A stretch of DNA of 49,145 bases, from the NCBI GenBank assembly GCA_017934545.1, contig JAGBJI010000003.1, positions 1-49,145 of the forward strand, given 5' to 3'. A model generated the notes under the pieces. It saw nothing but the letters and a program-made list of their open reading frames with translations, was not told the origin of the DNA and ran no database searches. The position numbers were made by a program, and so were the translations under genes. Positions 1 through 49,145 of the stretch are shown here, one piece after another (the stretch's first letter is position 1; every line of letters begins with the position of its first letter). The DNA is from Bacteroidales bacterium. Its GTDB lineage: Bacteria > Bacteroidota > Bacteroidia > Bacteroidales > P3.

Positions 1-1020
1 AAAACGCAAGCAATACGTACCTGATTTAGTATAACCGCCTCCGTATGAATCGTTATATACATAAGGATACTGACTGTCCTGTCTTACCCAACATACAGGC
101 AAAGGATAAGAAGTTGTACCTGCGGTATTGCCTGTTTCAAAGTCCCATTTCTTCGGAAGGTCTTCTTCGGTCAACGCAACGCAAGCAGTCATAAAAGTAT
201 AAACAGCGGAAGTCATGGTTTCATCGTCATCAGGGCATGTATATTCAACATATACATTATACATAGATGCCGGCTTCAACTCAACGTCTTCGTCCGAGAA
301 CACCAACTCTGCGTCCGAAACTTCAACGCTTTGGTATGCAGTTTCGGTTGAAAGTTTGTAATAAACCTTGTAACCGTCAGCGTCTTCGCTGCCCGTCCAT
401 GTAAGTTTGGCATCTTTAGCCGTGATGTCAGCGATTGTCAATTTAGGTTTTTGACATGCAGTAACTTCAACCAAAGGTCCCGTAACATCGTCCAAATAGA
501 AATCACCGCTTGAGTTTATATTGCGGAATGCAATGTAAACCTCTTGGTCCTGATAGTCACTCAAATCTACGGAAAACTGATAGTAAGTCTTCGCAGCAGA
601 AAAATCATTGTGTGTGATTGTTTTTAACGTTTTTGTAAACGCCGCTGTGTCCTGGGTAGTTGTAGACAACCTTATTTCAAGATTACTTGTATAGCTGCCC
701 TCTTTGGCTAACCAAAACTTGAATGTGTTGTTGTCCTCATCCGGTGTCATCTTCGGTGTCATTATCCATGACATGCCACTACCATAGTGACAGGTAACAT
801 AATAGTTGCCTGCGTGTGGCTGAAAATATCCGCTTCCTGAACCGGTTTGGTTTGTTACATTCCAGCCTGCATAACTCGTACTGGTCGTAACGGCTTTCCA
901 ATCGTCAGGCAACGTTCCGTCCTCAAACCCTTCGTTAAGGGGTGCCGTTGTTTGGGCATACAATCCTGACAACATAAGGAACAGTGTCGCCAGAAACAGC
1001 CCGATTTTTGATTTTTTCAT
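1..1020 (-). CDS. Secreted choice-of-anchor-J / fibronectin III protein, N-terminal part (truncated by window)
   Basis: The reading frame opens at 1020 and runs off the left edge without a stop, giving the first 340 residues. The start (MKKSKIGLFLATLFLMLSG, then LYAQ) is a signal peptide. Residues about 25-165 resemble a choice-of-anchor J (cleaved adhesin/MAM-like) beta-sandwich: GWNV, then a GSGMSWIMTP strand, then FYLDDVTGP. Residues about 172-260 read as a fibronectin III domain (LTWTGSEDADGYKVYY). A second anchor-J-like domain starts near 270. This order is common in Bacteroidetes surface proteins exported by the type IX system, but the sorting domain would lie outside the window, so that is inference. 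A G9 tract sits about 140 bp upstream on the coding strand (1161-1169). Confidence 0.75.
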   Translation of the reverse strand, partial: MKKSKIGLFLATLFLMLSGLYAQTTAPLNEGFEDGTLPDDWKAVTTSTSYAGWNVTNQTGSGSGYFQPHAGNYYVTCHYGSGMSWIMTPKMTPDEDNNTFKFWLAKEGSYTSNLEIRLSTTTQDTAAFTKTLKTITHNDFSAAKTYYQFSVDLSDYQDQEVYIAFRNINSSGDFYLDDVTGPLVEVTACQKPKLTIADITAKDAKLTWTGSEDADGYKVYYKLSTETAYQSVEVSDAELVFSDEDVELKPASMYNVYVEYTCPDDDETMTSAVYTFMTACVALTEEDLPKKWDFETGNTAGTTSYPLPVCWVRQDSQYPYVYNDSYGGGYTKSGTYCLRF

Positions 1021-1160
1021 AAATGATGAAATTTTAATTAATACTAAATTTATTTAATGTTATTTTTATTTTCCCTTGAATTTCTGTCTAATATGCACAA
1101 CACAAAAATGCAAAATAACAAATTTTTTGCCAAACCGCCAAATATTTTGTCGTTTTTTTA

Positions 1161-1169
1161 CCCCCCCCC
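1161..1169. repeat. C9/G9 homopolymer tract
   Basis: Nine C in a row on the plus strand, so nine G on the coding strand of the adhesin gene that starts at 1020. It lies in the upstream region, about 140 bp before the start codon. Such tracts can change length by slippage; here a role in switching is only a possibility. The rest of 1021-1317 is AT-rich with no gene seen. Confidence 0.6.
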
Positions 1170-1317
1170 ATATGCCAAAAACCTTGTTTACAATATGTTA
1201 TACAAGCAAAAAATTCTGTCCTTATTTTGTTGAAAAATTGTTTAAAAACCACAAAAACGGGAAAATCCGCTTTTGAAACGTCATTTTACTGCCGCAAAAT
1301 CACCGTCTTAAAAATCT

Positions 1318-1440
1318 CTTTTCTGAAAGCAAAGAAAAAAAACATATGTATTTTTTCAAAAAAACATATGAATTTTAATCAAAAAACATATGTTTTTGAA
1401 GAAAAAAACATATGTTTTTTATTTTTAGGTTGTGAAAACA
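1318..1440 (+). repeat. CATATG phased-palindrome element, copy 1
   Basis: Four CATATG palindromes begin at 1343, 1365, 1387 and 1409, exactly 22 bp apart, each in an A-tract/T-tract context. The flanks carry inverted arms (TTTTCTGAAA on the left, TTGTGAAAACA on the right). The spacer between palindromes 3 and 4 reads TTTTTGAAGAAAAAAA, which is the reverse complement (one base different) of the same spacer in copy 3. It lies downstream of the rnfE terminator. Confidence 0.9.
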
Positions 1441-1447
1441 AAAAAAC

Positions 1448-1481
1448 AAACCGGAAAAGTTTTTCTTTACTTTTCCGGTTT
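1448..1481 (-). terminator. Intrinsic terminator of the rnf operon
   Basis: A perfect 13-bp stem (AAACCGGAAAAGT paired with ACTTTTCCGGTTT) with an 8-nt loop lies about 20 bp past the rnfE stop. On the minus strand it is followed by a T-rich run, as expected for factor-independent termination. It marks the end of the operon directly after rnfE. Confidence 0.85.
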
Positions 1482-1502
1482 AACATGAAAAAAAAACAGG
1501 AT

Positions 1503-2090
1503 TTATTTCTTCTTTTCTTTGATACTGTTGACTATTGCTATCAAATAACCCAGAACGATAAACGCTCCCGGAGGCAGAATAAACAACAACATGCCGTCAC
1601 CGCTCCAAAGATTTACGCCGAAGATACTGCCTGCACCCAAGATTTCACGCAACGAACCCAGAAGGGTCAAGGCTATGGTGAATCCTAACCCAATACCTAT
1701 GCCGTCAAACAACGAGTTGATGACATTGTTTTTGGAAGCAAAGGCTTCGGCTCTTCCCAAGATGATACAGTTGACAACAATCAACGGGATAAAGATACCC
1801 AGCGATGCGTCCAACGCAGGCAGGTATGCCTTGATGGCTAACTGCAAGATGGAAACGAATGCTGCTATCACCACGATAAAGGCAGGTATGCGGACTTTGT
1901 CGGGTACGAGGTTTTTGATGGCGGATATTGCCATATTTGAACACATCAAAACGAACATGGTACACAGTCCCATAGCCATACCGTTAGATGCCGAAGTGGT
2001 GGTAGCCAATGTAGGACACATACCCAGCAACAGTGCAAAGGTAGGGTTTTCCTTAATGATACCGTTCAATATTATTTTCATTCCGTTCAT
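1503..2090 (-). CDS. rnfE: Rnf electron transport complex subunit E
   Basis: This 195-residue integral membrane subunit belongs to the RnfA/RnfE/NqrD/NqrE family. It is assigned as E rather than A by the KENPTFALLLGMCPTLA opening and by the SLGIFIPLIVVNCIILGRA segment. The two conserved half-membrane cysteines are present at residues 25 and 108; in the family they form, with the partner subunit, the intramembrane [2Fe-2S] site. About six hydrophobic helices are visible. It is the last gene of the operon, 15 bp after rnfG, and is followed at once by a terminator. The usual partner rnfA is not found after it. Confidence 0.95.
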   Translation of the reverse strand: MNGMKIILNGIIKENPTFALLLGMCPTLATTTSASNGMAMGLCTMFVLMCSNMAISAIKNLVPDKVRIPAFIVVIAAFVSILQLAIKAYLPALDASLGIFIPLIVVNCIILGRAEAFASKNNVINSLFDGIGIGLGFTIALTLLGSLREILGAGSIFGVNLWSGDGMLLFILPPGAFIVLGYLIAIVNSIKEKKK

Positions 2091-2105
2091 AGTCTGTTTC
2101 CTCCT

Positions 2106-2684
2106 TTATTGGTTTTGTGATTTCATAAATGCGTCGTATGCACACTGTACGGCAGTCAAAAAAGCACGCGAAGTGATGGTTGACGCCGTTATGGCGTCAA
2201 TATCGCCGCCGTCCTTTGTGACAACGAATTTGGTGTCTTTCGGGTTTTTGCCTACAATGTTGCCTTTGTCCTTGAACCATTCGGCTGCCTTGGCTCCCAA
2301 GCCGGGTGTTTCCGAAGTTTCCAACACGGTATAGCCCGTCACGGTGCCTGTTTTATCCATTCCGACCATCACCTTAAGGCGTCCGCCGTAGCCATTATTA
2401 TTATAAGTTTCAACGGCAGCACCCACGGTTTGTCCGTCTTTTACGGCAGGGTATACGACAAAGGCGTCCGTATAACCCTCCAGCTGTACCTGTACAGGTT
2501 GTTCAACCGCAGCCGTCTTGTCTGCCAAAACGTCTTTGATTGCCTGTTGTTGATTAGCAAGTTTGGCCTGTTCTATAGGCTGTTTGGTCAGTGCATATGC
2601 CCCTGCCAACAGTGCCGAAGCCACCAAAGCGATGAACGTTAAACTCATCACCATGTTTTTCATTGAAGATTCTAACTTTGCCAT
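2106..2684 (-). CDS. rnfG: Rnf electron transport complex subunit G (covalent FMN subunit)
   Basis: A 192-residue protein with one N-terminal membrane anchor (residues about 10-32) and a periplasmic FMN-binding domain. The site for phosphoester-linked FMN is the Thr in DAITASTITSRA near residue 170, equivalent to the family motif S/T-G-A-T. In Rnf, this subunit passes electrons from the periplasmic side of RnfD. It lies 4 bp after rnfD and 15 bp before rnfE, so the three genes are almost certainly cotranscribed. Confidence 0.95.
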   Translation of the reverse strand: MAKLESSMKNMVMSLTFIALVASALLAGAYALTKQPIEQAKLANQQQAIKDVLADKTAAVEQPVQVQLEGYTDAFVVYPAVKDGQTVGAAVETYNNNGYGGRLKVMVGMDKTGTVTGYTVLETSETPGLGAKAAEWFKDKGNIVGKNPKDTKFVVTKDGGDIDAITASTITSRAFLTAVQCAYDAFMKSQNQ

Positions 2685-2688
2685 AACT

Positions 2689-3663
2689 CTATCTTGTTTT
2701 TTGATAACCGAATTTATCTGTTTTTATGAATTTGTTTATCAACGGCGTCACTGCATTCATTATCAATATAGCAAAAGACACTCCCTCAGGCATAGGTCCG
2801 AAACAACGGAACACTATGGTCAACAGTCCGCAACCCGCACCGAAAATCAGTTGACCTTTATGTGTAACGGGCGAAGTGACCATATCGGTTGCCATAAAGA
2901 CGGCACCCAACATCATACCGCCTGCAAACAAATGGTAAAGCGGATTGGCGTATTGCGAAGGGTCAATCAACCACAACAATCCCGCAAAAACAAACGCCGT
3001 ACCCAAGAACGCAACGGGTATATGCCATGTTATCACTTTTTTGTACAACATATATATGCCTCCGATGATTACCGCCAACGCCGAAACCTCGCCGAACGCT
3101 CCGCCCGTCGCCCCAAGGAACAAATCGCTCAACGCAGGCAAATCGCCGCCGTGCGACATAAGGTTCAATGTTGTAGGTCCGCTTACGGCATCGGTCACTG
3201 CACATGAACCGAACAACGGTTTAGGCAAAGGCCATTCGCTCAACGCCACAGCCGTAGGGAAAGACAAAAACATGAAAACTCGTCCCACCAACGCAGGATT
3301 GAAAGGGTTTTTGCCCAATCCGCCGAAAGTCATCTTGCCTACACCCATTGCCACCAACGCACCTATGATTACCATCCACAAAGGCACATTGCTCGGCAGG
3401 TTGAACGCCAAAAGCATTCCCGTAACCACCGCCGAACCGTCGGTAACGGTGTTCTCCGTATGCAGAAGATATTTTCCGATAACCCATTCAAAGAACATAC
3501 ACGACGCAACGCTGACAAGCGTCACCATCAAGGCCGGAATACCGAAATAATATATTGCCGCAAGAAACGCAGGCAACATGGCAACCACCACCGACCACAT
3601 TATCTTTTGCGTAGTCTGCGTACCGTGTACGTGCGGTGAGCCTGAAATTGTTAGTAATGCCAT
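2689..3663 (-). CDS. rnfD: Rnf electron transport complex subunit D
   Basis: A 324-residue polytopic membrane protein of the NqrB/RnfD family. The covalent FMN site appears as S-G-P-T at residues 161-164 (family consensus S-G-A-T), following TDAV. About nine to ten hydrophobic segments are seen; GKNPFNPALVGRVF near residues 117-130 is a family signature. It belongs to the ion-translocating core. The gene starts 98 bp after an unrelated secreted-protein gene, a larger gap than elsewhere in the operon; no terminator is obvious in that gap. Confidence 0.95.
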   Translation of the reverse strand: MALLTISGSPHVHGTQTTQKIMWSVVVAMLPAFLAAIYYFGIPALMVTLVSVASCMFFEWVIGKYLLHTENTVTDGSAVVTGMLLAFNLPSNVPLWMVIIGALVAMGVGKMTFGGLGKNPFNPALVGRVFMFLSFPTAVALSEWPLPKPLFGSCAVTDAVSGPTTLNLMSHGGDLPALSDLFLGATGGAFGEVSALAVIIGGIYMLYKKVITWHIPVAFLGTAFVFAGLLWLIDPSQYANPLYHLFAGGMMLGAVFMATDMVTSPVTHKGQLIFGAGCGLLTIVFRCFGPMPEGVSFAILIMNAVTPLINKFIKTDKFGYQKTR

Positions 3664-3760
3664 ATCTATCTATATTTTTTAAGTTATTATTTTGTTATCA
3701 TCTTTTTTTGCCCCCATACAATATATATTGACGGCAATTTTATTGTCACATGTTTTGATT

Positions 3761-4396
3761 CTATTCACGTTTATACACATCCGTTTGCTCATCTAGTTCC
3801 ATGAAAAAATAAAAATCAGGCAGTGCGTACTTTATTTGTACTTCTTTATTCAACTTGTTACACAACTCTATTGACTTATCCACCGCTCCGCACAAATATA
3901 TGGAATAAACGTTTTTCTCTACTGTATCAACTTTGCTGCATTGAATATTGTGATATTTTATAAAGTTGGTAATACTTACGTTGTCTTGAAGTTTTACTGT
4001 AATGGAATTTGAAGGCCAAATCGGTGATGAACTCCGTATATTCCCTGCTGAATCCGTCAAATACAGTTTTTGCGTAAAACTTACATACAATGAATCCTGT
4101 CCCAACTGCCTGCAAATATCATAAATCTGCTCTTCGCTCAAAGCATCGCACTCAAAACCGTCGGCGAAATCAGAAAGATTTTCCGTCATAGATGACAAAC
4201 GTTTCTTCATTTCAGAACGTTTTTCTTCACAAACGCTCATTGAATAATTTATAACGGTACTTGTGGTGTCTGCAATAAAAATCTCTTCCCTTGCTAAAGA
4301 AGTATACAAACGCACTTTGTTATCTTTCCCTTGTCCGAAAACAAAGGAACAGTTCAATACAACCGTTAACAATAATATGTATACCGCTTTATTCAT
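3761..4396 (-). CDS. Secreted protein resembling a subtilase (S8) prodomain, gene 2 of pair
   Basis: A 211-residue exported protein: signal peptide MNKAVYILLLTVVLNCSFVFGQ, no lipobox cysteine. Residues about 130-200 (SITVKLQDNVSITNFIKYHN ... VQIKYALPDFYFFM) have the look of the N-terminal prodomain of Bacteroidetes S8 peptidases: a KL strand, a helix, a YxIYL strand, a second helix, then an A-x-PDF strand. No catalytic Asp, His or Ser motif of a protease is present. It follows a similar gene after 22 bp, inside the rnf gene run. It may be an orphan prodomain acting as a protease inhibitor, or a remnant of a split protease. The fold assignment is by eye. Confidence 0.5.
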   Translation of the reverse strand: MNKAVYILLLTVVLNCSFVFGQGKDNKVRLYTSLAREEIFIADTTSTVINYSMSVCEEKRSEMKKRLSSMTENLSDFADGFECDALSEEQIYDICRQLGQDSLYVSFTQKLYLTDSAGNIRSSSPIWPSNSITVKLQDNVSITNFIKYHNIQCSKVDTVEKNVYSIYLCGAVDKSIELCNKLNKEVQIKYALPDFYFFMELDEQTDVYKRE

Positions 4397-4418
4397 TTAT
4401 TATATAATATTATTAATA

Positions 4419-5132
4419 CTACTTATGCATATATTCTTCTATACCGCCTGTTCTTAATAATATATCTTGCACATTGCTTTTGTCTGTCTTCTCTTCGCTG
4501 CATTGAACAGTTGTCTTGCAGGGTTTGCCATTGGCACTTGCCACAGGTATAAAGCCGTAAGACACCGCTTGTGCCACGCCTTGTTCTTGCAACAAATTGC
4601 CTGCTTGAAGATTACTGCAGTACGGATTTTTCAAAACTTTCAAATCAACCCATCTATATAAAAACTTTTCACTGTAAACACGTATTATTTTTAAATACGG
4701 ATATTGCTTCAACAATACAGTATCTTCAAGTTGTTTTAATTGTATTGACAACCGACCGGATATTAATACATGCTGATTGTCTTCATCTATAACTTGGTCT
4801 GCGTAAACAATGTCTTCACTTGATATTAATTGTTTATAGACGCTGTCATAATTGTTGTTAAGGATTTCTATATCATAAAAGCCTCTTACTGTATCACCGT
4901 CTTTGAATATAGGAGTTATATTGTACTTCCGCTCTATTGTTTTTATGTCGTTTTTTGTCAAATCAAAACAAACCGTAAAGTGCTGTTTGTTCAGCGGTAA
5001 GTATATCTTCTCGTCCTTATAATAGTAATAGACAGAGTCAGGTGTATTGCTCCTGTCCTCAACTCTTTGTCCGAAGACAACAGTACCCACCCCGATAAAA
5101 AACAACAGTGAAAACAGTATTTGTTTTTTCAT
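4419..5132 (-). CDS. Secreted protein resembling a subtilase (S8) prodomain, gene 1 of pair
   Basis: The start at 5132 (MKKQILFSLLFFIG...FGQ) gives a proper signal peptide; an upstream in-frame ATG at 5201 would add 23 residues before it and is unlikely. The mature protein of about 215 residues begins SVYYYYKDEKIYLPL, much like the opening of Bacteroidetes S8 peptidase propeptides (YYYYxGxKIxL). It continues with two strand-helix-strand units (FTVCFDLTKNDIKTIERKYN; LSIQLKQLEDTVLLKQYPYL). No protease domain follows. It lies 89 bp after rnfC, with a strong RNA hairpin in the gap, and 22 bp before the related gene 3761-4396. Confidence 0.5.
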   Translation of the reverse strand: MKKQILFSLLFFIGVGTVVFGQRVEDRSNTPDSVYYYYKDEKIYLPLNKQHFTVCFDLTKNDIKTIERKYNITPIFKDGDTVRGFYDIEILNNNYDSVYKQLISSEDIVYADQVIDEDNQHVLISGRLSIQLKQLEDTVLLKQYPYLKIIRVYSEKFLYRWVDLKVLKNPYCSNLQAGNLLQEQGVAQAVSYGFIPVASANGKPCKTTVQCSEEKTDKSNVQDILLRTGGIEEYMHK

Positions 5133-5159
5133 TTCAAACGGAATACAAATATGTTTTTC

Positions 5160-5210
5160 ACCCGTACGTTGCTGCGTTGCGTAGTGCAAAACAGGCAACA
5201 ACGTACAGGT
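5160..5210 (-). promoter_or_regulatory. Intercistronic hairpin after rnfC
   Basis: A 16-bp inverted repeat (5160-5175 and 5195-5210) with a 19-nt loop. On the minus-strand RNA both imperfect positions become G-U pairs, so the stem is complete in the rnf transcript but not in the opposite one. No T-run follows, so it is more likely a processing or stability element than a terminator. Confidence 0.55.
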
Positions 5211-5221
5211 TTAACGTTTAT

Positions 5222-6553
5222 TTATTTTTGTGTTCTGGCACGCCGCAACGCTCCGACTTGGTTTTTGCCCACGCGTATCAAATCCAGCAACGGACGGTTG
5301 GCAGGACAGGTGAACAAACAGCAACCGCATTCTATGCAATCCATAACACATTCTTTCTCGGCGTCCTCCCACCGTTTCAAATCGCACAGAGAAGCCAACA
5401 TTAACGGCTCCAAGCCCATAGGACATGCACTTACGCATTTGCCGCAACGTATACAGTTGGTTTGTTTTCCGCGTTTGGCTTCTTTTTCGGTCATAACCAA
5501 AACGGACGATGTAGTTTTGACCGTCGGGGCAGACGTATCCATAATGGCTTTGCCCATCATAGGACCGCCGCTTATCAATTTGCCCGTATCTTCAGGCAAT
5601 CCGCCGCAATAGTCTATGATTTCCTGCAACGGAGTTCCCACACGGACTAAAAGGTTTTTCTGATTCTTTACGCTTTTGCCCGTAAAAGTCAAAACATTGT
5701 CTATCAACGGACGGTTTTTTTGCACCGCTTGATAGACTGCAAGTGCAGTGCCTACGTTGTCAACAACGCACCCTACTTCAATAGGAAGTTTGCCTGACGG
5801 TACTTCTCTGCCTGTCAAAGCGTTTATCAGTTGTTTCTCCGCTCCTTGAGGATATTTCATCTCCAACGGTACGACCTTTGTTCCCGGATATTTGGCGGAC
5901 ATCTCGGTCATAACCTTGATTGCTTCGGGTTTGTTTTTCTCTATACCGACAAGGGCGTTGTTCATGTTCAACGCTTTTTTCATTATCTCAATACCGATAA
6001 AGATTTCTTCGGTGTTTTCAATCATTATACGGTTGTCGGAAGTAAGATAAGGTTCGCATTCCACGCCGTTGATAATCAAAAACTCCGCTTTCTTTCCCTC
6101 GGGAATCATGTATTTGACGTTAGTAGGGAATGCTGCACCGCCCAAACCCACTATTCCGCAGTCTTTCATGCGGTTAATAATCTCTTTGGACGAAAGTTTT
6201 ATGTCTTTTATCAACGTATCGGTAGTGTCAATGCCCTCTTCCCATTCGTCACCCTCTACATCTATATATACAGCCGGCTTTTTAAAGCCGTTGAAATCCG
6301 TTGCAACGTCAACCTTTGCCACCGTACCCGAATAAGGCGAGTGGACGTTGGCACAAATAAACGCTTCGGCTTTGGACAAAAGCGTTCCCACTTTGACCTT
6401 GTCGCCTTTTTTAACCACGCATGTTGCAGGGGCGCCCAAATGTTGCGAAACAAAAACGACAGCCTTCTTTGTCAAAGGCATTATTTCTATCTTGGAATCC
6501 TTTGCCAATTTATTTTCTTCGGGGTGAACCCCTCCTTTTCTGAATGTTGCCAT
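5222..6553 (-). CDS. rnfC: Rnf electron transport complex subunit C (NADH-binding)
   Basis: A 443-residue peripheral subunit on the cytoplasmic face, carrying the NADH/FMN site. GLGGAAFPTNVKY at residues 136-148 is the nucleotide/FMN-binding segment shared with NuoF. Two [4Fe-4S] motifs follow: C367-C370-C373-C377 and C406-C409-C412-C416. Length and domain order match the family. It starts 4 bp after rnfB. In the usual Bacteroidetes order rnfD would come next; here two unrelated secreted-protein genes intervene. Confidence 0.97.
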   Translation of the reverse strand: MATFRKGGVHPEENKLAKDSKIEIMPLTKKAVVFVSQHLGAPATCVVKKGDKVKVGTLLSKAEAFICANVHSPYSGTVAKVDVATDFNGFKKPAVYIDVEGDEWEEGIDTTDTLIKDIKLSSKEIINRMKDCGIVGLGGAAFPTNVKYMIPEGKKAEFLIINGVECEPYLTSDNRIMIENTEEIFIGIEIMKKALNMNNALVGIEKNKPEAIKVMTEMSAKYPGTKVVPLEMKYPQGAEKQLINALTGREVPSGKLPIEVGCVVDNVGTALAVYQAVQKNRPLIDNVLTFTGKSVKNQKNLLVRVGTPLQEIIDYCGGLPEDTGKLISGGPMMGKAIMDTSAPTVKTTSSVLVMTEKEAKRGKQTNCIRCGKCVSACPMGLEPLMLASLCDLKRWEDAEKECVMDCIECGCCLFTCPANRPLLDLIRVGKNQVGALRRARTQK

Positions 6554-6557
6554 AATC

Positions 6558-7475
6558 TTACTCTGATTTTTCGGTTTTTATTTCCGTTGTGTTTGCCGTT
6601 TGTTGCACGTTTTCCGCCGTTGCAGTCTGTGCATTGTCCTGCGGCTTAGGTTTGGCAGGCGGGAAATTGACTGCATGTATTGCTCCGGTAGGACATACCG
6701 CCACACATTTGCGGCACATCTTACATTTGTTGAAATCTATGTACGAAAGATTGTTTTCTATGGTTATCGCTCCGAAAGGACATTCCTTTTCGCATTTGCC
6801 GCAGCCTATACATGCCGCATCACAGTTTTTCTTTGCCGCAGCACCTTTGTCTTTGTTTATACAGCAAACGTAAACGCGTCTTGAGTTTTTGCCTTTCTTT
6901 CTCAACTCTATGACTTTTCTCGGACATGCTTTGGCACACGCACCGCAACCGACGCACTTTTCTTCGTTGACTTCAGGCAATCCCGTTTGTTCATTGACGT
7001 AAAGAGCGTCAAATTTGCAGACGCTTGCACATGTTCCCAAGCCCAAACATCCGAACTGACATCCGCCTTCGGAAGAGAAGTTTTGGTTGGCACTTGCACA
7101 ATCAGCCACTCCGTCGTAAACAACCTTGGCTTTGGTGTTGCATTTGCCGCCGTTGCAGCGTACTACAGCCACCATCGGCTCGCTTTCTGCGGCTGCCAAG
7201 CCCATTATATCACCCACTTTGGCCATCACTGCAGCACCGCCCACGGGGCAGGTCTTGTTTTCCATATCTCCTGCCTTAACTATTGCCTCTGCCAAGCCTC
7301 TGCAACCTGCAAAACCGCAGCCTCCGCAATTGGCACCGGGCAAAACTTCCGCAACTTCATCAATACGCGGGTCTTCAACTACTTTAAACTTTTGAGCAAC
7401 AAGGTACAACACCAAGGATAATATCAATCCTGCTATTGCCATAGCTGCTATTGCGTAAATTATAACTGTTCCCAT
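6558..7475 (-). CDS. rnfB: Rnf electron transport complex subunit B (ferredoxin subunit)
   Basis: A 305-residue protein with an N-terminal membrane anchor (residues about 4-28). Next comes the four-Cys cluster domain (C50, C53, C58, C76) typical of RnfB, then several ferredoxin-type [4Fe-4S] motifs (around C139-C153, C174-C184, C222-C232, C251-C261). It is longer than the proteobacterial form of about 190 residues, as is normal for anaerobes. It accepts electrons from reduced ferredoxin and is the first gene of the operon. A candidate promoter lies about 30 bp upstream at 7504-7511. Confidence 0.96.
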   Translation of the reverse strand: MGTVIIYAIAAMAIAGLILSLVLYLVAQKFKVVEDPRIDEVAEVLPGANCGGCGFAGCRGLAEAIVKAGDMENKTCPVGGAAVMAKVGDIMGLAAAESEPMVAVVRCNGGKCNTKAKVVYDGVADCASANQNFSSEGGCQFGCLGLGTCASVCKFDALYVNEQTGLPEVNEEKCVGCGACAKACPRKVIELRKKGKNSRRVYVCCINKDKGAAAKKNCDAACIGCGKCEKECPFGAITIENNLSYIDFNKCKMCRKCVAVCPTGAIHAVNFPPAKPKPQDNAQTATAENVQQTANTTEIKTEKSE

Positions 7476-7503
7476 AGTTACTGTATATTTATTTAATAAA
7501 GTG

Positions 7504-7511
7504 CAAAGATA
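7504..7511 (-). promoter_or_regulatory. Candidate rnf operon promoter (-7 box)
   Basis: TATCTTTG on the minus strand matches the Bacteroidetes -7 consensus TAnnTTTG, about 30 bp before rnfB. A clear -33 TTTG is not seen at the expected distance. Confidence 0.5.
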
Positions 7512-7626
7512 TTAATTTTTTTTGACTTTGAAAGTAAAAAAACGCTAAAATCTTATTCCGCACCTCTGTTTGCACAATTTACAAAAGCAAAACAAGGTCT
7601 TACAAAACTGTTTTTTTGAATCAAAT

Positions 7627-7715
7627 CTCTGCAAAACCGTCTTGCAAGCACTGCAAAACCGTCTTGCAGACCTTGCAAGACGGTTTTGCAGTGCTTGCAA
7701 GACGGTTTTGCAGAG
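7627..7715. repeat. Perfect 42-bp inverted repeat of four 22-bp-phased palindromes
   Basis: Arms 7627-7668 and 7674-7715 are perfect reverse complements with a 5-nt centre (GACCT). Inside are four 17-bp palindromic units, TGCAA(7 nt)TTGCA in form, starting at 7630, 7652, 7674 and 7696, exactly 22 bp apart. The first two units are identical and the last two are their reverse complement. It sits between the divergent rnfB and transporter genes. The layout equals that of the CATATG elements although the sequence differs. The rest of 7476-7850 holds only the two candidate promoters. Confidence 0.9.
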
Positions 7716-7809
7716 TTGTGGTTTGGGATTTCAGTTTTTTAAAACCAAAAAGCAAACCCATATTTTAAAGAAATAATGTATTTATGTCCTGTTTTAAAGA
7801 ATTTATCAC

Positions 7810-7817
7810 TAAATTTG
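7810..7817 (+). promoter_or_regulatory. Candidate promoter of transporter-clpX transcript (-7 box)
   Basis: TAAATTTG fits TAnnTTTG and lies 33 bp before the transporter start at 7851. No convincing -33 box was found. Confidence 0.45.
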
Positions 7818-7850
7818 CAATTTATTTAAAGTTGAAAAACATCCATCTTT

Positions 7851-9101
7851 ATGAGAAAAAACAATTATATATTCAGTTTGACCGTCATAGGATTGTTGTA
7901 TTTCGTGTTCGGATTCATAACATGGCTTAACAATCTGTTGATACCTTTCTTGCAGACGGCATGCGATTTGCCCGACCCGCGTTTGGCGTATTTGGTAACC
8001 TTTGCTTTTTACATATCTTATTTCGTTATGGCGTTGCCGAGTTCGTACATATTGAAACGTACGGGCTTTGCCAAAGGCATTTGTTGGGGTTTGACCGTAA
8101 TGGCTTTGGGAAGTATTTTGTTTATTCCTGCCGCACGGACAAGAAGTTATACTTTGTTTCTGACAGGGCTTTTCGTTCAGGGAACGGGGCTTGCATTGCT
8201 GCAAACGGCTGTCAATCCTTACGTAACCATATTAGGTCCTATTGAATCGGCTGCAAAACGTATCTCAATAATGGGATTGTTCAACAAAATAGCGGGTATT
8301 ATCGGTATTTTGTCCTTGTCACAGGTACTGCTAAACAACGTAAACCTCAACGAAGTATCACTTTTGCAGGGAGCGGAAAAAGAAATATATCTTACAAATC
8401 TTGCAAACAGAATAATCACTCCTTATATTATAATAACAATAGGACTGTTGGCTTTGGCGGTTATGGTCTATGCCGCCCGTTTGCCCGAAATTGAACCCGA
8501 AAAAAATGCAGACAAAGACGGGGAAACGAAAAGTATTTTTTCCTATCCGTATCTTTGGCTCGGCATAGCGGCATTGTTCCTTTACGAAGGGGCTGAAGTC
8601 ATGGCAATAGACACGCTTGTGCCTTATGCAAACAGTATTGCCGACGTTCCGCCGGCTATCGGCAACAGGATAGGCTCGTTTTCAATGCTGTGCTTTACCT
8701 TGGGCTACTGTTTGGGCGTGGCTTTCGTACCGAAATTCATCTCACAACGCAACGCACTTATAGTTTGTGCGTGCCTTTCTTTGCTGTTCAGCATAGCGGC
8801 AATCGCTTTCAACGGAGTGGTATCATTGATTTTCATCATCCTTTTGTCTTTATCCAATTCTCTGATGTGGCCCGGCATCTGGCCGTTGGCAATAGACAAA
8901 CTCGGACGGCATACCCAGACCGCTTCGGCGTTGTTAATCATGGCTATTGTCGGAGGTGCTTTGATTCCGTTCATATACAGGGCTTTGGCTACGGCATTAG
9001 GAAACGATTTACACATGGCTTATGTTCTGTTTTTGCCATGCTACTTATTTATTTTGTATTTTGCCTGCCGGGGCTGCACAATCGGTAAAAACCAAAACTA
9101 A
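7851..9101 (+). CDS. Sugar MFS transporter, FucP / glucose-galactose family
   Basis: A 416-residue protein with twelve predicted membrane segments. The opening FVFGFITWLNNLLIPFLQ and the segment FVQGTGLALLQTAVNPYV are signatures of the FucP/GluP branch of the major facilitator superfamily, which imports L-fucose, glucose or galactose with protons or sodium. The exact sugar cannot be read from sequence. The stop codon is immediately followed by the clpX start (TAA then ATG), so the two are probably translationally linked. Confidence 0.88.
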   Translation: MRKNNYIFSLTVIGLLYFVFGFITWLNNLLIPFLQTACDLPDPRLAYLVTFAFYISYFVMALPSSYILKRTGFAKGICWGLTVMALGSILFIPAARTRSYTLFLTGLFVQGTGLALLQTAVNPYVTILGPIESAAKRISIMGLFNKIAGIIGILSLSQVLLNNVNLNEVSLLQGAEKEIYLTNLANRIITPYIIITIGLLALAVMVYAARLPEIEPEKNADKDGETKSIFSYPYLWLGIAALFLYEGAEVMAIDTLVPYANSIADVPPAIGNRIGSFSMLCFTLGYCLGVAFVPKFISQRNALIVCACLSLLFSIAAIAFNGVVSLIFIILLSLSNSLMWPGIWPLAIDKLGRHTQTASALLIMAIVGGALIPFIYRALATALGNDLHMAYVLFLPCYLFILYFACRGCTIGKNQN

Positions 9102-10349
9102 ATGAAAAAACAGGAAAAACAAAACTGCATATTCTGCGGACGGTCTACGGACGAAGTAAAAGAATTTATAGAGTCAAATTACGAAGGTGTCGGAGTGTGT
9201 TCCGACTGTGCGATGGGTATACACAACTATATGGAAGAACGTATCCGCACCGCAAAATCAAAAACGGTTGAACAACTCCAACTCAAAACACCCAAACAGA
9301 TAACGGATTATTTAGACCAATATGTAATAGGTCAGCAAAGGGCGAAGAAAACCCTTGCCGTTGCGGTGTACAACCATTACAAACGTCTGAACTATTACAA
9401 CGGCGGCAAACAACAGGAAGATGTGGAGCTGGACAAGTCAAACATCATAATGATAGGCCAAACGGGTACGGGCAAAACATTGCTCGCCCGCACCATAGCA
9501 CAACTGTTGAACGTCCCGTTCGCCATTGCCGACGCTACGGTGCTGACACAAGCCGGCTATGTGGGCGAAGACGTTGAAACCATATTGACAAGGCTTTTGC
9601 AGAATGCCGATTACAATTTGGAGAAAGCCCAAATGGGTATAGTCTTTATAGACGAAATAGACAAAATAGCCCGCAAAGGCGACAATCCTTCCATAACAAG
9701 AGATGTCAGCGGCGAGGGTGTACAACAGGCATTACTGAAACTGTTGGAAGGAACCGTTGTCAACGTTCCGCCCGAAGGCGGAAGAAAACATCCCGAACAG
9801 AAATTCATTCAGGTGGACACAAGAAACATTTTGTTTATTGCCGCAGGTGCGTTTGACGGAATAGACCGCCCTATCGCCCAAAGGCTGAACCAAAGTGCGA
9901 TAGGTTTCACCGAATCTTTGCAAAGGGACAGAATAGACAAAGAAGATTTGCTTCAGTATGCACAACCGCAGGATTTGAAATCGTTCGGTCTTATCCCTGA
10001 GTTGATAGGACGTTTCCCTGTTCTCACCGCTTTGGACAATTTGGACGCCAAAGCCTTGAAACGCATCCTTACAGAACCCAAAAACGCAATCACAAAACAG
10101 TATATAAAACTGTTTGCCATGGACGGAAAACATTTAACCTTTGATGACGGAGCGTTGGATTACTTCGTGGAAGTTGCCGTTAAATATTCGCTCGGTGCAA
10201 GGGGACTGCGTGGAATAATGGAAGAAGTGATGACCGATTTGATGTATTCAGTGCCTGATGACAAACAACAAAATGAAATAGTTATTACCCGCGATTATGC
10301 TGAAAAGAAGATAGACGGCAAAGGTATTAAATCAATAAAAGAAGAATAA
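9102..10349 (+). CDS. clpX: ATP-dependent Clp protease ATP-binding subunit ClpX
   Basis: 415 residues, full length. The N-terminal zinc-binding domain has C9, C12, C33 and C36. The AAA+ domain has Walker A GQTGTGKT (residues 119-126) and Walker B VFIDEID (near 182-188), and the LIGRFP sensor region follows. ClpX unfolds substrates and feeds them to ClpP. In many bacteria clpX follows clpP; here it is behind a sugar transporter, with no clpP in the window. Confidence 0.98.
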
Positions 10350-10352
10350 GTT

Positions 10353-10940
10353 ATGAAAAGATTTTGTTTAACGGCGGTTGCAGTGTGTTTTTTACTTATT
10401 GCAAACGCACAGAACCAAAAAGGAATCACCGTTTTCGGAACTATATACGGCAATGACACCATTCCCTTGTCGTATTTGGAACCCGTAGTTGTCAAAGGCT
10501 ACGTTTCACCGCTTACCGAACAGGAACAAAAGAAATATTCCAAGCTTATACGCAACACAAAAAAGACTTATCCTATAGCCAAACAAGCACAACAACTCAT
10601 CAACAGCTACTCCGTTATGATGAACAAAGCACAGAACGACTCACAAAAAGACAAGATACGCAAACAAGCGTTCAATGATTTGAAGTTTAAGTTCCAAGAA
10701 AAAACAAAAAATCTGAACAAAGAGCAGAGTGTTCTGTTGTCAAAACTGATTTACCGCCAAACAGGTTTCAGTTCTTATGAACTTATCAAAGATTTCGGCG
10801 GAGGAGTCAAAGCTACAATGGCAAAAACTACGGCAAAAGCGATGGGCATTTCTTTAAAAGAGAAGTTTGATGCACAAAACAACGAACAAGACCGTATAAC
10901 CGAACGCATAATATACTGCATAGAGGCAGGTAAACTATGA
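10353..10940 (+). CDS. DUF4294 family exported protein
   Basis: A 195-residue protein with a signal peptide (about residues 1-19, ending NAQ), matching my memory of the Bacteroidetes DUF4294 family. A short strand-rich start (ITVFGTIYGNDTIPLSYLEPVVV) leads to a long charged helical region (LRNTKKTYPIAKQA-like). Function unknown. It ends in TGA overlapping the start of the next gene (ATGA), which indicates translational coupling, and also shows that TGA is read as stop here. Confidence 0.7.
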   Translation: MKRFCLTAVAVCFLLIANAQNQKGITVFGTIYGNDTIPLSYLEPVVVKGYVSPLTEQEQKKYSKLIRNTKKTYPIAKQAQQLINSYSVMMNKAQNDSQKDKIRKQAFNDLKFKFQEKTKNLNKEQSVLLSKLIYRQTGFSSYELIKDFGGGVKATMAKTTAKAMGISLKEKFDAQNNEQDRITERIIYCIEAGKL

Positions 10941-11725
10941 AACAAACGGCTCTTTGTGCTGTCGGAGTATTGCCTGTAAGAAAACAACCCGCTTCAAGCA
11001 GCGAACAAACCACCCAATTGCTGTTCGGCGATATTGTATACATAACCGATGAGTATACGGGTAAGAACAATTTGTCCGATGCGTGGTTTCAGATACAAAA
11101 CACGTACGACAATTACTGCGGATGGGTGGATAAACGCAACGTTATAAGCATAAGTGAAAAGCATATCAAGGATGAAAAATATATTGTCCGCTCTCCCGTA
11201 ACTTATGTATACTTTGACAATCAGCCGATATTGATTCCTGCGGCATCAAGACTTATTGACACAAAATTCAATACTGACTGCCACGAAATACGTATAGCAA
11301 ACCAAGAAGATATAACCCCATTTCTGCCTTATACAACGCAATCGTTAAACCGTATTATACAAATCTACCGCAACGCTCCTTACCAATGGGGAGGCAAAAG
11401 TATATTAGGATTGGATTGTTCCGGGTTCGTGCAGAACGTATTCTCGTTTTTCAATATTCGCTTGCCGAGAGATGCTTCCGTACAGGCAGGCTGCGGAAGT
11501 GAAATTGCTTTTGAAGATATTCAGACAGGCGATTTATGTTTTTTCTCCGATAAAAAACATTCCGTAAATCACGTAGCAATATATATAGGCGACAACCGTG
11601 CCGTACACTGCAGTGCAAAGGTGCATACAGATTGTATAGACGCAGAAGGCATTTATATATATGACGGAAATTCATGCAAACAATATTCCCACCGTTTGAC
11701 CTCCGTCAGAAGAATATTGCAATAA
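10937..11725 (+). CDS. NlpC/P60 family cell-wall peptidase with SH3-like domain
   Basis: 262 residues. The first 75 residues look like a bacterial SH3 domain (VLPVRKQP ... LLFGDIVYI ... CGWVDKRNVI). The C-terminal NlpC/P60 domain has the catalytic Cys161 in LDCSGF, His212 in NHVAIYIG, and a likely third residue His224. The family cleaves peptide stems of peptidoglycan. No clear signal peptide is seen at the chosen start, which is fixed by the ATGA overlap with the upstream gene. A bidirectional terminator follows. Confidence 0.88.
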   Translation: MKQTALCAVGVLPVRKQPASSSEQTTQLLFGDIVYITDEYTGKNNLSDAWFQIQNTYDNYCGWVDKRNVISISEKHIKDEKYIVRSPVTYVYFDNQPILIPAASRLIDTKFNTDCHEIRIANQEDITPFLPYTTQSLNRIIQIYRNAPYQWGGKSILGLDCSGFVQNVFSFFNIRLPRDASVQAGCGSEIAFEDIQTGDLCFFSDKKHSVNHVAIYIGDNRAVHCSAKVHTDCIDAEGIYIYDGNSCKQYSHRLTSVRRILQ

Positions 11726-11726
11726 A

Positions 11727-11758
11727 AAAGAGCGGACATTTGTTTTTATCCGCTCTTT
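11727..11758. terminator. Bidirectional terminator
   Basis: A 10-bp stem (AAAGAGCGGA with TCCGCTCTTT) and a 12-nt loop lie between convergent genes. T-rich runs follow on both strands. Confidence 0.85.
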
Positions 11759-11778
11759 GTTCTTAAAAAATTTAAACC

Positions 11779-12486
11779 TTAAAACGTTACACCGAAGTTA
11801 AGCAATAACGTTCCTATACCCATATCTTTTTCTTTTACGAACTTAACGTCGTTTGCTGCATTCTTGCTGTAAGGTATGATGTCGTGGTTGTAATGCAACG
11901 AAGTGCTTCCCAATAAAAATTCAAGTCCGAACAGCCAACGCGTGTAGCGGATGTCGGCTTTTATTCCTATTCTGTGAGCGAACGAAACCGAAGAACCGCT
12001 TTTTTTGTCAACAATCTGCTGGTCTTCCCATGCAGAAGAGTTAACGCCTTTTCTGAAGTTGAATATAACGGTCGGGTCATATTGAATGGCAAAATCAGCA
12101 ACCAATCCGTCTGTAATACCTACCGTAACCATAGGTCCTAATTTCACGCCTAAATCCCACATCAAACCGCCTTGTGTTTTGAAAAGATAAGAATCGGTTC
12201 CGTCGTTTACGGTAAAATACTCATGGTCTTTACCTGTGTTGATGGTAGTGTGGATAAAGGTAATGTCCAAACCCGGTATAATCATTCCGTCTGCTATATC
12301 AAAGTTAAGAGGGAACATTCTTCCGAATTCAACTCCTATACCTGAATTGTAGAAATCTTTGTATTCACCCAACGGTTGTACAAACTGCAATTTGACATAA
12401 TTCTGTCCGGATTCCGAAATTTGAGCTTTTACATTGCTTGTCACCAACATCAACAATGCAGCTCCGAATAAAACTAATTTTTTCAT
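11779..12486 (-). CDS. Outer-membrane beta-barrel protein
   Basis: 235 residues: signal peptide MKKLVLFGAALLMLVTSNVKAQ, then alternating strands and a C-terminal strand ending TLLLNFGVTF with the terminal Phe typical of outer-membrane barrels. No specific family was recognised. It lies alone between the terminator at 11727 and ssb. Confidence 0.65.
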   Translation of the reverse strand: MKKLVLFGAALLMLVTSNVKAQISESGQNYVKLQFVQPLGEYKDFYNSGIGVEFGRMFPLNFDIADGMIIPGLDITFIHTTINTGKDHEYFTVNDGTDSYLFKTQGGLMWDLGVKLGPMVTVGITDGLVADFAIQYDPTVIFNFRKGVNSSAWEDQQIVDKKSGSSVSFAHRIGIKADIRYTRWLFGLEFLLGSTSLHYNHDIIPYSKNAANDVKFVKEKDMGIGTLLLNFGVTF

Positions 12487-12537
12487 TTTGAATAATAGTT
12501 TGGTTTTTATTTAAATTAATTAACTTCTTGTTTGATA

Positions 12538-13026
12538 TTAAAAAGGTAAAACTTTGTCTGTATCATTGCCCGAAATCAAATTATCGGACGACAACTCCGC
12601 CAAACCGGCATCGGTATCGAATGAATATTCAGAGGTGTTGAACTCGTCTATTGAGGCATTATTGGCGTGCTGGGCGTTGATTGGCGTTGCGTTGTAGTTG
12701 TTGCGGGAAAGTATTTTGAAGTTTTCCGCAACCACCTCAACGGTACGGCGTTTGTTTCCCTCTTTGTCTTCCCATTGACGCGATTTCAACTTACCCTCAA
12801 TATATACCATAGTACTTTTTTTCAAAAACTTATCCGCCACATCTGCCAATCCCCTCCAACAAACTATATTGTGCCATTCGGTTTCGTCAATCTTCACTCC
12901 CTCATGATTCTTAAACTGCTCTGTTGTCGCTAACGGAAAAGACGCCTTTTTCACATTGTCAAACATCACTATCTCGGGGTCTTTGCCTAAATTTCCTACC
13001 AAAATAACTTTATTAACGCCTATCAT
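12538..13026 (-). CDS. ssb: Single-stranded DNA-binding protein
   Basis: 162 residues. The OB-fold opens MIGVNKVILVGNLGKDPE and includes the conserved EWHNIVCWRGLADVADKFLKK segment (shown in part). The linker is Asn-rich, and the acidic tail ends DKVLPF, a variant of the usual DDxPF partner-binding tip. It binds single-stranded DNA in replication and repair. A good Bacteroidetes promoter lies at 13059-13090. Confidence 0.97.
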   Translation of the reverse strand: MIGVNKVILVGNLGKDPEIVMFDNVKKASFPLATTEQFKNHEGVKIDETEWHNIVCWRGLADVADKFLKKSTMVYIEGKLKSRQWEDKEGNKRRTVEVVAENFKILSRNNYNATPINAQHANNASIDEFNTSEYSFDTDAGLAELSSDNLISGNDTDKVLPF

Positions 13027-13058
13027 ACAAAATTGCTTTTATAAAAAAATTTAAAGTG

Positions 13059-13090
13059 CAAAGTTACAAAAATTTATCAAAGTGGCAAAA
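13059..13090 (-). promoter_or_regulatory. ssb promoter
   Basis: On the minus strand a TTTTG at 13086-13090 (-33) is followed after 19 bp by TAACTTTG at 13059-13066 (-7), a full match to the Bacteroidetes consensus and spacing. Confidence 0.7.
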
Positions 13091-13261
13091 TAATTACAAT
13101 TGTTTACAAAAAACTTACTCTCCTCCCCGTTTTTTTACACATATATATTATAATATCTTTATTTCGCCCTGTATAAAAAGGTTTTTAAATAGCGGGAAAA
13201 TCCTTTGCATTAAAAACCCGCATCACTTGATTAAAAGAAGAAAAATGAGATGATACAAAAT

Positions 13262-13386
13262 TGTTTTCAGAAAAGAGAAATAAAAAACATATGTATTTTT
13301 TCAAAAAAACATATGAATTTTAATAAAAAAACATATGTTTTTGAAATAAAAAACATATGTTTTTTTTTCTGCGGATTCTGAAAACA
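13262..13386 (+). repeat. CATATG phased-palindrome element, copy 2
   Basis: CATATG at 13288, 13310, 13332 and 13354, each 22 bp apart. The arms are TGTTTTCAGAAAAG on the left and TTCTGAAAACA on the right, inverted to each other. The third spacer (TTTTTGAAATAAAAAA) is the reverse complement, with one base changed, of that in copies 4 and 5. It lies downstream of the flavodoxin-like gene (minus). Apart from this and the ssb promoter, 13027-13426 shows nothing else. Confidence 0.9.
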
Positions 13387-13426
13387 ATCCGTAAGAATGT
13401 AAATATACATTTAACAAAAAGGCATT

Positions 13427-14056
13427 TTATTTGCCCGTCATAAAATCCGTATAGATTGTAGGCTCGTATTCAGGCCGTGTAATGCCGTGCTGTTTGCCCG
13501 ATTCTATAAGTTTAAGCAAATAAGCCATGTTTTGTCCCAAGGTTCTCATGGTTTGCAAGCCCTCTTCGTCCTTGCGTACGTCGTCGGGGGTGTATCCGTG
13601 AACGCTGTTCCAATATTGCGAAGACACAATCGGCATATTTGATATGGCAAAATATTGGTTAAGTTGTTCAAACGTTGCACTTGCCCCTCCCCTTCTGCAT
13701 GACACTACCGCACAACCGGGTTTGCCTTGCATGGAGCGTTGGAATCCGCCGAAAAACAGTCTGTTCAAAAACGATATAAGTTGACCCGATGCTCCCGAAT
13801 AGTAGACGGGTGAGCCTATAATCAAACCGTCAAATTCCGAAGCTTGTTGTTGCAACTTTTGAACCTCATCCTGCTGGAAACAATAGCCATGCTCTTTGCA
13901 ATACATACATGCTATACATCCTGCAACGGGCTTTTTGCCCAAGTAAACCCACTGCGTGTCAATGCCCGCTGCGTTTAAAACTTTTTCCGTTTCGCTCAAA
14001 GCCGTGTAAGTGCAGCCTTCCTTGTTGGGCGAACCGTTAATAATCAGTACCTTCAT
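13427..14056 (-). CDS. Flavodoxin-fold NAD(P)H-dependent oxidoreductase with Cys motif
   Basis: 209 residues of the NADPH-dependent FMN reductase/iron-sulfur flavoprotein superfamily. The phosphate-binding loop is NGSPNKEGCTYTAL (residues 8-20), and IIGSPVYYSGASG is the second FMN contact. A cysteine group C47-x2-C50-x2-C53-x5-C59 sits after the second strand, as in members that bind an Fe-S cluster or use redox cysteines. Substrate unknown. It is the last gene of the lptD-HAD-flavodoxin run. Confidence 0.85.
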   Translation of the reverse strand: MKVLIINGSPNKEGCTYTALSETEKVLNAAGIDTQWVYLGKKPVAGCIACMYCKEHGYCFQQDEVQKLQQQASEFDGLIIGSPVYYSGASGQLISFLNRLFFGGFQRSMQGKPGCAVVSCRRGGASATFEQLNQYFAISNMPIVSSQYWNSVHGYTPDDVRKDEEGLQTMRTLGQNMAYLLKLIESGKQHGITRPEYEPTIYTDFMTGK

Positions 14057-14080
14057 ATAATTATTCCTTTTAAAATTAAA

Positions 14081-14740
14081 TTATTGATTTGTTTGTTCTG
14101 ACAATTTCATCATCATCTGCGTATCCATATTTTCAAAATTGTCTATAACCGCATGTGCATAAGGCATGATTTCTTCTCTTTTGAGAGTTGTAGCCAAGCC
14201 AATCACCTGCATGCCCGCCGAATGTGCGGCCTGCATACCAGCTATTGAGTCTTCAAAGACGATACATCTGTCAGCCGGAGTATTGCAAAGCGAACTTGCT
14301 TTGATATAACAATCGGGTGAGGGTTTTGCATGCTCAATATCACTTGCCGTAACAATTAAAGGAAAATATTTTTTCATCTCCGGGTGTTTTTTAAACACGT
14401 GTTCCATCTTGTCGTTCATAGACGAAGTGACCAAACAACGCTTTAAATCCAAACTGCAAATATGTTCCAAAAAACGTTGCACGCCTTTTATATAGACAAA
14501 GTCCATATTTGCTTCCACTTCTTTTAAATCTTTGATTATTTCCTGCTGAACGTCATTTTTTCCGTTGAAATATTGACGGAATATATCGTTAAGACCGTGT
14601 CCTTTGATTAGTTGTGCAAAGTTTGTTTCATGCGGCAGATATTTTTTTGCTTCCATTGTCCAAAAATCAGTGTAGTAGTTTTCGGACGAAAACACCACTC
14701 CGTCCAAATCAAACAATATTGCCGTGTCCTGTATATTCAT
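14081..14740 (-). CDS. HAD-superfamily phosphatase/phosphomutase, beta-phosphoglucomutase-like
   Basis: 219 residues. Motif I is FDLDGVVFS with nucleophile D11 and D13. Motif II is VTSS, motif III is the Lys in AKPSPDCY, and motif IV is VFEDSIAGMQAAHSAGM. The helical cap between residues 20 and 85 is of the beta-phosphoglucomutase class. It probably hydrolyses or isomerises a sugar phosphate. It starts 17 bp after lptD and may be cotranscribed with it. Confidence 0.88.
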   Translation of the reverse strand: MNIQDTAILFDLDGVVFSSENYYTDFWTMEAKKYLPHETNFAQLIKGHGLNDIFRQYFNGKNDVQQEIIKDLKEVEANMDFVYIKGVQRFLEHICSLDLKRCLVTSSMNDKMEHVFKKHPEMKKYFPLIVTASDIEHAKPSPDCYIKASSLCNTPADRCIVFEDSIAGMQAAHSAGMQVIGLATTLKREEIMPYAHAVIDNFENMDTQMMMKLSEQTNQ

Positions 14741-14757
14741 TTTATTATAGGTAAAGG

Positions 14758-17373
14758 TTAATAATAATCCATTCTGTTGCGGAAATCGTTGCGTTTTTCA
14801 TATTTCAAATCCTGCAACATGGAGGCTTTTACCGATATAGTGAAGTTCCAACCCGTACGCAAACCGAACGGTACCCAATTGAAACGCATTTCCCAACAAT
14901 GCAAATCGCGGTAAAAGTCAATAGATGTATATGTAAAATCCTTGTTTATGAAATCGTATCCCGTACGGTAGCCTATCTTCCAATTGTCCGTAACGTTTAC
15001 ATTGCCCGTTGCCGAAAGTGTGGCGGATTTGTTGGTGGAATATCCTGCCAAGGCAACTACATAATTGCTCAAAAGCGAATAATTGCCCGTCAGGGTTATG
15101 TCCCAAGGAACGGAAAAGTCAACCGTTTGCGGCAAAGTTTCCAAGTTGTTGACAAAAGGCGAATACATCATCTCCGCAGGTGAGATATTGTCCGCAGGAG
15201 AAGCGGAAGCATTTTTGTTTTTTGAGTTTATATGCCACGAAAGCGATAAATTCCATTGGGAAGATTGGCGGGTAAAAAGTTTGTGTTGCTCATTCCACAA
15301 CAATCTGTTCACTATACGGTTGTTTTCGTCCAACACATACGGCGTAAAAGAGGCGGAATAATTGACTATAAGCTTTTTCAAAATTGTCGTTCTGGCGGAT
15401 ATACGCAACGGTTGCCAATTGCAACTGTCTTTTGCAAGGTCGTAACCCGACGAAACGGAGAAATTTTCCAACAGGACTATTTTTTGTGTTCCCGAAACCG
15501 TATCGGACGATGATTTTACTTTCATCTCCAACGAGTTGTTGAGGGTAAAATTCACCACTCCGCTGCGTGACGAGGGCGGAGAGCCGAAAGCACCGTCTTC
15601 TGTCTTGCTGTAATAGATTTTTTTGCCGTTTGCGTCTATGTAATAGTCATAAAATCCCAGCGAAGGCGAGGAAAAATCGGGTGTAAAGGTAAAGCTCAAC
15701 GCAGGATTGAACACATGACGCAAGGCTTTGACATATCCCTTTTTGAAAACGAACATTCCGTATATTCTCGTGTTGACCGAAGAGGAGAAATTTACGTCCC
15801 TGTTTGCCGTAAATCCGAAATTGGTGTCTTTGTCTATAAGCCCTGTTTGTTCGTTGTATGCTTTATGAGTGGAAGACAGATACCATCTTTCCGTATAATT
15901 AATACTGTTTGTCCAATTCAGGTATTTAAAAATTTTAGTGCTTGATTGTATCGGAATGTAATGTTGTATTCCGTTTCTCATTTGCTTGAAAACATCTTTT
16001 TTAAACAGAAGCGAATCGTATGTACTTATGGAATTAACAAGGTTCATTCTGTATGTAACAGTGATGTCTTCATACCATTTTTGTTTGCCTTTCGTTTTTT
16101 TTCGTTTCAAAGGGTGGAATTGCGATGAAGAAAGTGTGGCCGAAGGCAAATCAAGTGAAATATAATTTGTGTTAATGTTGTAATTCTCTCCTAAATTTAC
16201 GGAAAAATTCCAATCGGAACCGAATCTTGTACTGAAAGCAATTGAAGATGTAGTGGTGTTTGTAAGATAATCTGACAACGAAGTGGTGTATTGGTTGTAT
16301 TTAGCACTCACAAGATTGACGTTGGCCGAGAATGTTTTGTAAGGATGTGCCTTGCTGTCTTGGGCATGTTGCCATTGAAACTTGAAATCCTGCCCTGATG
16401 TCCATGTATCTGTATTTTTCAATCCCGAATGATTCTCTTCAAACCTTACCAAAACGTTACCTTTATATTTATAACGTTTGACATAATTGCTTTTGGCGTT
16501 GATTGCATATGAAAGATTTGTGTAAATGTCGCCCTGCAATGCCAAATCAATGTAATCATTGAACGCAAAATACCATCCTAAATTACGCAGATAATATCCT
16601 CTGTTGGATGCATAGCCGTAGGTCGGCATTAAAAGACCGCTTTTTTGTTTATCCGTAAAAGGGAAATAAGCAAAAGGAATACCCAAAGGCAGAGGTATGC
16701 CCATTATACTGAACCATGCAGGCCCTGTAATAATCTTATCGTCGGTGACAATCTCCGCTTTGGAAAAATTGATTCCGAAATGCGGGTTGTCTTCATCAGA
16801 ACATGTTGTAAACGTTCCGCCCGATACGTACAACGTACTGTCGTTTATCTTTTTTATTTTCTCTCCGTGCAGGTATCCTTCCTGCTGATTGGTGAACATG
16901 GAACGGATTATGCCTTTTCCGTTGTCAATATTGTATGTAAGTTCTTTGCTCTTGTACTTGGTTCCGTGGTCGGAAAACAACGGGTATTGTCCCGTTGAAT
17001 CTTCTTTTGCATCATAGAACGGCATTGCATTGAGAATATCCGAATCAAAGTTTATACGTATAATGCCGCTTGTCAACTCTATATCTTTTTGCTTTACATT
17101 TCCGCGGTTGAATAAATAGATTACCTTGTTGTCTATGTCAAAACTAATGGAATCGGATGCCTGATAATTTATCCTGTTTTTAAGTTTTTTGGTGTTAGGA
17201 ACTATCTTCAGTGAATCTCCTATATATATTGTATCGTTGGTTTGGGTTTTTGCGGTGCTGTCTATAGGATAAAGTAAAGTATTACTTGCTTTTAAAGAAT
17301 GAAAGCAAAGTAAAAAAAGTATCAAAAGCGTACTTTTTTTTAAAAAAATATTTACTTTATTTCTGTTAATCAA
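14758..17373 (-). CDS. lptD: LPS-assembly outer-membrane protein LptD (Bacteroidetes type)
   Basis: 871 residues. After a signal sequence (residues about 1-30) comes an OstA/LptD N-terminal beta-jellyroll (residues about 70-200: VIYLFNRGNVKQKDIELTSG; LTYNIDNGKGIIRSMFT). The barrel region follows, with the family segments IPFAYFPFTDKQKSGLLMP and a long run of strands to the C terminus. It inserts lipopolysaccharide into the outer leaflet. It is divergent from the amidase gene, with tightly overlapping promoters between. Confidence 0.9.
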   Translation of the reverse strand: MINRNKVNIFLKKSTLLILFLLCFHSLKASNTLLYPIDSTAKTQTNDTIYIGDSLKIVPNTKKLKNRINYQASDSISFDIDNKVIYLFNRGNVKQKDIELTSGIIRINFDSDILNAMPFYDAKEDSTGQYPLFSDHGTKYKSKELTYNIDNGKGIIRSMFTNQQEGYLHGEKIKKINDSTLYVSGGTFTTCSDEDNPHFGINFSKAEIVTDDKIITGPAWFSIMGIPLPLGIPFAYFPFTDKQKSGLLMPTYGYASNRGYYLRNLGWYFAFNDYIDLALQGDIYTNLSYAINAKSNYVKRYKYKGNVLVRFEENHSGLKNTDTWTSGQDFKFQWQHAQDSKAHPYKTFSANVNLVSAKYNQYTTSLSDYLTNTTTSSIAFSTRFGSDWNFSVNLGENYNINTNYISLDLPSATLSSSQFHPLKRKKTKGKQKWYEDITVTYRMNLVNSISTYDSLLFKKDVFKQMRNGIQHYIPIQSSTKIFKYLNWTNSINYTERWYLSSTHKAYNEQTGLIDKDTNFGFTANRDVNFSSSVNTRIYGMFVFKKGYVKALRHVFNPALSFTFTPDFSSPSLGFYDYYIDANGKKIYYSKTEDGAFGSPPSSRSGVVNFTLNNSLEMKVKSSSDTVSGTQKIVLLENFSVSSGYDLAKDSCNWQPLRISARTTILKKLIVNYSASFTPYVLDENNRIVNRLLWNEQHKLFTRQSSQWNLSLSWHINSKNKNASASPADNISPAEMMYSPFVNNLETLPQTVDFSVPWDITLTGNYSLLSNYVVALAGYSTNKSATLSATGNVNVTDNWKIGYRTGYDFINKDFTYTSIDFYRDLHCWEMRFNWVPFGLRTGWNFTISVKASMLQDLKYEKRNDFRNRMDYY

Positions 17374-17403
17374 TTGTTATAAAAATTAAAATCTGTATCT
17401 TTG
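17374..17403 (+). promoter_or_regulatory. Promoter of the amidase-MCE transcript
   Basis: TTG at 17374-17376 (-33), 19 bp, then TATCTTTG at 17396-17403 (-7). Full Bacteroidetes consensus. It lies inside the leader of the divergent lptD transcript. Confidence 0.65.
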
Positions 17404-17414
17404 TAACAAATTTG

Positions 17415-17448
17415 CAAATTTAACGTTTTTTTTACTAATATTGACAAA
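17415..17448 (-). promoter_or_regulatory. Promoter of lptD
   Basis: On the minus strand TTTG at 17445-17448, 22 bp, then TAAATTTG at 17415-17422. The predicted start site is within a few bases of the opposite promoter's start site. Confidence 0.5.
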
Positions 17449-17451
17449 TTA

Positions 17452-18696
17452 ATGGATAAACAAATACGGACAGTTGCTATTTTTTTTGCCGTTGTATACG
17501 CAATATGTGCATGTAATTCATTGTTTGCACAGGATAATGCCAACGTTTTTGACAAAATAGTCATAGATGCGGGACACGGAGGCAACAAACCGGGAGCGAT
17601 AGGCAGCAAATATAAAGAAAAAGATGTTACCTTGGCTGTGGCAATCAAGCTCGGCAAACTGATAAACGAGAACCTCAAATCCGTAAAAGTTTATTACACC
17701 CGCGTCATTGACCAAGATGTTGACCTGTATAAACGCTCTTCAATAGCCAACCGTATAAATGCCGATTTGTTTTTGTCCATTCACTGCAATTCAGCCGTCA
17801 CCAAAGCGGCTGGAGGTACGGAAACATACGCAATGGGTCTGGGAAAAACGGAAAGCAATTTAGAAGTTGCAAAAAAAGAAAACGCAGAAATCCTTACCGA
17901 AAGCAATTCCATTCAGAACTATCAGGGATTTGACATGAATTCACCCGAAAGTGACATTCTTTTTTCGTTATATCAAAACGCTTATCTTAACAAATCGCTG
18001 GATTTTGCAGCCAAGATACAGGAACAATATCAGACTAACGTCCCGTTTAAGAACAGAGGAGTGCATCAGGCAAACTTTGTAGTGCTTTGGAAAGCGGCAA
18101 TGCCTGCGGTATTGACTGAAATAGGTTTTATAAGCAATCCTAAAGAAGAAGAATTTATAGGAAGTGAGTACGGCCAATGGGTGATTGCTTCGTGCATTTT
18201 CCGTGCAATATGCAATTACCGCAACAAAACGGACAACCTCAACGACCCTATACCAACATTGGAACAACTTATCCCTAAAGACGTATTGGCAAAAGAAAAA
18301 TTAAGAAAAGAAAACGAAACTTTGCAACAGGAACTTTTAGCCAAACAACAGCAGGAAGACTCGGTTAAAAACGCTTCTGCACAAGACACACCGCAGACAC
18401 CTGCCCAAGCACCTACGCCACAAAATACTTCTTTGGTAATATACCGCATTCAGTTCATGTCCTCGCCTGACAAAATATCCGTTTCGGACAAAAGATTTGA
18501 AGATTTGGAAGACATTTTCTCATACCAAGAGAAAAACACATGGAAATATACTGCCGGAATCTTTGCTACGCAAAAGGAAGCATTGGCTTATCAAAAGAAA
18601 GTCAAGGAAAAATATTCCGACGCATTCGTCGTAGCGTTTTACAACGGCAAAAGAATAACAATAGTGGAAGCCCAACGGTTACAAAAAAATAATTAA
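17452..18696 (+). CDS. N-acetylmuramoyl-L-alanine amidase (Amidase_3) with C-terminal SPOR-like region
   Basis: 414 residues, with a signal peptide or membrane segment at residues 8-27. The zinc amidase domain has H42 in VIDAGHGG, E56, H111 in SIHCN and the catalytic E223 in LTEIGFISNP. A coiled, Gln/Pro-rich linker (280-325) leads to a C-terminal domain of about 80 residues (VIYRIQFMSSP ... YSDAFVVAFYNGKRI), which looks like a SPOR peptidoglycan-binding fold. It cleaves the amide between MurNAc and the stem peptide, usually at division. Confidence 0.92.
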   Translation: MDKQIRTVAIFFAVVYAICACNSLFAQDNANVFDKIVIDAGHGGNKPGAIGSKYKEKDVTLAVAIKLGKLINENLKSVKVYYTRVIDQDVDLYKRSSIANRINADLFLSIHCNSAVTKAAGGTETYAMGLGKTESNLEVAKKENAEILTESNSIQNYQGFDMNSPESDILFSLYQNAYLNKSLDFAAKIQEQYQTNVPFKNRGVHQANFVVLWKAAMPAVLTEIGFISNPKEEEFIGSEYGQWVIASCIFRAICNYRNKTDNLNDPIPTLEQLIPKDVLAKEKLRKENETLQQELLAKQQQEDSVKNASAQDTPQTPAQAPTPQNTSLVIYRIQFMSSPDKISVSDKRFEDLEDIFSYQEKNTWKYTAGIFATQKEALAYQKKVKEKYSDAFVVAFYNGKRITIVEAQRLQKNN

Positions 18697-19608
18697 ATGA
18701 CGATGAAAGTACGCAACGAATTTCAAATAGGCCTTGCCGGCCTTGTCACATTGGTGATATTATTTGCAGGAATAAAATTTTTGAAAGGTACAAACATATT
18801 TTCTTCAAACAAAAACTACTATGCTATATATAATAATGTAAGCGGAATGCACGAAAGCAGCTACGTATACATCAACGGTATGAAAGCAGGATACGTGAAA
18901 AAGATTTCGCCGACGGACAAAACCAACAGCCGCTTTTTGGTTGAGATAGCACTGGACAAAAAACTCGTAATACCGAAAGATTCCAAGTTCGTATTGTTTT
19001 CCGACGGACTTTTGGGCGGAAAAGCCTTGAGAATAGACCCAGGAACAAGCACCGTAGCGTTGACAACTTCGGACACTGTCACTGGCATATCCGAACAGGG
19101 AATGATGGACGGCATATCCTCAAAGATAGACCCTATGATGACCGATTTGTCTTCGGTGATAAAAAGAATAGACACTCTGACTGCGGCAATGAACAGCACA
19201 CTCAACGCACAGAGTCAGGAAAACATCCGTCAGACACTGAACAATATCAACTCCGTATCTAAAAAACTTGACCGCATAGCACTGAATGCGGACAACCTTA
19301 TAGAAAAGGACAGACAAAAACTTGACAATATTGTCACCAACATAGAATCCATTACCGAGAATATTCTTACCATAACCGACAGTATTGATTCAAAACAAAT
19401 AGCGTCAACATTGAACCAAGTCAACACCTCGCTTACGAACATAAACAAAGTATTGAAAAAGGTTGAAAGCGGAGAAGGCAATATAGGACAGTTGCTCAAC
19501 GACGGACAATTGTATTACAATTTGACGCAAAGCACCAAAAATCTAAATCTTCTTATAGAAGACATAAAAAACAATCCTAAAAAATACATCAACGTTAAAG
19601 TTTTTTAA
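18697..19608 (+). CDS. MCE/MlaD-family lipid-transport protein
   Basis: 303 residues. One N-terminal membrane helix (residues about 10-28) is followed by an MCE domain (VSGMHESSYVYINGMKAGYV ... LLGGKALRI) and a long helical tail with many heptads (residues 140-290). MCE proteins bridge the envelope and move lipids. The gene starts directly after the amidase stop; a second Met two codons in is equally possible as start. No permease or ATPase partner genes are adjacent. Confidence 0.9.
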   Translation: MTMKVRNEFQIGLAGLVTLVILFAGIKFLKGTNIFSSNKNYYAIYNNVSGMHESSYVYINGMKAGYVKKISPTDKTNSRFLVEIALDKKLVIPKDSKFVLFSDGLLGGKALRIDPGTSTVALTTSDTVTGISEQGMMDGISSKIDPMMTDLSSVIKRIDTLTAAMNSTLNAQSQENIRQTLNNINSVSKKLDRIALNADNLIEKDRQKLDNIVTNIESITENILTITDSIDSKQIASTLNQVNTSLTNINKVLKKVESGEGNIGQLLNDGQLYYNLTQSTKNLNLLIEDIKNNPKKYINVKVF

Positions 19609-19697
19609 ACCGCAAAAACCGTATTCAAAACAGACTTGCGTCTTAACAAAGAATAAAAAATTGCCGGTAACGTAATTATCACTGCACTTTGATGAAT

Positions 19698-19821
19698 TGT
19701 TTTGTGAATCTGTCAGAAAAAAACATATGTATTTTTTCAAAAAAACATATGAATTTTAATCAAAAAACATATGTTTTTTTCTTCAAATACATATGTTTTT
19801 TATTTTTACTTTCTGAAAACA
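19698..19821 (+). repeat. CATATG phased-palindrome element, copy 3
   Basis: CATATG at 19724, 19746, 19768 and 19790, each 22 bp apart. The third spacer is TTTTTTTCTTCAAATA, the inverted form of copy 1's. The right arm TTCTGAAAACA is conserved; the left arm is weaker (TCAGAAAA). It lies downstream of the MCE gene, where no other terminator is visible. The rest of 19609-19953 has no recognised feature. Confidence 0.9.
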
Positions 19822-19953
19822 TTTTTTTTAATTCATAAAAAACAAGCATTAAAACCGAAAAGTGTATAAGAATAAATAAGGTTTAAGTAACTTTTTCAAC
19901 ATTCAAAGGGTTTTTAAAAGGGAACATAACACAAATTTAATAACATTAAAAAC

Positions 19954-20739
19954 ATGAAAAAATATTTTTTAATCTTAACAGCAATTGCATTTTCATTAAT
20001 CAACAGTGCAAATGCACAGGTAAACGACACAACGGATATTGACATTGAAGACTTTGACATTGATTTTGACACAGCTGACATTGAAAGAATGGTAAATGCT
20101 TTTGCCGTATACGAAAATACGGTTACGGGATTCAAAAACAACATCAGTCTGTCCGTGTCTTACGGCGTTTTGTCGTGGAGCAGTATGAACGAAGCGGGCG
20201 ATTTATTTTCCTCACCCGACGGAACATATGACATATCTCTGATGAAAAGCAAACGTTTTGCCGTAAGCGTGCTTTCAAAATATCAATTCACCAAAAGTTT
20301 TATGCTGCATTTCGGTCTGGGAATAGAGTCCGACGTATTCCGTTTGGGCAACAACGTTACCTTTGACGGCAATAGCCTGACACAGTCTTCGGACAAAACC
20401 AAAGCAAAACTTGTTGCACGCTATGTAACCCTGCCTTTAATCTTTGAATTCAAACGCCCTACAAGCCGGTGGGGAATTTCTTTGGGTGCAGTGGCAGGAG
20501 TTAATTACAACAATTCGCATACTGGATTCAAAAGACATTACATTGAAAACGGCGTACACACCGACCAAAACTGGGGAAAGCAATACAAAAATTTCAACAG
20601 GTGGAAACTTGACGGCAGAATATCCGTTTCGTACAAACAAATCAACCTCAACCTGCAACAATCCATACTTCCTGTATTCAAAGACGGCAAAGAACGCAAA
20701 CTGTATCCGTTCAGTATAGGCATAGGATTGGGATTGTAA
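19954..20739 (+). CDS. Outer-membrane beta-barrel protein with acidic N-terminal segment
   Basis: 261 residues: signal peptide (ending NAQ), then an unusual Asp/Glu/Ile-rich stretch at residues 25-50 (DTTDIDIEDFDIDFDTADIE), then alternating strands of an outer-membrane barrel ending in FSIGIGLGL. The acidic stretch could bind cations, which is speculation. Family not identified with certainty. Confidence 0.65.
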   Translation: MKKYFLILTAIAFSLINSANAQVNDTTDIDIEDFDIDFDTADIERMVNAFAVYENTVTGFKNNISLSVSYGVLSWSSMNEAGDLFSSPDGTYDISLMKSKRFAVSVLSKYQFTKSFMLHFGLGIESDVFRLGNNVTFDGNSLTQSSDKTKAKLVARYVTLPLIFEFKRPTSRWGISLGAVAGVNYNNSHTGFKRHYIENGVHTDQNWGKQYKNFNRWKLDGRISVSYKQINLNLQQSILPVFKDGKERKLYPFSIGIGLGL

Positions 20740-20796
20740 TTTCTGTATCAGCAACAGGTTGCGGCAAAGCGGCAGTATAGTTATATCGGGGTGTTT

Positions 20797-20829
20797 TTGC
20801 CGTTAAATGAAAAAATATTACTAACTTTG
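20797..20829 (+). promoter_or_regulatory. Promoter of the universal stress protein gene
   Basis: TTG at 20797-20799, 22 bp, then TAACTTTG at 20822-20829, about 48 bp before the start codon. Confidence 0.6.
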
Positions 20830-20876
20830 CAAATCAAAAACAAAAAGTAATATAAAAAAGAACAATCCTAACAGGT

Positions 20877-21731
20877 ATGACAAATATATTGATAACAACG
20901 GATTTCAACGATTTAAGTCTTAACGCATGTCTTAAATTTTGTAAATCCATGTTCAAAGATTCGGAAACAAAATATTTTTTGCTGCATGTAAGGGAAGACA
21001 TGGGTTTTTTTGCCAAGTTGCTCGGCGGGCAGGAAGTGCATGAAGACTACCAACAGTTTCATTTCCAAGAATTGCAGAAAAACATAAAGACTCTTTACGG
21101 GTTGGATGTCACAACTTACATCCGCAAAGGCCGTATAACAGGCGAAATAAACCGCTTTGTAAAAGCGGAGAATATTGATTTCATGGTTACGGGAACGTCA
21201 AACACCCGTTTGCATACAATAGGTGCAAACACCCACAAGCTTATACGTACGGCAGAAATACCGATGATGACCGTCAATATTGACATTGAACCCCGTGAAA
21301 TAAAAAACATACTTTTGCCTTTGGAGTTAAACCTTTCTTCAAGGCAGAAAATTCCTTATGCAATACAATGGGCAAATAATTACAATGCCAAACTGACAAT
21401 ACTAATAGGCTCATGGGACGGAATAGAAGTTGACCAACGCCGCAGATTGGAGTACACTGCCTCAAGGGCTCAGGACTTTATCTTGGACAAAGGCGTGGAT
21501 TGCGAAGTGGTAAAGATGCCTACCTTGGCTCAAAGCAAGGATTTTGCCGACGAGGTCATAAAATATATGAACGAAGAGAGCAACCAAGTGGATTTGTGCA
21601 TGGTTATGGGGCGTGATGTGTCCACCGACTTTGCCGCAGACCCGAGAGCCCAGGACGTAATACGGTATGCAAAAGTTCCGGTGATTTGCGTGCCTTTGAA
21701 AAAAACCGGTATGGATACGGCATTTCTGTAA
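20877..21731 (+). CDS. Tandem universal stress protein (UspA fold)
   Basis: 284 residues made of two Usp-like halves. The first begins ILITTDFNDLSLNACLKFCK and contains MVTGTSNTRLHTIGANTHKL, an ATP-site-like loop. The second begins NILLPLELNLSSRQKIPYAI and ends AKVPVICVPL. Tandem Usp proteins are common in Bacteroidetes; the ligand is not known. The second half lacks a clear G-x2-G-x9-G motif, so it may not bind nucleotide. Confidence 0.85.
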   Translation: MTNILITTDFNDLSLNACLKFCKSMFKDSETKYFLLHVREDMGFFAKLLGGQEVHEDYQQFHFQELQKNIKTLYGLDVTTYIRKGRITGEINRFVKAENIDFMVTGTSNTRLHTIGANTHKLIRTAEIPMMTVNIDIEPREIKNILLPLELNLSSRQKIPYAIQWANNYNAKLTILIGSWDGIEVDQRRRLEYTASRAQDFILDKGVDCEVVKMPTLAQSKDFADEVIKYMNEESNQVDLCMVMGRDVSTDFAADPRAQDVIRYAKVPVICVPLKKTGMDTAFL

Positions 21732-21790
21732 TAAACCTCAACGGTTTGATTACTTATGCCTCACACTTTTTATATAAAACACCATAGTTA

Positions 21791-22768
21791 ATGGAAAAAA
21801 ATCTTGCGGATATTACACAGTGCCTGTCCAAAGAACTTTCAAGTTTTGAAAACTTATTCAAGGATTGTTTTCATTCGGGCAATGCTTTGTTGGACTCCGT
21901 ATTGTCGTACACAAGTTCGCTCAAAGGCAAACGCATACGCCCTATATTGACTTTTCTTACGGCTGAAATATTCGGCAAAATAACCGAACGCACTTTCCGT
22001 TCGGCAGTTATAATAGAATTGTTGCACACTGCGTCGCTGTTGCATGACGATGTGATAGACAATTCCCGCAAAAGAAGAAACAATTCTACCGTTAACGCTC
22101 TTTTCGGGGACAGAATTGCAATACTTGCAGGCGATTTTCTTTACGGCAAAGCGTTGGCTGCCATCAACACAAAGGAAGACTTTATGCTGATGGACGTCTT
22201 TTCAAAGATAGCAATGCTGCTTCCGCAGGGCGAAGTACAGGAAACGGATGTAACAAACAGCCGTGATTTAAGCGAAGAATCGTACGTTAACGTGATTTAC
22301 AACAAAACGGCAAGCCTTATAAGTGCCGCCGTTGAGTGCGGAGCTAGCACCTGCATGAATCCTAACGTGGATATAAACCAACTGGCCGAGTTCGGAAAGA
22401 ACATAGGCATGGCTTTCCAAATCAAAGACGATATTTTGGATTATGATTTCGCCGACACCGTAGGCAAAGGAACGGGCAACGACATAAGGGAAAAGAAGAT
22501 TACCCTGCCGTTTATCTACTGTTTGCAAACCTTAAATGAGGATAAAAGAAACTCTGCATTGGATTTGTTTTTTAAAGACAACAAAACCGACGGCGAAGTT
22601 CAGCATTTAATACGTTTGGTTCAAGACAGCGGAGCGGTAGAACGGACGGATAAGATTCAAAAAGACTATTCCTGCAAAGCCTTAAAGGCGGTTGACAATA
22701 TGCCGTTGAACGATTATTCCGTGTGTTTGAGGGAGTTGGTACAATATTTGATTATACGCAACAAATAA
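21791..22768 (+). CDS. Polyprenyl diphosphate synthase (trans-isoprenyl, octaprenyl-type)
   Basis: 325 residues. The first Asp-rich motif is LLHDDVID (D86, D87, D90) followed by NSRKRR. The second is FQIKDDILDYD (D213, D214, D217). KGKRIRPIL near residue 45 binds isopentenyl diphosphate. The length fits long-chain synthases such as octaprenyl diphosphate synthase, which supply menaquinone side chains. It is followed after 9 bp by the TlpA-like gene. Confidence 0.93.
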   Translation: MEKNLADITQCLSKELSSFENLFKDCFHSGNALLDSVLSYTSSLKGKRIRPILTFLTAEIFGKITERTFRSAVIIELLHTASLLHDDVIDNSRKRRNNSTVNALFGDRIAILAGDFLYGKALAAINTKEDFMLMDVFSKIAMLLPQGEVQETDVTNSRDLSEESYVNVIYNKTASLISAAVECGASTCMNPNVDINQLAEFGKNIGMAFQIKDDILDYDFADTVGKGTGNDIREKKITLPFIYCLQTLNEDKRNSALDLFFKDNKTDGEVQHLIRLVQDSGAVERTDKIQKDYSCKALKAVDNMPLNDYSVCLRELVQYLIIRNK

Positions 22769-22777
22769 TATACAGAT

Positions 22778-23272
22778 ATGAAAAAATTAATGTTATTAGC
22801 CTTGACGGCATTGCTTGGTTTTGCGGTAAATGCACAAGACGCAAAAATTGCAAAAATAAATGTTAAAGACATTAACTGCAAAACAGTTAACACAGGAGAT
22901 TTTTCCAATGACAGCAAACCGTTTGTTCTGTGTTTTTGGGCTACATGGTGCCATCCGTGTTTGGAGGAACTGAACACAATAGCGGAAAGTTATTCGGATT
23001 GGAAAGAAGAAACGGGCATAAAAATATATGCAGTTTCCATCGACGATACCCGTACCAAAGGAAAAGTAAAGACATTGGTAAACGGTTCGGAGTGGGAATA
23101 TGAAGTGGTTATTGACGAAAATTCGGATTTCAAACGTGCAATGGGTGTAAACAACCCGCCTCATACGTTCATAATCGGTGCAGACGGAACTATCCTTTGG
23201 CAACATGCAGGCTATGCAGAGGGTGACGAACAAACCACGATAGCAAAATACAAAGAGTTTTTAAGTAAATAA
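22778..23272 (+). CDS. Exported TlpA/thioredoxin-like protein
   Basis: 164 residues with a signal peptide (cleavage after NAQ, residue 20). The thioredoxin fold has the redox motif W-C58-H-P-C61 (FWATWCHPCLEEL) and the cis-Pro region NNPPHTFII. It is probably a periplasmic disulfide reductase or oxidase. A terminator-like hairpin separates it from the next gene, which also encodes an exported protein. Confidence 0.9.
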   Translation: MKKLMLLALTALLGFAVNAQDAKIAKINVKDINCKTVNTGDFSNDSKPFVLCFWATWCHPCLEELNTIAESYSDWKEETGIKIYAVSIDDTRTKGKVKTLVNGSEWEYEVVIDENSDFKRAMGVNNPPHTFIIGADGTILWQHAGYAEGDEQTTIAKYKEFLSK

Positions 23273-23274
23273 GC

Positions 23275-23311
23275 AAAAGGCATTGAGGATTTGAAATCCT
23301 CAATGCCTTTT
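23275..23311 (+). terminator. Terminator-like hairpin
   Basis: A perfect 18-bp stem with a 1-nt centre (AAAAGGCATTGAGGATTT, G, then its complement), ending TTTT. It starts 3 bp after the TlpA-like stop. As only 14 bp remain before the next start codon, it may instead give partial read-through or act as an RNA-stability hairpin. Confidence 0.65.
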
Positions 23312-23325
23312 ACAATATATATTAT

Positions 23326-25017
23326 ATGAAGAAAAAAATTATCATATTGACGGTATTGTCTTTCGGATTCTCGTTTGCCAACGCCCAAGGCATACTCGGC
23401 GGAAAAGTTACGGGCAATTTCCAAACCGATGTGCAGATGTCAAAAGAAGACAAGACCATCGGAGCCCAGAAGATAGACGAAAAATTGCTTAACAACAGCT
23501 TTGCAAACATTCTTTACACCAACGGAGATTTCGCTGCAGGCGTTAGATATGAGTCTTATCTGAATCCTATCCTGGGATTTGACAAACAATACAAAGGTTC
23601 GGGCTTTCCGTACCGGTACGCTTCGTACAAAAAAGATTTTTTGGAGATTACGGTCGGAAATTATTACGAACAATTCGGCAACGGTCTTGTTCTGCGTTCG
23701 TATGAAGAAAGAAACTTGGGATTGGACAACGCAATGGACGGTTTACGTATAGTTGCACGCCCGTACAAGGGAATAATGTTGAAAGGAGTTATAGGAAAAC
23801 AACGTTACTATTGGGACGATATTTGGCAGAATGACAACGGACTGATACGCGGAATGGACGCAGAGGCAGCATTGAACGATATAATACCGGGATTTGAATC
23901 TTCATCCATACGTTTGACATTAGGAGGAAGTTTTGTTTCATCTTACGAAAAAGCAGGTTCGCAATACGTAACAATGAACGGTGATTCCTACAAATTAAAT
24001 CTGCCTGAAAATATAGGAGCGGGAGCCATGCGTTTTAATTTAGGCTACAACGCTTTCGCATTATCAGGCGAATTTGCATTCAAAGGACAGGACCCTAACG
24101 CAGTTAACAACTATATTTACCGCAAAGGAAATGCCCAATTGCTTACTGCAGAATATACGGTAAAAGGATTGGGAATACGTTTGGAAGGAAAAAGAATTGA
24201 CAATATGTCGTTCAAATCCAAACGTACCGAAACGGGAAACATGCTTAACATAAACTATCTTCCTGCCATTACCCGCAACCACTCTTATTCCTTGATGGCG
24301 ATGTACTCTTATGCAACGCAAATCAACGGCGAAATAGGTTTCAGTGCCGACATTATGTACAAGATTCCGAAAGGAACTTTGTTAGGAGGTAAATACGGAA
24401 CTAATGTTAAGGTAAATTATTCCAATGTTCACTCGTTGGATGTATCGCCTGTTGACAATTACGCATTGAACCAATCGGGTACAAAAGGATATAATTCGGA
24501 TTTGTTTGCAATAGGTGATGAAAAATATTTCACCGAAATCAACTTTGAAGTAAACAAACGGTTTTCCCCTGATTACAAAATGAATTTTATGTACTCTTAC
24601 CAAGAGTTTAACCCTATTGCATACGGACATGCAGGCAATCCTATGGTCTATGCTCACGTTGCAGTTGTAGACGGAACGTATAAATTGGCTGCACACCAAT
24701 CCATACGGGGAGAAATCCAAGCATTGTTTACACAACAGGATTATGACGAATTCGCAAAAGGCAATTGGTTGCAGTACGGAGCGGAATACAATTTCGGAGG
24801 GCATTGGTTCGTTGCCGCATTTGACCAATGGAATTACGGAACTAAACAAGGTGACAAAGTACATTACTACAATTTTTCCGCAGGATGCACGTTCGGAACT
24901 ACGCGTATAAGTTTCTCATACGGCAAACAGCGTCAGGGAATCATGTGTATAGGAGGTGTATGCCGCGAAGTTCCTGCAAGCAACGGAATGTTTATGACAA
25001 TTTCATCAAGTTTTTAA
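23326..25017 (+). CDS. DUF6029-family outer-membrane protein
   Basis: 563 residues: signal peptide MKKKIIILTVLSFGFSFANAQ, then a long run of amphipathic strands with frequent aromatic ends, a barrel of perhaps 16-20 strands, and a C-terminal Phe (MTISSSF). It matches my memory of the Bacteroidetes DUF6029 family. In related genomes this family stands next to Omp28 and TlpA genes, as here. Function unknown. Confidence 0.75.
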   Translation: MKKKIIILTVLSFGFSFANAQGILGGKVTGNFQTDVQMSKEDKTIGAQKIDEKLLNNSFANILYTNGDFAAGVRYESYLNPILGFDKQYKGSGFPYRYASYKKDFLEITVGNYYEQFGNGLVLRSYEERNLGLDNAMDGLRIVARPYKGIMLKGVIGKQRYYWDDIWQNDNGLIRGMDAEAALNDIIPGFESSSIRLTLGGSFVSSYEKAGSQYVTMNGDSYKLNLPENIGAGAMRFNLGYNAFALSGEFAFKGQDPNAVNNYIYRKGNAQLLTAEYTVKGLGIRLEGKRIDNMSFKSKRTETGNMLNINYLPAITRNHSYSLMAMYSYATQINGEIGFSADIMYKIPKGTLLGGKYGTNVKVNYSNVHSLDVSPVDNYALNQSGTKGYNSDLFAIGDEKYFTEINFEVNKRFSPDYKMNFMYSYQEFNPIAYGHAGNPMVYAHVAVVDGTYKLAAHQSIRGEIQALFTQQDYDEFAKGNWLQYGAEYNFGGHWFVAAFDQWNYGTKQGDKVHYYNFSAGCTFGTTRISFSYGKQRQGIMCIGGVCREVPASNGMFMTISSSF

Positions 25018-25033
25018 CATAAAATATTAAGAC

Positions 25034-25882
25034 ATGAAAGGTTTGAAACATATAATAACGGCGATACTACCGCTTATGTTTTTTGCATGTGACAACTTTG
25101 AAGAAAACGAATATTTGATTTATTCTGACGGAGAAACATCGGAATCAACTCCTGTAACCAAAACACAGAACTATTTGACCGTAATGCTGGAAGATTATAC
25201 GGGTTGGAAATGTGTCAACTGCCCTTCGGCAGCGGCATTGCTCAATGAATTGCAAACCAAATACGGAGAACAGTTAGTGGCGATGAGCGTCCATGCAGGG
25301 GGATTCGCAACTCCGAACAGTTTAAACAACAATTTGGATTTGACAACCGAATACGGAGAAAAATGGAACTCGGAATTCGGACTGTCATCTTATCCTATCG
25401 GCGTGATTAACCGAATGAATAATGCATCGTCAAAGGCTGTTCAAAAAGATGATTGGGACAACAGAATATCTTCATTGTTGAATTCACTGCCGCACAAAAT
25501 GAATATAAATTTAGGAGCGGCAAAAAAAGACGGATATTTTCTGGTAAGTACCGAAATCAATGCATTGGAAGACATCAACAATGCTACATTAATATCTGTC
25601 GTTGTGACGGAAAACGGCATACACGGCGTACAACTCAACAACGAATCCGCCTACGGTCCGACGCCAAAGATAGAAGACTATGTCTTTAATCATGTTCTGC
25701 GTACCAATGCACGGATTGACATGCTGTTAAAAGAGAACATGGCGGCAAGCGATGTGATAAAGAAAAATTACACCGTGAATATTGACCCGTCATGGAACAC
25801 TGACAACTGTAAAATCATCGTTTTCGTAACCGATGTAACGACAGGTGAAGTAATCCAAAGCAACGAAATTGAAGCAAAATAA
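25034..25882 (+). CDS. Omp28-family lipoprotein with thioredoxin-like CxxC
   Basis: 282 residues. Lipobox MFFAC puts the lipidated Cys at residue 19. Residues about 45-170 form a thioredoxin-like domain with LEDYTGWKC60VNC63PSA, typical of Omp28-related proteins, followed by a beta-rich C-terminal domain. Known as surface lipoproteins in Porphyromonas and relatives. Its neighbours (TlpA-like, DUF6029, T9SS protein) suggest a shared envelope redox or export task; that is inference. Confidence 0.85.
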   Translation: MKGLKHIITAILPLMFFACDNFEENEYLIYSDGETSESTPVTKTQNYLTVMLEDYTGWKCVNCPSAAALLNELQTKYGEQLVAMSVHAGGFATPNSLNNNLDLTTEYGEKWNSEFGLSSYPIGVINRMNNASSKAVQKDDWDNRISSLLNSLPHKMNINLGAAKKDGYFLVSTEINALEDINNATLISVVVTENGIHGVQLNNESAYGPTPKIEDYVFNHVLRTNARIDMLLKENMAASDVIKKNYTVNIDPSWNTDNCKIIVFVTDVTTGEVIQSNEIEAK

Positions 25883-25909
25883 CAAAAAATTTGCGTTTTT
25901 TGTTGTTTT
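25881..25909 (+). terminator. AT-rich terminator-like hairpin
   Basis: Stem AACAAAAAA paired with TTTTTTGTT, loop about 6 nt, then GTTTTATT. It overlaps the Omp28 stop codon and the -33 box of the next promoter. Confidence 0.4.
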
Positions 25910-25934
25910 ATTCAGATAAATATCACTAACTTTG
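25903..25934 (+). promoter_or_regulatory. Promoter of the T9SS-substrate gene
   Basis: TTG at 25903-25905, 21 bp, then TAACTTTG at 25927-25934, 50 bp before the start codon at 25984. Confidence 0.6.
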
Positions 25935-25983
25935 CAATTTAAAGAGAAAAACAAACTTTTTTATCATAATAAAAGACAAAGAA

Positions 25984-26703
25984 ATGAAGAATATAGGTTT
26001 ATTTTTAGCGGCAATATTGGGCATATTTGCAGTTAATGCCCAAACGTTTAAGTTCTATTATCAGGACGAAGAGATAAAAGAATCGGTTAACATCGTACCG
26101 CAGGAAGGCGGAATGAGTACGGATTTCTTCGATATTGAGAATATATCGGGCAAAGACGTAACTTTCAAAGTTCAAATAGTGAAAAAACTTTTGGCAGAAG
26201 GTGCAACTATTTCCATGTGTTTCGGTGACCAGTGCTTGACGGATACCATTTCCCAAAAGCAAACATTGGAAGCGGGCGGAAAAATGGAGCATCACTTTGA
26301 CTTACAGTATATTTACGGCAAAGAAATCATATCTACCGTAGTTGTAAACATGCTTGACGAAAACGATGCGTTGTTGCAGTCTTTCACGGTCAACTACGGC
26401 AAAGACAATGACATAAACTGCGTAGCACAAAACGAAAAATCCGTTCAATTGTCTGCCGTTGCACAGCCTAATCCTGCTGCAAATTTCACAACATTTACTT
26501 ATTCTGTCCCTGCCAAATATACAAAAGCCAACCTTGTTGTACGCAACGCATTGGGCAGTGTAGTAAACAAAACTCCTGTTAAAGTAGGCAGCACGGGAAA
26601 AATTACAATGAATACATCGGAACTTGCAAACGGAGTTTATTTCTACTCAATAACATCCGATGGTGTGACATTGGTAACAAAGAAATTGATAATAAAACAC
26701 TAA
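25984..26703 (+). CDS. T9SS-exported protein with C-terminal sorting domain
   Basis: 239 residues: signal peptide (ending NAQ), a beta-rich middle domain with two cysteines in CFGDQC, and a C-terminal type A sorting domain of about 80 residues. That domain reads AQPNPAANFTTFTYSV ... NALGSVVNKTPV ... LANGVYFYSI ... KKLIIKH. The sorting domain directs passage through the type IX outer-membrane translocon and is direct evidence for T9SS in this organism. The role of the middle domain is not recognised. A strong terminator follows. Confidence 0.85.
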   Translation: MKNIGLFLAAILGIFAVNAQTFKFYYQDEEIKESVNIVPQEGGMSTDFFDIENISGKDVTFKVQIVKKLLAEGATISMCFGDQCLTDTISQKQTLEAGGKMEHHFDLQYIYGKEIISTVVVNMLDENDALLQSFTVNYGKDNDINCVAQNEKSVQLSAVAQPNPAANFTTFTYSVPAKYTKANLVVRNALGSVVNKTPVKVGSTGKITMNTSELANGVYFYSITSDGVTLVTKKLIIKH

Positions 26704-26717
26704 TATTTTAATAACAC

Positions 26718-26757
26718 AAAAGAAGAGGGCGTTGATTAAACGCCCTCTTCTTTTTTT
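26718..26757 (+). terminator. Intrinsic terminator
   Basis: Stem GAAGAGGGCGTT (26722-26733) with AACGCCCTCTTC (26739-26750), 5-nt loop, then seven T. The flanking A-run extends the stem. Confidence 0.92.
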
Positions 26758-26845
26758 CTACCGCCTTTTTATTTTGTTATTCCGCTTTCAGAACGACCTG
26801 TTGTTATCCGTAATACATAAATTATACTGCATAAATATTTACATA

Positions 26846-26920
26846 CGTCATTATGTCTGCAATTGTTTTAATTGCGGTTTGCCATTGCATGCAAAAATAC
26901 AAAAAATAACGGAACTGACA
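26846..26920 (-). repeat. B module, copy 1 (75 bp, paired with CATATG element copy 4)
   Basis: Read on the minus strand it matches 42550-42624 at all but about 7 of 75 positions, from TGTCAGTTCCGTTATTTTTT through GCATGCAA to GCAGACATAATG. In both places it lies just outside the same end of a CATATG element, so the two units together form a composite repeat present in opposite orientation at the two loci. In the window's other four CATATG copies the B module is absent. Confidence 0.85.
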
Positions 26921-26935
26921 ATCACTCTAAAAAAT

Positions 26936-27061
26936 TGTTTTCAGAAACCGTTTCAAAAAAACATATGTATTTGAAATAAAAAACATATGTTTTTTGATTA
27001 AAATTCATATGTTTTTTTGAAAAAATACATATGTTTTTTATTTTTCTTTTCTGAAAAGAAA
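26936..27061 (-). repeat. CATATG phased-palindrome element, copy 4 (inverted)
   Basis: CATATG at 26962, 26984, 27006 and 27028, each 22 bp apart. On the minus strand the spacers read as in copy 5. The arm TTTTCTGAAAAG ends 4 bp from the stop of the convergent serpin-like gene. With the terminator and the B module this accounts for the gap 26704-27064. Confidence 0.9.
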
Positions 27062-27064
27062 TTT

Positions 27065-28120
27065 TTAAGGCATGGCAAAGATGCCGGCAAACATTATAAA
27101 GTTTGAACTTTTGCCTCTTACGATAAACAAAAACGGAGAATTGTATTTCAACGGTGCGGATTGGTTGTTCTGCATTATATTGTTGGCGGCATTAACCGTG
27201 AGTTGTTCGGACAATTCCGTCATATCTGCATTGGTAACGGCAAACTGTGTGATGACATTCAGACGTTTAGGAAAATTGACCGTTGAATCTTCCGTGCTGA
27301 AAGACGGCATAACCAGATTGCGTACAGTATCGTTTATCTCAAACAACGGCAACGATACCTTGACTTTGCGTTCCTGCATGGCATTGATAAGGGTCAGATA
27401 TTTTTCTTCGTCAAAGTCCGCCGTATAGTCCGCAATATTTTGTTCCAAAGGCTTGACCAACATCAGCATATAGTTTCCGTTGCCTACGGGTATCTCCGCT
27501 GCCTGTTCACGGGAGGAAATATACGTGCGTATTTCATCGCTTACGGTAAAAAAATTCAGCCTCGGCTTGCTGTTGTCCGAAGAAGTAAAAATATTGTCAA
27601 CGTCATCGGGTGCGGCATCTTTGTACATAAGTTTGATTTTCAACGTTTGCAAAACCGTCAAAAGAGAATCGCTGCTATCAACAACAGAACTTTTTATATC
27701 CATCAGTGAATCAATCTCTTTGACATTGTTTTGCAACGATTGCATTGCTATATTTAACTGCTGCGGATTCAAAAAAGTAAGGTTGTAATTGCTGCAATAC
27801 GCCCCGCTCCACGCTTGAAGCGAGGTGTCGCACATCACAGTGTTGACAAGATACAGCGGTGCAAAAGCCAAATTCCTGCAGGCAGTGTCCTGCACTGCAC
27901 GGGCAAGAGTTGTACACGCAAAATTGTTGCTTGCCTGAAACATTTTAATCTGTTGCAGCGAAAACTTTTCGGCGGGAGTTCCCACCATTGCAGACGGGGA
28001 AACGGATATGCTGTAAAGGTTGTCGCTCTTTTTGGTGCAACCCTGCACAATCAATACGGCAGAAAAAACTACCGCCATAATTATCTCAATTTTTTTCATT
28101 TTCAACATCATATTATTCAT
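27065..28120 (-). CDS. Divergent serpin-like lipoprotein
   Basis: 351 residues. A lipobox (LIVQGC) places a lipidated Cys near residue 28. Serpin-like features by eye: an early helix followed by ACRNLAFAPLYLVNTV (compare N-x-x-x-S-P-L in serpins), KVKVSLPLFEINDTV (strand 6B-like), and the C-terminal SPFLFIVRGKSSNFIMFAGIF, close to the serpin end PFLF-x-I-R-x5-LF-x-G. The usual hinge (E-E-G-T-x-A) is not recognisable; the loop region reads TVNAANNIMQNNQS. It is shorter than a typical serpin by about 30-40 residues. It may be a degenerate or non-inhibitory serpin. An alternative is an unrelated lipoprotein with chance similarity. Confidence 0.6.
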   Translation of the reverse strand: MNNMMLKMKKIEIIMAVVFSAVLIVQGCTKKSDNLYSISVSPSAMVGTPAEKFSLQQIKMFQASNNFACTTLARAVQDTACRNLAFAPLYLVNTVMCDTSLQAWSGAYCSNYNLTFLNPQQLNIAMQSLQNNVKEIDSLMDIKSSVVDSSDSLLTVLQTLKIKLMYKDAAPDDVDNIFTSSDNSKPRLNFFTVSDEIRTYISSREQAAEIPVGNGNYMLMLVKPLEQNIADYTADFDEEKYLTLINAMQERKVKVSLPLFEINDTVRNLVMPSFSTEDSTVNFPKRLNVITQFAVTNADMTELSEQLTVNAANNIMQNNQSAPLKYNSPFLFIVRGKSSNFIMFAGIFAMP

Positions 28121-28150
28121 TTAAATAACGCATTTTTATGGAAAAAAGTT

Positions 28151-28158
28151 TAATTTTG
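28151..28158 (+). promoter_or_regulatory. Candidate recX promoter (-7 box)
   Basis: TAATTTTG fits TAnnTTTG, 17 bp before the start codon. No clear -33 box. Confidence 0.4.
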
Positions 28159-28175
28159 CAAAAAAATATATTTAT

Positions 28176-28649
28176 ATGGCGACGAAACAATTGAAGTCAA
28201 GACAAGAAGGATTGGAGTATGCACGGACATATTGTGCCAAACAGGAGAAATGCCGCAAGGAAGTAAGGGACAAACTTGTCAAACAAGGCCTTGCCAAAGA
28301 GGATGCCGTTTGGGTTGCAGAGCAATTGGTAAAAGAAAACTATATAAATGAACAACGTTATGCCGACCTTTATGTACAAAGCAAGATAAATCAAAACAGA
28401 TGGGGTCGGATAAAAATAAAACGCATGCTATTGTCAATGGGCATACCTGTTGATTGTATCAACAAAGCCTGCTCAAAAATTGACGAACAACAATACAAAA
28501 AAGTATTGGAATACCTTTTCACCCGCAAACTGTCGTCTTTGAAAGTTGAAGATGACTATCAAAGAAAATACAGATTAAGATATTTCCTGTCCTCACACGG
28601 ATTTGAGAACGATTTAATAGAAGAAGTTTTCAGCGAAAATTATATATAG
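28176..28649 (+). CDS. recX: Regulatory protein RecX
   Basis: 157 residues, nearly all helical, with the RecX three-helix repeats: ALEYARTYCAKQEKCRKEVRDKL-like first repeat, VAEQLVKENYINEQRYADLYV, and RIKIKRMLLSMGIP in the second. RecX caps or modulates RecA filaments. recA is not adjacent. Its 3' end converges with the small lipoprotein gene 7 bp away, with a weak hairpin (AGTTCTT/AAGAACT) across the junction. Confidence 0.85.
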   Translation: MATKQLKSRQEGLEYARTYCAKQEKCRKEVRDKLVKQGLAKEDAVWVAEQLVKENYINEQRYADLYVQSKINQNRWGRIKIKRMLLSMGIPVDCINKACSKIDEQQYKKVLEYLFTRKLSSLKVEDDYQRKYRLRYFLSSHGFENDLIEEVFSENYI

Positions 28650-28656
28650 TTCTTTT

Positions 28657-29013
28657 TTATTGTATAAGAACTTCTTTCTTTACAACTTTTCCCTCCTGCA
28701 ATCTGACAGTGGACAATCCCGTTTTCTCGTAAGGAGCCGAACCGTACGACACATTGATGTCCAATATTGCCTCATGGTCAAAAATAAAATGAGCCTCACC
28801 GTTGTTGTCCGACACGCCTTCCCTTCTGACCGTACCTGCATCTTTTCCTATTTTGATTGTAGCACCCGAAACTCTGGCTCCGTTTGCAGCCGGGTCGGTA
28901 ACTATTACAGTAAGACCGCATCCGTCAATATCATCATTGCAAGAATTGAAACATGCAATCACACATGTGCAGAACAGAACGGCAATAAATTTTGTTAAAA
29001 TATTCCTTTTCAT
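28657..29013 (-). CDS. Small lipoprotein with carboxypeptidase-regulatory-like beta-sandwich
   Basis: Started at 29013 (MKRNILTKFIAVLF...), because the upstream in-frame ATG at 29064 would put 17 polar residues before the signal peptide. 118 residues. The lipobox ends FNSC near residue 25. The rest reads as one beta-sandwich of the carboxypeptidase-regulatory/Ig type (GARVSGATIKIG ... GVSDNNGEAHFIF ... VRLQEGKVVKKEVLI). Function unknown. Confidence 0.65.
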   Translation of the reverse strand: MKRNILTKFIAVLFCTCVIACFNSCNDDIDGCGLTVIVTDPAANGARVSGATIKIGKDAGTVRREGVSDNNGEAHFIFDHEAILDINVSYGSAPYEKTGLSTVRLQEGKVVKKEVLIQ

Positions 29014-29097
29014 ATCAATTTTTTTATTACTTTTGCAAAAGTTAAATGATTTTATTGCAACCATTTTGCAAAACTAATAAAAAATTAACAACTAACA

Positions 29098-29790
29098 ATG
29101 AAAAAAATAACAATATTTGCCTTTGCTGCAATAATTTTTTCTTTTTTTGCATCGGCAAAATCACATCAAACAACATCAAACACACCTAACAGTATGGACA
29201 AAGAAAAACAGACAAGGGTTATTATTTCAACACCTTACGGTGAAATGACAATAGTTTTGTTTAACGAAACACCGCAGCACCGTGACAATTTCATCAAAAT
29301 AGTTAATGACGGAGTTTTGGACTCAACTCTTTTTCACAGAGTGATTAAAGGTTTTATGATTCAGGGCGGCGACCCGAACAGCAAACATGCCGCAAAAGGC
29401 GAAATGTTGGGCATGGGGGATTTGAATTACAAAGTACCTGCCGAATTCAGTGAAAACATTATCCACAGAAAAGGGGCATTGGCTGCAGCAAGAGATATGA
29501 ACCCTCAAAAAGCTTCTTCTGCCTGCCAATTTTACATCTGTCAGGGCAAAGTTTATTCCGCATCGGAGTTGAACCAACTGGAAAGACGTATGGGCAAAAG
29601 ATTTTCCGACCTTCAACGCAAGGTGTATACAACCGAGGGCGGAGTACCTTTCTTGGACGGGGATTACACCGTATTCGGACAAGTTGAGAAAGGATTGGAA
29701 GTAATTGATAAGATTGCCGCCGTACAAACTGACAAAAACGACAGACCTTTGGAAGATATACGTATGAGTGTAAAAATTATTGACAAGTAA
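29098..29790 (+). CDS. Exported cyclophilin-type peptidyl-prolyl isomerase
   Basis: 230 residues with a signal peptide (residues 1-20). The cyclophilin fold shows TPQHRDNFIKIV, FHRVIKGFMIQGGDP (active-site R and Q) and SACQFYIC. The insertion around residues 150-185 (SELNQLERRMGKRFSDLQRK) is typical of Bacteroidetes members. It helps fold periplasmic proteins. pheS starts 13 bp after its stop. Confidence 0.93.
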   Translation: MKKITIFAFAAIIFSFFASAKSHQTTSNTPNSMDKEKQTRVIISTPYGEMTIVLFNETPQHRDNFIKIVNDGVLDSTLFHRVIKGFMIQGGDPNSKHAAKGEMLGMGDLNYKVPAEFSENIIHRKGALAAARDMNPQKASSACQFYICQGKVYSASELNQLERRMGKRFSDLQRKVYTTEGGVPFLDGDYTVFGQVEKGLEVIDKIAAVQTDKNDRPLEDIRMSVKIIDK

Positions 29791-29803
29791 ATCTCACCGT
29801 GCT

Positions 29804-30835
29804 ATGATTAAAGATATAATAACCAAATCAATAGAAGAAGTAAAACAAATTCAGGCTTCCACCGCCGAAGACATAGAAAAGATACGTATACGCTATTTAG
29901 GCAAAAAGGGACTGATGAACGATTTGTTCGCCCAATTCAAAGAAGTTCCTAATGAACACAGAAAAGAAATAGGAATATTATTGAACGAACTTAAAGGCAC
30001 CATTCAGTCCAAATTGGAAGAATTAAAAGACAAAACCACTGCCGTTTCGGATAACAACAAACCGCAGGAAGATTTGACCAAGCCTGCAAATCTTTTGTCT
30101 TTGGGCAGCATACACCCTTTGACTGCCGTACGCAAAGAAATAATAGACATATTCTCAAGATTGGGCTTTACAGTTGAAGAAGGTCCGGAAATAGAGGACG
30201 ATTGGCATGTTTTCTCCGCCCTTAACTTCCCGCAGGAACATCCTGCAAGGGATATGCAAGACACATTCTTCATAGAAACAAACAAAGAAAACAATGTACT
30301 TTTGCGTACCCACACTTCTTCAGTGCAGGTAAGGACGATGGAAAAACAAAAACCGCCTATCCGTATGATAGCTCCGGGAAGAGTGTTCCGCAACGAAGCA
30401 ATCTCTGCACGCGCCCACTGTATGTTTCATCAGGTTGAAGGATTGTATATAGACAAAAACATAAGTTTTGCAGACCTAAAACAAACGTTGCTTTATTTCG
30501 TAAAAGAAATGTTCGGCAGTGACACGCAGATACGTTTGCGTCCTTCTTATTTCCCGTTCACAGAACCGAGTGCCGAAATGGATATATCGTGTACTATATG
30601 CAAAGGTACGGGCTGCAACATATGCAAAGGCACAGGCTGGTTGGAGATATTGGGTTGCGGAATGGTAGACCCTAATGTATTGGAAGCCTCTGGGATAGAC
30701 AGCAACGTATATTCAGGATTTGCTTTCGGCATGGGAATAGAACGTATAGCCATGTTGAAATATGACGTTAAGGATTTAAGACAATATTTTGAGAACGACA
30801 TAAGGTTTTTAAACCAATTCTCTTCCGCACTGTAA
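29804..30835 (+). CDS. pheS: Phenylalanine-tRNA ligase alpha subunit
   Basis: 343 residues from the ATG at 29804; an earlier in-frame Met at 29780 overlaps the cyclophilin gene and adds eight residues not seen in the family. The N-terminal coiled coil is followed by the class II core: GPEIEDDWHVF, HTSSVQVR, FHQVEGLYID, and the final GIERIAMLKY. A Cys-rich insert (CTICKGTGCNICKGTGW, from about residue 263) is normal for Bacteroidetes PheS. pheT is not adjacent. The stop shares a base with folB (TAATG). Confidence 0.97.
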   Translation: MIKDIITKSIEEVKQIQASTAEDIEKIRIRYLGKKGLMNDLFAQFKEVPNEHRKEIGILLNELKGTIQSKLEELKDKTTAVSDNNKPQEDLTKPANLLSLGSIHPLTAVRKEIIDIFSRLGFTVEEGPEIEDDWHVFSALNFPQEHPARDMQDTFFIETNKENNVLLRTHTSSVQVRTMEKQKPPIRMIAPGRVFRNEAISARAHCMFHQVEGLYIDKNISFADLKQTLLYFVKEMFGSDTQIRLRPSYFPFTEPSAEMDISCTICKGTGCNICKGTGWLEILGCGMVDPNVLEASGIDSNVYSGFAFGMGIERIAMLKYDVKDLRQYFENDIRFLNQFSSAL

Positions 30836-31182
30836 TGAGTACCATTTCTATTGAGAACATGCGTTTCTATGCTTATCACGGTTGTTTTGAGCAGGAACGC
30901 AGGATAGGGACGGAATTTGCCGTAAGTATTTGGTTTGATACCGACACTGAAAAAGCCGAAGTGTCGGACAAGGTAGAAGACACCGTTGATTATTCAAAGG
31001 TTTATCAGGTTGTAAACAAACAAATGCAAACACCGTCGCATATTTTGGAGCATGTAGGCCGCAGAATAATGAATGCGGTGTCGCAAAGTTTTCCTTCTGT
31101 ATATAATATTAAGGTAAAGATTTCAAAACTTAACCCTCCTGTCGGCGGGCAGATGGATAACGTGAGCGTATTTTTAAGTTAA
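30835..31182 (+). CDS. folB: Dihydroneopterin aldolase
   Basis: 115 residues. It opens with ISIENMRFYAYHGCFEQERRIG-type sequence (seen in parts: FYAYHGCFEQE with the active-site Tyr and Glu) and contains DTVDYSKVYQVV and LEHVGRRIM, both family signatures; the terminal segment has the conserved Lys in KISKLNPPVGG. It makes 6-hydroxymethyl-dihydropterin in folate synthesis. It is translationally coupled to pheS through a 1-base overlap. Confidence 0.95.
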   Translation: MSTISIENMRFYAYHGCFEQERRIGTEFAVSIWFDTDTEKAEVSDKVEDTVDYSKVYQVVNKQMQTPSHILEHVGRRIMNAVSQSFPSVYNIKVKISKLNPPVGGQMDNVSVFLS

Positions 31183-31199
31183 ACTATTGTTTTATCATT

Positions 31200-33368
31200 A
31201 TGAAACTGAAAACTTTTGCGGTAATACTTTTGTCATTGTTACCGTCCGTCGCTTTTTCACAAGATTTTGAAGGCGACGGTTCAGATTTAAATCCTTATAA
31301 AATCAATAATGCAGAAGATTTGGCAACGTTAGCCAAGTATGTAAACGGTGACGGCGTCAAAAAAAAATCTTTTGAAGGCAGTACGTTCATACTTACTAAT
31401 AACATAGTCTTACCTGACGCTTCTGCAAAGTCAAGCAATTTTACACGTATAGGAAAATCTTCATCATATTCCTTTAAAGGAAAATTTGACGGCAACAACA
31501 AAACCATCTCAAATCTCACTTTATATGTTGAAGGTAAGAAATCATCATATGATTATAACGGATTGTTCGGATGTATTACCTCCGAAGGAAAAGTATACGG
31601 CTTGAAAATGAAGACAGTACGTATTACCGTTACTACTAATGGAAAATATATAGGTGCCATTGCAGGAAGTATTGAAGGTTCGGCGTCGATTTACAACTGT
31701 ACAGTAGAAGATGTAATTATAGAAGCTCCGCAGTGTAACGGAGTAGGCGGCATTACAGGTAATATTGAATCATCATGTACGGTAACAAACTGTGAAGTAA
31801 AAGATGCTTTGCTTACAGGCAGCGACCATATAGGCGGAGTTGCGGGCAATGTGTCCGGCAAAAATATAACAGAAAATACATCTACTGACGTTATAGCATA
31901 TTCCAAGGAAAATACAAGGAATTTGGGCGAAATTGCAGGGACTTCCAATCAATATACATACATGACTGACAACAAAATAAAGAAGACCGTACCGATTTTA
32001 CACCTATATACAGACTATTGGAACTTTATCGGAAATTTTTCAGACAAGGAAACAATTCCGATGAATACTTTTGAAAATAATACCGATGATGTTTTGACGG
32101 GATTTGGTGATGAAAAAATTGTAAACATACATGAAATAGTTGCAATGACATTTGATTACGGCAAGGACGGAGCAACTGCCGAACAACAATCATTATTCAA
32201 TCAATGGTCTTCTGACTTCTTATATATAGACGATAATTCGCCTTTAACATATGCCAACGGCATAATGGCAGGTCCGCTTAAAGAAGGATGGAGTACCAAA
32301 CCCGCACAATTCAGCAAGTCGTCCGAATTGTATAAGGAAAAACTTAACGATAAAGGTTGCATATTCTGGAAACAAGGGGAAAATGTTAACACTTCATCTG
32401 TTTACGATATAGGTACTATATATAATTATGGTACACCAAACACAGACGACGGCAATACATCAAACACGGCTTTGTGGTTTGCGTTATCAAATCCTTTCAA
32501 TGAATCAATATCTACCGATATTTTGTTAAGTAAACTCAACAACGTTCAAGGCAAAAACCTTACTTATGTTTTCGGAAATGAGGAATGGATTACAGGACCG
32601 CAATACATAGCACCCGGACAAGGCTTTATGGTTGCATGTACTGACGGAACTAACTACATAAGCGGGCAACTTGTAAAGACAAACAGCGGGGAAAATATTA
32701 TTAAAAGCAAAGAAATCCTCACTGTATCGCACAGTGAAGAAAATAGGTTTGCCTCTGCGTCGGTTGCAATGAATGAAAAAGCCGCAAATAATTTTGATCC
32801 ATTTGACGGATATGCGATGTTAAATTACGGCAATACGCATACCGTGCAACTGTATTTCCCTATACAAGACAAAGAAATTGCACGCAATGTCTTTGCTTCC
32901 CTGCCTTACACTACCAAACTGAATATCCACAATGACGGAGAATATAAAAACGATTGTATGCTTTCGTTCAATATCAAAGATACAGCAACCGACATTTTCA
33001 TCTTCTTCGTTGACAAAGTCAAACAACAATCTTTCCTTATTTCTGCCGACACTTCGTTCTGTGTAGAAGCAGAACCGGGAGAGAATGAAGGCAAATACGA
33101 AATATTTTTCACAAACAGTAATGCACTACTTCCTGCACAATCTCTACCAGATGTCAGCATATGGTCGCACGGCAACACTGTAAATATTTCGGCAGACAAT
33201 ATCTTGTCGTGCAGTGTGTACACACTTATGGGAACGGAAACTGCAATTGATTTAAATCCTGCGGACAATCATTTAGATAAATATTCGTTTAACTTGGACA
33301 AAGGATTCTATGTAATCAAAGTGAGCACTACGCAAGGCGATTATGTACAGAAAGTAATAATACCGTAA
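31200..33368 (+). CDS. GLUG-repeat secreted protein with T9SS-like C terminus
   Basis: 722 residues: signal peptide (ending FSQ), then GDGSDLNPYKINNAEDLATL, the usual opening of GLUG-motif beta-helix proteins. Several GLUG-type repeats follow (YNGLFGCI; GAIAGSIEGSASIYNC; GGITGNIESSCTVTNC; HIGGVAGNVSG) up to about residue 235. The second half is unfamiliar and ends in a sorting-domain-like module (CSVYTLMGTET ... LDKGFYVIKVSTTQGDYVQKVII). Probably surface-exposed, with a binding or adhesion role by analogy. Confidence 0.75.
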   Translation: MKLKTFAVILLSLLPSVAFSQDFEGDGSDLNPYKINNAEDLATLAKYVNGDGVKKKSFEGSTFILTNNIVLPDASAKSSNFTRIGKSSSYSFKGKFDGNNKTISNLTLYVEGKKSSYDYNGLFGCITSEGKVYGLKMKTVRITVTTNGKYIGAIAGSIEGSASIYNCTVEDVIIEAPQCNGVGGITGNIESSCTVTNCEVKDALLTGSDHIGGVAGNVSGKNITENTSTDVIAYSKENTRNLGEIAGTSNQYTYMTDNKIKKTVPILHLYTDYWNFIGNFSDKETIPMNTFENNTDDVLTGFGDEKIVNIHEIVAMTFDYGKDGATAEQQSLFNQWSSDFLYIDDNSPLTYANGIMAGPLKEGWSTKPAQFSKSSELYKEKLNDKGCIFWKQGENVNTSSVYDIGTIYNYGTPNTDDGNTSNTALWFALSNPFNESISTDILLSKLNNVQGKNLTYVFGNEEWITGPQYIAPGQGFMVACTDGTNYISGQLVKTNSGENIIKSKEILTVSHSEENRFASASVAMNEKAANNFDPFDGYAMLNYGNTHTVQLYFPIQDKEIARNVFASLPYTTKLNIHNDGEYKNDCMLSFNIKDTATDIFIFFVDKVKQQSFLISADTSFCVEAEPGENEGKYEIFFTNSNALLPAQSLPDVSIWSHGNTVNISADNILSCSVYTLMGTETAIDLNPADNHLDKYSFNLDKGFYVIKVSTTQGDYVQKVIIP

Positions 33369-33427
33369 CGGAGCAAAATCAACACAAAACTGATAACAAC
33401 CTTTGCTAAACTAAAAACAACGAAACA

Positions 33428-33464
33428 AAAAACGGAGCATTTCTTTATTGAATGCTCCGTTTTT
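33428..33464. terminator. Bidirectional terminator between GLUG protein and tsf
   Basis: A 14-bp stem (AAAAACGGAGCATT with AATGCTCCGTTTTT) and a 9-nt loop between convergent genes; T-runs on both strands. Confidence 0.88.
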
Positions 33465-33482
33465 GATTTATAGAAACAGATG

Positions 33483-34478
33483 TTATGCTCCTAATTCCAA
33501 TCTTGCGAATGCAGTAACTGCAAGGTCTGCGTTTTCGCTTTGAAGATATTCGGCAACTGTTTTCTTATTGTCAATGAAATATTCCTGTGACAACAGAGTG
33601 CTTTCTTTAAAGAATTTCTCCAATCTGCCTTTGGCAATATTCTGAATCATATTCTCATTAAGATTTGCACGCTTTTCTTCGGAAACCGTTGCAATTATCT
33701 CTTTAGCTTTAGCAACATCTTCGGCAGTAATCCATCCTTTTGCCATATTGCTTTCCATATGGTCTTCACTGTCAACGTGTGCAGGATTGATTCCAGCCTT
33801 CTTCAATGCAGCTTCAACAGCTCTTTCAATTTGTTCCTGTTTAGTTTTCTCAATGTTAACTTTCATTTCGTTGTCTATAACCTCTTGAGGAACGTCTTCT
33901 TTAGTCAATGCCTCAGGTTTCATAGATACTATTTGGAAGTTAATATTCTTGCCGACTTCATCAAATCCCGTTTTGTTCAAACCTACAACGCATGCAGTAC
34001 GGTTGCCCGGGTGAATGTATGAATAAACGACAGGAGCTTCTATTGCTTTGTATGCCGAAAGAGTTATCTTCTCTCCGATTTTTGCCAACTGGTCTATAAC
34101 CAATGTTTCAACTTTAGTTCCGTTAACCTCCAACTGATTAACTTCTTCTATTGTCTTTGCTTTTGCATTTACTGCAGCATCCATAACGCTTTGTACAAAT
34201 GCAATGAAATCTTGGTTATTAGCAACGAAATCCGTTTCGCAGTTTATCATAACTACTGCACCGAATGTTTTGTCAGCCGTAGTCTTTGCCAAAACAACGC
34301 CTTCGTTTGCTGCACGGTCGGCTCTTTTTACTGCAAGTTTCTGACCTTTTTCTCTCAAATAATCTATTGCTTTTTCAACATCACCGTCGCTTTCTATCAA
34401 GGCTTTTTTGCAATCCATGATACCTACTCCGGTACGTTTTCTCAAGTTGTTTATGTCCTGAACCGTTATGTTTGCCAT
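33483..34478 (-). CDS. tsf: Translation elongation factor Ts
   Basis: 331 residues. The N-terminal UBA-like domain includes LRKRTGVGIMDCKKAL, and the core shows INCETDFVANN. It is the nucleotide-exchange factor for EF-Tu. Longer than the E. coli form (283) by an insert around residues 210-300, as is usual in Bacteroidetes. It is last in the rplM-rpsI-rpsB-tsf run, 39 bp after rpsB. Confidence 0.98.
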   Translation of the reverse strand: MANITVQDINNLRKRTGVGIMDCKKALIESDGDVEKAIDYLREKGQKLAVKRADRAANEGVVLAKTTADKTFGAVVMINCETDFVANNQDFIAFVQSVMDAAVNAKAKTIEEVNQLEVNGTKVETLVIDQLAKIGEKITLSAYKAIEAPVVYSYIHPGNRTACVVGLNKTGFDEVGKNINFQIVSMKPEALTKEDVPQEVIDNEMKVNIEKTKQEQIERAVEAALKKAGINPAHVDSEDHMESNMAKGWITAEDVAKAKEIIATVSEEKRANLNENMIQNIAKGRLEKFFKESTLLSQEYFIDNKKTVAEYLQSENADLAVTAFARLELGA

Positions 34479-34517
34479 AATTACTTATCTCCTTTAATTT
34501 TAAAATGATTATTTTCT

Positions 34518-35378
34518 TTATTGTTCGCTGTCAGAAGCTTTCTTTGCCACTGTTTTTCTAGGACGTCTTTCCGTTTTCTTTGCTTCGCCGTCTTCGGAAG
34601 TTCTTGCTCTTCTCGGACGTCTTGCTTTTTCTTCGTCAGATGCCTCGTTCAAAGAATCTTTTTCTCCTTTTGCTTCTTCCTGTGCTTCTTTGTCAAGTTT
34701 TCTTTCCTGCATACCCTGTTCTATTGCAGAACACATGTATTCAAGTATCAAAGCTATTGATTTGGAAGCATCGTCGTTGCCAGGGATAGGGAAATCTATC
34801 AAATCAGGGTTGCAATTGGTGTCAACGATAGCAAAAGTAGGTATGTTAAGTCTTCTTGCTTCGGAAACTGCTATATGTTCTTTGTTGATGTCAACGATAA
34901 ACAATGCAGAAGGCAATCTCTTCAAACCTGCTATTGAGCCGAGGTTTTTCTCCATCTTGGCTTTTTCACGGGTTATCTGCAAACGTTCGCGTTTGGAAAT
35001 CATATTGTTTTCTTTGGAAGACAAAAGTTTTTCCAATGAACCCATCTTGTTAACGGCTTTACGTATGGTTCCGAAGTTGGTAAGCATACCGCCCGGCCAA
35101 CGCTCTGTAACATAAGGCATGTTAACTTGTTTAACCGTGTTTGCAACAATATCTTTAGCTTGTTTTTTCGTTGCAACGAACAATATCTGTCTGCCTGATT
35201 TTGCGATTTGTTTCAACGCTGCAGCTGCTTCTTCAGCCTTTGCAGCCGTTTTGTACAAATCTATGATATGCATACCGTTGTGTTCCGTAAAGATATACGG
35301 AGCCATTTTTGGATTCCACTTTCTTTTCAAGTGTCCGAAGTGAACACCTGCATCCAACATTTTTTCGAATTCTAACAT
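34518..35378 (-). CDS. rpsB: Ribosomal protein S2
   Basis: 286 residues from the ATG at 35378 (MLEFEKMLDAGVHFGHL); the in-frame start 48 bp earlier is rejected because family members begin near this point. Conserved segments are KRKWNPKMAPYIFTE, VTERWPGGMLTNF and the DTNCNP loop. The C-terminal tail after residue 225 is a charged Lys/Arg/Glu-rich extension common in Bacteroidetes. Confidence 0.98.
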   Translation of the reverse strand: MLEFEKMLDAGVHFGHLKRKWNPKMAPYIFTEHNGMHIIDLYKTAAKAEEAAAALKQIAKSGRQILFVATKKQAKDIVANTVKQVNMPYVTERWPGGMLTNFGTIRKAVNKMGSLEKLLSSKENNMISKRERLQITREKAKMEKNLGSIAGLKRLPSALFIVDINKEHIAVSEARRLNIPTFAIVDTNCNPDLIDFPIPGNDDASKSIALILEYMCSAIEQGMQERKLDKEAQEEAKGEKDSLNEASDEEKARRPRRARTSEDGEAKKTERRPRKTVAKKASDSEQ

Positions 35379-35491
35379 TTCTTTGTTTTTTTGTTTACTT
35401 TCCTTTAACTTTTCAATTGAAATCAATCAACAAGTAGTTGCTTTTAAGGCAAATCTTGCTGATTTGGATACTAAACCCAATATATAATATC

Positions 35492-35881
35492 CTAACGTTT
35501 GCTGAATTGGAAACGTTTTCTTGCTTTCTTTTGTCCCGGTTTCTTTCTTTCAACCATACGGGCATCTCTGCGCAAAAGTCCTTTTGCTTTCAAAGCAGGA
35601 CGGTCTTCTGCATTGACTTCGCACAATGCTCTTGCTATTGCCATTCTCAATGCCTGTGCCTGTCCCGTTACTCCGCCGCCGTCAAGGTTGGCTTTAACGT
35701 CAAATTTACCTTCGGCTCCGATAGTTTCAAATGCCTGACGGACTATATACTGCAAAGGAGCGGTAGTAAAATATTCTTTATAATCCCTGCCGTTTACGGT
35801 GATAGTTCCGCTACCTGTTTTCATATATATTCTTGCTACGGCAGTCTTTCTTCTTCCTATTGTGTTTATTACGCCTTCCAT
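35492..35881 (-). CDS. rpsI: Ribosomal protein S9
   Basis: 129 residues. It opens [20 protein letters not shown] and ends [17 protein letters not shown], the Arg-terminated tail that reaches the P-site tRNA. It starts 2 bp after rplM. Confidence 0.98.
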
Positions 35882-35883
35882 AA

Positions 35884-36342
35884 TTATCTTATTGTATCAA
35901 GGTTAACAACTTCCGGTTTAACTCCGTTATATTTACTGTAGTCCGGTCCTACAACTATCTTAAGATTTCTGTACAACTGCGCCCCCAATTTGTTTTTAGG
36001 CAACATACCTTTGATAGCATGCTCCAAAATTCTTTCAGGGAATTTTTCCATAAGAAGTTGAGGGTTGGAAAATCTTTGTCCTCCGGGGTAACCTGTGTGA
36101 CGTACGTACTGTTTGTCAGAATATTTTTTACCCGTAAATCTGACTTTTTCTGCATTGATGATTATAACGTTATCACCGCAATCCATATTAGGTGAAAAAG
36201 ACGGTTTGTGTTTTCCTCTCAATACATTGGCAACCTTTGTTGCCATACGGCCTACCACTTGATTTTCAGCATCAACAACTATCCATTTTTTTTCAATAGA
36301 ACCTTTTTTCAATGTCTGTGTTCTATAGCTTAATGTACTCAT
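35884..36342 (-). CDS. rplM: Ribosomal protein L13
   Basis: 152 residues with the L13 signatures [26 protein letters not shown]-like segment ([10 protein letters not shown]) and GMLPKNKLG. It is the first gene of the ribosomal run. Its leader of about 155 nt holds a strong two-tier hairpin, and a consensus promoter lies at 36506-36534. Confidence 0.98.
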
Positions 36343-36387
36343 GTTTTACTTAAATTGTTTACTTTCTCAAAAATAACTAAACTCAAC

Positions 36388-36438
36388 GATGTTTTTACGC
36401 AGCATTTCAAAGGCCAATAAGAAACGCTTAAAAACATC
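36388..36438 (-). ncRNA. Candidate cis-regulatory leader of rplM
   Basis: In the rplM leader, GAUGUUUUUA pairs perfectly with UAAAAACAUC (10 bp). Inside it, GCGUUUC pairs with GAAAUGC around a 12-nt loop, with an asymmetric internal bulge (UGCG side). A ribosomal-protein leader class for L13 in Bacteroidia has been described in the literature, as far as I recall; whether this RNA belongs to it needs a covariance-model search. L13 or S9 binding could give feedback control. Confidence 0.55.
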
Positions 36439-36505
36439 CATTTGCTTCTAAATAAAGACATTGGCTATGGATTAACGGGTATTGCCCTGCCTTATTTAGA
36501 GTTTG

Positions 36506-36534
36506 CAAAGTTACGGATTTTTATTGAATTGCAA
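36506..36534 (-). promoter_or_regulatory. Promoter of the rplM-rpsI-rpsB-tsf run
   Basis: Minus strand TTG at 36532-36534, 18 bp, then TAACTTTG at 36506-36513. The match to consensus and spacing is good; it implies a leader of about 155 nt. Confidence 0.7.
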
Positions 36535-36694
36535 AAAAATCAACACATTTTTTTCATTCTTTTTAACAAATATTTGTTGATAACGGTTTTTTATCCGCAC
36601 AAAATCAGCGTATTACCTCATCTGAAATCAACTGAATATAAATCAATGCAACACACTTTTAATAAACAGTTATTGAAAACATCATTCTAAAGAT

Positions 36695-36820
36695 TTCTTT
36701 TCTGAAAAGAAAAATAAAAAACATATGTATTTTTTCAAAAAAACATATGAATTTTAATCAAAAAACATATGTTTTTTATTTCAAATACATATGTTTTTTA
36801 TTTTTAGATTTTGAAAACAA
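36695..36820 (+). repeat. CATATG phased-palindrome element, copy 5
   Basis: CATATG at 36722, 36744, 36766 and 36788, each 22 bp apart. The arms are TTTTCTGAAAAG on the left and TTTTGAAAACA on the right. It lies 46 bp downstream of the beta-barrel gene (minus), where no other terminator is seen. With the rplM leader and promoter this accounts for 36343-36866. Confidence 0.9.
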
Positions 36821-36866
36821 TAAGAAAAACAAAGGGATTGATGCCGCAGTTGTGTAAAAGATGTAA

Positions 36867-37568
36867 TTAAAATCTGAAGTTTTTGCCTTTTTTAAAGGTA
36901 TAACCCAAGTTAAGAGTCAACGAATAGGCTATTTCTTCCATATCAAAGAGGTATCCTCCCTGTGCCTGAAAGCCTAAATATATATTGTCAGTAATGTAAT
37001 ACTTGTATCCCAAGTCCAAACCGACGTAAGGATATGTCTTATTGTCGGAATTGCTGTTGTTGTCGTGGTGAAATTCGTCCTTAACTCCGTCATCGGTATA
37101 AACGGGAAGATAGTATTCGGTAAATCCGTCCATGCTTTTCATCCACATCATCAATCCTCCCGACAGTCCCATCTGAAACACGTGATTATCGGACGCAGAG
37201 TTGACCAAGCCGAACGCAAGATTGACCATGTGCTGCGAATCTTTGTACTTCTGTTCGTAGTACATACCTTTGTAATGGTCGTCTTCCGCACCCGTAACCA
37301 ACGCCGAATGCAAGGCAAAATTGGTATAAGTGAATTTTATATAGAACGAACCTTTGCGGGTCCACTGGTAAGAAAAGCCCAGAGGGAAACCTTTGATGTC
37401 TTTATACAATTGGTCGGTGTTGTTGTTTATTGCATTGTAACCGATATTGAGTTGAAAGGAATGGGTATTGAAGTTTTCTTTCAATAAGAAGATATTTCCG
37501 ACCGTTTTTTGTGTAAATGCAGGCAGCGACAATGCCGTTAACAAGGTTATAATCAATATTTTTTTCAT
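36867..37568 (-). CDS. Outer-membrane beta-barrel protein
   Basis: Started at 37568 (MKKILIITLLTALSLPAFTQ); an in-frame ATG at 37592 precedes it but overlaps the -7 box. 233 residues of alternating strands, with an Asp/Asn-rich external loop (HHDNNSNSDNK) and a terminal Phe (KKGKNFRF). Family not identified. Promoter at 37590-37619. Confidence 0.65.
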   Translation of the reverse strand: MKKILIITLLTALSLPAFTQKTVGNIFLLKENFNTHSFQLNIGYNAINNNTDQLYKDIKGFPLGFSYQWTRKGSFYIKFTYTNFALHSALVTGAEDDHYKGMYYEQKYKDSQHMVNLAFGLVNSASDNHVFQMGLSGGLMMWMKSMDGFTEYYLPVYTDDGVKDEFHHDNNSNSDNKTYPYVGLDLGYKYYITDNIYLGFQAQGGYLFDMEEIAYSLTLNLGYTFKKGKNFRF

Positions 37569-37589
37569 CGTTTTCAACAATTTATTTTG

Positions 37590-37619
37590 CAAATATACAA
37601 CTTTTCCTTGATTATCAAA
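37590..37619 (-). promoter_or_regulatory. Promoter of the beta-barrel gene
   Basis: Minus strand TTTG at about 37616-37619, 18 bp, then TATATTTG at 37590-37597; gives a leader of about 15-20 nt. Confidence 0.6.
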
Positions 37620-37709
37620 TAATTTTCGTTGAAATTAAAGGTTTTCACATAGGCGGCAGGTGATAAAAAATACTCATTTATGATTATTTCCCGCAACGGA
37701 AATTCTGTG

Positions 37710-37717
37710 TAATTTTG
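37710..37717 (+). promoter_or_regulatory. Candidate promoter of the uptake locus (-7 box)
   Basis: TAATTTTG fits TAnnTTTG, 58 bp before the membrane-protein gene at 37775. The -33 region is weak. Confidence 0.4.
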
Positions 37718-37774
37718 CAAACCGAAATTTTAAAGGCAATTTTTTTATAAAACACACATAAATATATATAATAA

Positions 37775-38698
37775 ATGAAACAAAAGTTTTATCCTGCAAA
37801 AGCGGTTCTGTCTTTTCTGTTGGTATTGTTCCTTATGCCATTGGGGCATGCTGCAATGATTTTGATGGAAAAATTCATGGACCCCGCCGCGCTTCACTTC
37901 TGTGCATTCATGCTCGGAGCCGTCGGCGTAGTTATAACCGTTGCGGGCATATTTATAAAAGGTGACACCAAGCAAACTCTTGCCGGTCTTATAGGAGGGC
38001 TTTTGTTTTGGACGGGATGGGTGGAATTTCTTTTGATGTACTACGCCAGAAGATTTCAAACCATGTGCGAATTGGAAAACGGTCAGTTGATGGACTTCAA
38101 CCAAGCCGTTGCACAAAACATGGACATTGCCACAAAACCCGAATATCTTATCCTGCCCTCAACGTTCGGCTTTTGGGCCATGTTTATGCTTTTCTATTTG
38201 TTCTGCATACCTACGGGTTGCAATTTTATAAACTGGTGCCAAAGGGTATTGTTCAGGTCAAAAAAACAGCAAATCGTAGCCAAACCCATAGTACGCCACA
38301 CTTCGTTGGTTACATTCCTTGAATTTAACATGATTATTTGGACGTCGTATCTTTTGCTGATGTTTCTTTACGATGACACTTTCTTCGGCGAAAGACATTG
38401 GTTCACATTGTCCGTCGGCGTTGCATGCTTGGTGGGAGCGTTTTTCATATTCAAAAAACAACTGCATCTGTCTTCATGGGGTGCAAACATAAGAATGGCA
38501 ATAGCAACGGTGATTGTGTTTTGGACGCCTGTGGAAATATTGGGACGGTTAAACTTTTTCAAAGAGATTTGGGTGCATCCCGAACAATACAAACAGGAAA
38601 TGATTACCATATTGCTTGCTTTCATTGCCGTTGCGGTGATAGTCATTGTGAACGGTATTGTTGTCAAGGGCGGCAAAAAACAAAATACCCAACAATAA
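37775..38698 (+). CDS. Polytopic membrane protein of unknown function
   Basis: 307 residues with about seven to eight hydrophobic segments (residues about 10-30, 42-60, 68-90, 122-148, 180-200, 208-226, 240-258, 278-298). A soluble loop near residues 92-120 (ARRFQTMCELENGQLMDFNQ) separates helices 3 and 4. No motif I recognise. It is 10 bp upstream of the TonB-dependent receptor, so it probably serves the same substrate, either as inner-membrane partner or regulator. Confidence 0.6.
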   Translation: MKQKFYPAKAVLSFLLVLFLMPLGHAAMILMEKFMDPAALHFCAFMLGAVGVVITVAGIFIKGDTKQTLAGLIGGLLFWTGWVEFLLMYYARRFQTMCELENGQLMDFNQAVAQNMDIATKPEYLILPSTFGFWAMFMLFYLFCIPTGCNFINWCQRVLFRSKKQQIVAKPIVRHTSLVTFLEFNMIIWTSYLLLMFLYDDTFFGERHWFTLSVGVACLVGAFFIFKKQLHLSSWGANIRMAIATVIVFWTPVEILGRLNFFKEIWVHPEQYKQEMITILLAFIAVAVIVIVNGIVVKGGKKQNTQQ

Positions 38699-38708
38699 GT
38701 AGGAGAAG

Positions 38709-40976
38709 ATGAGAGGTAAGTTGTTTGTTGTTTTCATGTTTTGGTCTTGCGTGGCTTTCGGTCAGCAGATGGACACGGTCAATATTGAAGAAATAAAAAT
38801 AGTTTCTTCAATAAAAACCGACGAGAGTCTGCAAAAGATGACTTCTTTTGTAAACACTTACAACCAACAATACTTAAACAACCACAACGTAAAGGATTTC
38901 AAAGATTTTTCTTCATATACGCCGTCGCTTTTCATACCCGATTACGGTTCAAAGGTCACAAGCAGTATATATTTGCGGGGATTGGGGTCAAGGATTGACA
39001 ATTCGTCGGTCGGCATATGCCTTGACGGAGTTATGCTTTTGAACAAAAACTGCTTTGATTTCGGATATTTTGATTTGTCAAAAGTCAACATATATAAAGG
39101 AGCTCAAAGTTTGACGTTCGGAATGAACACTATGGCGGGGGTAATATCACTCACTACATTAAGCCCTTTTGATTACAAAGGAATAAAGTTAAGTACGGGC
39201 ATCGCTTCGGGCAGTACATACAACGCTGCCTTGTCGTATTACGGCAGCATAAACGGACATACCGCTTATATGGCGGGCATTGACATGGGTTCTTCGCAGG
39301 GATATTTTGACAATGCGTACGACAACTCCGATTGCGATTGGCAACGCACGGCCAACGGCCGCCTTATATTTGAATACCGTAAGGGAAACGTAACGGCAAA
39401 GAACTCCACGTATCTGTCTTTTATTCACATGGGTGGTTATCCTTACTGTCTTTACGACACCGTTTCGCACTCTCACGGCAAGGTAAACTACAATGATTTT
39501 TCGGGTTACGACCGTTTGAACCTTATAAACAACACTTCATATATTTATTCTTCGCACGGAAAATACATATTCCAATCTTTAACTTCCGTACAACTGAACT
39601 TTGACAAACTGCAATTGGATAATGATTTTACTTCTTTGTCATATTTCACCCTTGAACAGAAGGAAAAAGACTTTGCGTTGTCACAGGAATTCATCATAAC
39701 CGACGACAACCGCACTGACAATTGGAATTGGACAGCCGGAGCGTTTGTTTTCGGCAAATATCTCAACATGCAGGCTCCTGTATTGTTCAAACAGGACGGT
39801 ATTCAGGCATTAATTTTGGACAATGCCAACAACGGACTGCATGTAATGTTTCCTTCGTACGACATAGAGTTCAAAGAAACAAGTATGAAGGTAACCGACA
39901 ACTTTAAATATCCGAGATTCGGAGGGGCATTGTACGCCCAAGCGGATTACACTCTGAAAAGATGGATTTTTTCTCTCGGTGCAAGACTGGATTACGAACA
40001 TGTAAGCCTTGATTACGACAACTACGCACAGGTGAATTACCGCCTTGTGCCTATAATGACGCAATACCGTTTTCTGCCCGTAAGTTTTAAAGGCAGTGCA
40101 AGCGAAGATTATCTTCAGTTTTTGCCTAAACTTGCCGTCAGTTTCAACCTTAACCAACGCAAAGACAATATTTACGCAAGCATAAGCAAAGGTTACATGA
40201 CGGGAGGATACAACACATCAATGTTTGCCGACATTATACGCAATCAAATGATGCAAAACATGCTTGCGGATTTGGGTATTGAACCCCAACAAGGCACGTC
40301 TATGGAAGATATTTACGCATCGTACGGCAAGGAAAATATAATCGGTTACAAACCGCAGTACATTTGGGATTGGGAAATAGGCACCAAACTGAATTTCTTT
40401 GACAACAGACTGAACGTAAACGCCGCTGTGTTTTACATAGACGTCCGTAACCAACAGTTGACCGTGTTTCCAAGCCCGCAGACTACGGGAAGAATGATGA
40501 CCAATGCCGCCAAAAGCCGTTCGTTCGGCACGGAACTGTCGGCAAATATGAGAATAAATGGTTTCATTTTGAACGTGAACTACGGATATACTAATGCCAA
40601 GTTCACATCATACAATGACGGAAAATCGGAATATAAAGGCAATTTTTTGGTATATTATCCCGTTAATACATTGTGTGTTATGGCTGACTACGTATTGCAT
40701 TTGGACAACAGATATTTGGACAATATCAATTTTTCCGTTTCCTACAACGGAGCGGGAAACATATATTTCAACCAGCAAAACACCGTTTACCAAAAATATT
40801 ACTCGCTTGTCAATGCAGACATAACCCTTAAACGCAGCATATACGCCGTAAGCCTGTGGGTACGCAACATTTTTAACACCGACTATCTTACTTTCTACTT
40901 CCTTTCAAGCGGAAACAATTTCGTACAATGCGGCAAACCTCTCACTTTCGGCCTTACATTCAGAGTTAACAGATAG
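38709..40976 (+). CDS. TonB-dependent outer-membrane receptor
   Basis: 755 residues: signal peptide (ending FGQ), a TonB-box-like segment MDTVNIEEIKIVSS, and a plug domain with the typical IYLRGLGSR, GICLDGVML and the KGAQSLTFGMNTMAGVISL block. A 22-strand barrel follows, ending PLTFGLTFRVNR. No SusD partner follows, so it is not a typical SusC. It is followed by three small paralogous exported proteins that may bind the ligand. Iron, haem, cobalamin or metal substrates are possible; the sequence does not decide. Confidence 0.92.
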   Translation: MRGKLFVVFMFWSCVAFGQQMDTVNIEEIKIVSSIKTDESLQKMTSFVNTYNQQYLNNHNVKDFKDFSSYTPSLFIPDYGSKVTSSIYLRGLGSRIDNSSVGICLDGVMLLNKNCFDFGYFDLSKVNIYKGAQSLTFGMNTMAGVISLTTLSPFDYKGIKLSTGIASGSTYNAALSYYGSINGHTAYMAGIDMGSSQGYFDNAYDNSDCDWQRTANGRLIFEYRKGNVTAKNSTYLSFIHMGGYPYCLYDTVSHSHGKVNYNDFSGYDRLNLINNTSYIYSSHGKYIFQSLTSVQLNFDKLQLDNDFTSLSYFTLEQKEKDFALSQEFIITDDNRTDNWNWTAGAFVFGKYLNMQAPVLFKQDGIQALILDNANNGLHVMFPSYDIEFKETSMKVTDNFKYPRFGGALYAQADYTLKRWIFSLGARLDYEHVSLDYDNYAQVNYRLVPIMTQYRFLPVSFKGSASEDYLQFLPKLAVSFNLNQRKDNIYASISKGYMTGGYNTSMFADIIRNQMMQNMLADLGIEPQQGTSMEDIYASYGKENIIGYKPQYIWDWEIGTKLNFFDNRLNVNAAVFYIDVRNQQLTVFPSPQTTGRMMTNAAKSRSFGTELSANMRINGFILNVNYGYTNAKFTSYNDGKSEYKGNFLVYYPVNTLCVMADYVLHLDNRYLDNINFSVSYNGAGNIYFNQQNTVYQKYYSLVNADITLKRSIYAVSLWVRNIFNTDYLTFYFLSSGNNFVQCGKPLTFGLTFRVNR

Positions 40977-40994
40977 AAAAACATTAATAAACAG

Positions 40995-41468
40995 ATGAAA
41001 ACACTGAAACATATATTGATTTTATCCGCTTTGGCAGTCGGTTTTACCGCATGCGGTGACAACGAAAATGAAGAAGAACACAAAAAAGAAACAACCGAAT
41101 ACGAATTTACGGGCAATCTTTCGGTAAGCAACGGATACAAACAGGACGGTATCAACATGAATATAACGGTCAACCATCTTAAACAGATGTCCGATATTTA
41201 TATCAACCGCATAACTTTTTCCGAAAAGATGCCTTTTGTCAACGTAGACTTAAAAGAAATACCTTTTACCGTAAACGGCGGTGATACATTGTATGCCAAA
41301 GACACCATAGTGCCGTATTGGAACGGCGGAGCGGTGGAAAACATGACTCTGTACAATTTCAACGCCAAGGTAAACGCCGATTCGGTAAGTTTTTCCGCAC
41401 AGGGAGGCGTTGTATCGCAGGAAGGGGAAAACATATTGCTGTTCCAAGGCGTGAGAAACAAACATTAA
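40995..41468 (+). CDS. Calycin-like small lipoprotein, paralogue 1
   Basis: 157 residues; lipobox GFTAC puts the lipidated Cys at residue 20, and an acidic linker follows. The rest is beta-rich: YEFTGNLSVSNGYKQDG ... ITFSEKMPFVNVDLKEIPFTV ... FNAKVNADSVSFSAQG. It shares the pattern F-T-G-x-(L/V), F-x-EKMP, and a TVN-GDTL-A block with paralogue 3 (41931), and a looser pattern with paralogue 2. The layout recalls Bacteroidetes calycin-like proteins. Probably surface or periplasmic and linked to the receptor. Confidence 0.65.
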   Translation: MKTLKHILILSALAVGFTACGDNENEEEHKKETTEYEFTGNLSVSNGYKQDGINMNITVNHLKQMSDIYINRITFSEKMPFVNVDLKEIPFTVNGGDTLYAKDTIVPYWNGGAVENMTLYNFNAKVNADSVSFSAQGGVVSQEGENILLFQGVRNKH

Positions 41469-41484
41469 AACCGTTTACTACATA

Positions 41485-41892
41485 ATGAAAAAGACCCTTA
41501 TATTATATCTGACCGCCTGCCTTACGGTTTTGTCCGTTTTTTCGCAGAATACAAAATTCAAAGGTACGATGACAGTGGGCGACTATACACGCAAAAATGT
41601 TGTCATTGAAGTAAAAGAACACGGCAACAAAGCCGACGGAACCATATACAGAGCAAAGTTCGCCCGTTTAATGCCTATAAAAGTTGATGCAGACATAAAA
41701 AATTTGAACCGAACCGTACAAGCGGACAAAATTTTTCTGTCCGGAAACAACCTTATACCCTATGTCAAAGGGCAGGCTAAAGAAAAATACATGATAACCG
41801 GATTCAACGGCGTTATACACAACGGTGAATTGAGTATAACCACCCGTTTCGGAGAAAAGAAAGTGACCTACAAAGGTAAAAAAATACAATAA
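41485..41892 (+). CDS. Calycin-like small exported protein, paralogue 2
   Basis: 135 residues. The signal peptide ends VFSQ with no lipobox, unlike its two neighbours. The domain runs FKGTMTVGDYTRKNVVI ... AKFARLMPIKVDADIKNL ... FNGVIHNGELSITTRFG, the same strand order as paralogues 1 and 3. It lies 16 bp after paralogue 1. Being soluble, it might act between the two lipid-anchored forms; that is inference. Confidence 0.6.
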   Translation: MKKTLILYLTACLTVLSVFSQNTKFKGTMTVGDYTRKNVVIEVKEHGNKADGTIYRAKFARLMPIKVDADIKNLNRTVQADKIFLSGNNLIPYVKGQAKEKYMITGFNGVIHNGELSITTRFGEKKVTYKGKKIQ

Positions 41893-41930
41893 ATCAAAAT
41901 TAATAAACATTTAAAAAACAAATTAACGAA

Positions 41931-42356
41931 ATGAAAATTTACAAGAAATTATTGTTGGTTGCCCTTGCAGCCGTTGCATTCACTGCATGCAAAGATGACG
42001 ACGACGATTACGCGGTAAACAAGTCAACATTCACGGGAACCGTAACTTCAGGCGGATTCTCTTTGGACGGAGTTACGGTAAACACCGTTTCATACGAAGA
42101 AAACAAGAAGACGGACATCACTTTCAAACAAGTGACATTCAATGAAAAAATGCCTAAAGTAGACATGACCATCAACGGATTCTCATACACCGTAAATGAC
42201 GGCGACACTTTGTTGACGGCAAGTGATATTAAAATCACCGATGTTTACACCATGACTTCCGGTGAAGGCAAGATAACCAAGGACGGTATCGTTGTTTCGG
42301 CAACAATAAAGGTAATGGGCAAAGAAGTTGAGTTTGATTTCGAAGGCAGAAGATAA
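41931..42356 (+). CDS. Calycin-like small lipoprotein, paralogue 3
   Basis: 141 residues; lipobox AFTAC gives lipidated Cys20, followed by a run of acidic residues (KDDDDDY). The domain reads FTGTVTSGGFSLDGVTVN ... VTFNEKMPKVDMTINGFSYTV ... GDTLLTASDI ... KVMGKEVEFDFEG. It is closest to paralogue 1. The stop codon lies inside the loop of an intrinsic terminator. Confidence 0.65.
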   Translation: MKIYKKLLLVALAAVAFTACKDDDDDYAVNKSTFTGTVTSGGFSLDGVTVNTVSYEENKKTDITFKQVTFNEKMPKVDMTINGFSYTVNDGDTLLTASDIKITDVYTMTSGEGKITKDGIVVSATIKVMGKEVEFDFEGRR

Positions 42357-42368
42357 TCTGCCTTTTTT
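42345..42368 (+). terminator. Terminator overlapping the stop codon of paralogue 3
   Basis: GGCAGA (42345-42350) pairs with TCTGCC (42357-42362) around a 6-nt loop that contains the TAA stop, then six T. The stem codes for the last residues of the protein. Confidence 0.75.
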
Positions 42369-42388
42369 ATTGTAACAACCAATAAAAT

Positions 42389-42535
42389 CCTTTTCAGAAA
42401 AGAAAAAATCATATTCAGAAACCATTTCAGAAAAACATATGTATTTTTATAAAAAAACATATGAATTTTAATCAAAAAACATATGTTTTTTAAATTAAAT
42501 ACATATGTTTTTTATTTTTCTTTTCTGAAAAAGAT
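42389..42535 (+). repeat. CATATG phased-palindrome element, copy 6
   Basis: CATATG at 42436, 42458, 42480 and 42502, each 22 bp apart. The first and third spacers have drifted (TATTTTTATAAAAAAA; TTTTTTAAATTAAATA). The left side shows a doubled CAGAAA arm, suggesting a small duplication. The right arm is CTTTTCTGAAAA. Confidence 0.9.
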
Positions 42536-42549
42536 TTTTTCCTATTAGC

Positions 42550-42624
42550 TGTCAGTTCCGTTATTTTTTGTATCTTTGCATGCAAAGACAAACCACAATT
42601 AAAACTATGGCAGACATAATGGCG
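42550..42624 (+). repeat. B module, copy 2 (paired with CATATG element copy 6)
   Basis: The direct-strand counterpart of 26846-26920. It contains the perfect palindrome CTTTGCATGCAAAG and a TATCTTTG (42571-42578) that matches the -7 promoter consensus, so it could start a leader transcript toward 42791. A G10 tract follows at 42656-42665. Confidence 0.85.
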
Positions 42625-42655
42625 ACAATTACTTGTGCTGACTGCATATACAGTA

Positions 42656-42665
42656 GGGGGGGGGG
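42656..42665 (+). repeat. G10 homopolymer tract
   Basis: Ten G on the coding strand, about 125 bp before the gene at 42791. It mirrors the G9 tract about 140 bp before the adhesin gene at 1020. Confidence 0.6.
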
Positions 42666-42726
42666 AATTTAACCCCGTCAGCAAATATATACGGAATAAT
42701 AAAAATTAAAATATACCAGTTTTAAA

Positions 42727-42767
42727 AGGCTTGGAATAAGGTTATAAACTTGTTCCGGGCTTTTTTA
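42727..42767 (+). terminator. Terminator-like hairpin just upstream of 42791
   Basis: GCTTGGAATAAG (42729-42740) pairs with CTTGTTCCGGGC (42749-42760) using three G-U pairs, then TTTTTTATT. It ends 24 bp before a start codon, so it would block transcripts arriving from upstream or act as an attenuator. Confidence 0.6.
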
Positions 42768-42790
42768 TTAATACAAATTTGACAAAGAAA

Positions 42791-44344
42791 ATGAAAAAGA
42801 ACACAGAAAAAACACTTACGTTGCACAATGCAGGCAGTGCAATTTATCTAAAACACAAAAGAAATATAAAATCCCTGCTTTTGACCGTATTACTGCTTGC
42901 GGCAGGTGGTATCACGGCACAGGAAACTGATATACGTATGCCCGATACTAATCAAATGAGGGCCTTCACAAGTTTTTACGGTTACGGTACTGTAAAGAAA
43001 CTACCAAGCGATTTAACTGACATATTCAATAAAACACTTTACACCAAAAAGAAAGTAAAGAAGTTGTCCAAAAGCGAAGCACAAACGTGGCAAAGATATT
43101 ACAAAAAATACATTGCGGATAAGGAAAAGAAAGACAGGCTGGAAAAATATAACAGAGAAAGGCTTGCCAAAGCGGATTCCATACAAAGAAAAGTCATTAA
43201 ATTGATTGATGATAATTTCACAAGAGATGACACTTACAGAGAGTTAAGCCGATTTGCCAATCAAAAAGAAAATTACATTGAGGATAAGGAAACTTATGAT
43301 TGGTTGCGTAAATATCTCACTGATGAAGAAATCATAGACAGTCTTTGGCAAAGATACGGCAACGGTTGTTCAAATTGTGCTTACACGGAGTTGGAAGACG
43401 GCTACAGAATTGCCGAAGAATATTGCAACGATGCGAATGCCGTCAAGAATATCAGAGAAAGCATATATTATAATGCAACCAGTCATCAGAGTTATTGTTA
43501 CGGCGAAATTTATAAATTATGGAACTCTTACAATAGTATCGTAAAAGGGGATTACCTTATTCCGTCTGCCGCTCCCGTTTACACAAGCCCCGACGCATTT
43601 ATTGAAGCCTGTATATCAAAGTATGATAAAACAAAATACGATGTTAAAATCAAACAATTATTGGAAAAAGCGTGTACTTTAGTTGATGGGAAGCGTTGGC
43701 GTTTAGGCATGATTAACAAAAAGAACGAACGTTTAAGACATTTGCCTAAAGTAAAAACTTTGATGGACAGCCGTTCTTTGCAAACATCAGGCGTATTAAC
43801 ATGGACTATATATGACGGCGTTAACGACAGTTACCCGATGAAATTGCCGTATAAAACAATCAACGGCAAAAAAGTTATAGACGGATTATGTACCGTAAGA
43901 CTGTTACATACACAATTGCAGAACGCAACGGGAAGCAATTACCGTGAAGAAACATATGATGTAACCATAACTATGAATGTACAGAACGGTAAAGTGATGA
44001 ACATATCGTGTTCGGGCAAGATTCAAAATTGGATACCGAATATTAACATTTTGAAGAACTACCGCACGGAGTACGAACAAAGAATTGCACTTTCAAGGGC
44101 TAAACCTATTATAGACAAAACCCAAAATATAAAAAGTCTTAACGATTTCAGAAGCAACAGTGTCCTAAACAGTATAAAGTCATTGGAAAAGCGCAGGGCG
44201 TTTGACGATGACAAAGATTTGTTGATGTATCTTATAAAATCTTACGACAGTGTTCACGGTTTCGGCAACGAAGACGAATTGGAACTAATCCGCCTGCAAA
44301 TAGAACCGTTGGACTTTTCAAACGTAAGACATCTCTTTAAATAA
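42791..44344 (+). CDS. Large exported protein of unknown function
   Basis: 517 residues from ATG 42791; an in-frame TTG at 42779 is less likely. The first 27 residues are polar and basic (to KHKRNIKS) before a hydrophobic signal segment (LLLTVLLLAAGGITAQ), so this is a long-n-region signal peptide. Next comes a Lys/Glu-rich helical stretch with coiled-coil character (residues about 75-135), a Cys-containing region (GNGCSNCAY) and a beta-rich part (VLTWTIYDGVNDSYPM ... DVTITMNVQNGKVMNISCSG). No known family recognised. Confidence 0.6.
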   Translation: MKKNTEKTLTLHNAGSAIYLKHKRNIKSLLLTVLLLAAGGITAQETDIRMPDTNQMRAFTSFYGYGTVKKLPSDLTDIFNKTLYTKKKVKKLSKSEAQTWQRYYKKYIADKEKKDRLEKYNRERLAKADSIQRKVIKLIDDNFTRDDTYRELSRFANQKENYIEDKETYDWLRKYLTDEEIIDSLWQRYGNGCSNCAYTELEDGYRIAEEYCNDANAVKNIRESIYYNATSHQSYCYGEIYKLWNSYNSIVKGDYLIPSAAPVYTSPDAFIEACISKYDKTKYDVKIKQLLEKACTLVDGKRWRLGMINKKNERLRHLPKVKTLMDSRSLQTSGVLTWTIYDGVNDSYPMKLPYKTINGKKVIDGLCTVRLLHTQLQNATGSNYREETYDVTITMNVQNGKVMNISCSGKIQNWIPNINILKNYRTEYEQRIALSRAKPIIDKTQNIKSLNDFRSNSVLNSIKSLEKRRAFDDDKDLLMYLIKSYDSVHGFGNEDELELIRLQIEPLDFSNVRHLFK

Positions 44345-44436
44345 AGATTAAGTATCAGTCGTAATTGTGATAGTTAATTATTAGCGAATTTCAAAAAAAG
44401 TAATGGCAATGTAAACTATCGTATTGATGCTTGTCA

Positions 44437-45558
44437 TTATATTACAAATTCTTCAATATTCTTCGGAGTGATTACTTTAAATTCCGAATCAGAGTAACTA
44501 TTGGAGAAAGTTATCGGCAATCTTGCTTTTGCTTTTTCGCTGTATTTGAATTCGTAAGCGTATAAACGTCCGTCGTATTCTTCCAAATAATCTATTTCTT
44601 GTTGTTGGCGTGTTCTCCAAAAGTATTTATTTGACCATAAATTATTATAAGAAACATATTTTATCCGTTCTGAAATAATAAAATTCTCCCATAACTGCCC
44701 TATATCCTGCCTTAATTCAGGTAAAGAAAAGTTTGCAATCAGAGAATTGCGTATTCCGTTGTCGTAAAAATATATCTTACGGCTGGCTTTTAACTCATTA
44801 CGCAAGTTTCTTGCAAAAGAATTTAAACGGAATATAACAAAACATTGCTCCAATAGGACTATATATTTCTCAACCGTCTTTGCGTCTAATGAACATAAGG
44901 TTCCCAATTCATTATATGACACTTGCGAGCCGACTTGAAAGGCCAAAGCCTGCAAAAGTTTGACTAACTTATCCGCATGTTTTATATTCTCCCACGCAAG
45001 TATATCTTTATATAAATAAGAATCGGTAAGTTGTTTCAACACTTCCTTTTCATTGCCTTCGCTTGTTACAACTTCGGGGTAATATCCGTAAATAAGCCTG
45101 TGAGTAAGCAACCGCTTTTCTTTTATCAGTCCGTGATGCGACACCATTTCGGAAAAAGACAACGGATACATTTGATACTCCCATTTTCTTCCCGTAAGCG
45201 GTTCATTAACTTTATTGGCAAGGTCAAAAGACGAACTTCCGGTGGCTATAACTTGCACATCCTTAATATAATCGGTGATAAGTTTCAGGCGAAGTCCTAT
45301 ATCTTTGATTCTTTGTGCTTCATCAATGACAACAATCTTGTTTTCGCCGAATATTTGTCGCAATCTGTCGGAGGAAGTGTTGTCAAACATAGATTGAGCA
45401 TCGGTTTCGTCGCCGTTAATCCAATAAACACCTTTGTTATTGTCAATAAGATTGTTTAAAAGCGTAGTTTTGCCCACTTGTCTTGCCCCTACAAGTATCA
45501 AAGCCTTGCCTTTAAACATTCTTTTTCTCATATTTTCATTTAAAATACGCTTTATCAT
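44437..45558 (-). CDS. AAA+ ATPase with DUF4143 / PD-(D/E)xK-like C terminus
   Basis: Started at 45558 (MIKRILNENMRKRMFKGKAL); the open frame extends to 45681, but the extension is polar, crosses the promoter region and is unlike the family. 373 residues. Walker A GARQVGKTT is at residues 24-32, Walker B VVIDEAQRI near 77-84, and ATGSSSFDL is the sensor. The C-terminal DUF4143 domain has EIDYLEEYDGRLYAYEFKYS, a D-x(n)-E-x-K nuclease-like motif. These are widespread accessory ATPases of unclear role, often thought to be toxin- or mobile-element-linked. An inverted repeat covers its promoter. Confidence 0.85.
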   Translation of the reverse strand: MIKRILNENMRKRMFKGKALILVGARQVGKTTLLNNLIDNNKGVYWINGDETDAQSMFDNTSSDRLRQIFGENKIVVIDEAQRIKDIGLRLKLITDYIKDVQVIATGSSSFDLANKVNEPLTGRKWEYQMYPLSFSEMVSHHGLIKEKRLLTHRLIYGYYPEVVTSEGNEKEVLKQLTDSYLYKDILAWENIKHADKLVKLLQALAFQVGSQVSYNELGTLCSLDAKTVEKYIVLLEQCFVIFRLNSFARNLRNELKASRKIYFYDNGIRNSLIANFSLPELRQDIGQLWENFIISERIKYVSYNNLWSNKYFWRTRQQQEIDYLEEYDGRLYAYEFKYSEKAKARLPITFSNSYSDSEFKVITPKNIEEFVI

Positions 45559-45582
45559 AACTTTATGATGTAATTTCAATTT

Positions 45583-45654
45583 GCAAATATATAACATTTT
45601 CGGAATACAATCCGCAAAAGTTATAACTTTTTTGGAATTAATTCCGAAAATGTT
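45583..45654 (-). promoter_or_regulatory. ATPase promoter overlapped by nested palindromes
   Basis: The -7-like TATATTTG (minus strand, 45583-45590) lies 25 bp before the start at 45558. Next to it, AACATTTTCGGAAT (45593-45606) and its exact complement (45641-45654) enclose the perfect 16-bp palindrome AAAAGTTATAACTTTT (45616-45631). Sites of this kind suit a dimeric repressor. Confidence 0.5.
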
Positions 45655-45914
45655 AGGTTTTTGTAGTTTGATTTGTGTCAAAAGTTATGCCTTTTTCTCT
45701 GTCTGATTGACGGCAATTGCCTGTCTGTTGAAAAAAATTGTCAAAATACGGATTTGAAAACAATCAAGCGAAGACTTTTTTTTAAATTTCGGCGTATTAG
45801 CAATGAATATCAATTTTTCTTTGTACTTTTGCAGGCGGATAAAACACACAATTGGAAAATGTAGACAAGACATTTAAATAAAAATATTTGAAGATATAGC
45901 GTAATGAAACGCAC

Positions 45915-46046
45915 TTTTGTTTCCGTGAAATTCTAGACAAATTTCAAAAACTATACAAAAGTTTGGGTTGCAGTAACGATGCATCGTGTTATCGTGTACT
46001 TTAAATTTTGTATAGTTGGGTATGTCTAGAGCCTCAGGAAACAAAA
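45915..46046. repeat. Nested long inverted repeat upstream of the HTH gene
   Basis: Symmetric about 45981: TTTTGTTTCC (45915) with GGAAACAAAA (46037); TCTAGACA (45932) with TGTCTAGA (46023); AACTATACAAAA (45949) with TTTTGTATAGTT (46006); and a central palindrome ACGATGCATCGT (45976-45987). It ends 44 bp before the HTH start. It could be a set of operators, a structured RNA, or a small hairpin mobile element. A TACTTTTG (45824-45831), possible -7 box, lies to the left. Nothing else is seen in 45655-46090. Confidence 0.75.
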
Positions 46047-46090
46047 ACGAAGTCCACGATATTTTTTGTGTCAGCAGGTGAAAGAAAAAC

Positions 46091-46300
46091 ATGGTACATA
46101 TCGGAAAACGTATTGAGCAGGTGATGACAGAGAAACGTTACAGTGCAGTTTGGTTGGCCAAAGCCATCAACTGCGACCGCCGCAACGTATACAATATCTT
46201 CAAACGCAAGAATCTTGACACCGCACTTTTAAAACGTATTTCCATTGCCCTGCACCACGATTTTTTTAAAGACCTCTCCGACGACATTGCTTTTGATTGA
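46091..46300 (+). CDS. Small HTH (Cro/CI-like) DNA-binding protein
   Basis: 69 residues, almost entirely one helix-turn-helix domain: HIGKRIEQVMTEKRYSAVWL then AKAINCDRRNVYNIFKRK, the helix 2-turn-helix 3 pair, ending LSDDIAFD. Such stand-alone domains are typical of phage or integrative-element control genes. Ends in TGA. It sits between a long inverted repeat upstream and phased direct repeats downstream, both possible binding sites. Confidence 0.75.
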   Translation: MVHIGKRIEQVMTEKRYSAVWLAKAINCDRRNVYNIFKRKNLDTALLKRISIALHHDFFKDLSDDIAFD

Positions 46301-46329
46301 TACAGAACTAAATACTGAATTCTCGTTTA

Positions 46330-46357
46330 AAATTTTTGCGTAAATACGCAAAAATTT
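46330..46357. repeat. 12-bp inverted repeat after the HTH gene
   Basis: AAATTTTTGCGT and ACGCAAAAATTT with a 4-nt centre, 30 bp after the stop. No T-run follows, so a binding site is as likely as a terminator. Confidence 0.6.
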
Positions 46358-46436
46358 CTAATGAACGGATGCGTTTTGCGGTTTTAGCGGTGCCTTTGGG
46401 TATTATGCCGCTGCCTCTTCTGAATCCATTTTGAAA

Positions 46437-46600
46437 AATACCCCCTCTTTTTGACAAAAATACCCGGTATTTTCACTCAAAATACCCCCTTTTTTCACTA
46501 CTCTTTTCGCAAGTGGCAAAACTAATATCACTATTGGCAAAAAAATCTCCAGCATTGGCAAGAATTTTATGTCCCTTTTGTGAAAAAATTTGTCACAAAA
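46437..46600. repeat. Iteron-like phased direct repeats
   Basis: AATACCC repeats three times with TACCC at 46439, 46461 and 46483 (22-bp steps). TGGCAA then repeats three times at 46514, 46535 and 46556 (21-bp steps). An inverted pair TTTTGTGA/TCACAAAA follows (46576-46583, 46593-46600). The block lies in the 419-bp gap 46301-46719, which holds no gene. Confidence 0.75.
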
Positions 46601-46719
46601 TGAGAAAATATCTGCGACAAGGTTTTAATGATAAATAGATTAGTAGTTTGTAATTTTATAAAAAATATTTACGGCAAGTTTTTTAATTACAAACAACAAT
46701 AATATTCAACTGACAAATT

Positions 46720-47214
46720 ATGGTATCGGACAGATTAAACCTAAACGGAGATTTCGTAAAAAACAGAGATTCTATCTTTGAATATTATTTCAACAGAGAT
46801 ATATCTTCAATGGATGAATTGATTGCTGTTGCGGGAGATGCATTTGCAGATGTAGTCAACTATCACTTGCGGATGAATTACAGTTTCGGTGAAACGCAGG
46901 CCAATGAACAAGTATGGTTTATGGCAAAATGGCTTTTAAACAACAAGGATTATAGTATTCTGCCCCGTGATAATTACAACCAAGAAGACAATGTCAGACA
47001 ATTGGCAGATATATTGGGTACAGCTATCTTCCGTTGGATAGAATACAAGAATTGCAGTAACACTGCAAGGCAGTCATTGTGGAACAAATTCAGAAAAATT
47101 CTCAAAGAGAATAAAACTGATATAGCAATAACAATAATCAAAATTATTTTAGCAATAACAGGATTACCTGTCAGTGCTTTACCCGATGATATAAGAAATC
47201 ATTTTAAATATTAA
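46720..47214 (+). CDS. Hypothetical protein with C-terminal hydrophobic segment
   Basis: 164 residues, mostly helical, without an N-terminal signal. A hydrophobic stretch lies near the C terminus (IAITIIKIILAITGLPVSAL, residues about 136-155), which may anchor it in the membrane with the body in the cytoplasm. No family recognised. It is 4 bp upstream of an exported-protein gene and probably in one operon with the next two genes. Confidence 0.6.
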   Translation: MVSDRLNLNGDFVKNRDSIFEYYFNRDISSMDELIAVAGDAFADVVNYHLRMNYSFGETQANEQVWFMAKWLLNNKDYSILPRDNYNQEDNVRQLADILGTAIFRWIEYKNCSNTARQSLWNKFRKILKENKTDIAITIIKIILAITGLPVSALPDDIRNHFKY

Positions 47215-47218
47215 AAAT

Positions 47219-47698
47219 ATGAAAAAGTTAGTTTTAGCAGCATGTTTAATGCTTTTCAGTGCAAACTTGTTTGCACAAGAAATTAGGTATTACATTAGAG
47301 ACGGATACTCTTTGGAAGGGAATTCAACTTCCATCCTTATGGTATCTGAAAGAGGAAATTATGTATGTAGGAGGTCTACGAGCATCTCTTTACATAGTAA
47401 CTCCAGTCTAAATACATTTGACAGACTTGTTAATGAGCTGAAAAGAGGAGATGAAATCTTCCTATGTTACTACGATGCTTCTCTGTCTACATCTTCATAT
47501 AATGTTTATAGGCACACTCCTGTAAGTATGTTCGACAGTAGTACGGATTATATAGCTATTTCAAAAGACAAGAAAACTGCAATACGCTGGGAGAAAGGAA
47601 ATGAGAATAGAAGAATTTATTATTCGTCTATTAGCAGAAGTGAACTTGAGAACGCTTGTAAGCCCAAAGCAGTAAATACTGATTTTTTAAATGATTAG
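47219..47698 (+). CDS. Exported hypothetical protein
   Basis: 159 residues: signal peptide MKKLVLAACLMLFSANLFAQ, then a beta-rich mature part (RYYIRDGYSLEG ... AIRWEKGNENRRIYYSS). The Cys of LAAC does not fit a lipobox well. No family recognised. Its end overlaps the start of the next gene by 8 bp. Confidence 0.6.
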   Translation: MKKLVLAACLMLFSANLFAQEIRYYIRDGYSLEGNSTSILMVSERGNYVCRRSTSISLHSNSSLNTFDRLVNELKRGDEIFLCYYDASLSTSSYNVYRHTPVSMFDSSTDYIAISKDKKTAIRWEKGNENRRIYYSSISRSELENACKPKAVNTDFLND

Positions 47699-48425
47699 GA
47701 AGAGCATAGCAATATTAATACTGTTGTTTGTGTCATTAAATATAGTGGCACAGACTACATATTATTATAAATTGACAAAGAAAGTTGTCAACGGAAAGCA
47801 ATCCACCAATGTTTCGGGCGGGCAGTTTATAACTTTCAGGAGCAATACCTGTTTTGAATCCAACAAAAAAGGCATTGGTGTAGGCCACGGTGTGATGAAG
47901 AAAAACGAATCTTTCAGCACAAGTTCCGTGAAAGTTTATACAGGTAACAGTTATTGGGGTAGCAGTGCTTACTATAAATTCAACAATGATTTAAGTACGC
48001 TTAATGTTGTAACCAATGACGGCACTATATATTTATATAAACGTACCGTAGCCCCTGCGAACGTTACCACTTGTTCGTTAATCCGCAAACAAGGCAGCGG
48101 TGGTAGTTCCGCTTCGTCTGTTTATCCTACAAATCCGCAACCATCAGTTCCTGCAACTACTTATCCGCAGAATAATCAGAACAACCAAAACAGTGGAAAC
48201 TCTACTAATAAAAAGCAGTGGAGATACTATACAGAAGAAGTTACATGCGGTACCTGCCACGGCACAAAGACATGTAACAGTTGTGCAGGTAAAGGTACTG
48301 TTACAAGATTAGGAATGGGTAGCAATGCTAACGGAAGCAGGTGTACCGTATGTGGCGGCAACGGAAGATGTAATACTTGCAGTGGCAGAGGAACAATTAC
48401 AAGGCAAAGGAGCGTTTATGAATAA
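47691..48425 (+). CDS. Exported protein with DnaJ-like Cys-rich zinc-finger C terminus
   Basis: 244 residues: signal peptide (ending VAQ), a beta-rich domain to about residue 135, and a Gln/Asn/Pro/Ser linker (about 138-175). The C-terminal Cys-rich domain has two paired motifs, C-GT-C-HGTKT-C-NS-C-AGKGT and C-TV-C-GGNGR-C-NT-C-SGRGT, the C-x2-C-x-G-x-G form of DnaJ. No J-domain is present. In chaperones such motifs bind zinc; outside the cytoplasm the role is unknown. Overlaps the preceding gene by 8 bp, so it is coupled to it. Confidence 0.75.
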   Translation: MIRKSIAILILLFVSLNIVAQTTYYYKLTKKVVNGKQSTNVSGGQFITFRSNTCFESNKKGIGVGHGVMKKNESFSTSSVKVYTGNSYWGSSAYYKFNNDLSTLNVVTNDGTIYLYKRTVAPANVTTCSLIRKQGSGGSSASSVYPTNPQPSVPATTYPQNNQNNQNSGNSTNKKQWRYYTEEVTCGTCHGTKTCNSCAGKGTVTRLGMGSNANGSRCTVCGGNGRCNTCSGRGTITRQRSVYE

Positions 48426-48487
48426 TCTGTATTGTTGCAAAGGTATTGCATTGGCTGTTACCGTTGTATCTATATAAGATTATAACA

Positions 48488-48516
48488 AAAAGGACTGAAT
48501 CTATATCAGTCCTTTT
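48488..48516 (+). terminator. Intrinsic terminator of the three-gene unit
   Basis: AAAAGGACTGA pairs with TCAGTCCTTTT (11 bp, 7-nt loop), then ATTATAT. It lies 63 bp after the zinc-finger protein gene. Confidence 0.8.
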
Positions 48517-48611
48517 ATTATATACACTAACGTGCAGCTATTCTGTGAAAGATTTTGTACTTTTGCATACTTAAACAGTGAAATGTTTATCTTAAAAAGA
48601 TTTTTATCATT

Positions 48612-48827
48612 ATGGCAAAGCGTGATTACAGTAACGGAGAGATTATCATTCATTGGGACAGCGATTTATGCGTAGGTGCAAAAACTTGTTGACAACAACT
48701 GCCCAATGTTTTCAAACCAAAAGAACGTCCTTGGGTAAATCCTTTCGGAGCGACAAGCGAAGAAATCATCCGCATCGTAGAACTCTGTCCTAACGGAGCT
48801 TTAACATGGGAAAAACTAAACGATTAA
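48612..48827 (+). pseudogene. (4Fe-4S) mono-cluster protein (Fer4_19-like) with in-frame TGA
   Basis: Translation gives MAKRDYSNGEIIIHWDSDLC-VGAKTC, then TGA at codon 27 (48690-48692). It resumes in frame with QQLPNVFKPKERPWVNPF ... IIRIVELCPNGALTWEKLND and a TAA at 48825-48827. The cysteines C20, C26 and the CP near the end fit the small divergent ferredoxins of the Fer4_19 family. From memory, related proteins often have Trp right after the second Cys, so TGA may replace TGG. TGA is used as a stop at 10938-10940 and 46298-46300. Either a nonsense mutation, a read-through case or a sequencing error. The frame is otherwise intact. TACTTTTG lies upstream near 48560. Confidence 0.7.
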
Positions 48828-48856
48828 CCTAAAGAATCCGCAGCAAAGTGTTCTTT

Positions 48857-48990
48857 TGTTAAACTAACACACAAAAGGAAACATTAAATACAAACCAACA
48901 AAACAAATAAACGAACTAACAAAAAAAGAAACTAATAAAACAAAGACACACCCCAAAAAACATAAACCACTCCCCACAATACATAAAAAA
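48857..48990. other. A/C-rich, G/T-poor tract beyond the 5S terminator
   Basis: The plus strand here is almost only A and C, with a handful of G and T (for example around ACAAACCAACAAAACAAATA). On the strand of 5S transcription this is a pyrimidine-poor-G, T/G-rich stretch just past the terminator. No gene or repeat unit was recognised. Confidence 0.5.
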
Positions 48991-49017
48991 ACAGCCGCAG
49001 TTGCTAACTACGGCTGT
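48991..49017 (-). terminator. rRNA operon terminator
   Basis: ACAGCCGCAGTT pairs with AACTACGGCTGT (one mismatch, 3-nt loop), followed on the minus strand by TTTTTTT. It lies just after the 5S 3' end. Confidence 0.88.
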
Positions 49018-49023
49018 AAAATA

Positions 49024-49134
49024 CTTGGCAGCGACCTACTTTTCCACATACTTGTTGCAGTATCATCGGCGATACAGGGCTTAACTTCTCTGTTCGGAAT
49101 GGTTAGAGGTGGACACCTGCTCTATAACTGCCAA
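49024..49134 (-). rRNA. rrf: 5S ribosomal RNA
   Basis: On the minus strand the sequence begins TTGGCAGTTATAGAGCAGG and contains the universal core CCATTCCGAACAGAGAAGTT and AAGCCC. It continues through GCCGATGATACTGC to GTGGAAAAGTAGGTCGCTGCC, whose end pairs with the start (TGGCAG/CTGCCA) as helix I. About 111 nt. The 23S and 16S genes would lie to the right of the window. Exact ends are uncertain by a few bases. Confidence 0.93.
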
Positions 49135-49145
49135 AAATCTCTTTT

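Follow-up and report, generated by a model that had tools for sequence, protein, structure and literature searches.

REP, BIME and REPIN elements, found with RAYT transposases, are dispersed short extragenic palindromes with species-specific motifs; to our knowledge, a fixed helical spacing is not part of their definition. Iterons of plasmid origins are short sites about two helical turns apart that are bound by protein along one face of the DNA. The BrickBuilt MITE of Porphyromonas gingivalis is an intergenic, multi-copy element of 23-nt tandem units with flanking inverted, IS5-like ends and predicted long stem loops; strain ATCC 33277 holds 19 copies of 1 to 22.8 units each, and BLAST matches were found only in P. 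gingivalis, apart from homologues in P. gulae (Klein et al. 2015, PMC4596501). Direct-repeat sets of the heptamer TAACTGA occur in Beggiatoaceae, cyanobacteria and some Bacteroidetes, where more than 100 intergenic sets lie upstream of genes, mostly within several nucleotides of the start codon, and are thought to act post-transcriptionally (PMC4679880).

We analysed a 49,145-nucleotide stretch of DNA (the window) from the genome of a Bacteroidales bacterium (G000), with genes called by our own, non-standard codon-usage caller. The window holds six arrays of four CATATG sites whose starts are exactly 22 bp apart, as a sequence-only reading had proposed: 18/18 CATATG pairs fall at 22 bp, against 0 expected from 100 dinucleotide-preserving shuffles. 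With element limits set by conservation across 96 copies, array 1 spans 1310..1447 on the forward strand, with CATATG at 1343, 1365, 1387 and 1409 among A/T tracts and outer arms. Four further arrays have the same orientation, namely array 2 (13255..13392, first CATATG at 13288), array 3 (19691..19828, first at 19724), array 5 (36689..36826, first at 36722) and array 6 (42403..42540, first at 42436). Array 4 (26929..27066, first at 26962) is on the reverse strand, judged by its middle spacer, and is the sole window array in a convergent gap. All six are intergenic by our gene calls, and successive arrays are separated by 5.7 to 11.9 kb, a slightly wider range than the 6-12 kb given earlier. 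The description of each site as an 18-bp palindrome holds at 3-5 bases from the core, where the dyad match across 411 units of the fetched stretches is 1.00, but not at 1 and 2 bases from it (0.75 and 0.48).

Genome-wide, 332 CATATG pairs at 22-bp spacing correspond to about 110 arrays. The refuting outcome set beforehand, copies that lack a conserved 22-bp spacing, did not occur: 309/318 CATATG neighbours less than 80 bp apart were separated by 22 bp. Exactly four sites are present in 99 of the 106 fetched G000 arrays, which come from stretches selected for containing CATATG arrays, and site cores touch a called gene edge in only two of these copies, bearing out the expectation that the element avoids genes. 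When sites were located by their flanking tracts alone, 34/46 arrays had CATATG at all three examined sites and the remaining 12 had other cores throughout, with no mixed-core arrays. Strict sites number 197 inside arrays versus 2 outside; of these two, one is an array's fourth site, which is shifted, and the other is an element of a single site flanked by arms. Bases are off consensus at 2.9% in the tracts, 41% in the centres of the third spacer and 31-33% in the arms; the middle spacer is well conserved (6%), so that conservation extends beyond the sites. An appearance of constraint can also arise from low-complexity tracts and from recent copying. We conclude that the CATATG family consists of dispersed non-coding elements of ~137 bp, each with four dyad sites, spaced 22 bp, between two outer arms.

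Two further motif families in the window, absent from the sequence-only reading, have the same step. At 7612..7739, between divergent genes, four 17-bp sites TGCAAAACCGTCTTGCA follow one another at 22-bp steps with the last two inverted, forming a nearly perfect inverted array, and at 46423..46506 there are three sites AAAATACCC..GGTATTTT / AAAATACCCCCT.TTTTT, again at 22-bp steps. We compared intergenic arrays at helical lags (21-23 and 42-46) with those at other lags between 9 and 47 by open lag scans; two other surveys covered lags 21-23 only. The ratio in the fetched parts of G000 was 131:4, comprising 102 CATATG and 29 non-CATATG arrays at helical lags, and remained 29:4 without the CATATG family by which the stretches had been chosen. 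The congeners G001 and G008 gave 66:2 and 13:0 with motifs of their own, and G009, most of whose stretches were selected by match to an array, gave 4:2 in its unselected stretches. Other-family samples in the open scan were small (9 stretches, 146 kb). The same scan of 150 kb of E. coli gave 0:0 (at a slightly lower threshold, one array with lag 18), and shuffled gaps gave no arrays in three species. With 309/318 neighbours at 22 bp, these data support the spacing as a real constraint, and the period recurs with unrelated motifs in this and related genomes.

CATATG itself proved too narrow a definition of the element, the spacing being common to more arrays than the core. A universal CATATG site was rejected: the reversed control, three GTATAC at 22 bp, had 17 matches in one genome (G110) of 295, and congeners use other cores. 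The 73 loci from a CATATG search cannot show that CATATG is special because they were picked by it. Judged by record title, seven of them come from outside the Bacteroidales (one Sphingobacterium, two Psychrobacter, one Desulfamplus, and Clostridia, Nitrosopumilaceae and Gammaproteobacteria MAGs), and all of these but Sphingobacterium look like plain tandem repeats by eye. Pfam hits point to a Bacteroidales host for the window, as does the resemblance of arrays in genomes of its order to those of named Bacteroidales. Sixteen stretches with three sites, of mixed look, occur on viral contigs. Plasmid and phage collections yielded no match by BLAST, a weak result since BLAST masks low-complexity DNA.

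The arrays share with BrickBuilt an intergenic location, many copies, short units of about two helical turns, ends that are inverted in the consensus, and predicted long stem loops. They differ in copy number (about 110 versus 19), in being nearly always of four units (99/106) and not of variable number, and in forming several families per genome with a phase common across species. The BrickBuilt terminal inverted repeat GAGACCTTTGCA has four window matches with 2 mismatches (3.3 expected), none of them at arrays, and its 23-nt unit AGAYCATARTATCCTCTCRTRTG has no window match at up to 3 mismatches. REP, BIME and REPIN elements as generally described are likewise dispersed short palindromes with species-specific motifs, but the arrays add fixed helical spacing, and no Y1 (TnpA_REP) transposase was found in this genome. 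Iterons resemble the arrays in repeating short sites at about two turns, but they sit at one origin, whereas the arrays occupy about 110 intergenic places. The TAACTGA sets also number more than 100 intergenic groups of a short repeated word, but they are direct repeats of a heptamer, and their published abstract mentions neither palindromes nor two-turn spacing (PMC4679880).

We compared array positions between species and found them to be independent and not shared (5/18 vs 6/22, Fisher p = 1). Five G001 arrays lie between conserved neighbours, four of them in gaps of 122-258 bp that measure 9-20 bp in G000; one G001 presence/absence case (L175) was below the lag threshold and was judged by eye, scoring 26 of 42. 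Gap lengths also differ between species where there is no array (for example, L180 and L208), and the presence/absence cases are G001 arrays, no clean empty site having been found for a G000 array. Because positions are not shared and the relative's arrays fill gaps that are 9-20 bp wide in G000, arrays appear to come and go as whole units, like a miniature mobile repeat. The suggestion of a non-autonomous repeat stands in part: the repeat is dispersed, and the relative's arrays behave as units that are present or absent. However, no target-site duplication was found at any length from 2 to 9 bp (for each length, the top four offset pairs stayed within the maximum of 200 permutations), and the four transposase families searched (PF01797, PF01609, PF00665 and PF02371) gave 0 matches in the genome. 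A neutral burst of such a repeat, its phase inherited from one ancestral array and read by nothing, would account for dispersed, intergenic arrays at non-orthologous positions, for their unit-wise presence and absence and for placement close to that expected from intergenic length. We nevertheless consider it unlikely, as the period is common to unrelated motifs, both within this genome and among its congeners, and neutral decay is unlikely to leave tracts with 2.9% deviation beside arms with more than 30%.

We next consider the shape of the element. The outer arms are inverted in the consensus, as had been noted, but about one-third of arm bases are off consensus, and arms within a copy, also when taken as terminal inverted repeats, match no better than arms drawn from different copies (complementarity 19.6 of 34, permuted 20.3). 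Because the arms do not co-vary, the hairpin is probably not what is conserved. Folded strands may still play a part, though the missing covariation makes this less likely: array 2, the only array to which the figures apply, folds well as a single strand (z = -10.3 as DNA, -9.6 as RNA), and the array at 7612-7739 is inverted almost perfectly. The curvature index predicted with wedge parameters was 1.39 for arrays, 1.09 for shuffled and 1.05 for dephased sequences, and exceeded that of its own shuffles in 96/96 arrays. The A/T-tract families of this genus are thus predicted to be strongly curved, with curvature abolished by dephasing, which was done in 22-bp blocks, also for 21-bp families. Strong curvature as a universal feature was rejected: predicted values were near those of shuffles for the 21-bp families (G001 and G008) and for CATATG arrays of other genera, and weakly above them in X. 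caecicola (10/10) and UBA2725 (5/5). A purely mechanical element, in which phased A-tracts curve the DNA and so shape supercoiling or access to promoters without the help of a dedicated protein, would be consistent with the strong curvature predicted for 22-bp A-tract families and its loss on dephasing, with the avoidance of convergent gaps described below and with the comparative link between phased A-tracts and nucleoid-associated proteins (PMC3940949). It is nonetheless quite improbable in our view, given that 21-bp families and other genera's arrays are phased without strong curvature and that curvature does not need fixed cores such as CATATG.

All six window arrays face at least one gene 3′ end (five in tandem gaps, one in a convergent gap), but the proposed rule that arrays lie 3′ of genes fails genome-wide, with 37/101 G000 arrays in divergent and 10/101 in convergent gaps. 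An array is present in only 10/53 convergent gaps. A preference for divergent over convergent gaps (Fisher p = 0.0004) was set aside, since it was mostly lost after gap-length correction (p = 0.22 in G000, 0.20 in G001 and 0.04 in G009). For the 22-bp arrays of three species, 11 were observed in convergent gaps versus 23.7 expected, and this deficit is the only placement bias that we retain. Arrays are flanked by 129 gene starts versus 75 gene ends, with a median core-to-start distance of 175 bp; these values, and the dyad form of the sites, would suit operator arrays through which a single transcription regulator controls a regulon of some 100 promoters. We hold out little prospect for that explanation, because positions are not kept at orthologous genes, so that a conserved regulon is not supported, hardly any sites stand alone (2 strict sites outside arrays versus 197 within them) and several motif families coexist. 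A transcription terminator or RNA 3′-end hairpin, to which the RNA fold of array 2 and the 47 of 55 tandem-gap arrays closer to the upstream gene's 3′ end might point, is very improbable. We discarded it as the main function because of where the arrays lie, with so many in divergent gaps and so few convergent gaps occupied, and because the arms do not co-vary; the stems are, moreover, almost wholly A-T. The one Rfam match in the window above the gathering score was a 5S rRNA.

We put at about an even chance the reading that the arrays are dispersed repeats of a mobile-like kind, with sites on one duplex face as their constant feature and a putative bending or wrapping protein that reads these sites. 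Conservation, both inside a family and from one family to another, would then concern neither a hairpin nor a single sequence, but a row of short dyad sites two helical turns apart along the same duplex face. A protein reading one helix face is our best inference. Such a DNA-bending or DNA-wrapping protein would bind the sites side by side to form a nucleoprotein stretch, and pre-bent A/T-tract DNA in this genus would ease the wrapping. The stretch might serve to recognize the element for its own spread, or alternatively be a site at which a nucleoid protein nucleates with high affinity.

More tentatively, and with considerable doubt, the arrays may belong to a class of dispersed chromosomal elements, in part of Bacteroidales, that is defined by helical phase and not by sequence. 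Within a species there would be several families, with ~3 to 12 dyad sites spaced 21-23 bp. From one sister species to the next the motif would change but not the phase, and every family would have as its partner a fast-changing DNA-wrapping protein, used for its own spread or for intergenic organization. Relatives have different sequences at nearly the same spacing, which suggests that the cell, or its mobile DNA, depends on the spacing as such. Such elements can be found without sequence similarity, through the analysis of lags in intergenic DNA. If the phase is selected, short intergenic repeats catalogued species by species, such as BrickBuilt, would be joined into one class, and the protein or DNA shape that reads the helical face could be identified in a simple pull-down. 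A single bacterial family would then offer, in its genomes, many natural phasing experiments, with unrelated motifs and one spacing.

The six arrays of four CATATG palindromes lie where the sequence-only reading had placed them, from 1343, 13288, 19724, 26962, 36722 and 42436 of the window, and hold 18 CATATG-N16-CATATG pairs (0 expected; 100 shuffles). The 2.38-Mb source genome (G000) contains 332 such pairs and 215 triples. In stretches around most pairs, 735 kb including the window, we detected 106 arrays (99 four-site, 5 three-site, 2 two-site), and the claimed 22-bp spacing was borne out, with 309 of 318 CATATG neighbours less than 80 bp apart stepping by 22 bp. Two arrays are duplicates, because contig C4 repeats part of C7, leaving 104; about 20 of the 332 pairs are located outside the sampled stretches, and the genome total is therefore about 110 arrays. 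The contig repeat (L107/L114, L108/L115) shows a constant 7,440-bp offset at three arrays, and the assembly is redundant, with a contamination value of 8.1. The 104 sampled arrays are unevenly distributed (variance to mean 1.79, p = 0.0015; 50-kb bins, contigs end to end), with the highest density, 12.2 sampled arrays per 100 kb, on contig C2, which the window (49,145 bp) covers in full. An Rfam scan of the window identified 5S rRNA only.

We examined the anatomy of the element in 96 oriented four-site copies, from which both duplicates and a single copy lying at the end of a stretch had been removed. The conserved unit extends about 33 bp past the sites on each side, as an arm (consensus TTGTTTTCAGAAAAG), four sites and an inverted arm. 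Tract bases, four per side of each core, are off consensus at 89 of 3,072 positions; spacer centres at 103/576 (first), 35/576 (second) and 236/576 (third); and outer arms at 675/2,016 and 660/2,112. The outer-arm motif CTTTTCTGAAAAG itself forms 21-bp arrays at L113:607-706 and L145:7514-7612. Searching by tracts alone, so that the core did not choose the arrays, we found 46, with CATATG at all three tested sites in 34, other cores throughout in 12 and mixed cores in none. Damage is rare: seven arrays lack the full set of four regular sites, through a point change in one core, a 23-bp step in two copies and otherwise the loss of whole units. A single-site copy, one CATATG between both outer arms, lies at L099:14104. 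Seven forms of the third spacer each occur in both orientations (24/5, 7/4, 6/2, 6/3, 4/2, 3/1 and 1/1), whereas spacers one and two are mostly single-form (58/96 and 71/96), which suggests that a segment between two palindromes is able to invert. The proposal that the whole element could fold as a hairpin agrees with the single strand of array 2 (from 13288), which folds far above shuffles (z = -10.3 as DNA, -9.6 as RNA), but the arms match no better within a copy than between copies (19.6 versus 20.3 of 34, s.d. 0.26). Spacers one and three likewise match no better within copies (10.34 versus 10.57 of 16). A hairpin is probably not what is conserved in the arrays; if anything, perfect inversion is avoided.

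The three-site CATATG pattern was absent from 40 relatives, 13 of them congeneric. We searched two congeners, G008 and G001, for any word repeated in phase. G008 has arrays of TAAAACAAAG units at 21 bp; G001 has one family of TAATCTGCG units at 21 bp and another of A7-NNN-T7 sites at 22 bp with arms TGGCGTATTA...TAATACGCCA. The nearest relative of the CATATG element is in a further related genome, G009, where AAAAACCTATGTTTTT, CCATGG and CATAGG sites recur every 22 bp. G000 holds further families, two of them in the window. At 7612-7739, four 17-bp sites TGCAAAACCGTCTTGCA, two per orientation, form a nearly perfect inverted array at 22-bp steps; at 46423-46506, sites of the form AAAATACCC...TTTTT occur three times with a step of 22 bp and represent a family also present at L106, L109, L122 and L126.

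A lag scan that assumes no sequence compared intergenic arrays at helical lags (repeat steps of 21-23 and 42-46) with those at all others from 9 to 47, short stretches L234 and L246 excluded. Helical and other lags numbered 131 and 4 in G000, 66 and 2 in G001, 13 and 0 in G008, and 4 and 2 in unselected stretches of G009. Because the G000 stretches had been picked for CATATG arrays, we divided that count: CATATG arrays account for 102 of the 131, leaving 29 against the 4 at other lags. Shuffled gaps of G000, G001 and G008 gave no array at lags 20-23. Beyond the genus, the scan gave 4 and 1 in other genera of the family and 0 and 1 in other families of the order (nine stretches each), and 0 and 0 in E. 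coli. The genome_contigs collection has at least 73 loci with four CATATG at 22 bp; 66 of 73 among the matches listed carry Bacteroidales or Bacteroidetes titles, several genomes having many loci. Among these listed matches, spacers vary by species, and the sites form extended dyads in some groups, as GAACATATGTTC in two genomes and as a similar sequence in a third, but not in others. As the pattern selected these loci, only arrays without it are a fair sample; such intergenic arrays numbered 14 at helical and 11 at other lags in ten named groups, and 0 and 11 in 17 mixed loci. We conclude that helical lags are clearly over-represented within this genus and in a part of its order, but not universally. 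Of 295 genomes of the order, 4, among them G000, carry three CATATG at 22 bp; the reversed control, GTATAC triples at 22 bp, gave 17 matches, all in one of the 295 (G110). Sixteen stretches of viral contigs (L079-L094), of mixed look, also contain three CATATG at 22 bp.

We followed turnover in orthologous genes with comparable gaps in G000 and G001. G001 arrays occupy 5 of 18 upstream gaps with a G000 array versus 6 of 22 without (Fisher p = 1), and 3 of 8 versus 6 of 24 downstream. At five of the 41 conserved neighbour pairs, the gap in G001 contains an array. Four of these gaps measure 172, 258, 145 and 122 bp against 16, 20, 9 and 10 bp in G000, so arrays seem to be gained or lost as units, with the caveats that the G001 array at L176 overlaps a called gene start and that the one at L175, with a score of 26 at its best lag (21), falls short of the scan's cut-off. 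The fifth, apparently orthologous gap (L121:3928-4119 / L177:14608-14786) bears arrays of unrelated families in the two species, one neighbour pair being just 41% identical. Gap lengths also vary where arrays are absent (L180, L208). A comparison of the four best offset pairs at each length from 2 to 9 bp gave no value above the permuted maximum, so no target duplication was found, and G000 has no transposases of four Pfam families. Spread as units is supported in G001 and likely in G000; a neutral burst of such elements is the strongest rival explanation of the arrays.

Curvature alone ranks second. In a wedge model, contour length divided by end-to-end length averaged 1.39 for the CATATG arrays of G000, compared with 1.09 after shuffling and 1.05 after dephasing; the 22-bp family of G001 reached 1.48 and other families of G000 reached 1.34. 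The 21-bp families scored low (G001 1.09, G008 1.10), as did CATATG arrays of seven groups from other genera (1.03 to 1.10); dephasing slightly reduces the prediction in most of these groups, and arrays exceed their own shuffles in X. caecicola (10/10) and UBA2725 (5/5). Because of these low scores, strong predicted curvature belongs to the A-tract families, not to the whole class.

An operator array ranks third, and a terminator fourth and last. All six window arrays had been read as lying downstream of gene 3' ends, a rule that proved a local accident, because genome-wide placement (our own gene calls, duplicates left out) is near the expectation from intergenic length and convergent gaps are short of arrays. 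Divergent, tandem and convergent gaps hold 37, 54 and 10 arrays in G000 (expected 37.1, 47.9 and 16.0; p = 0.22); 22-bp arrays number 8, 13 and 1 in G001 and 11, 12 and 0 in G009. Summed over the three species, convergent gaps hold 11 arrays against 23.7 expected; the deficit is missing in the G001 21-bp family (11 observed, 8.1 expected).

Searches of the open-licence literature listed no account of two-turn arrays in this phylum that was recognisable by its title or abstract opening; PMC4679880, PMC5771137 and PMC3940949 offer related background. Among published descriptions, BrickBuilt of P. gingivalis (PMC4596501) comes closest. The G000 element is not a member, because the BrickBuilt unit and ends were not found in the window and BrickBuilt's unit number is variable, although the two may be separate instances of one class. 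The denominator shared by the families is duplex sites on a single helix face, two turns apart. We infer that these phased sites would be the footprint of one or more putative proteins with DNA-bending or DNA-wrapping activity, which would act on elements spreading as units.
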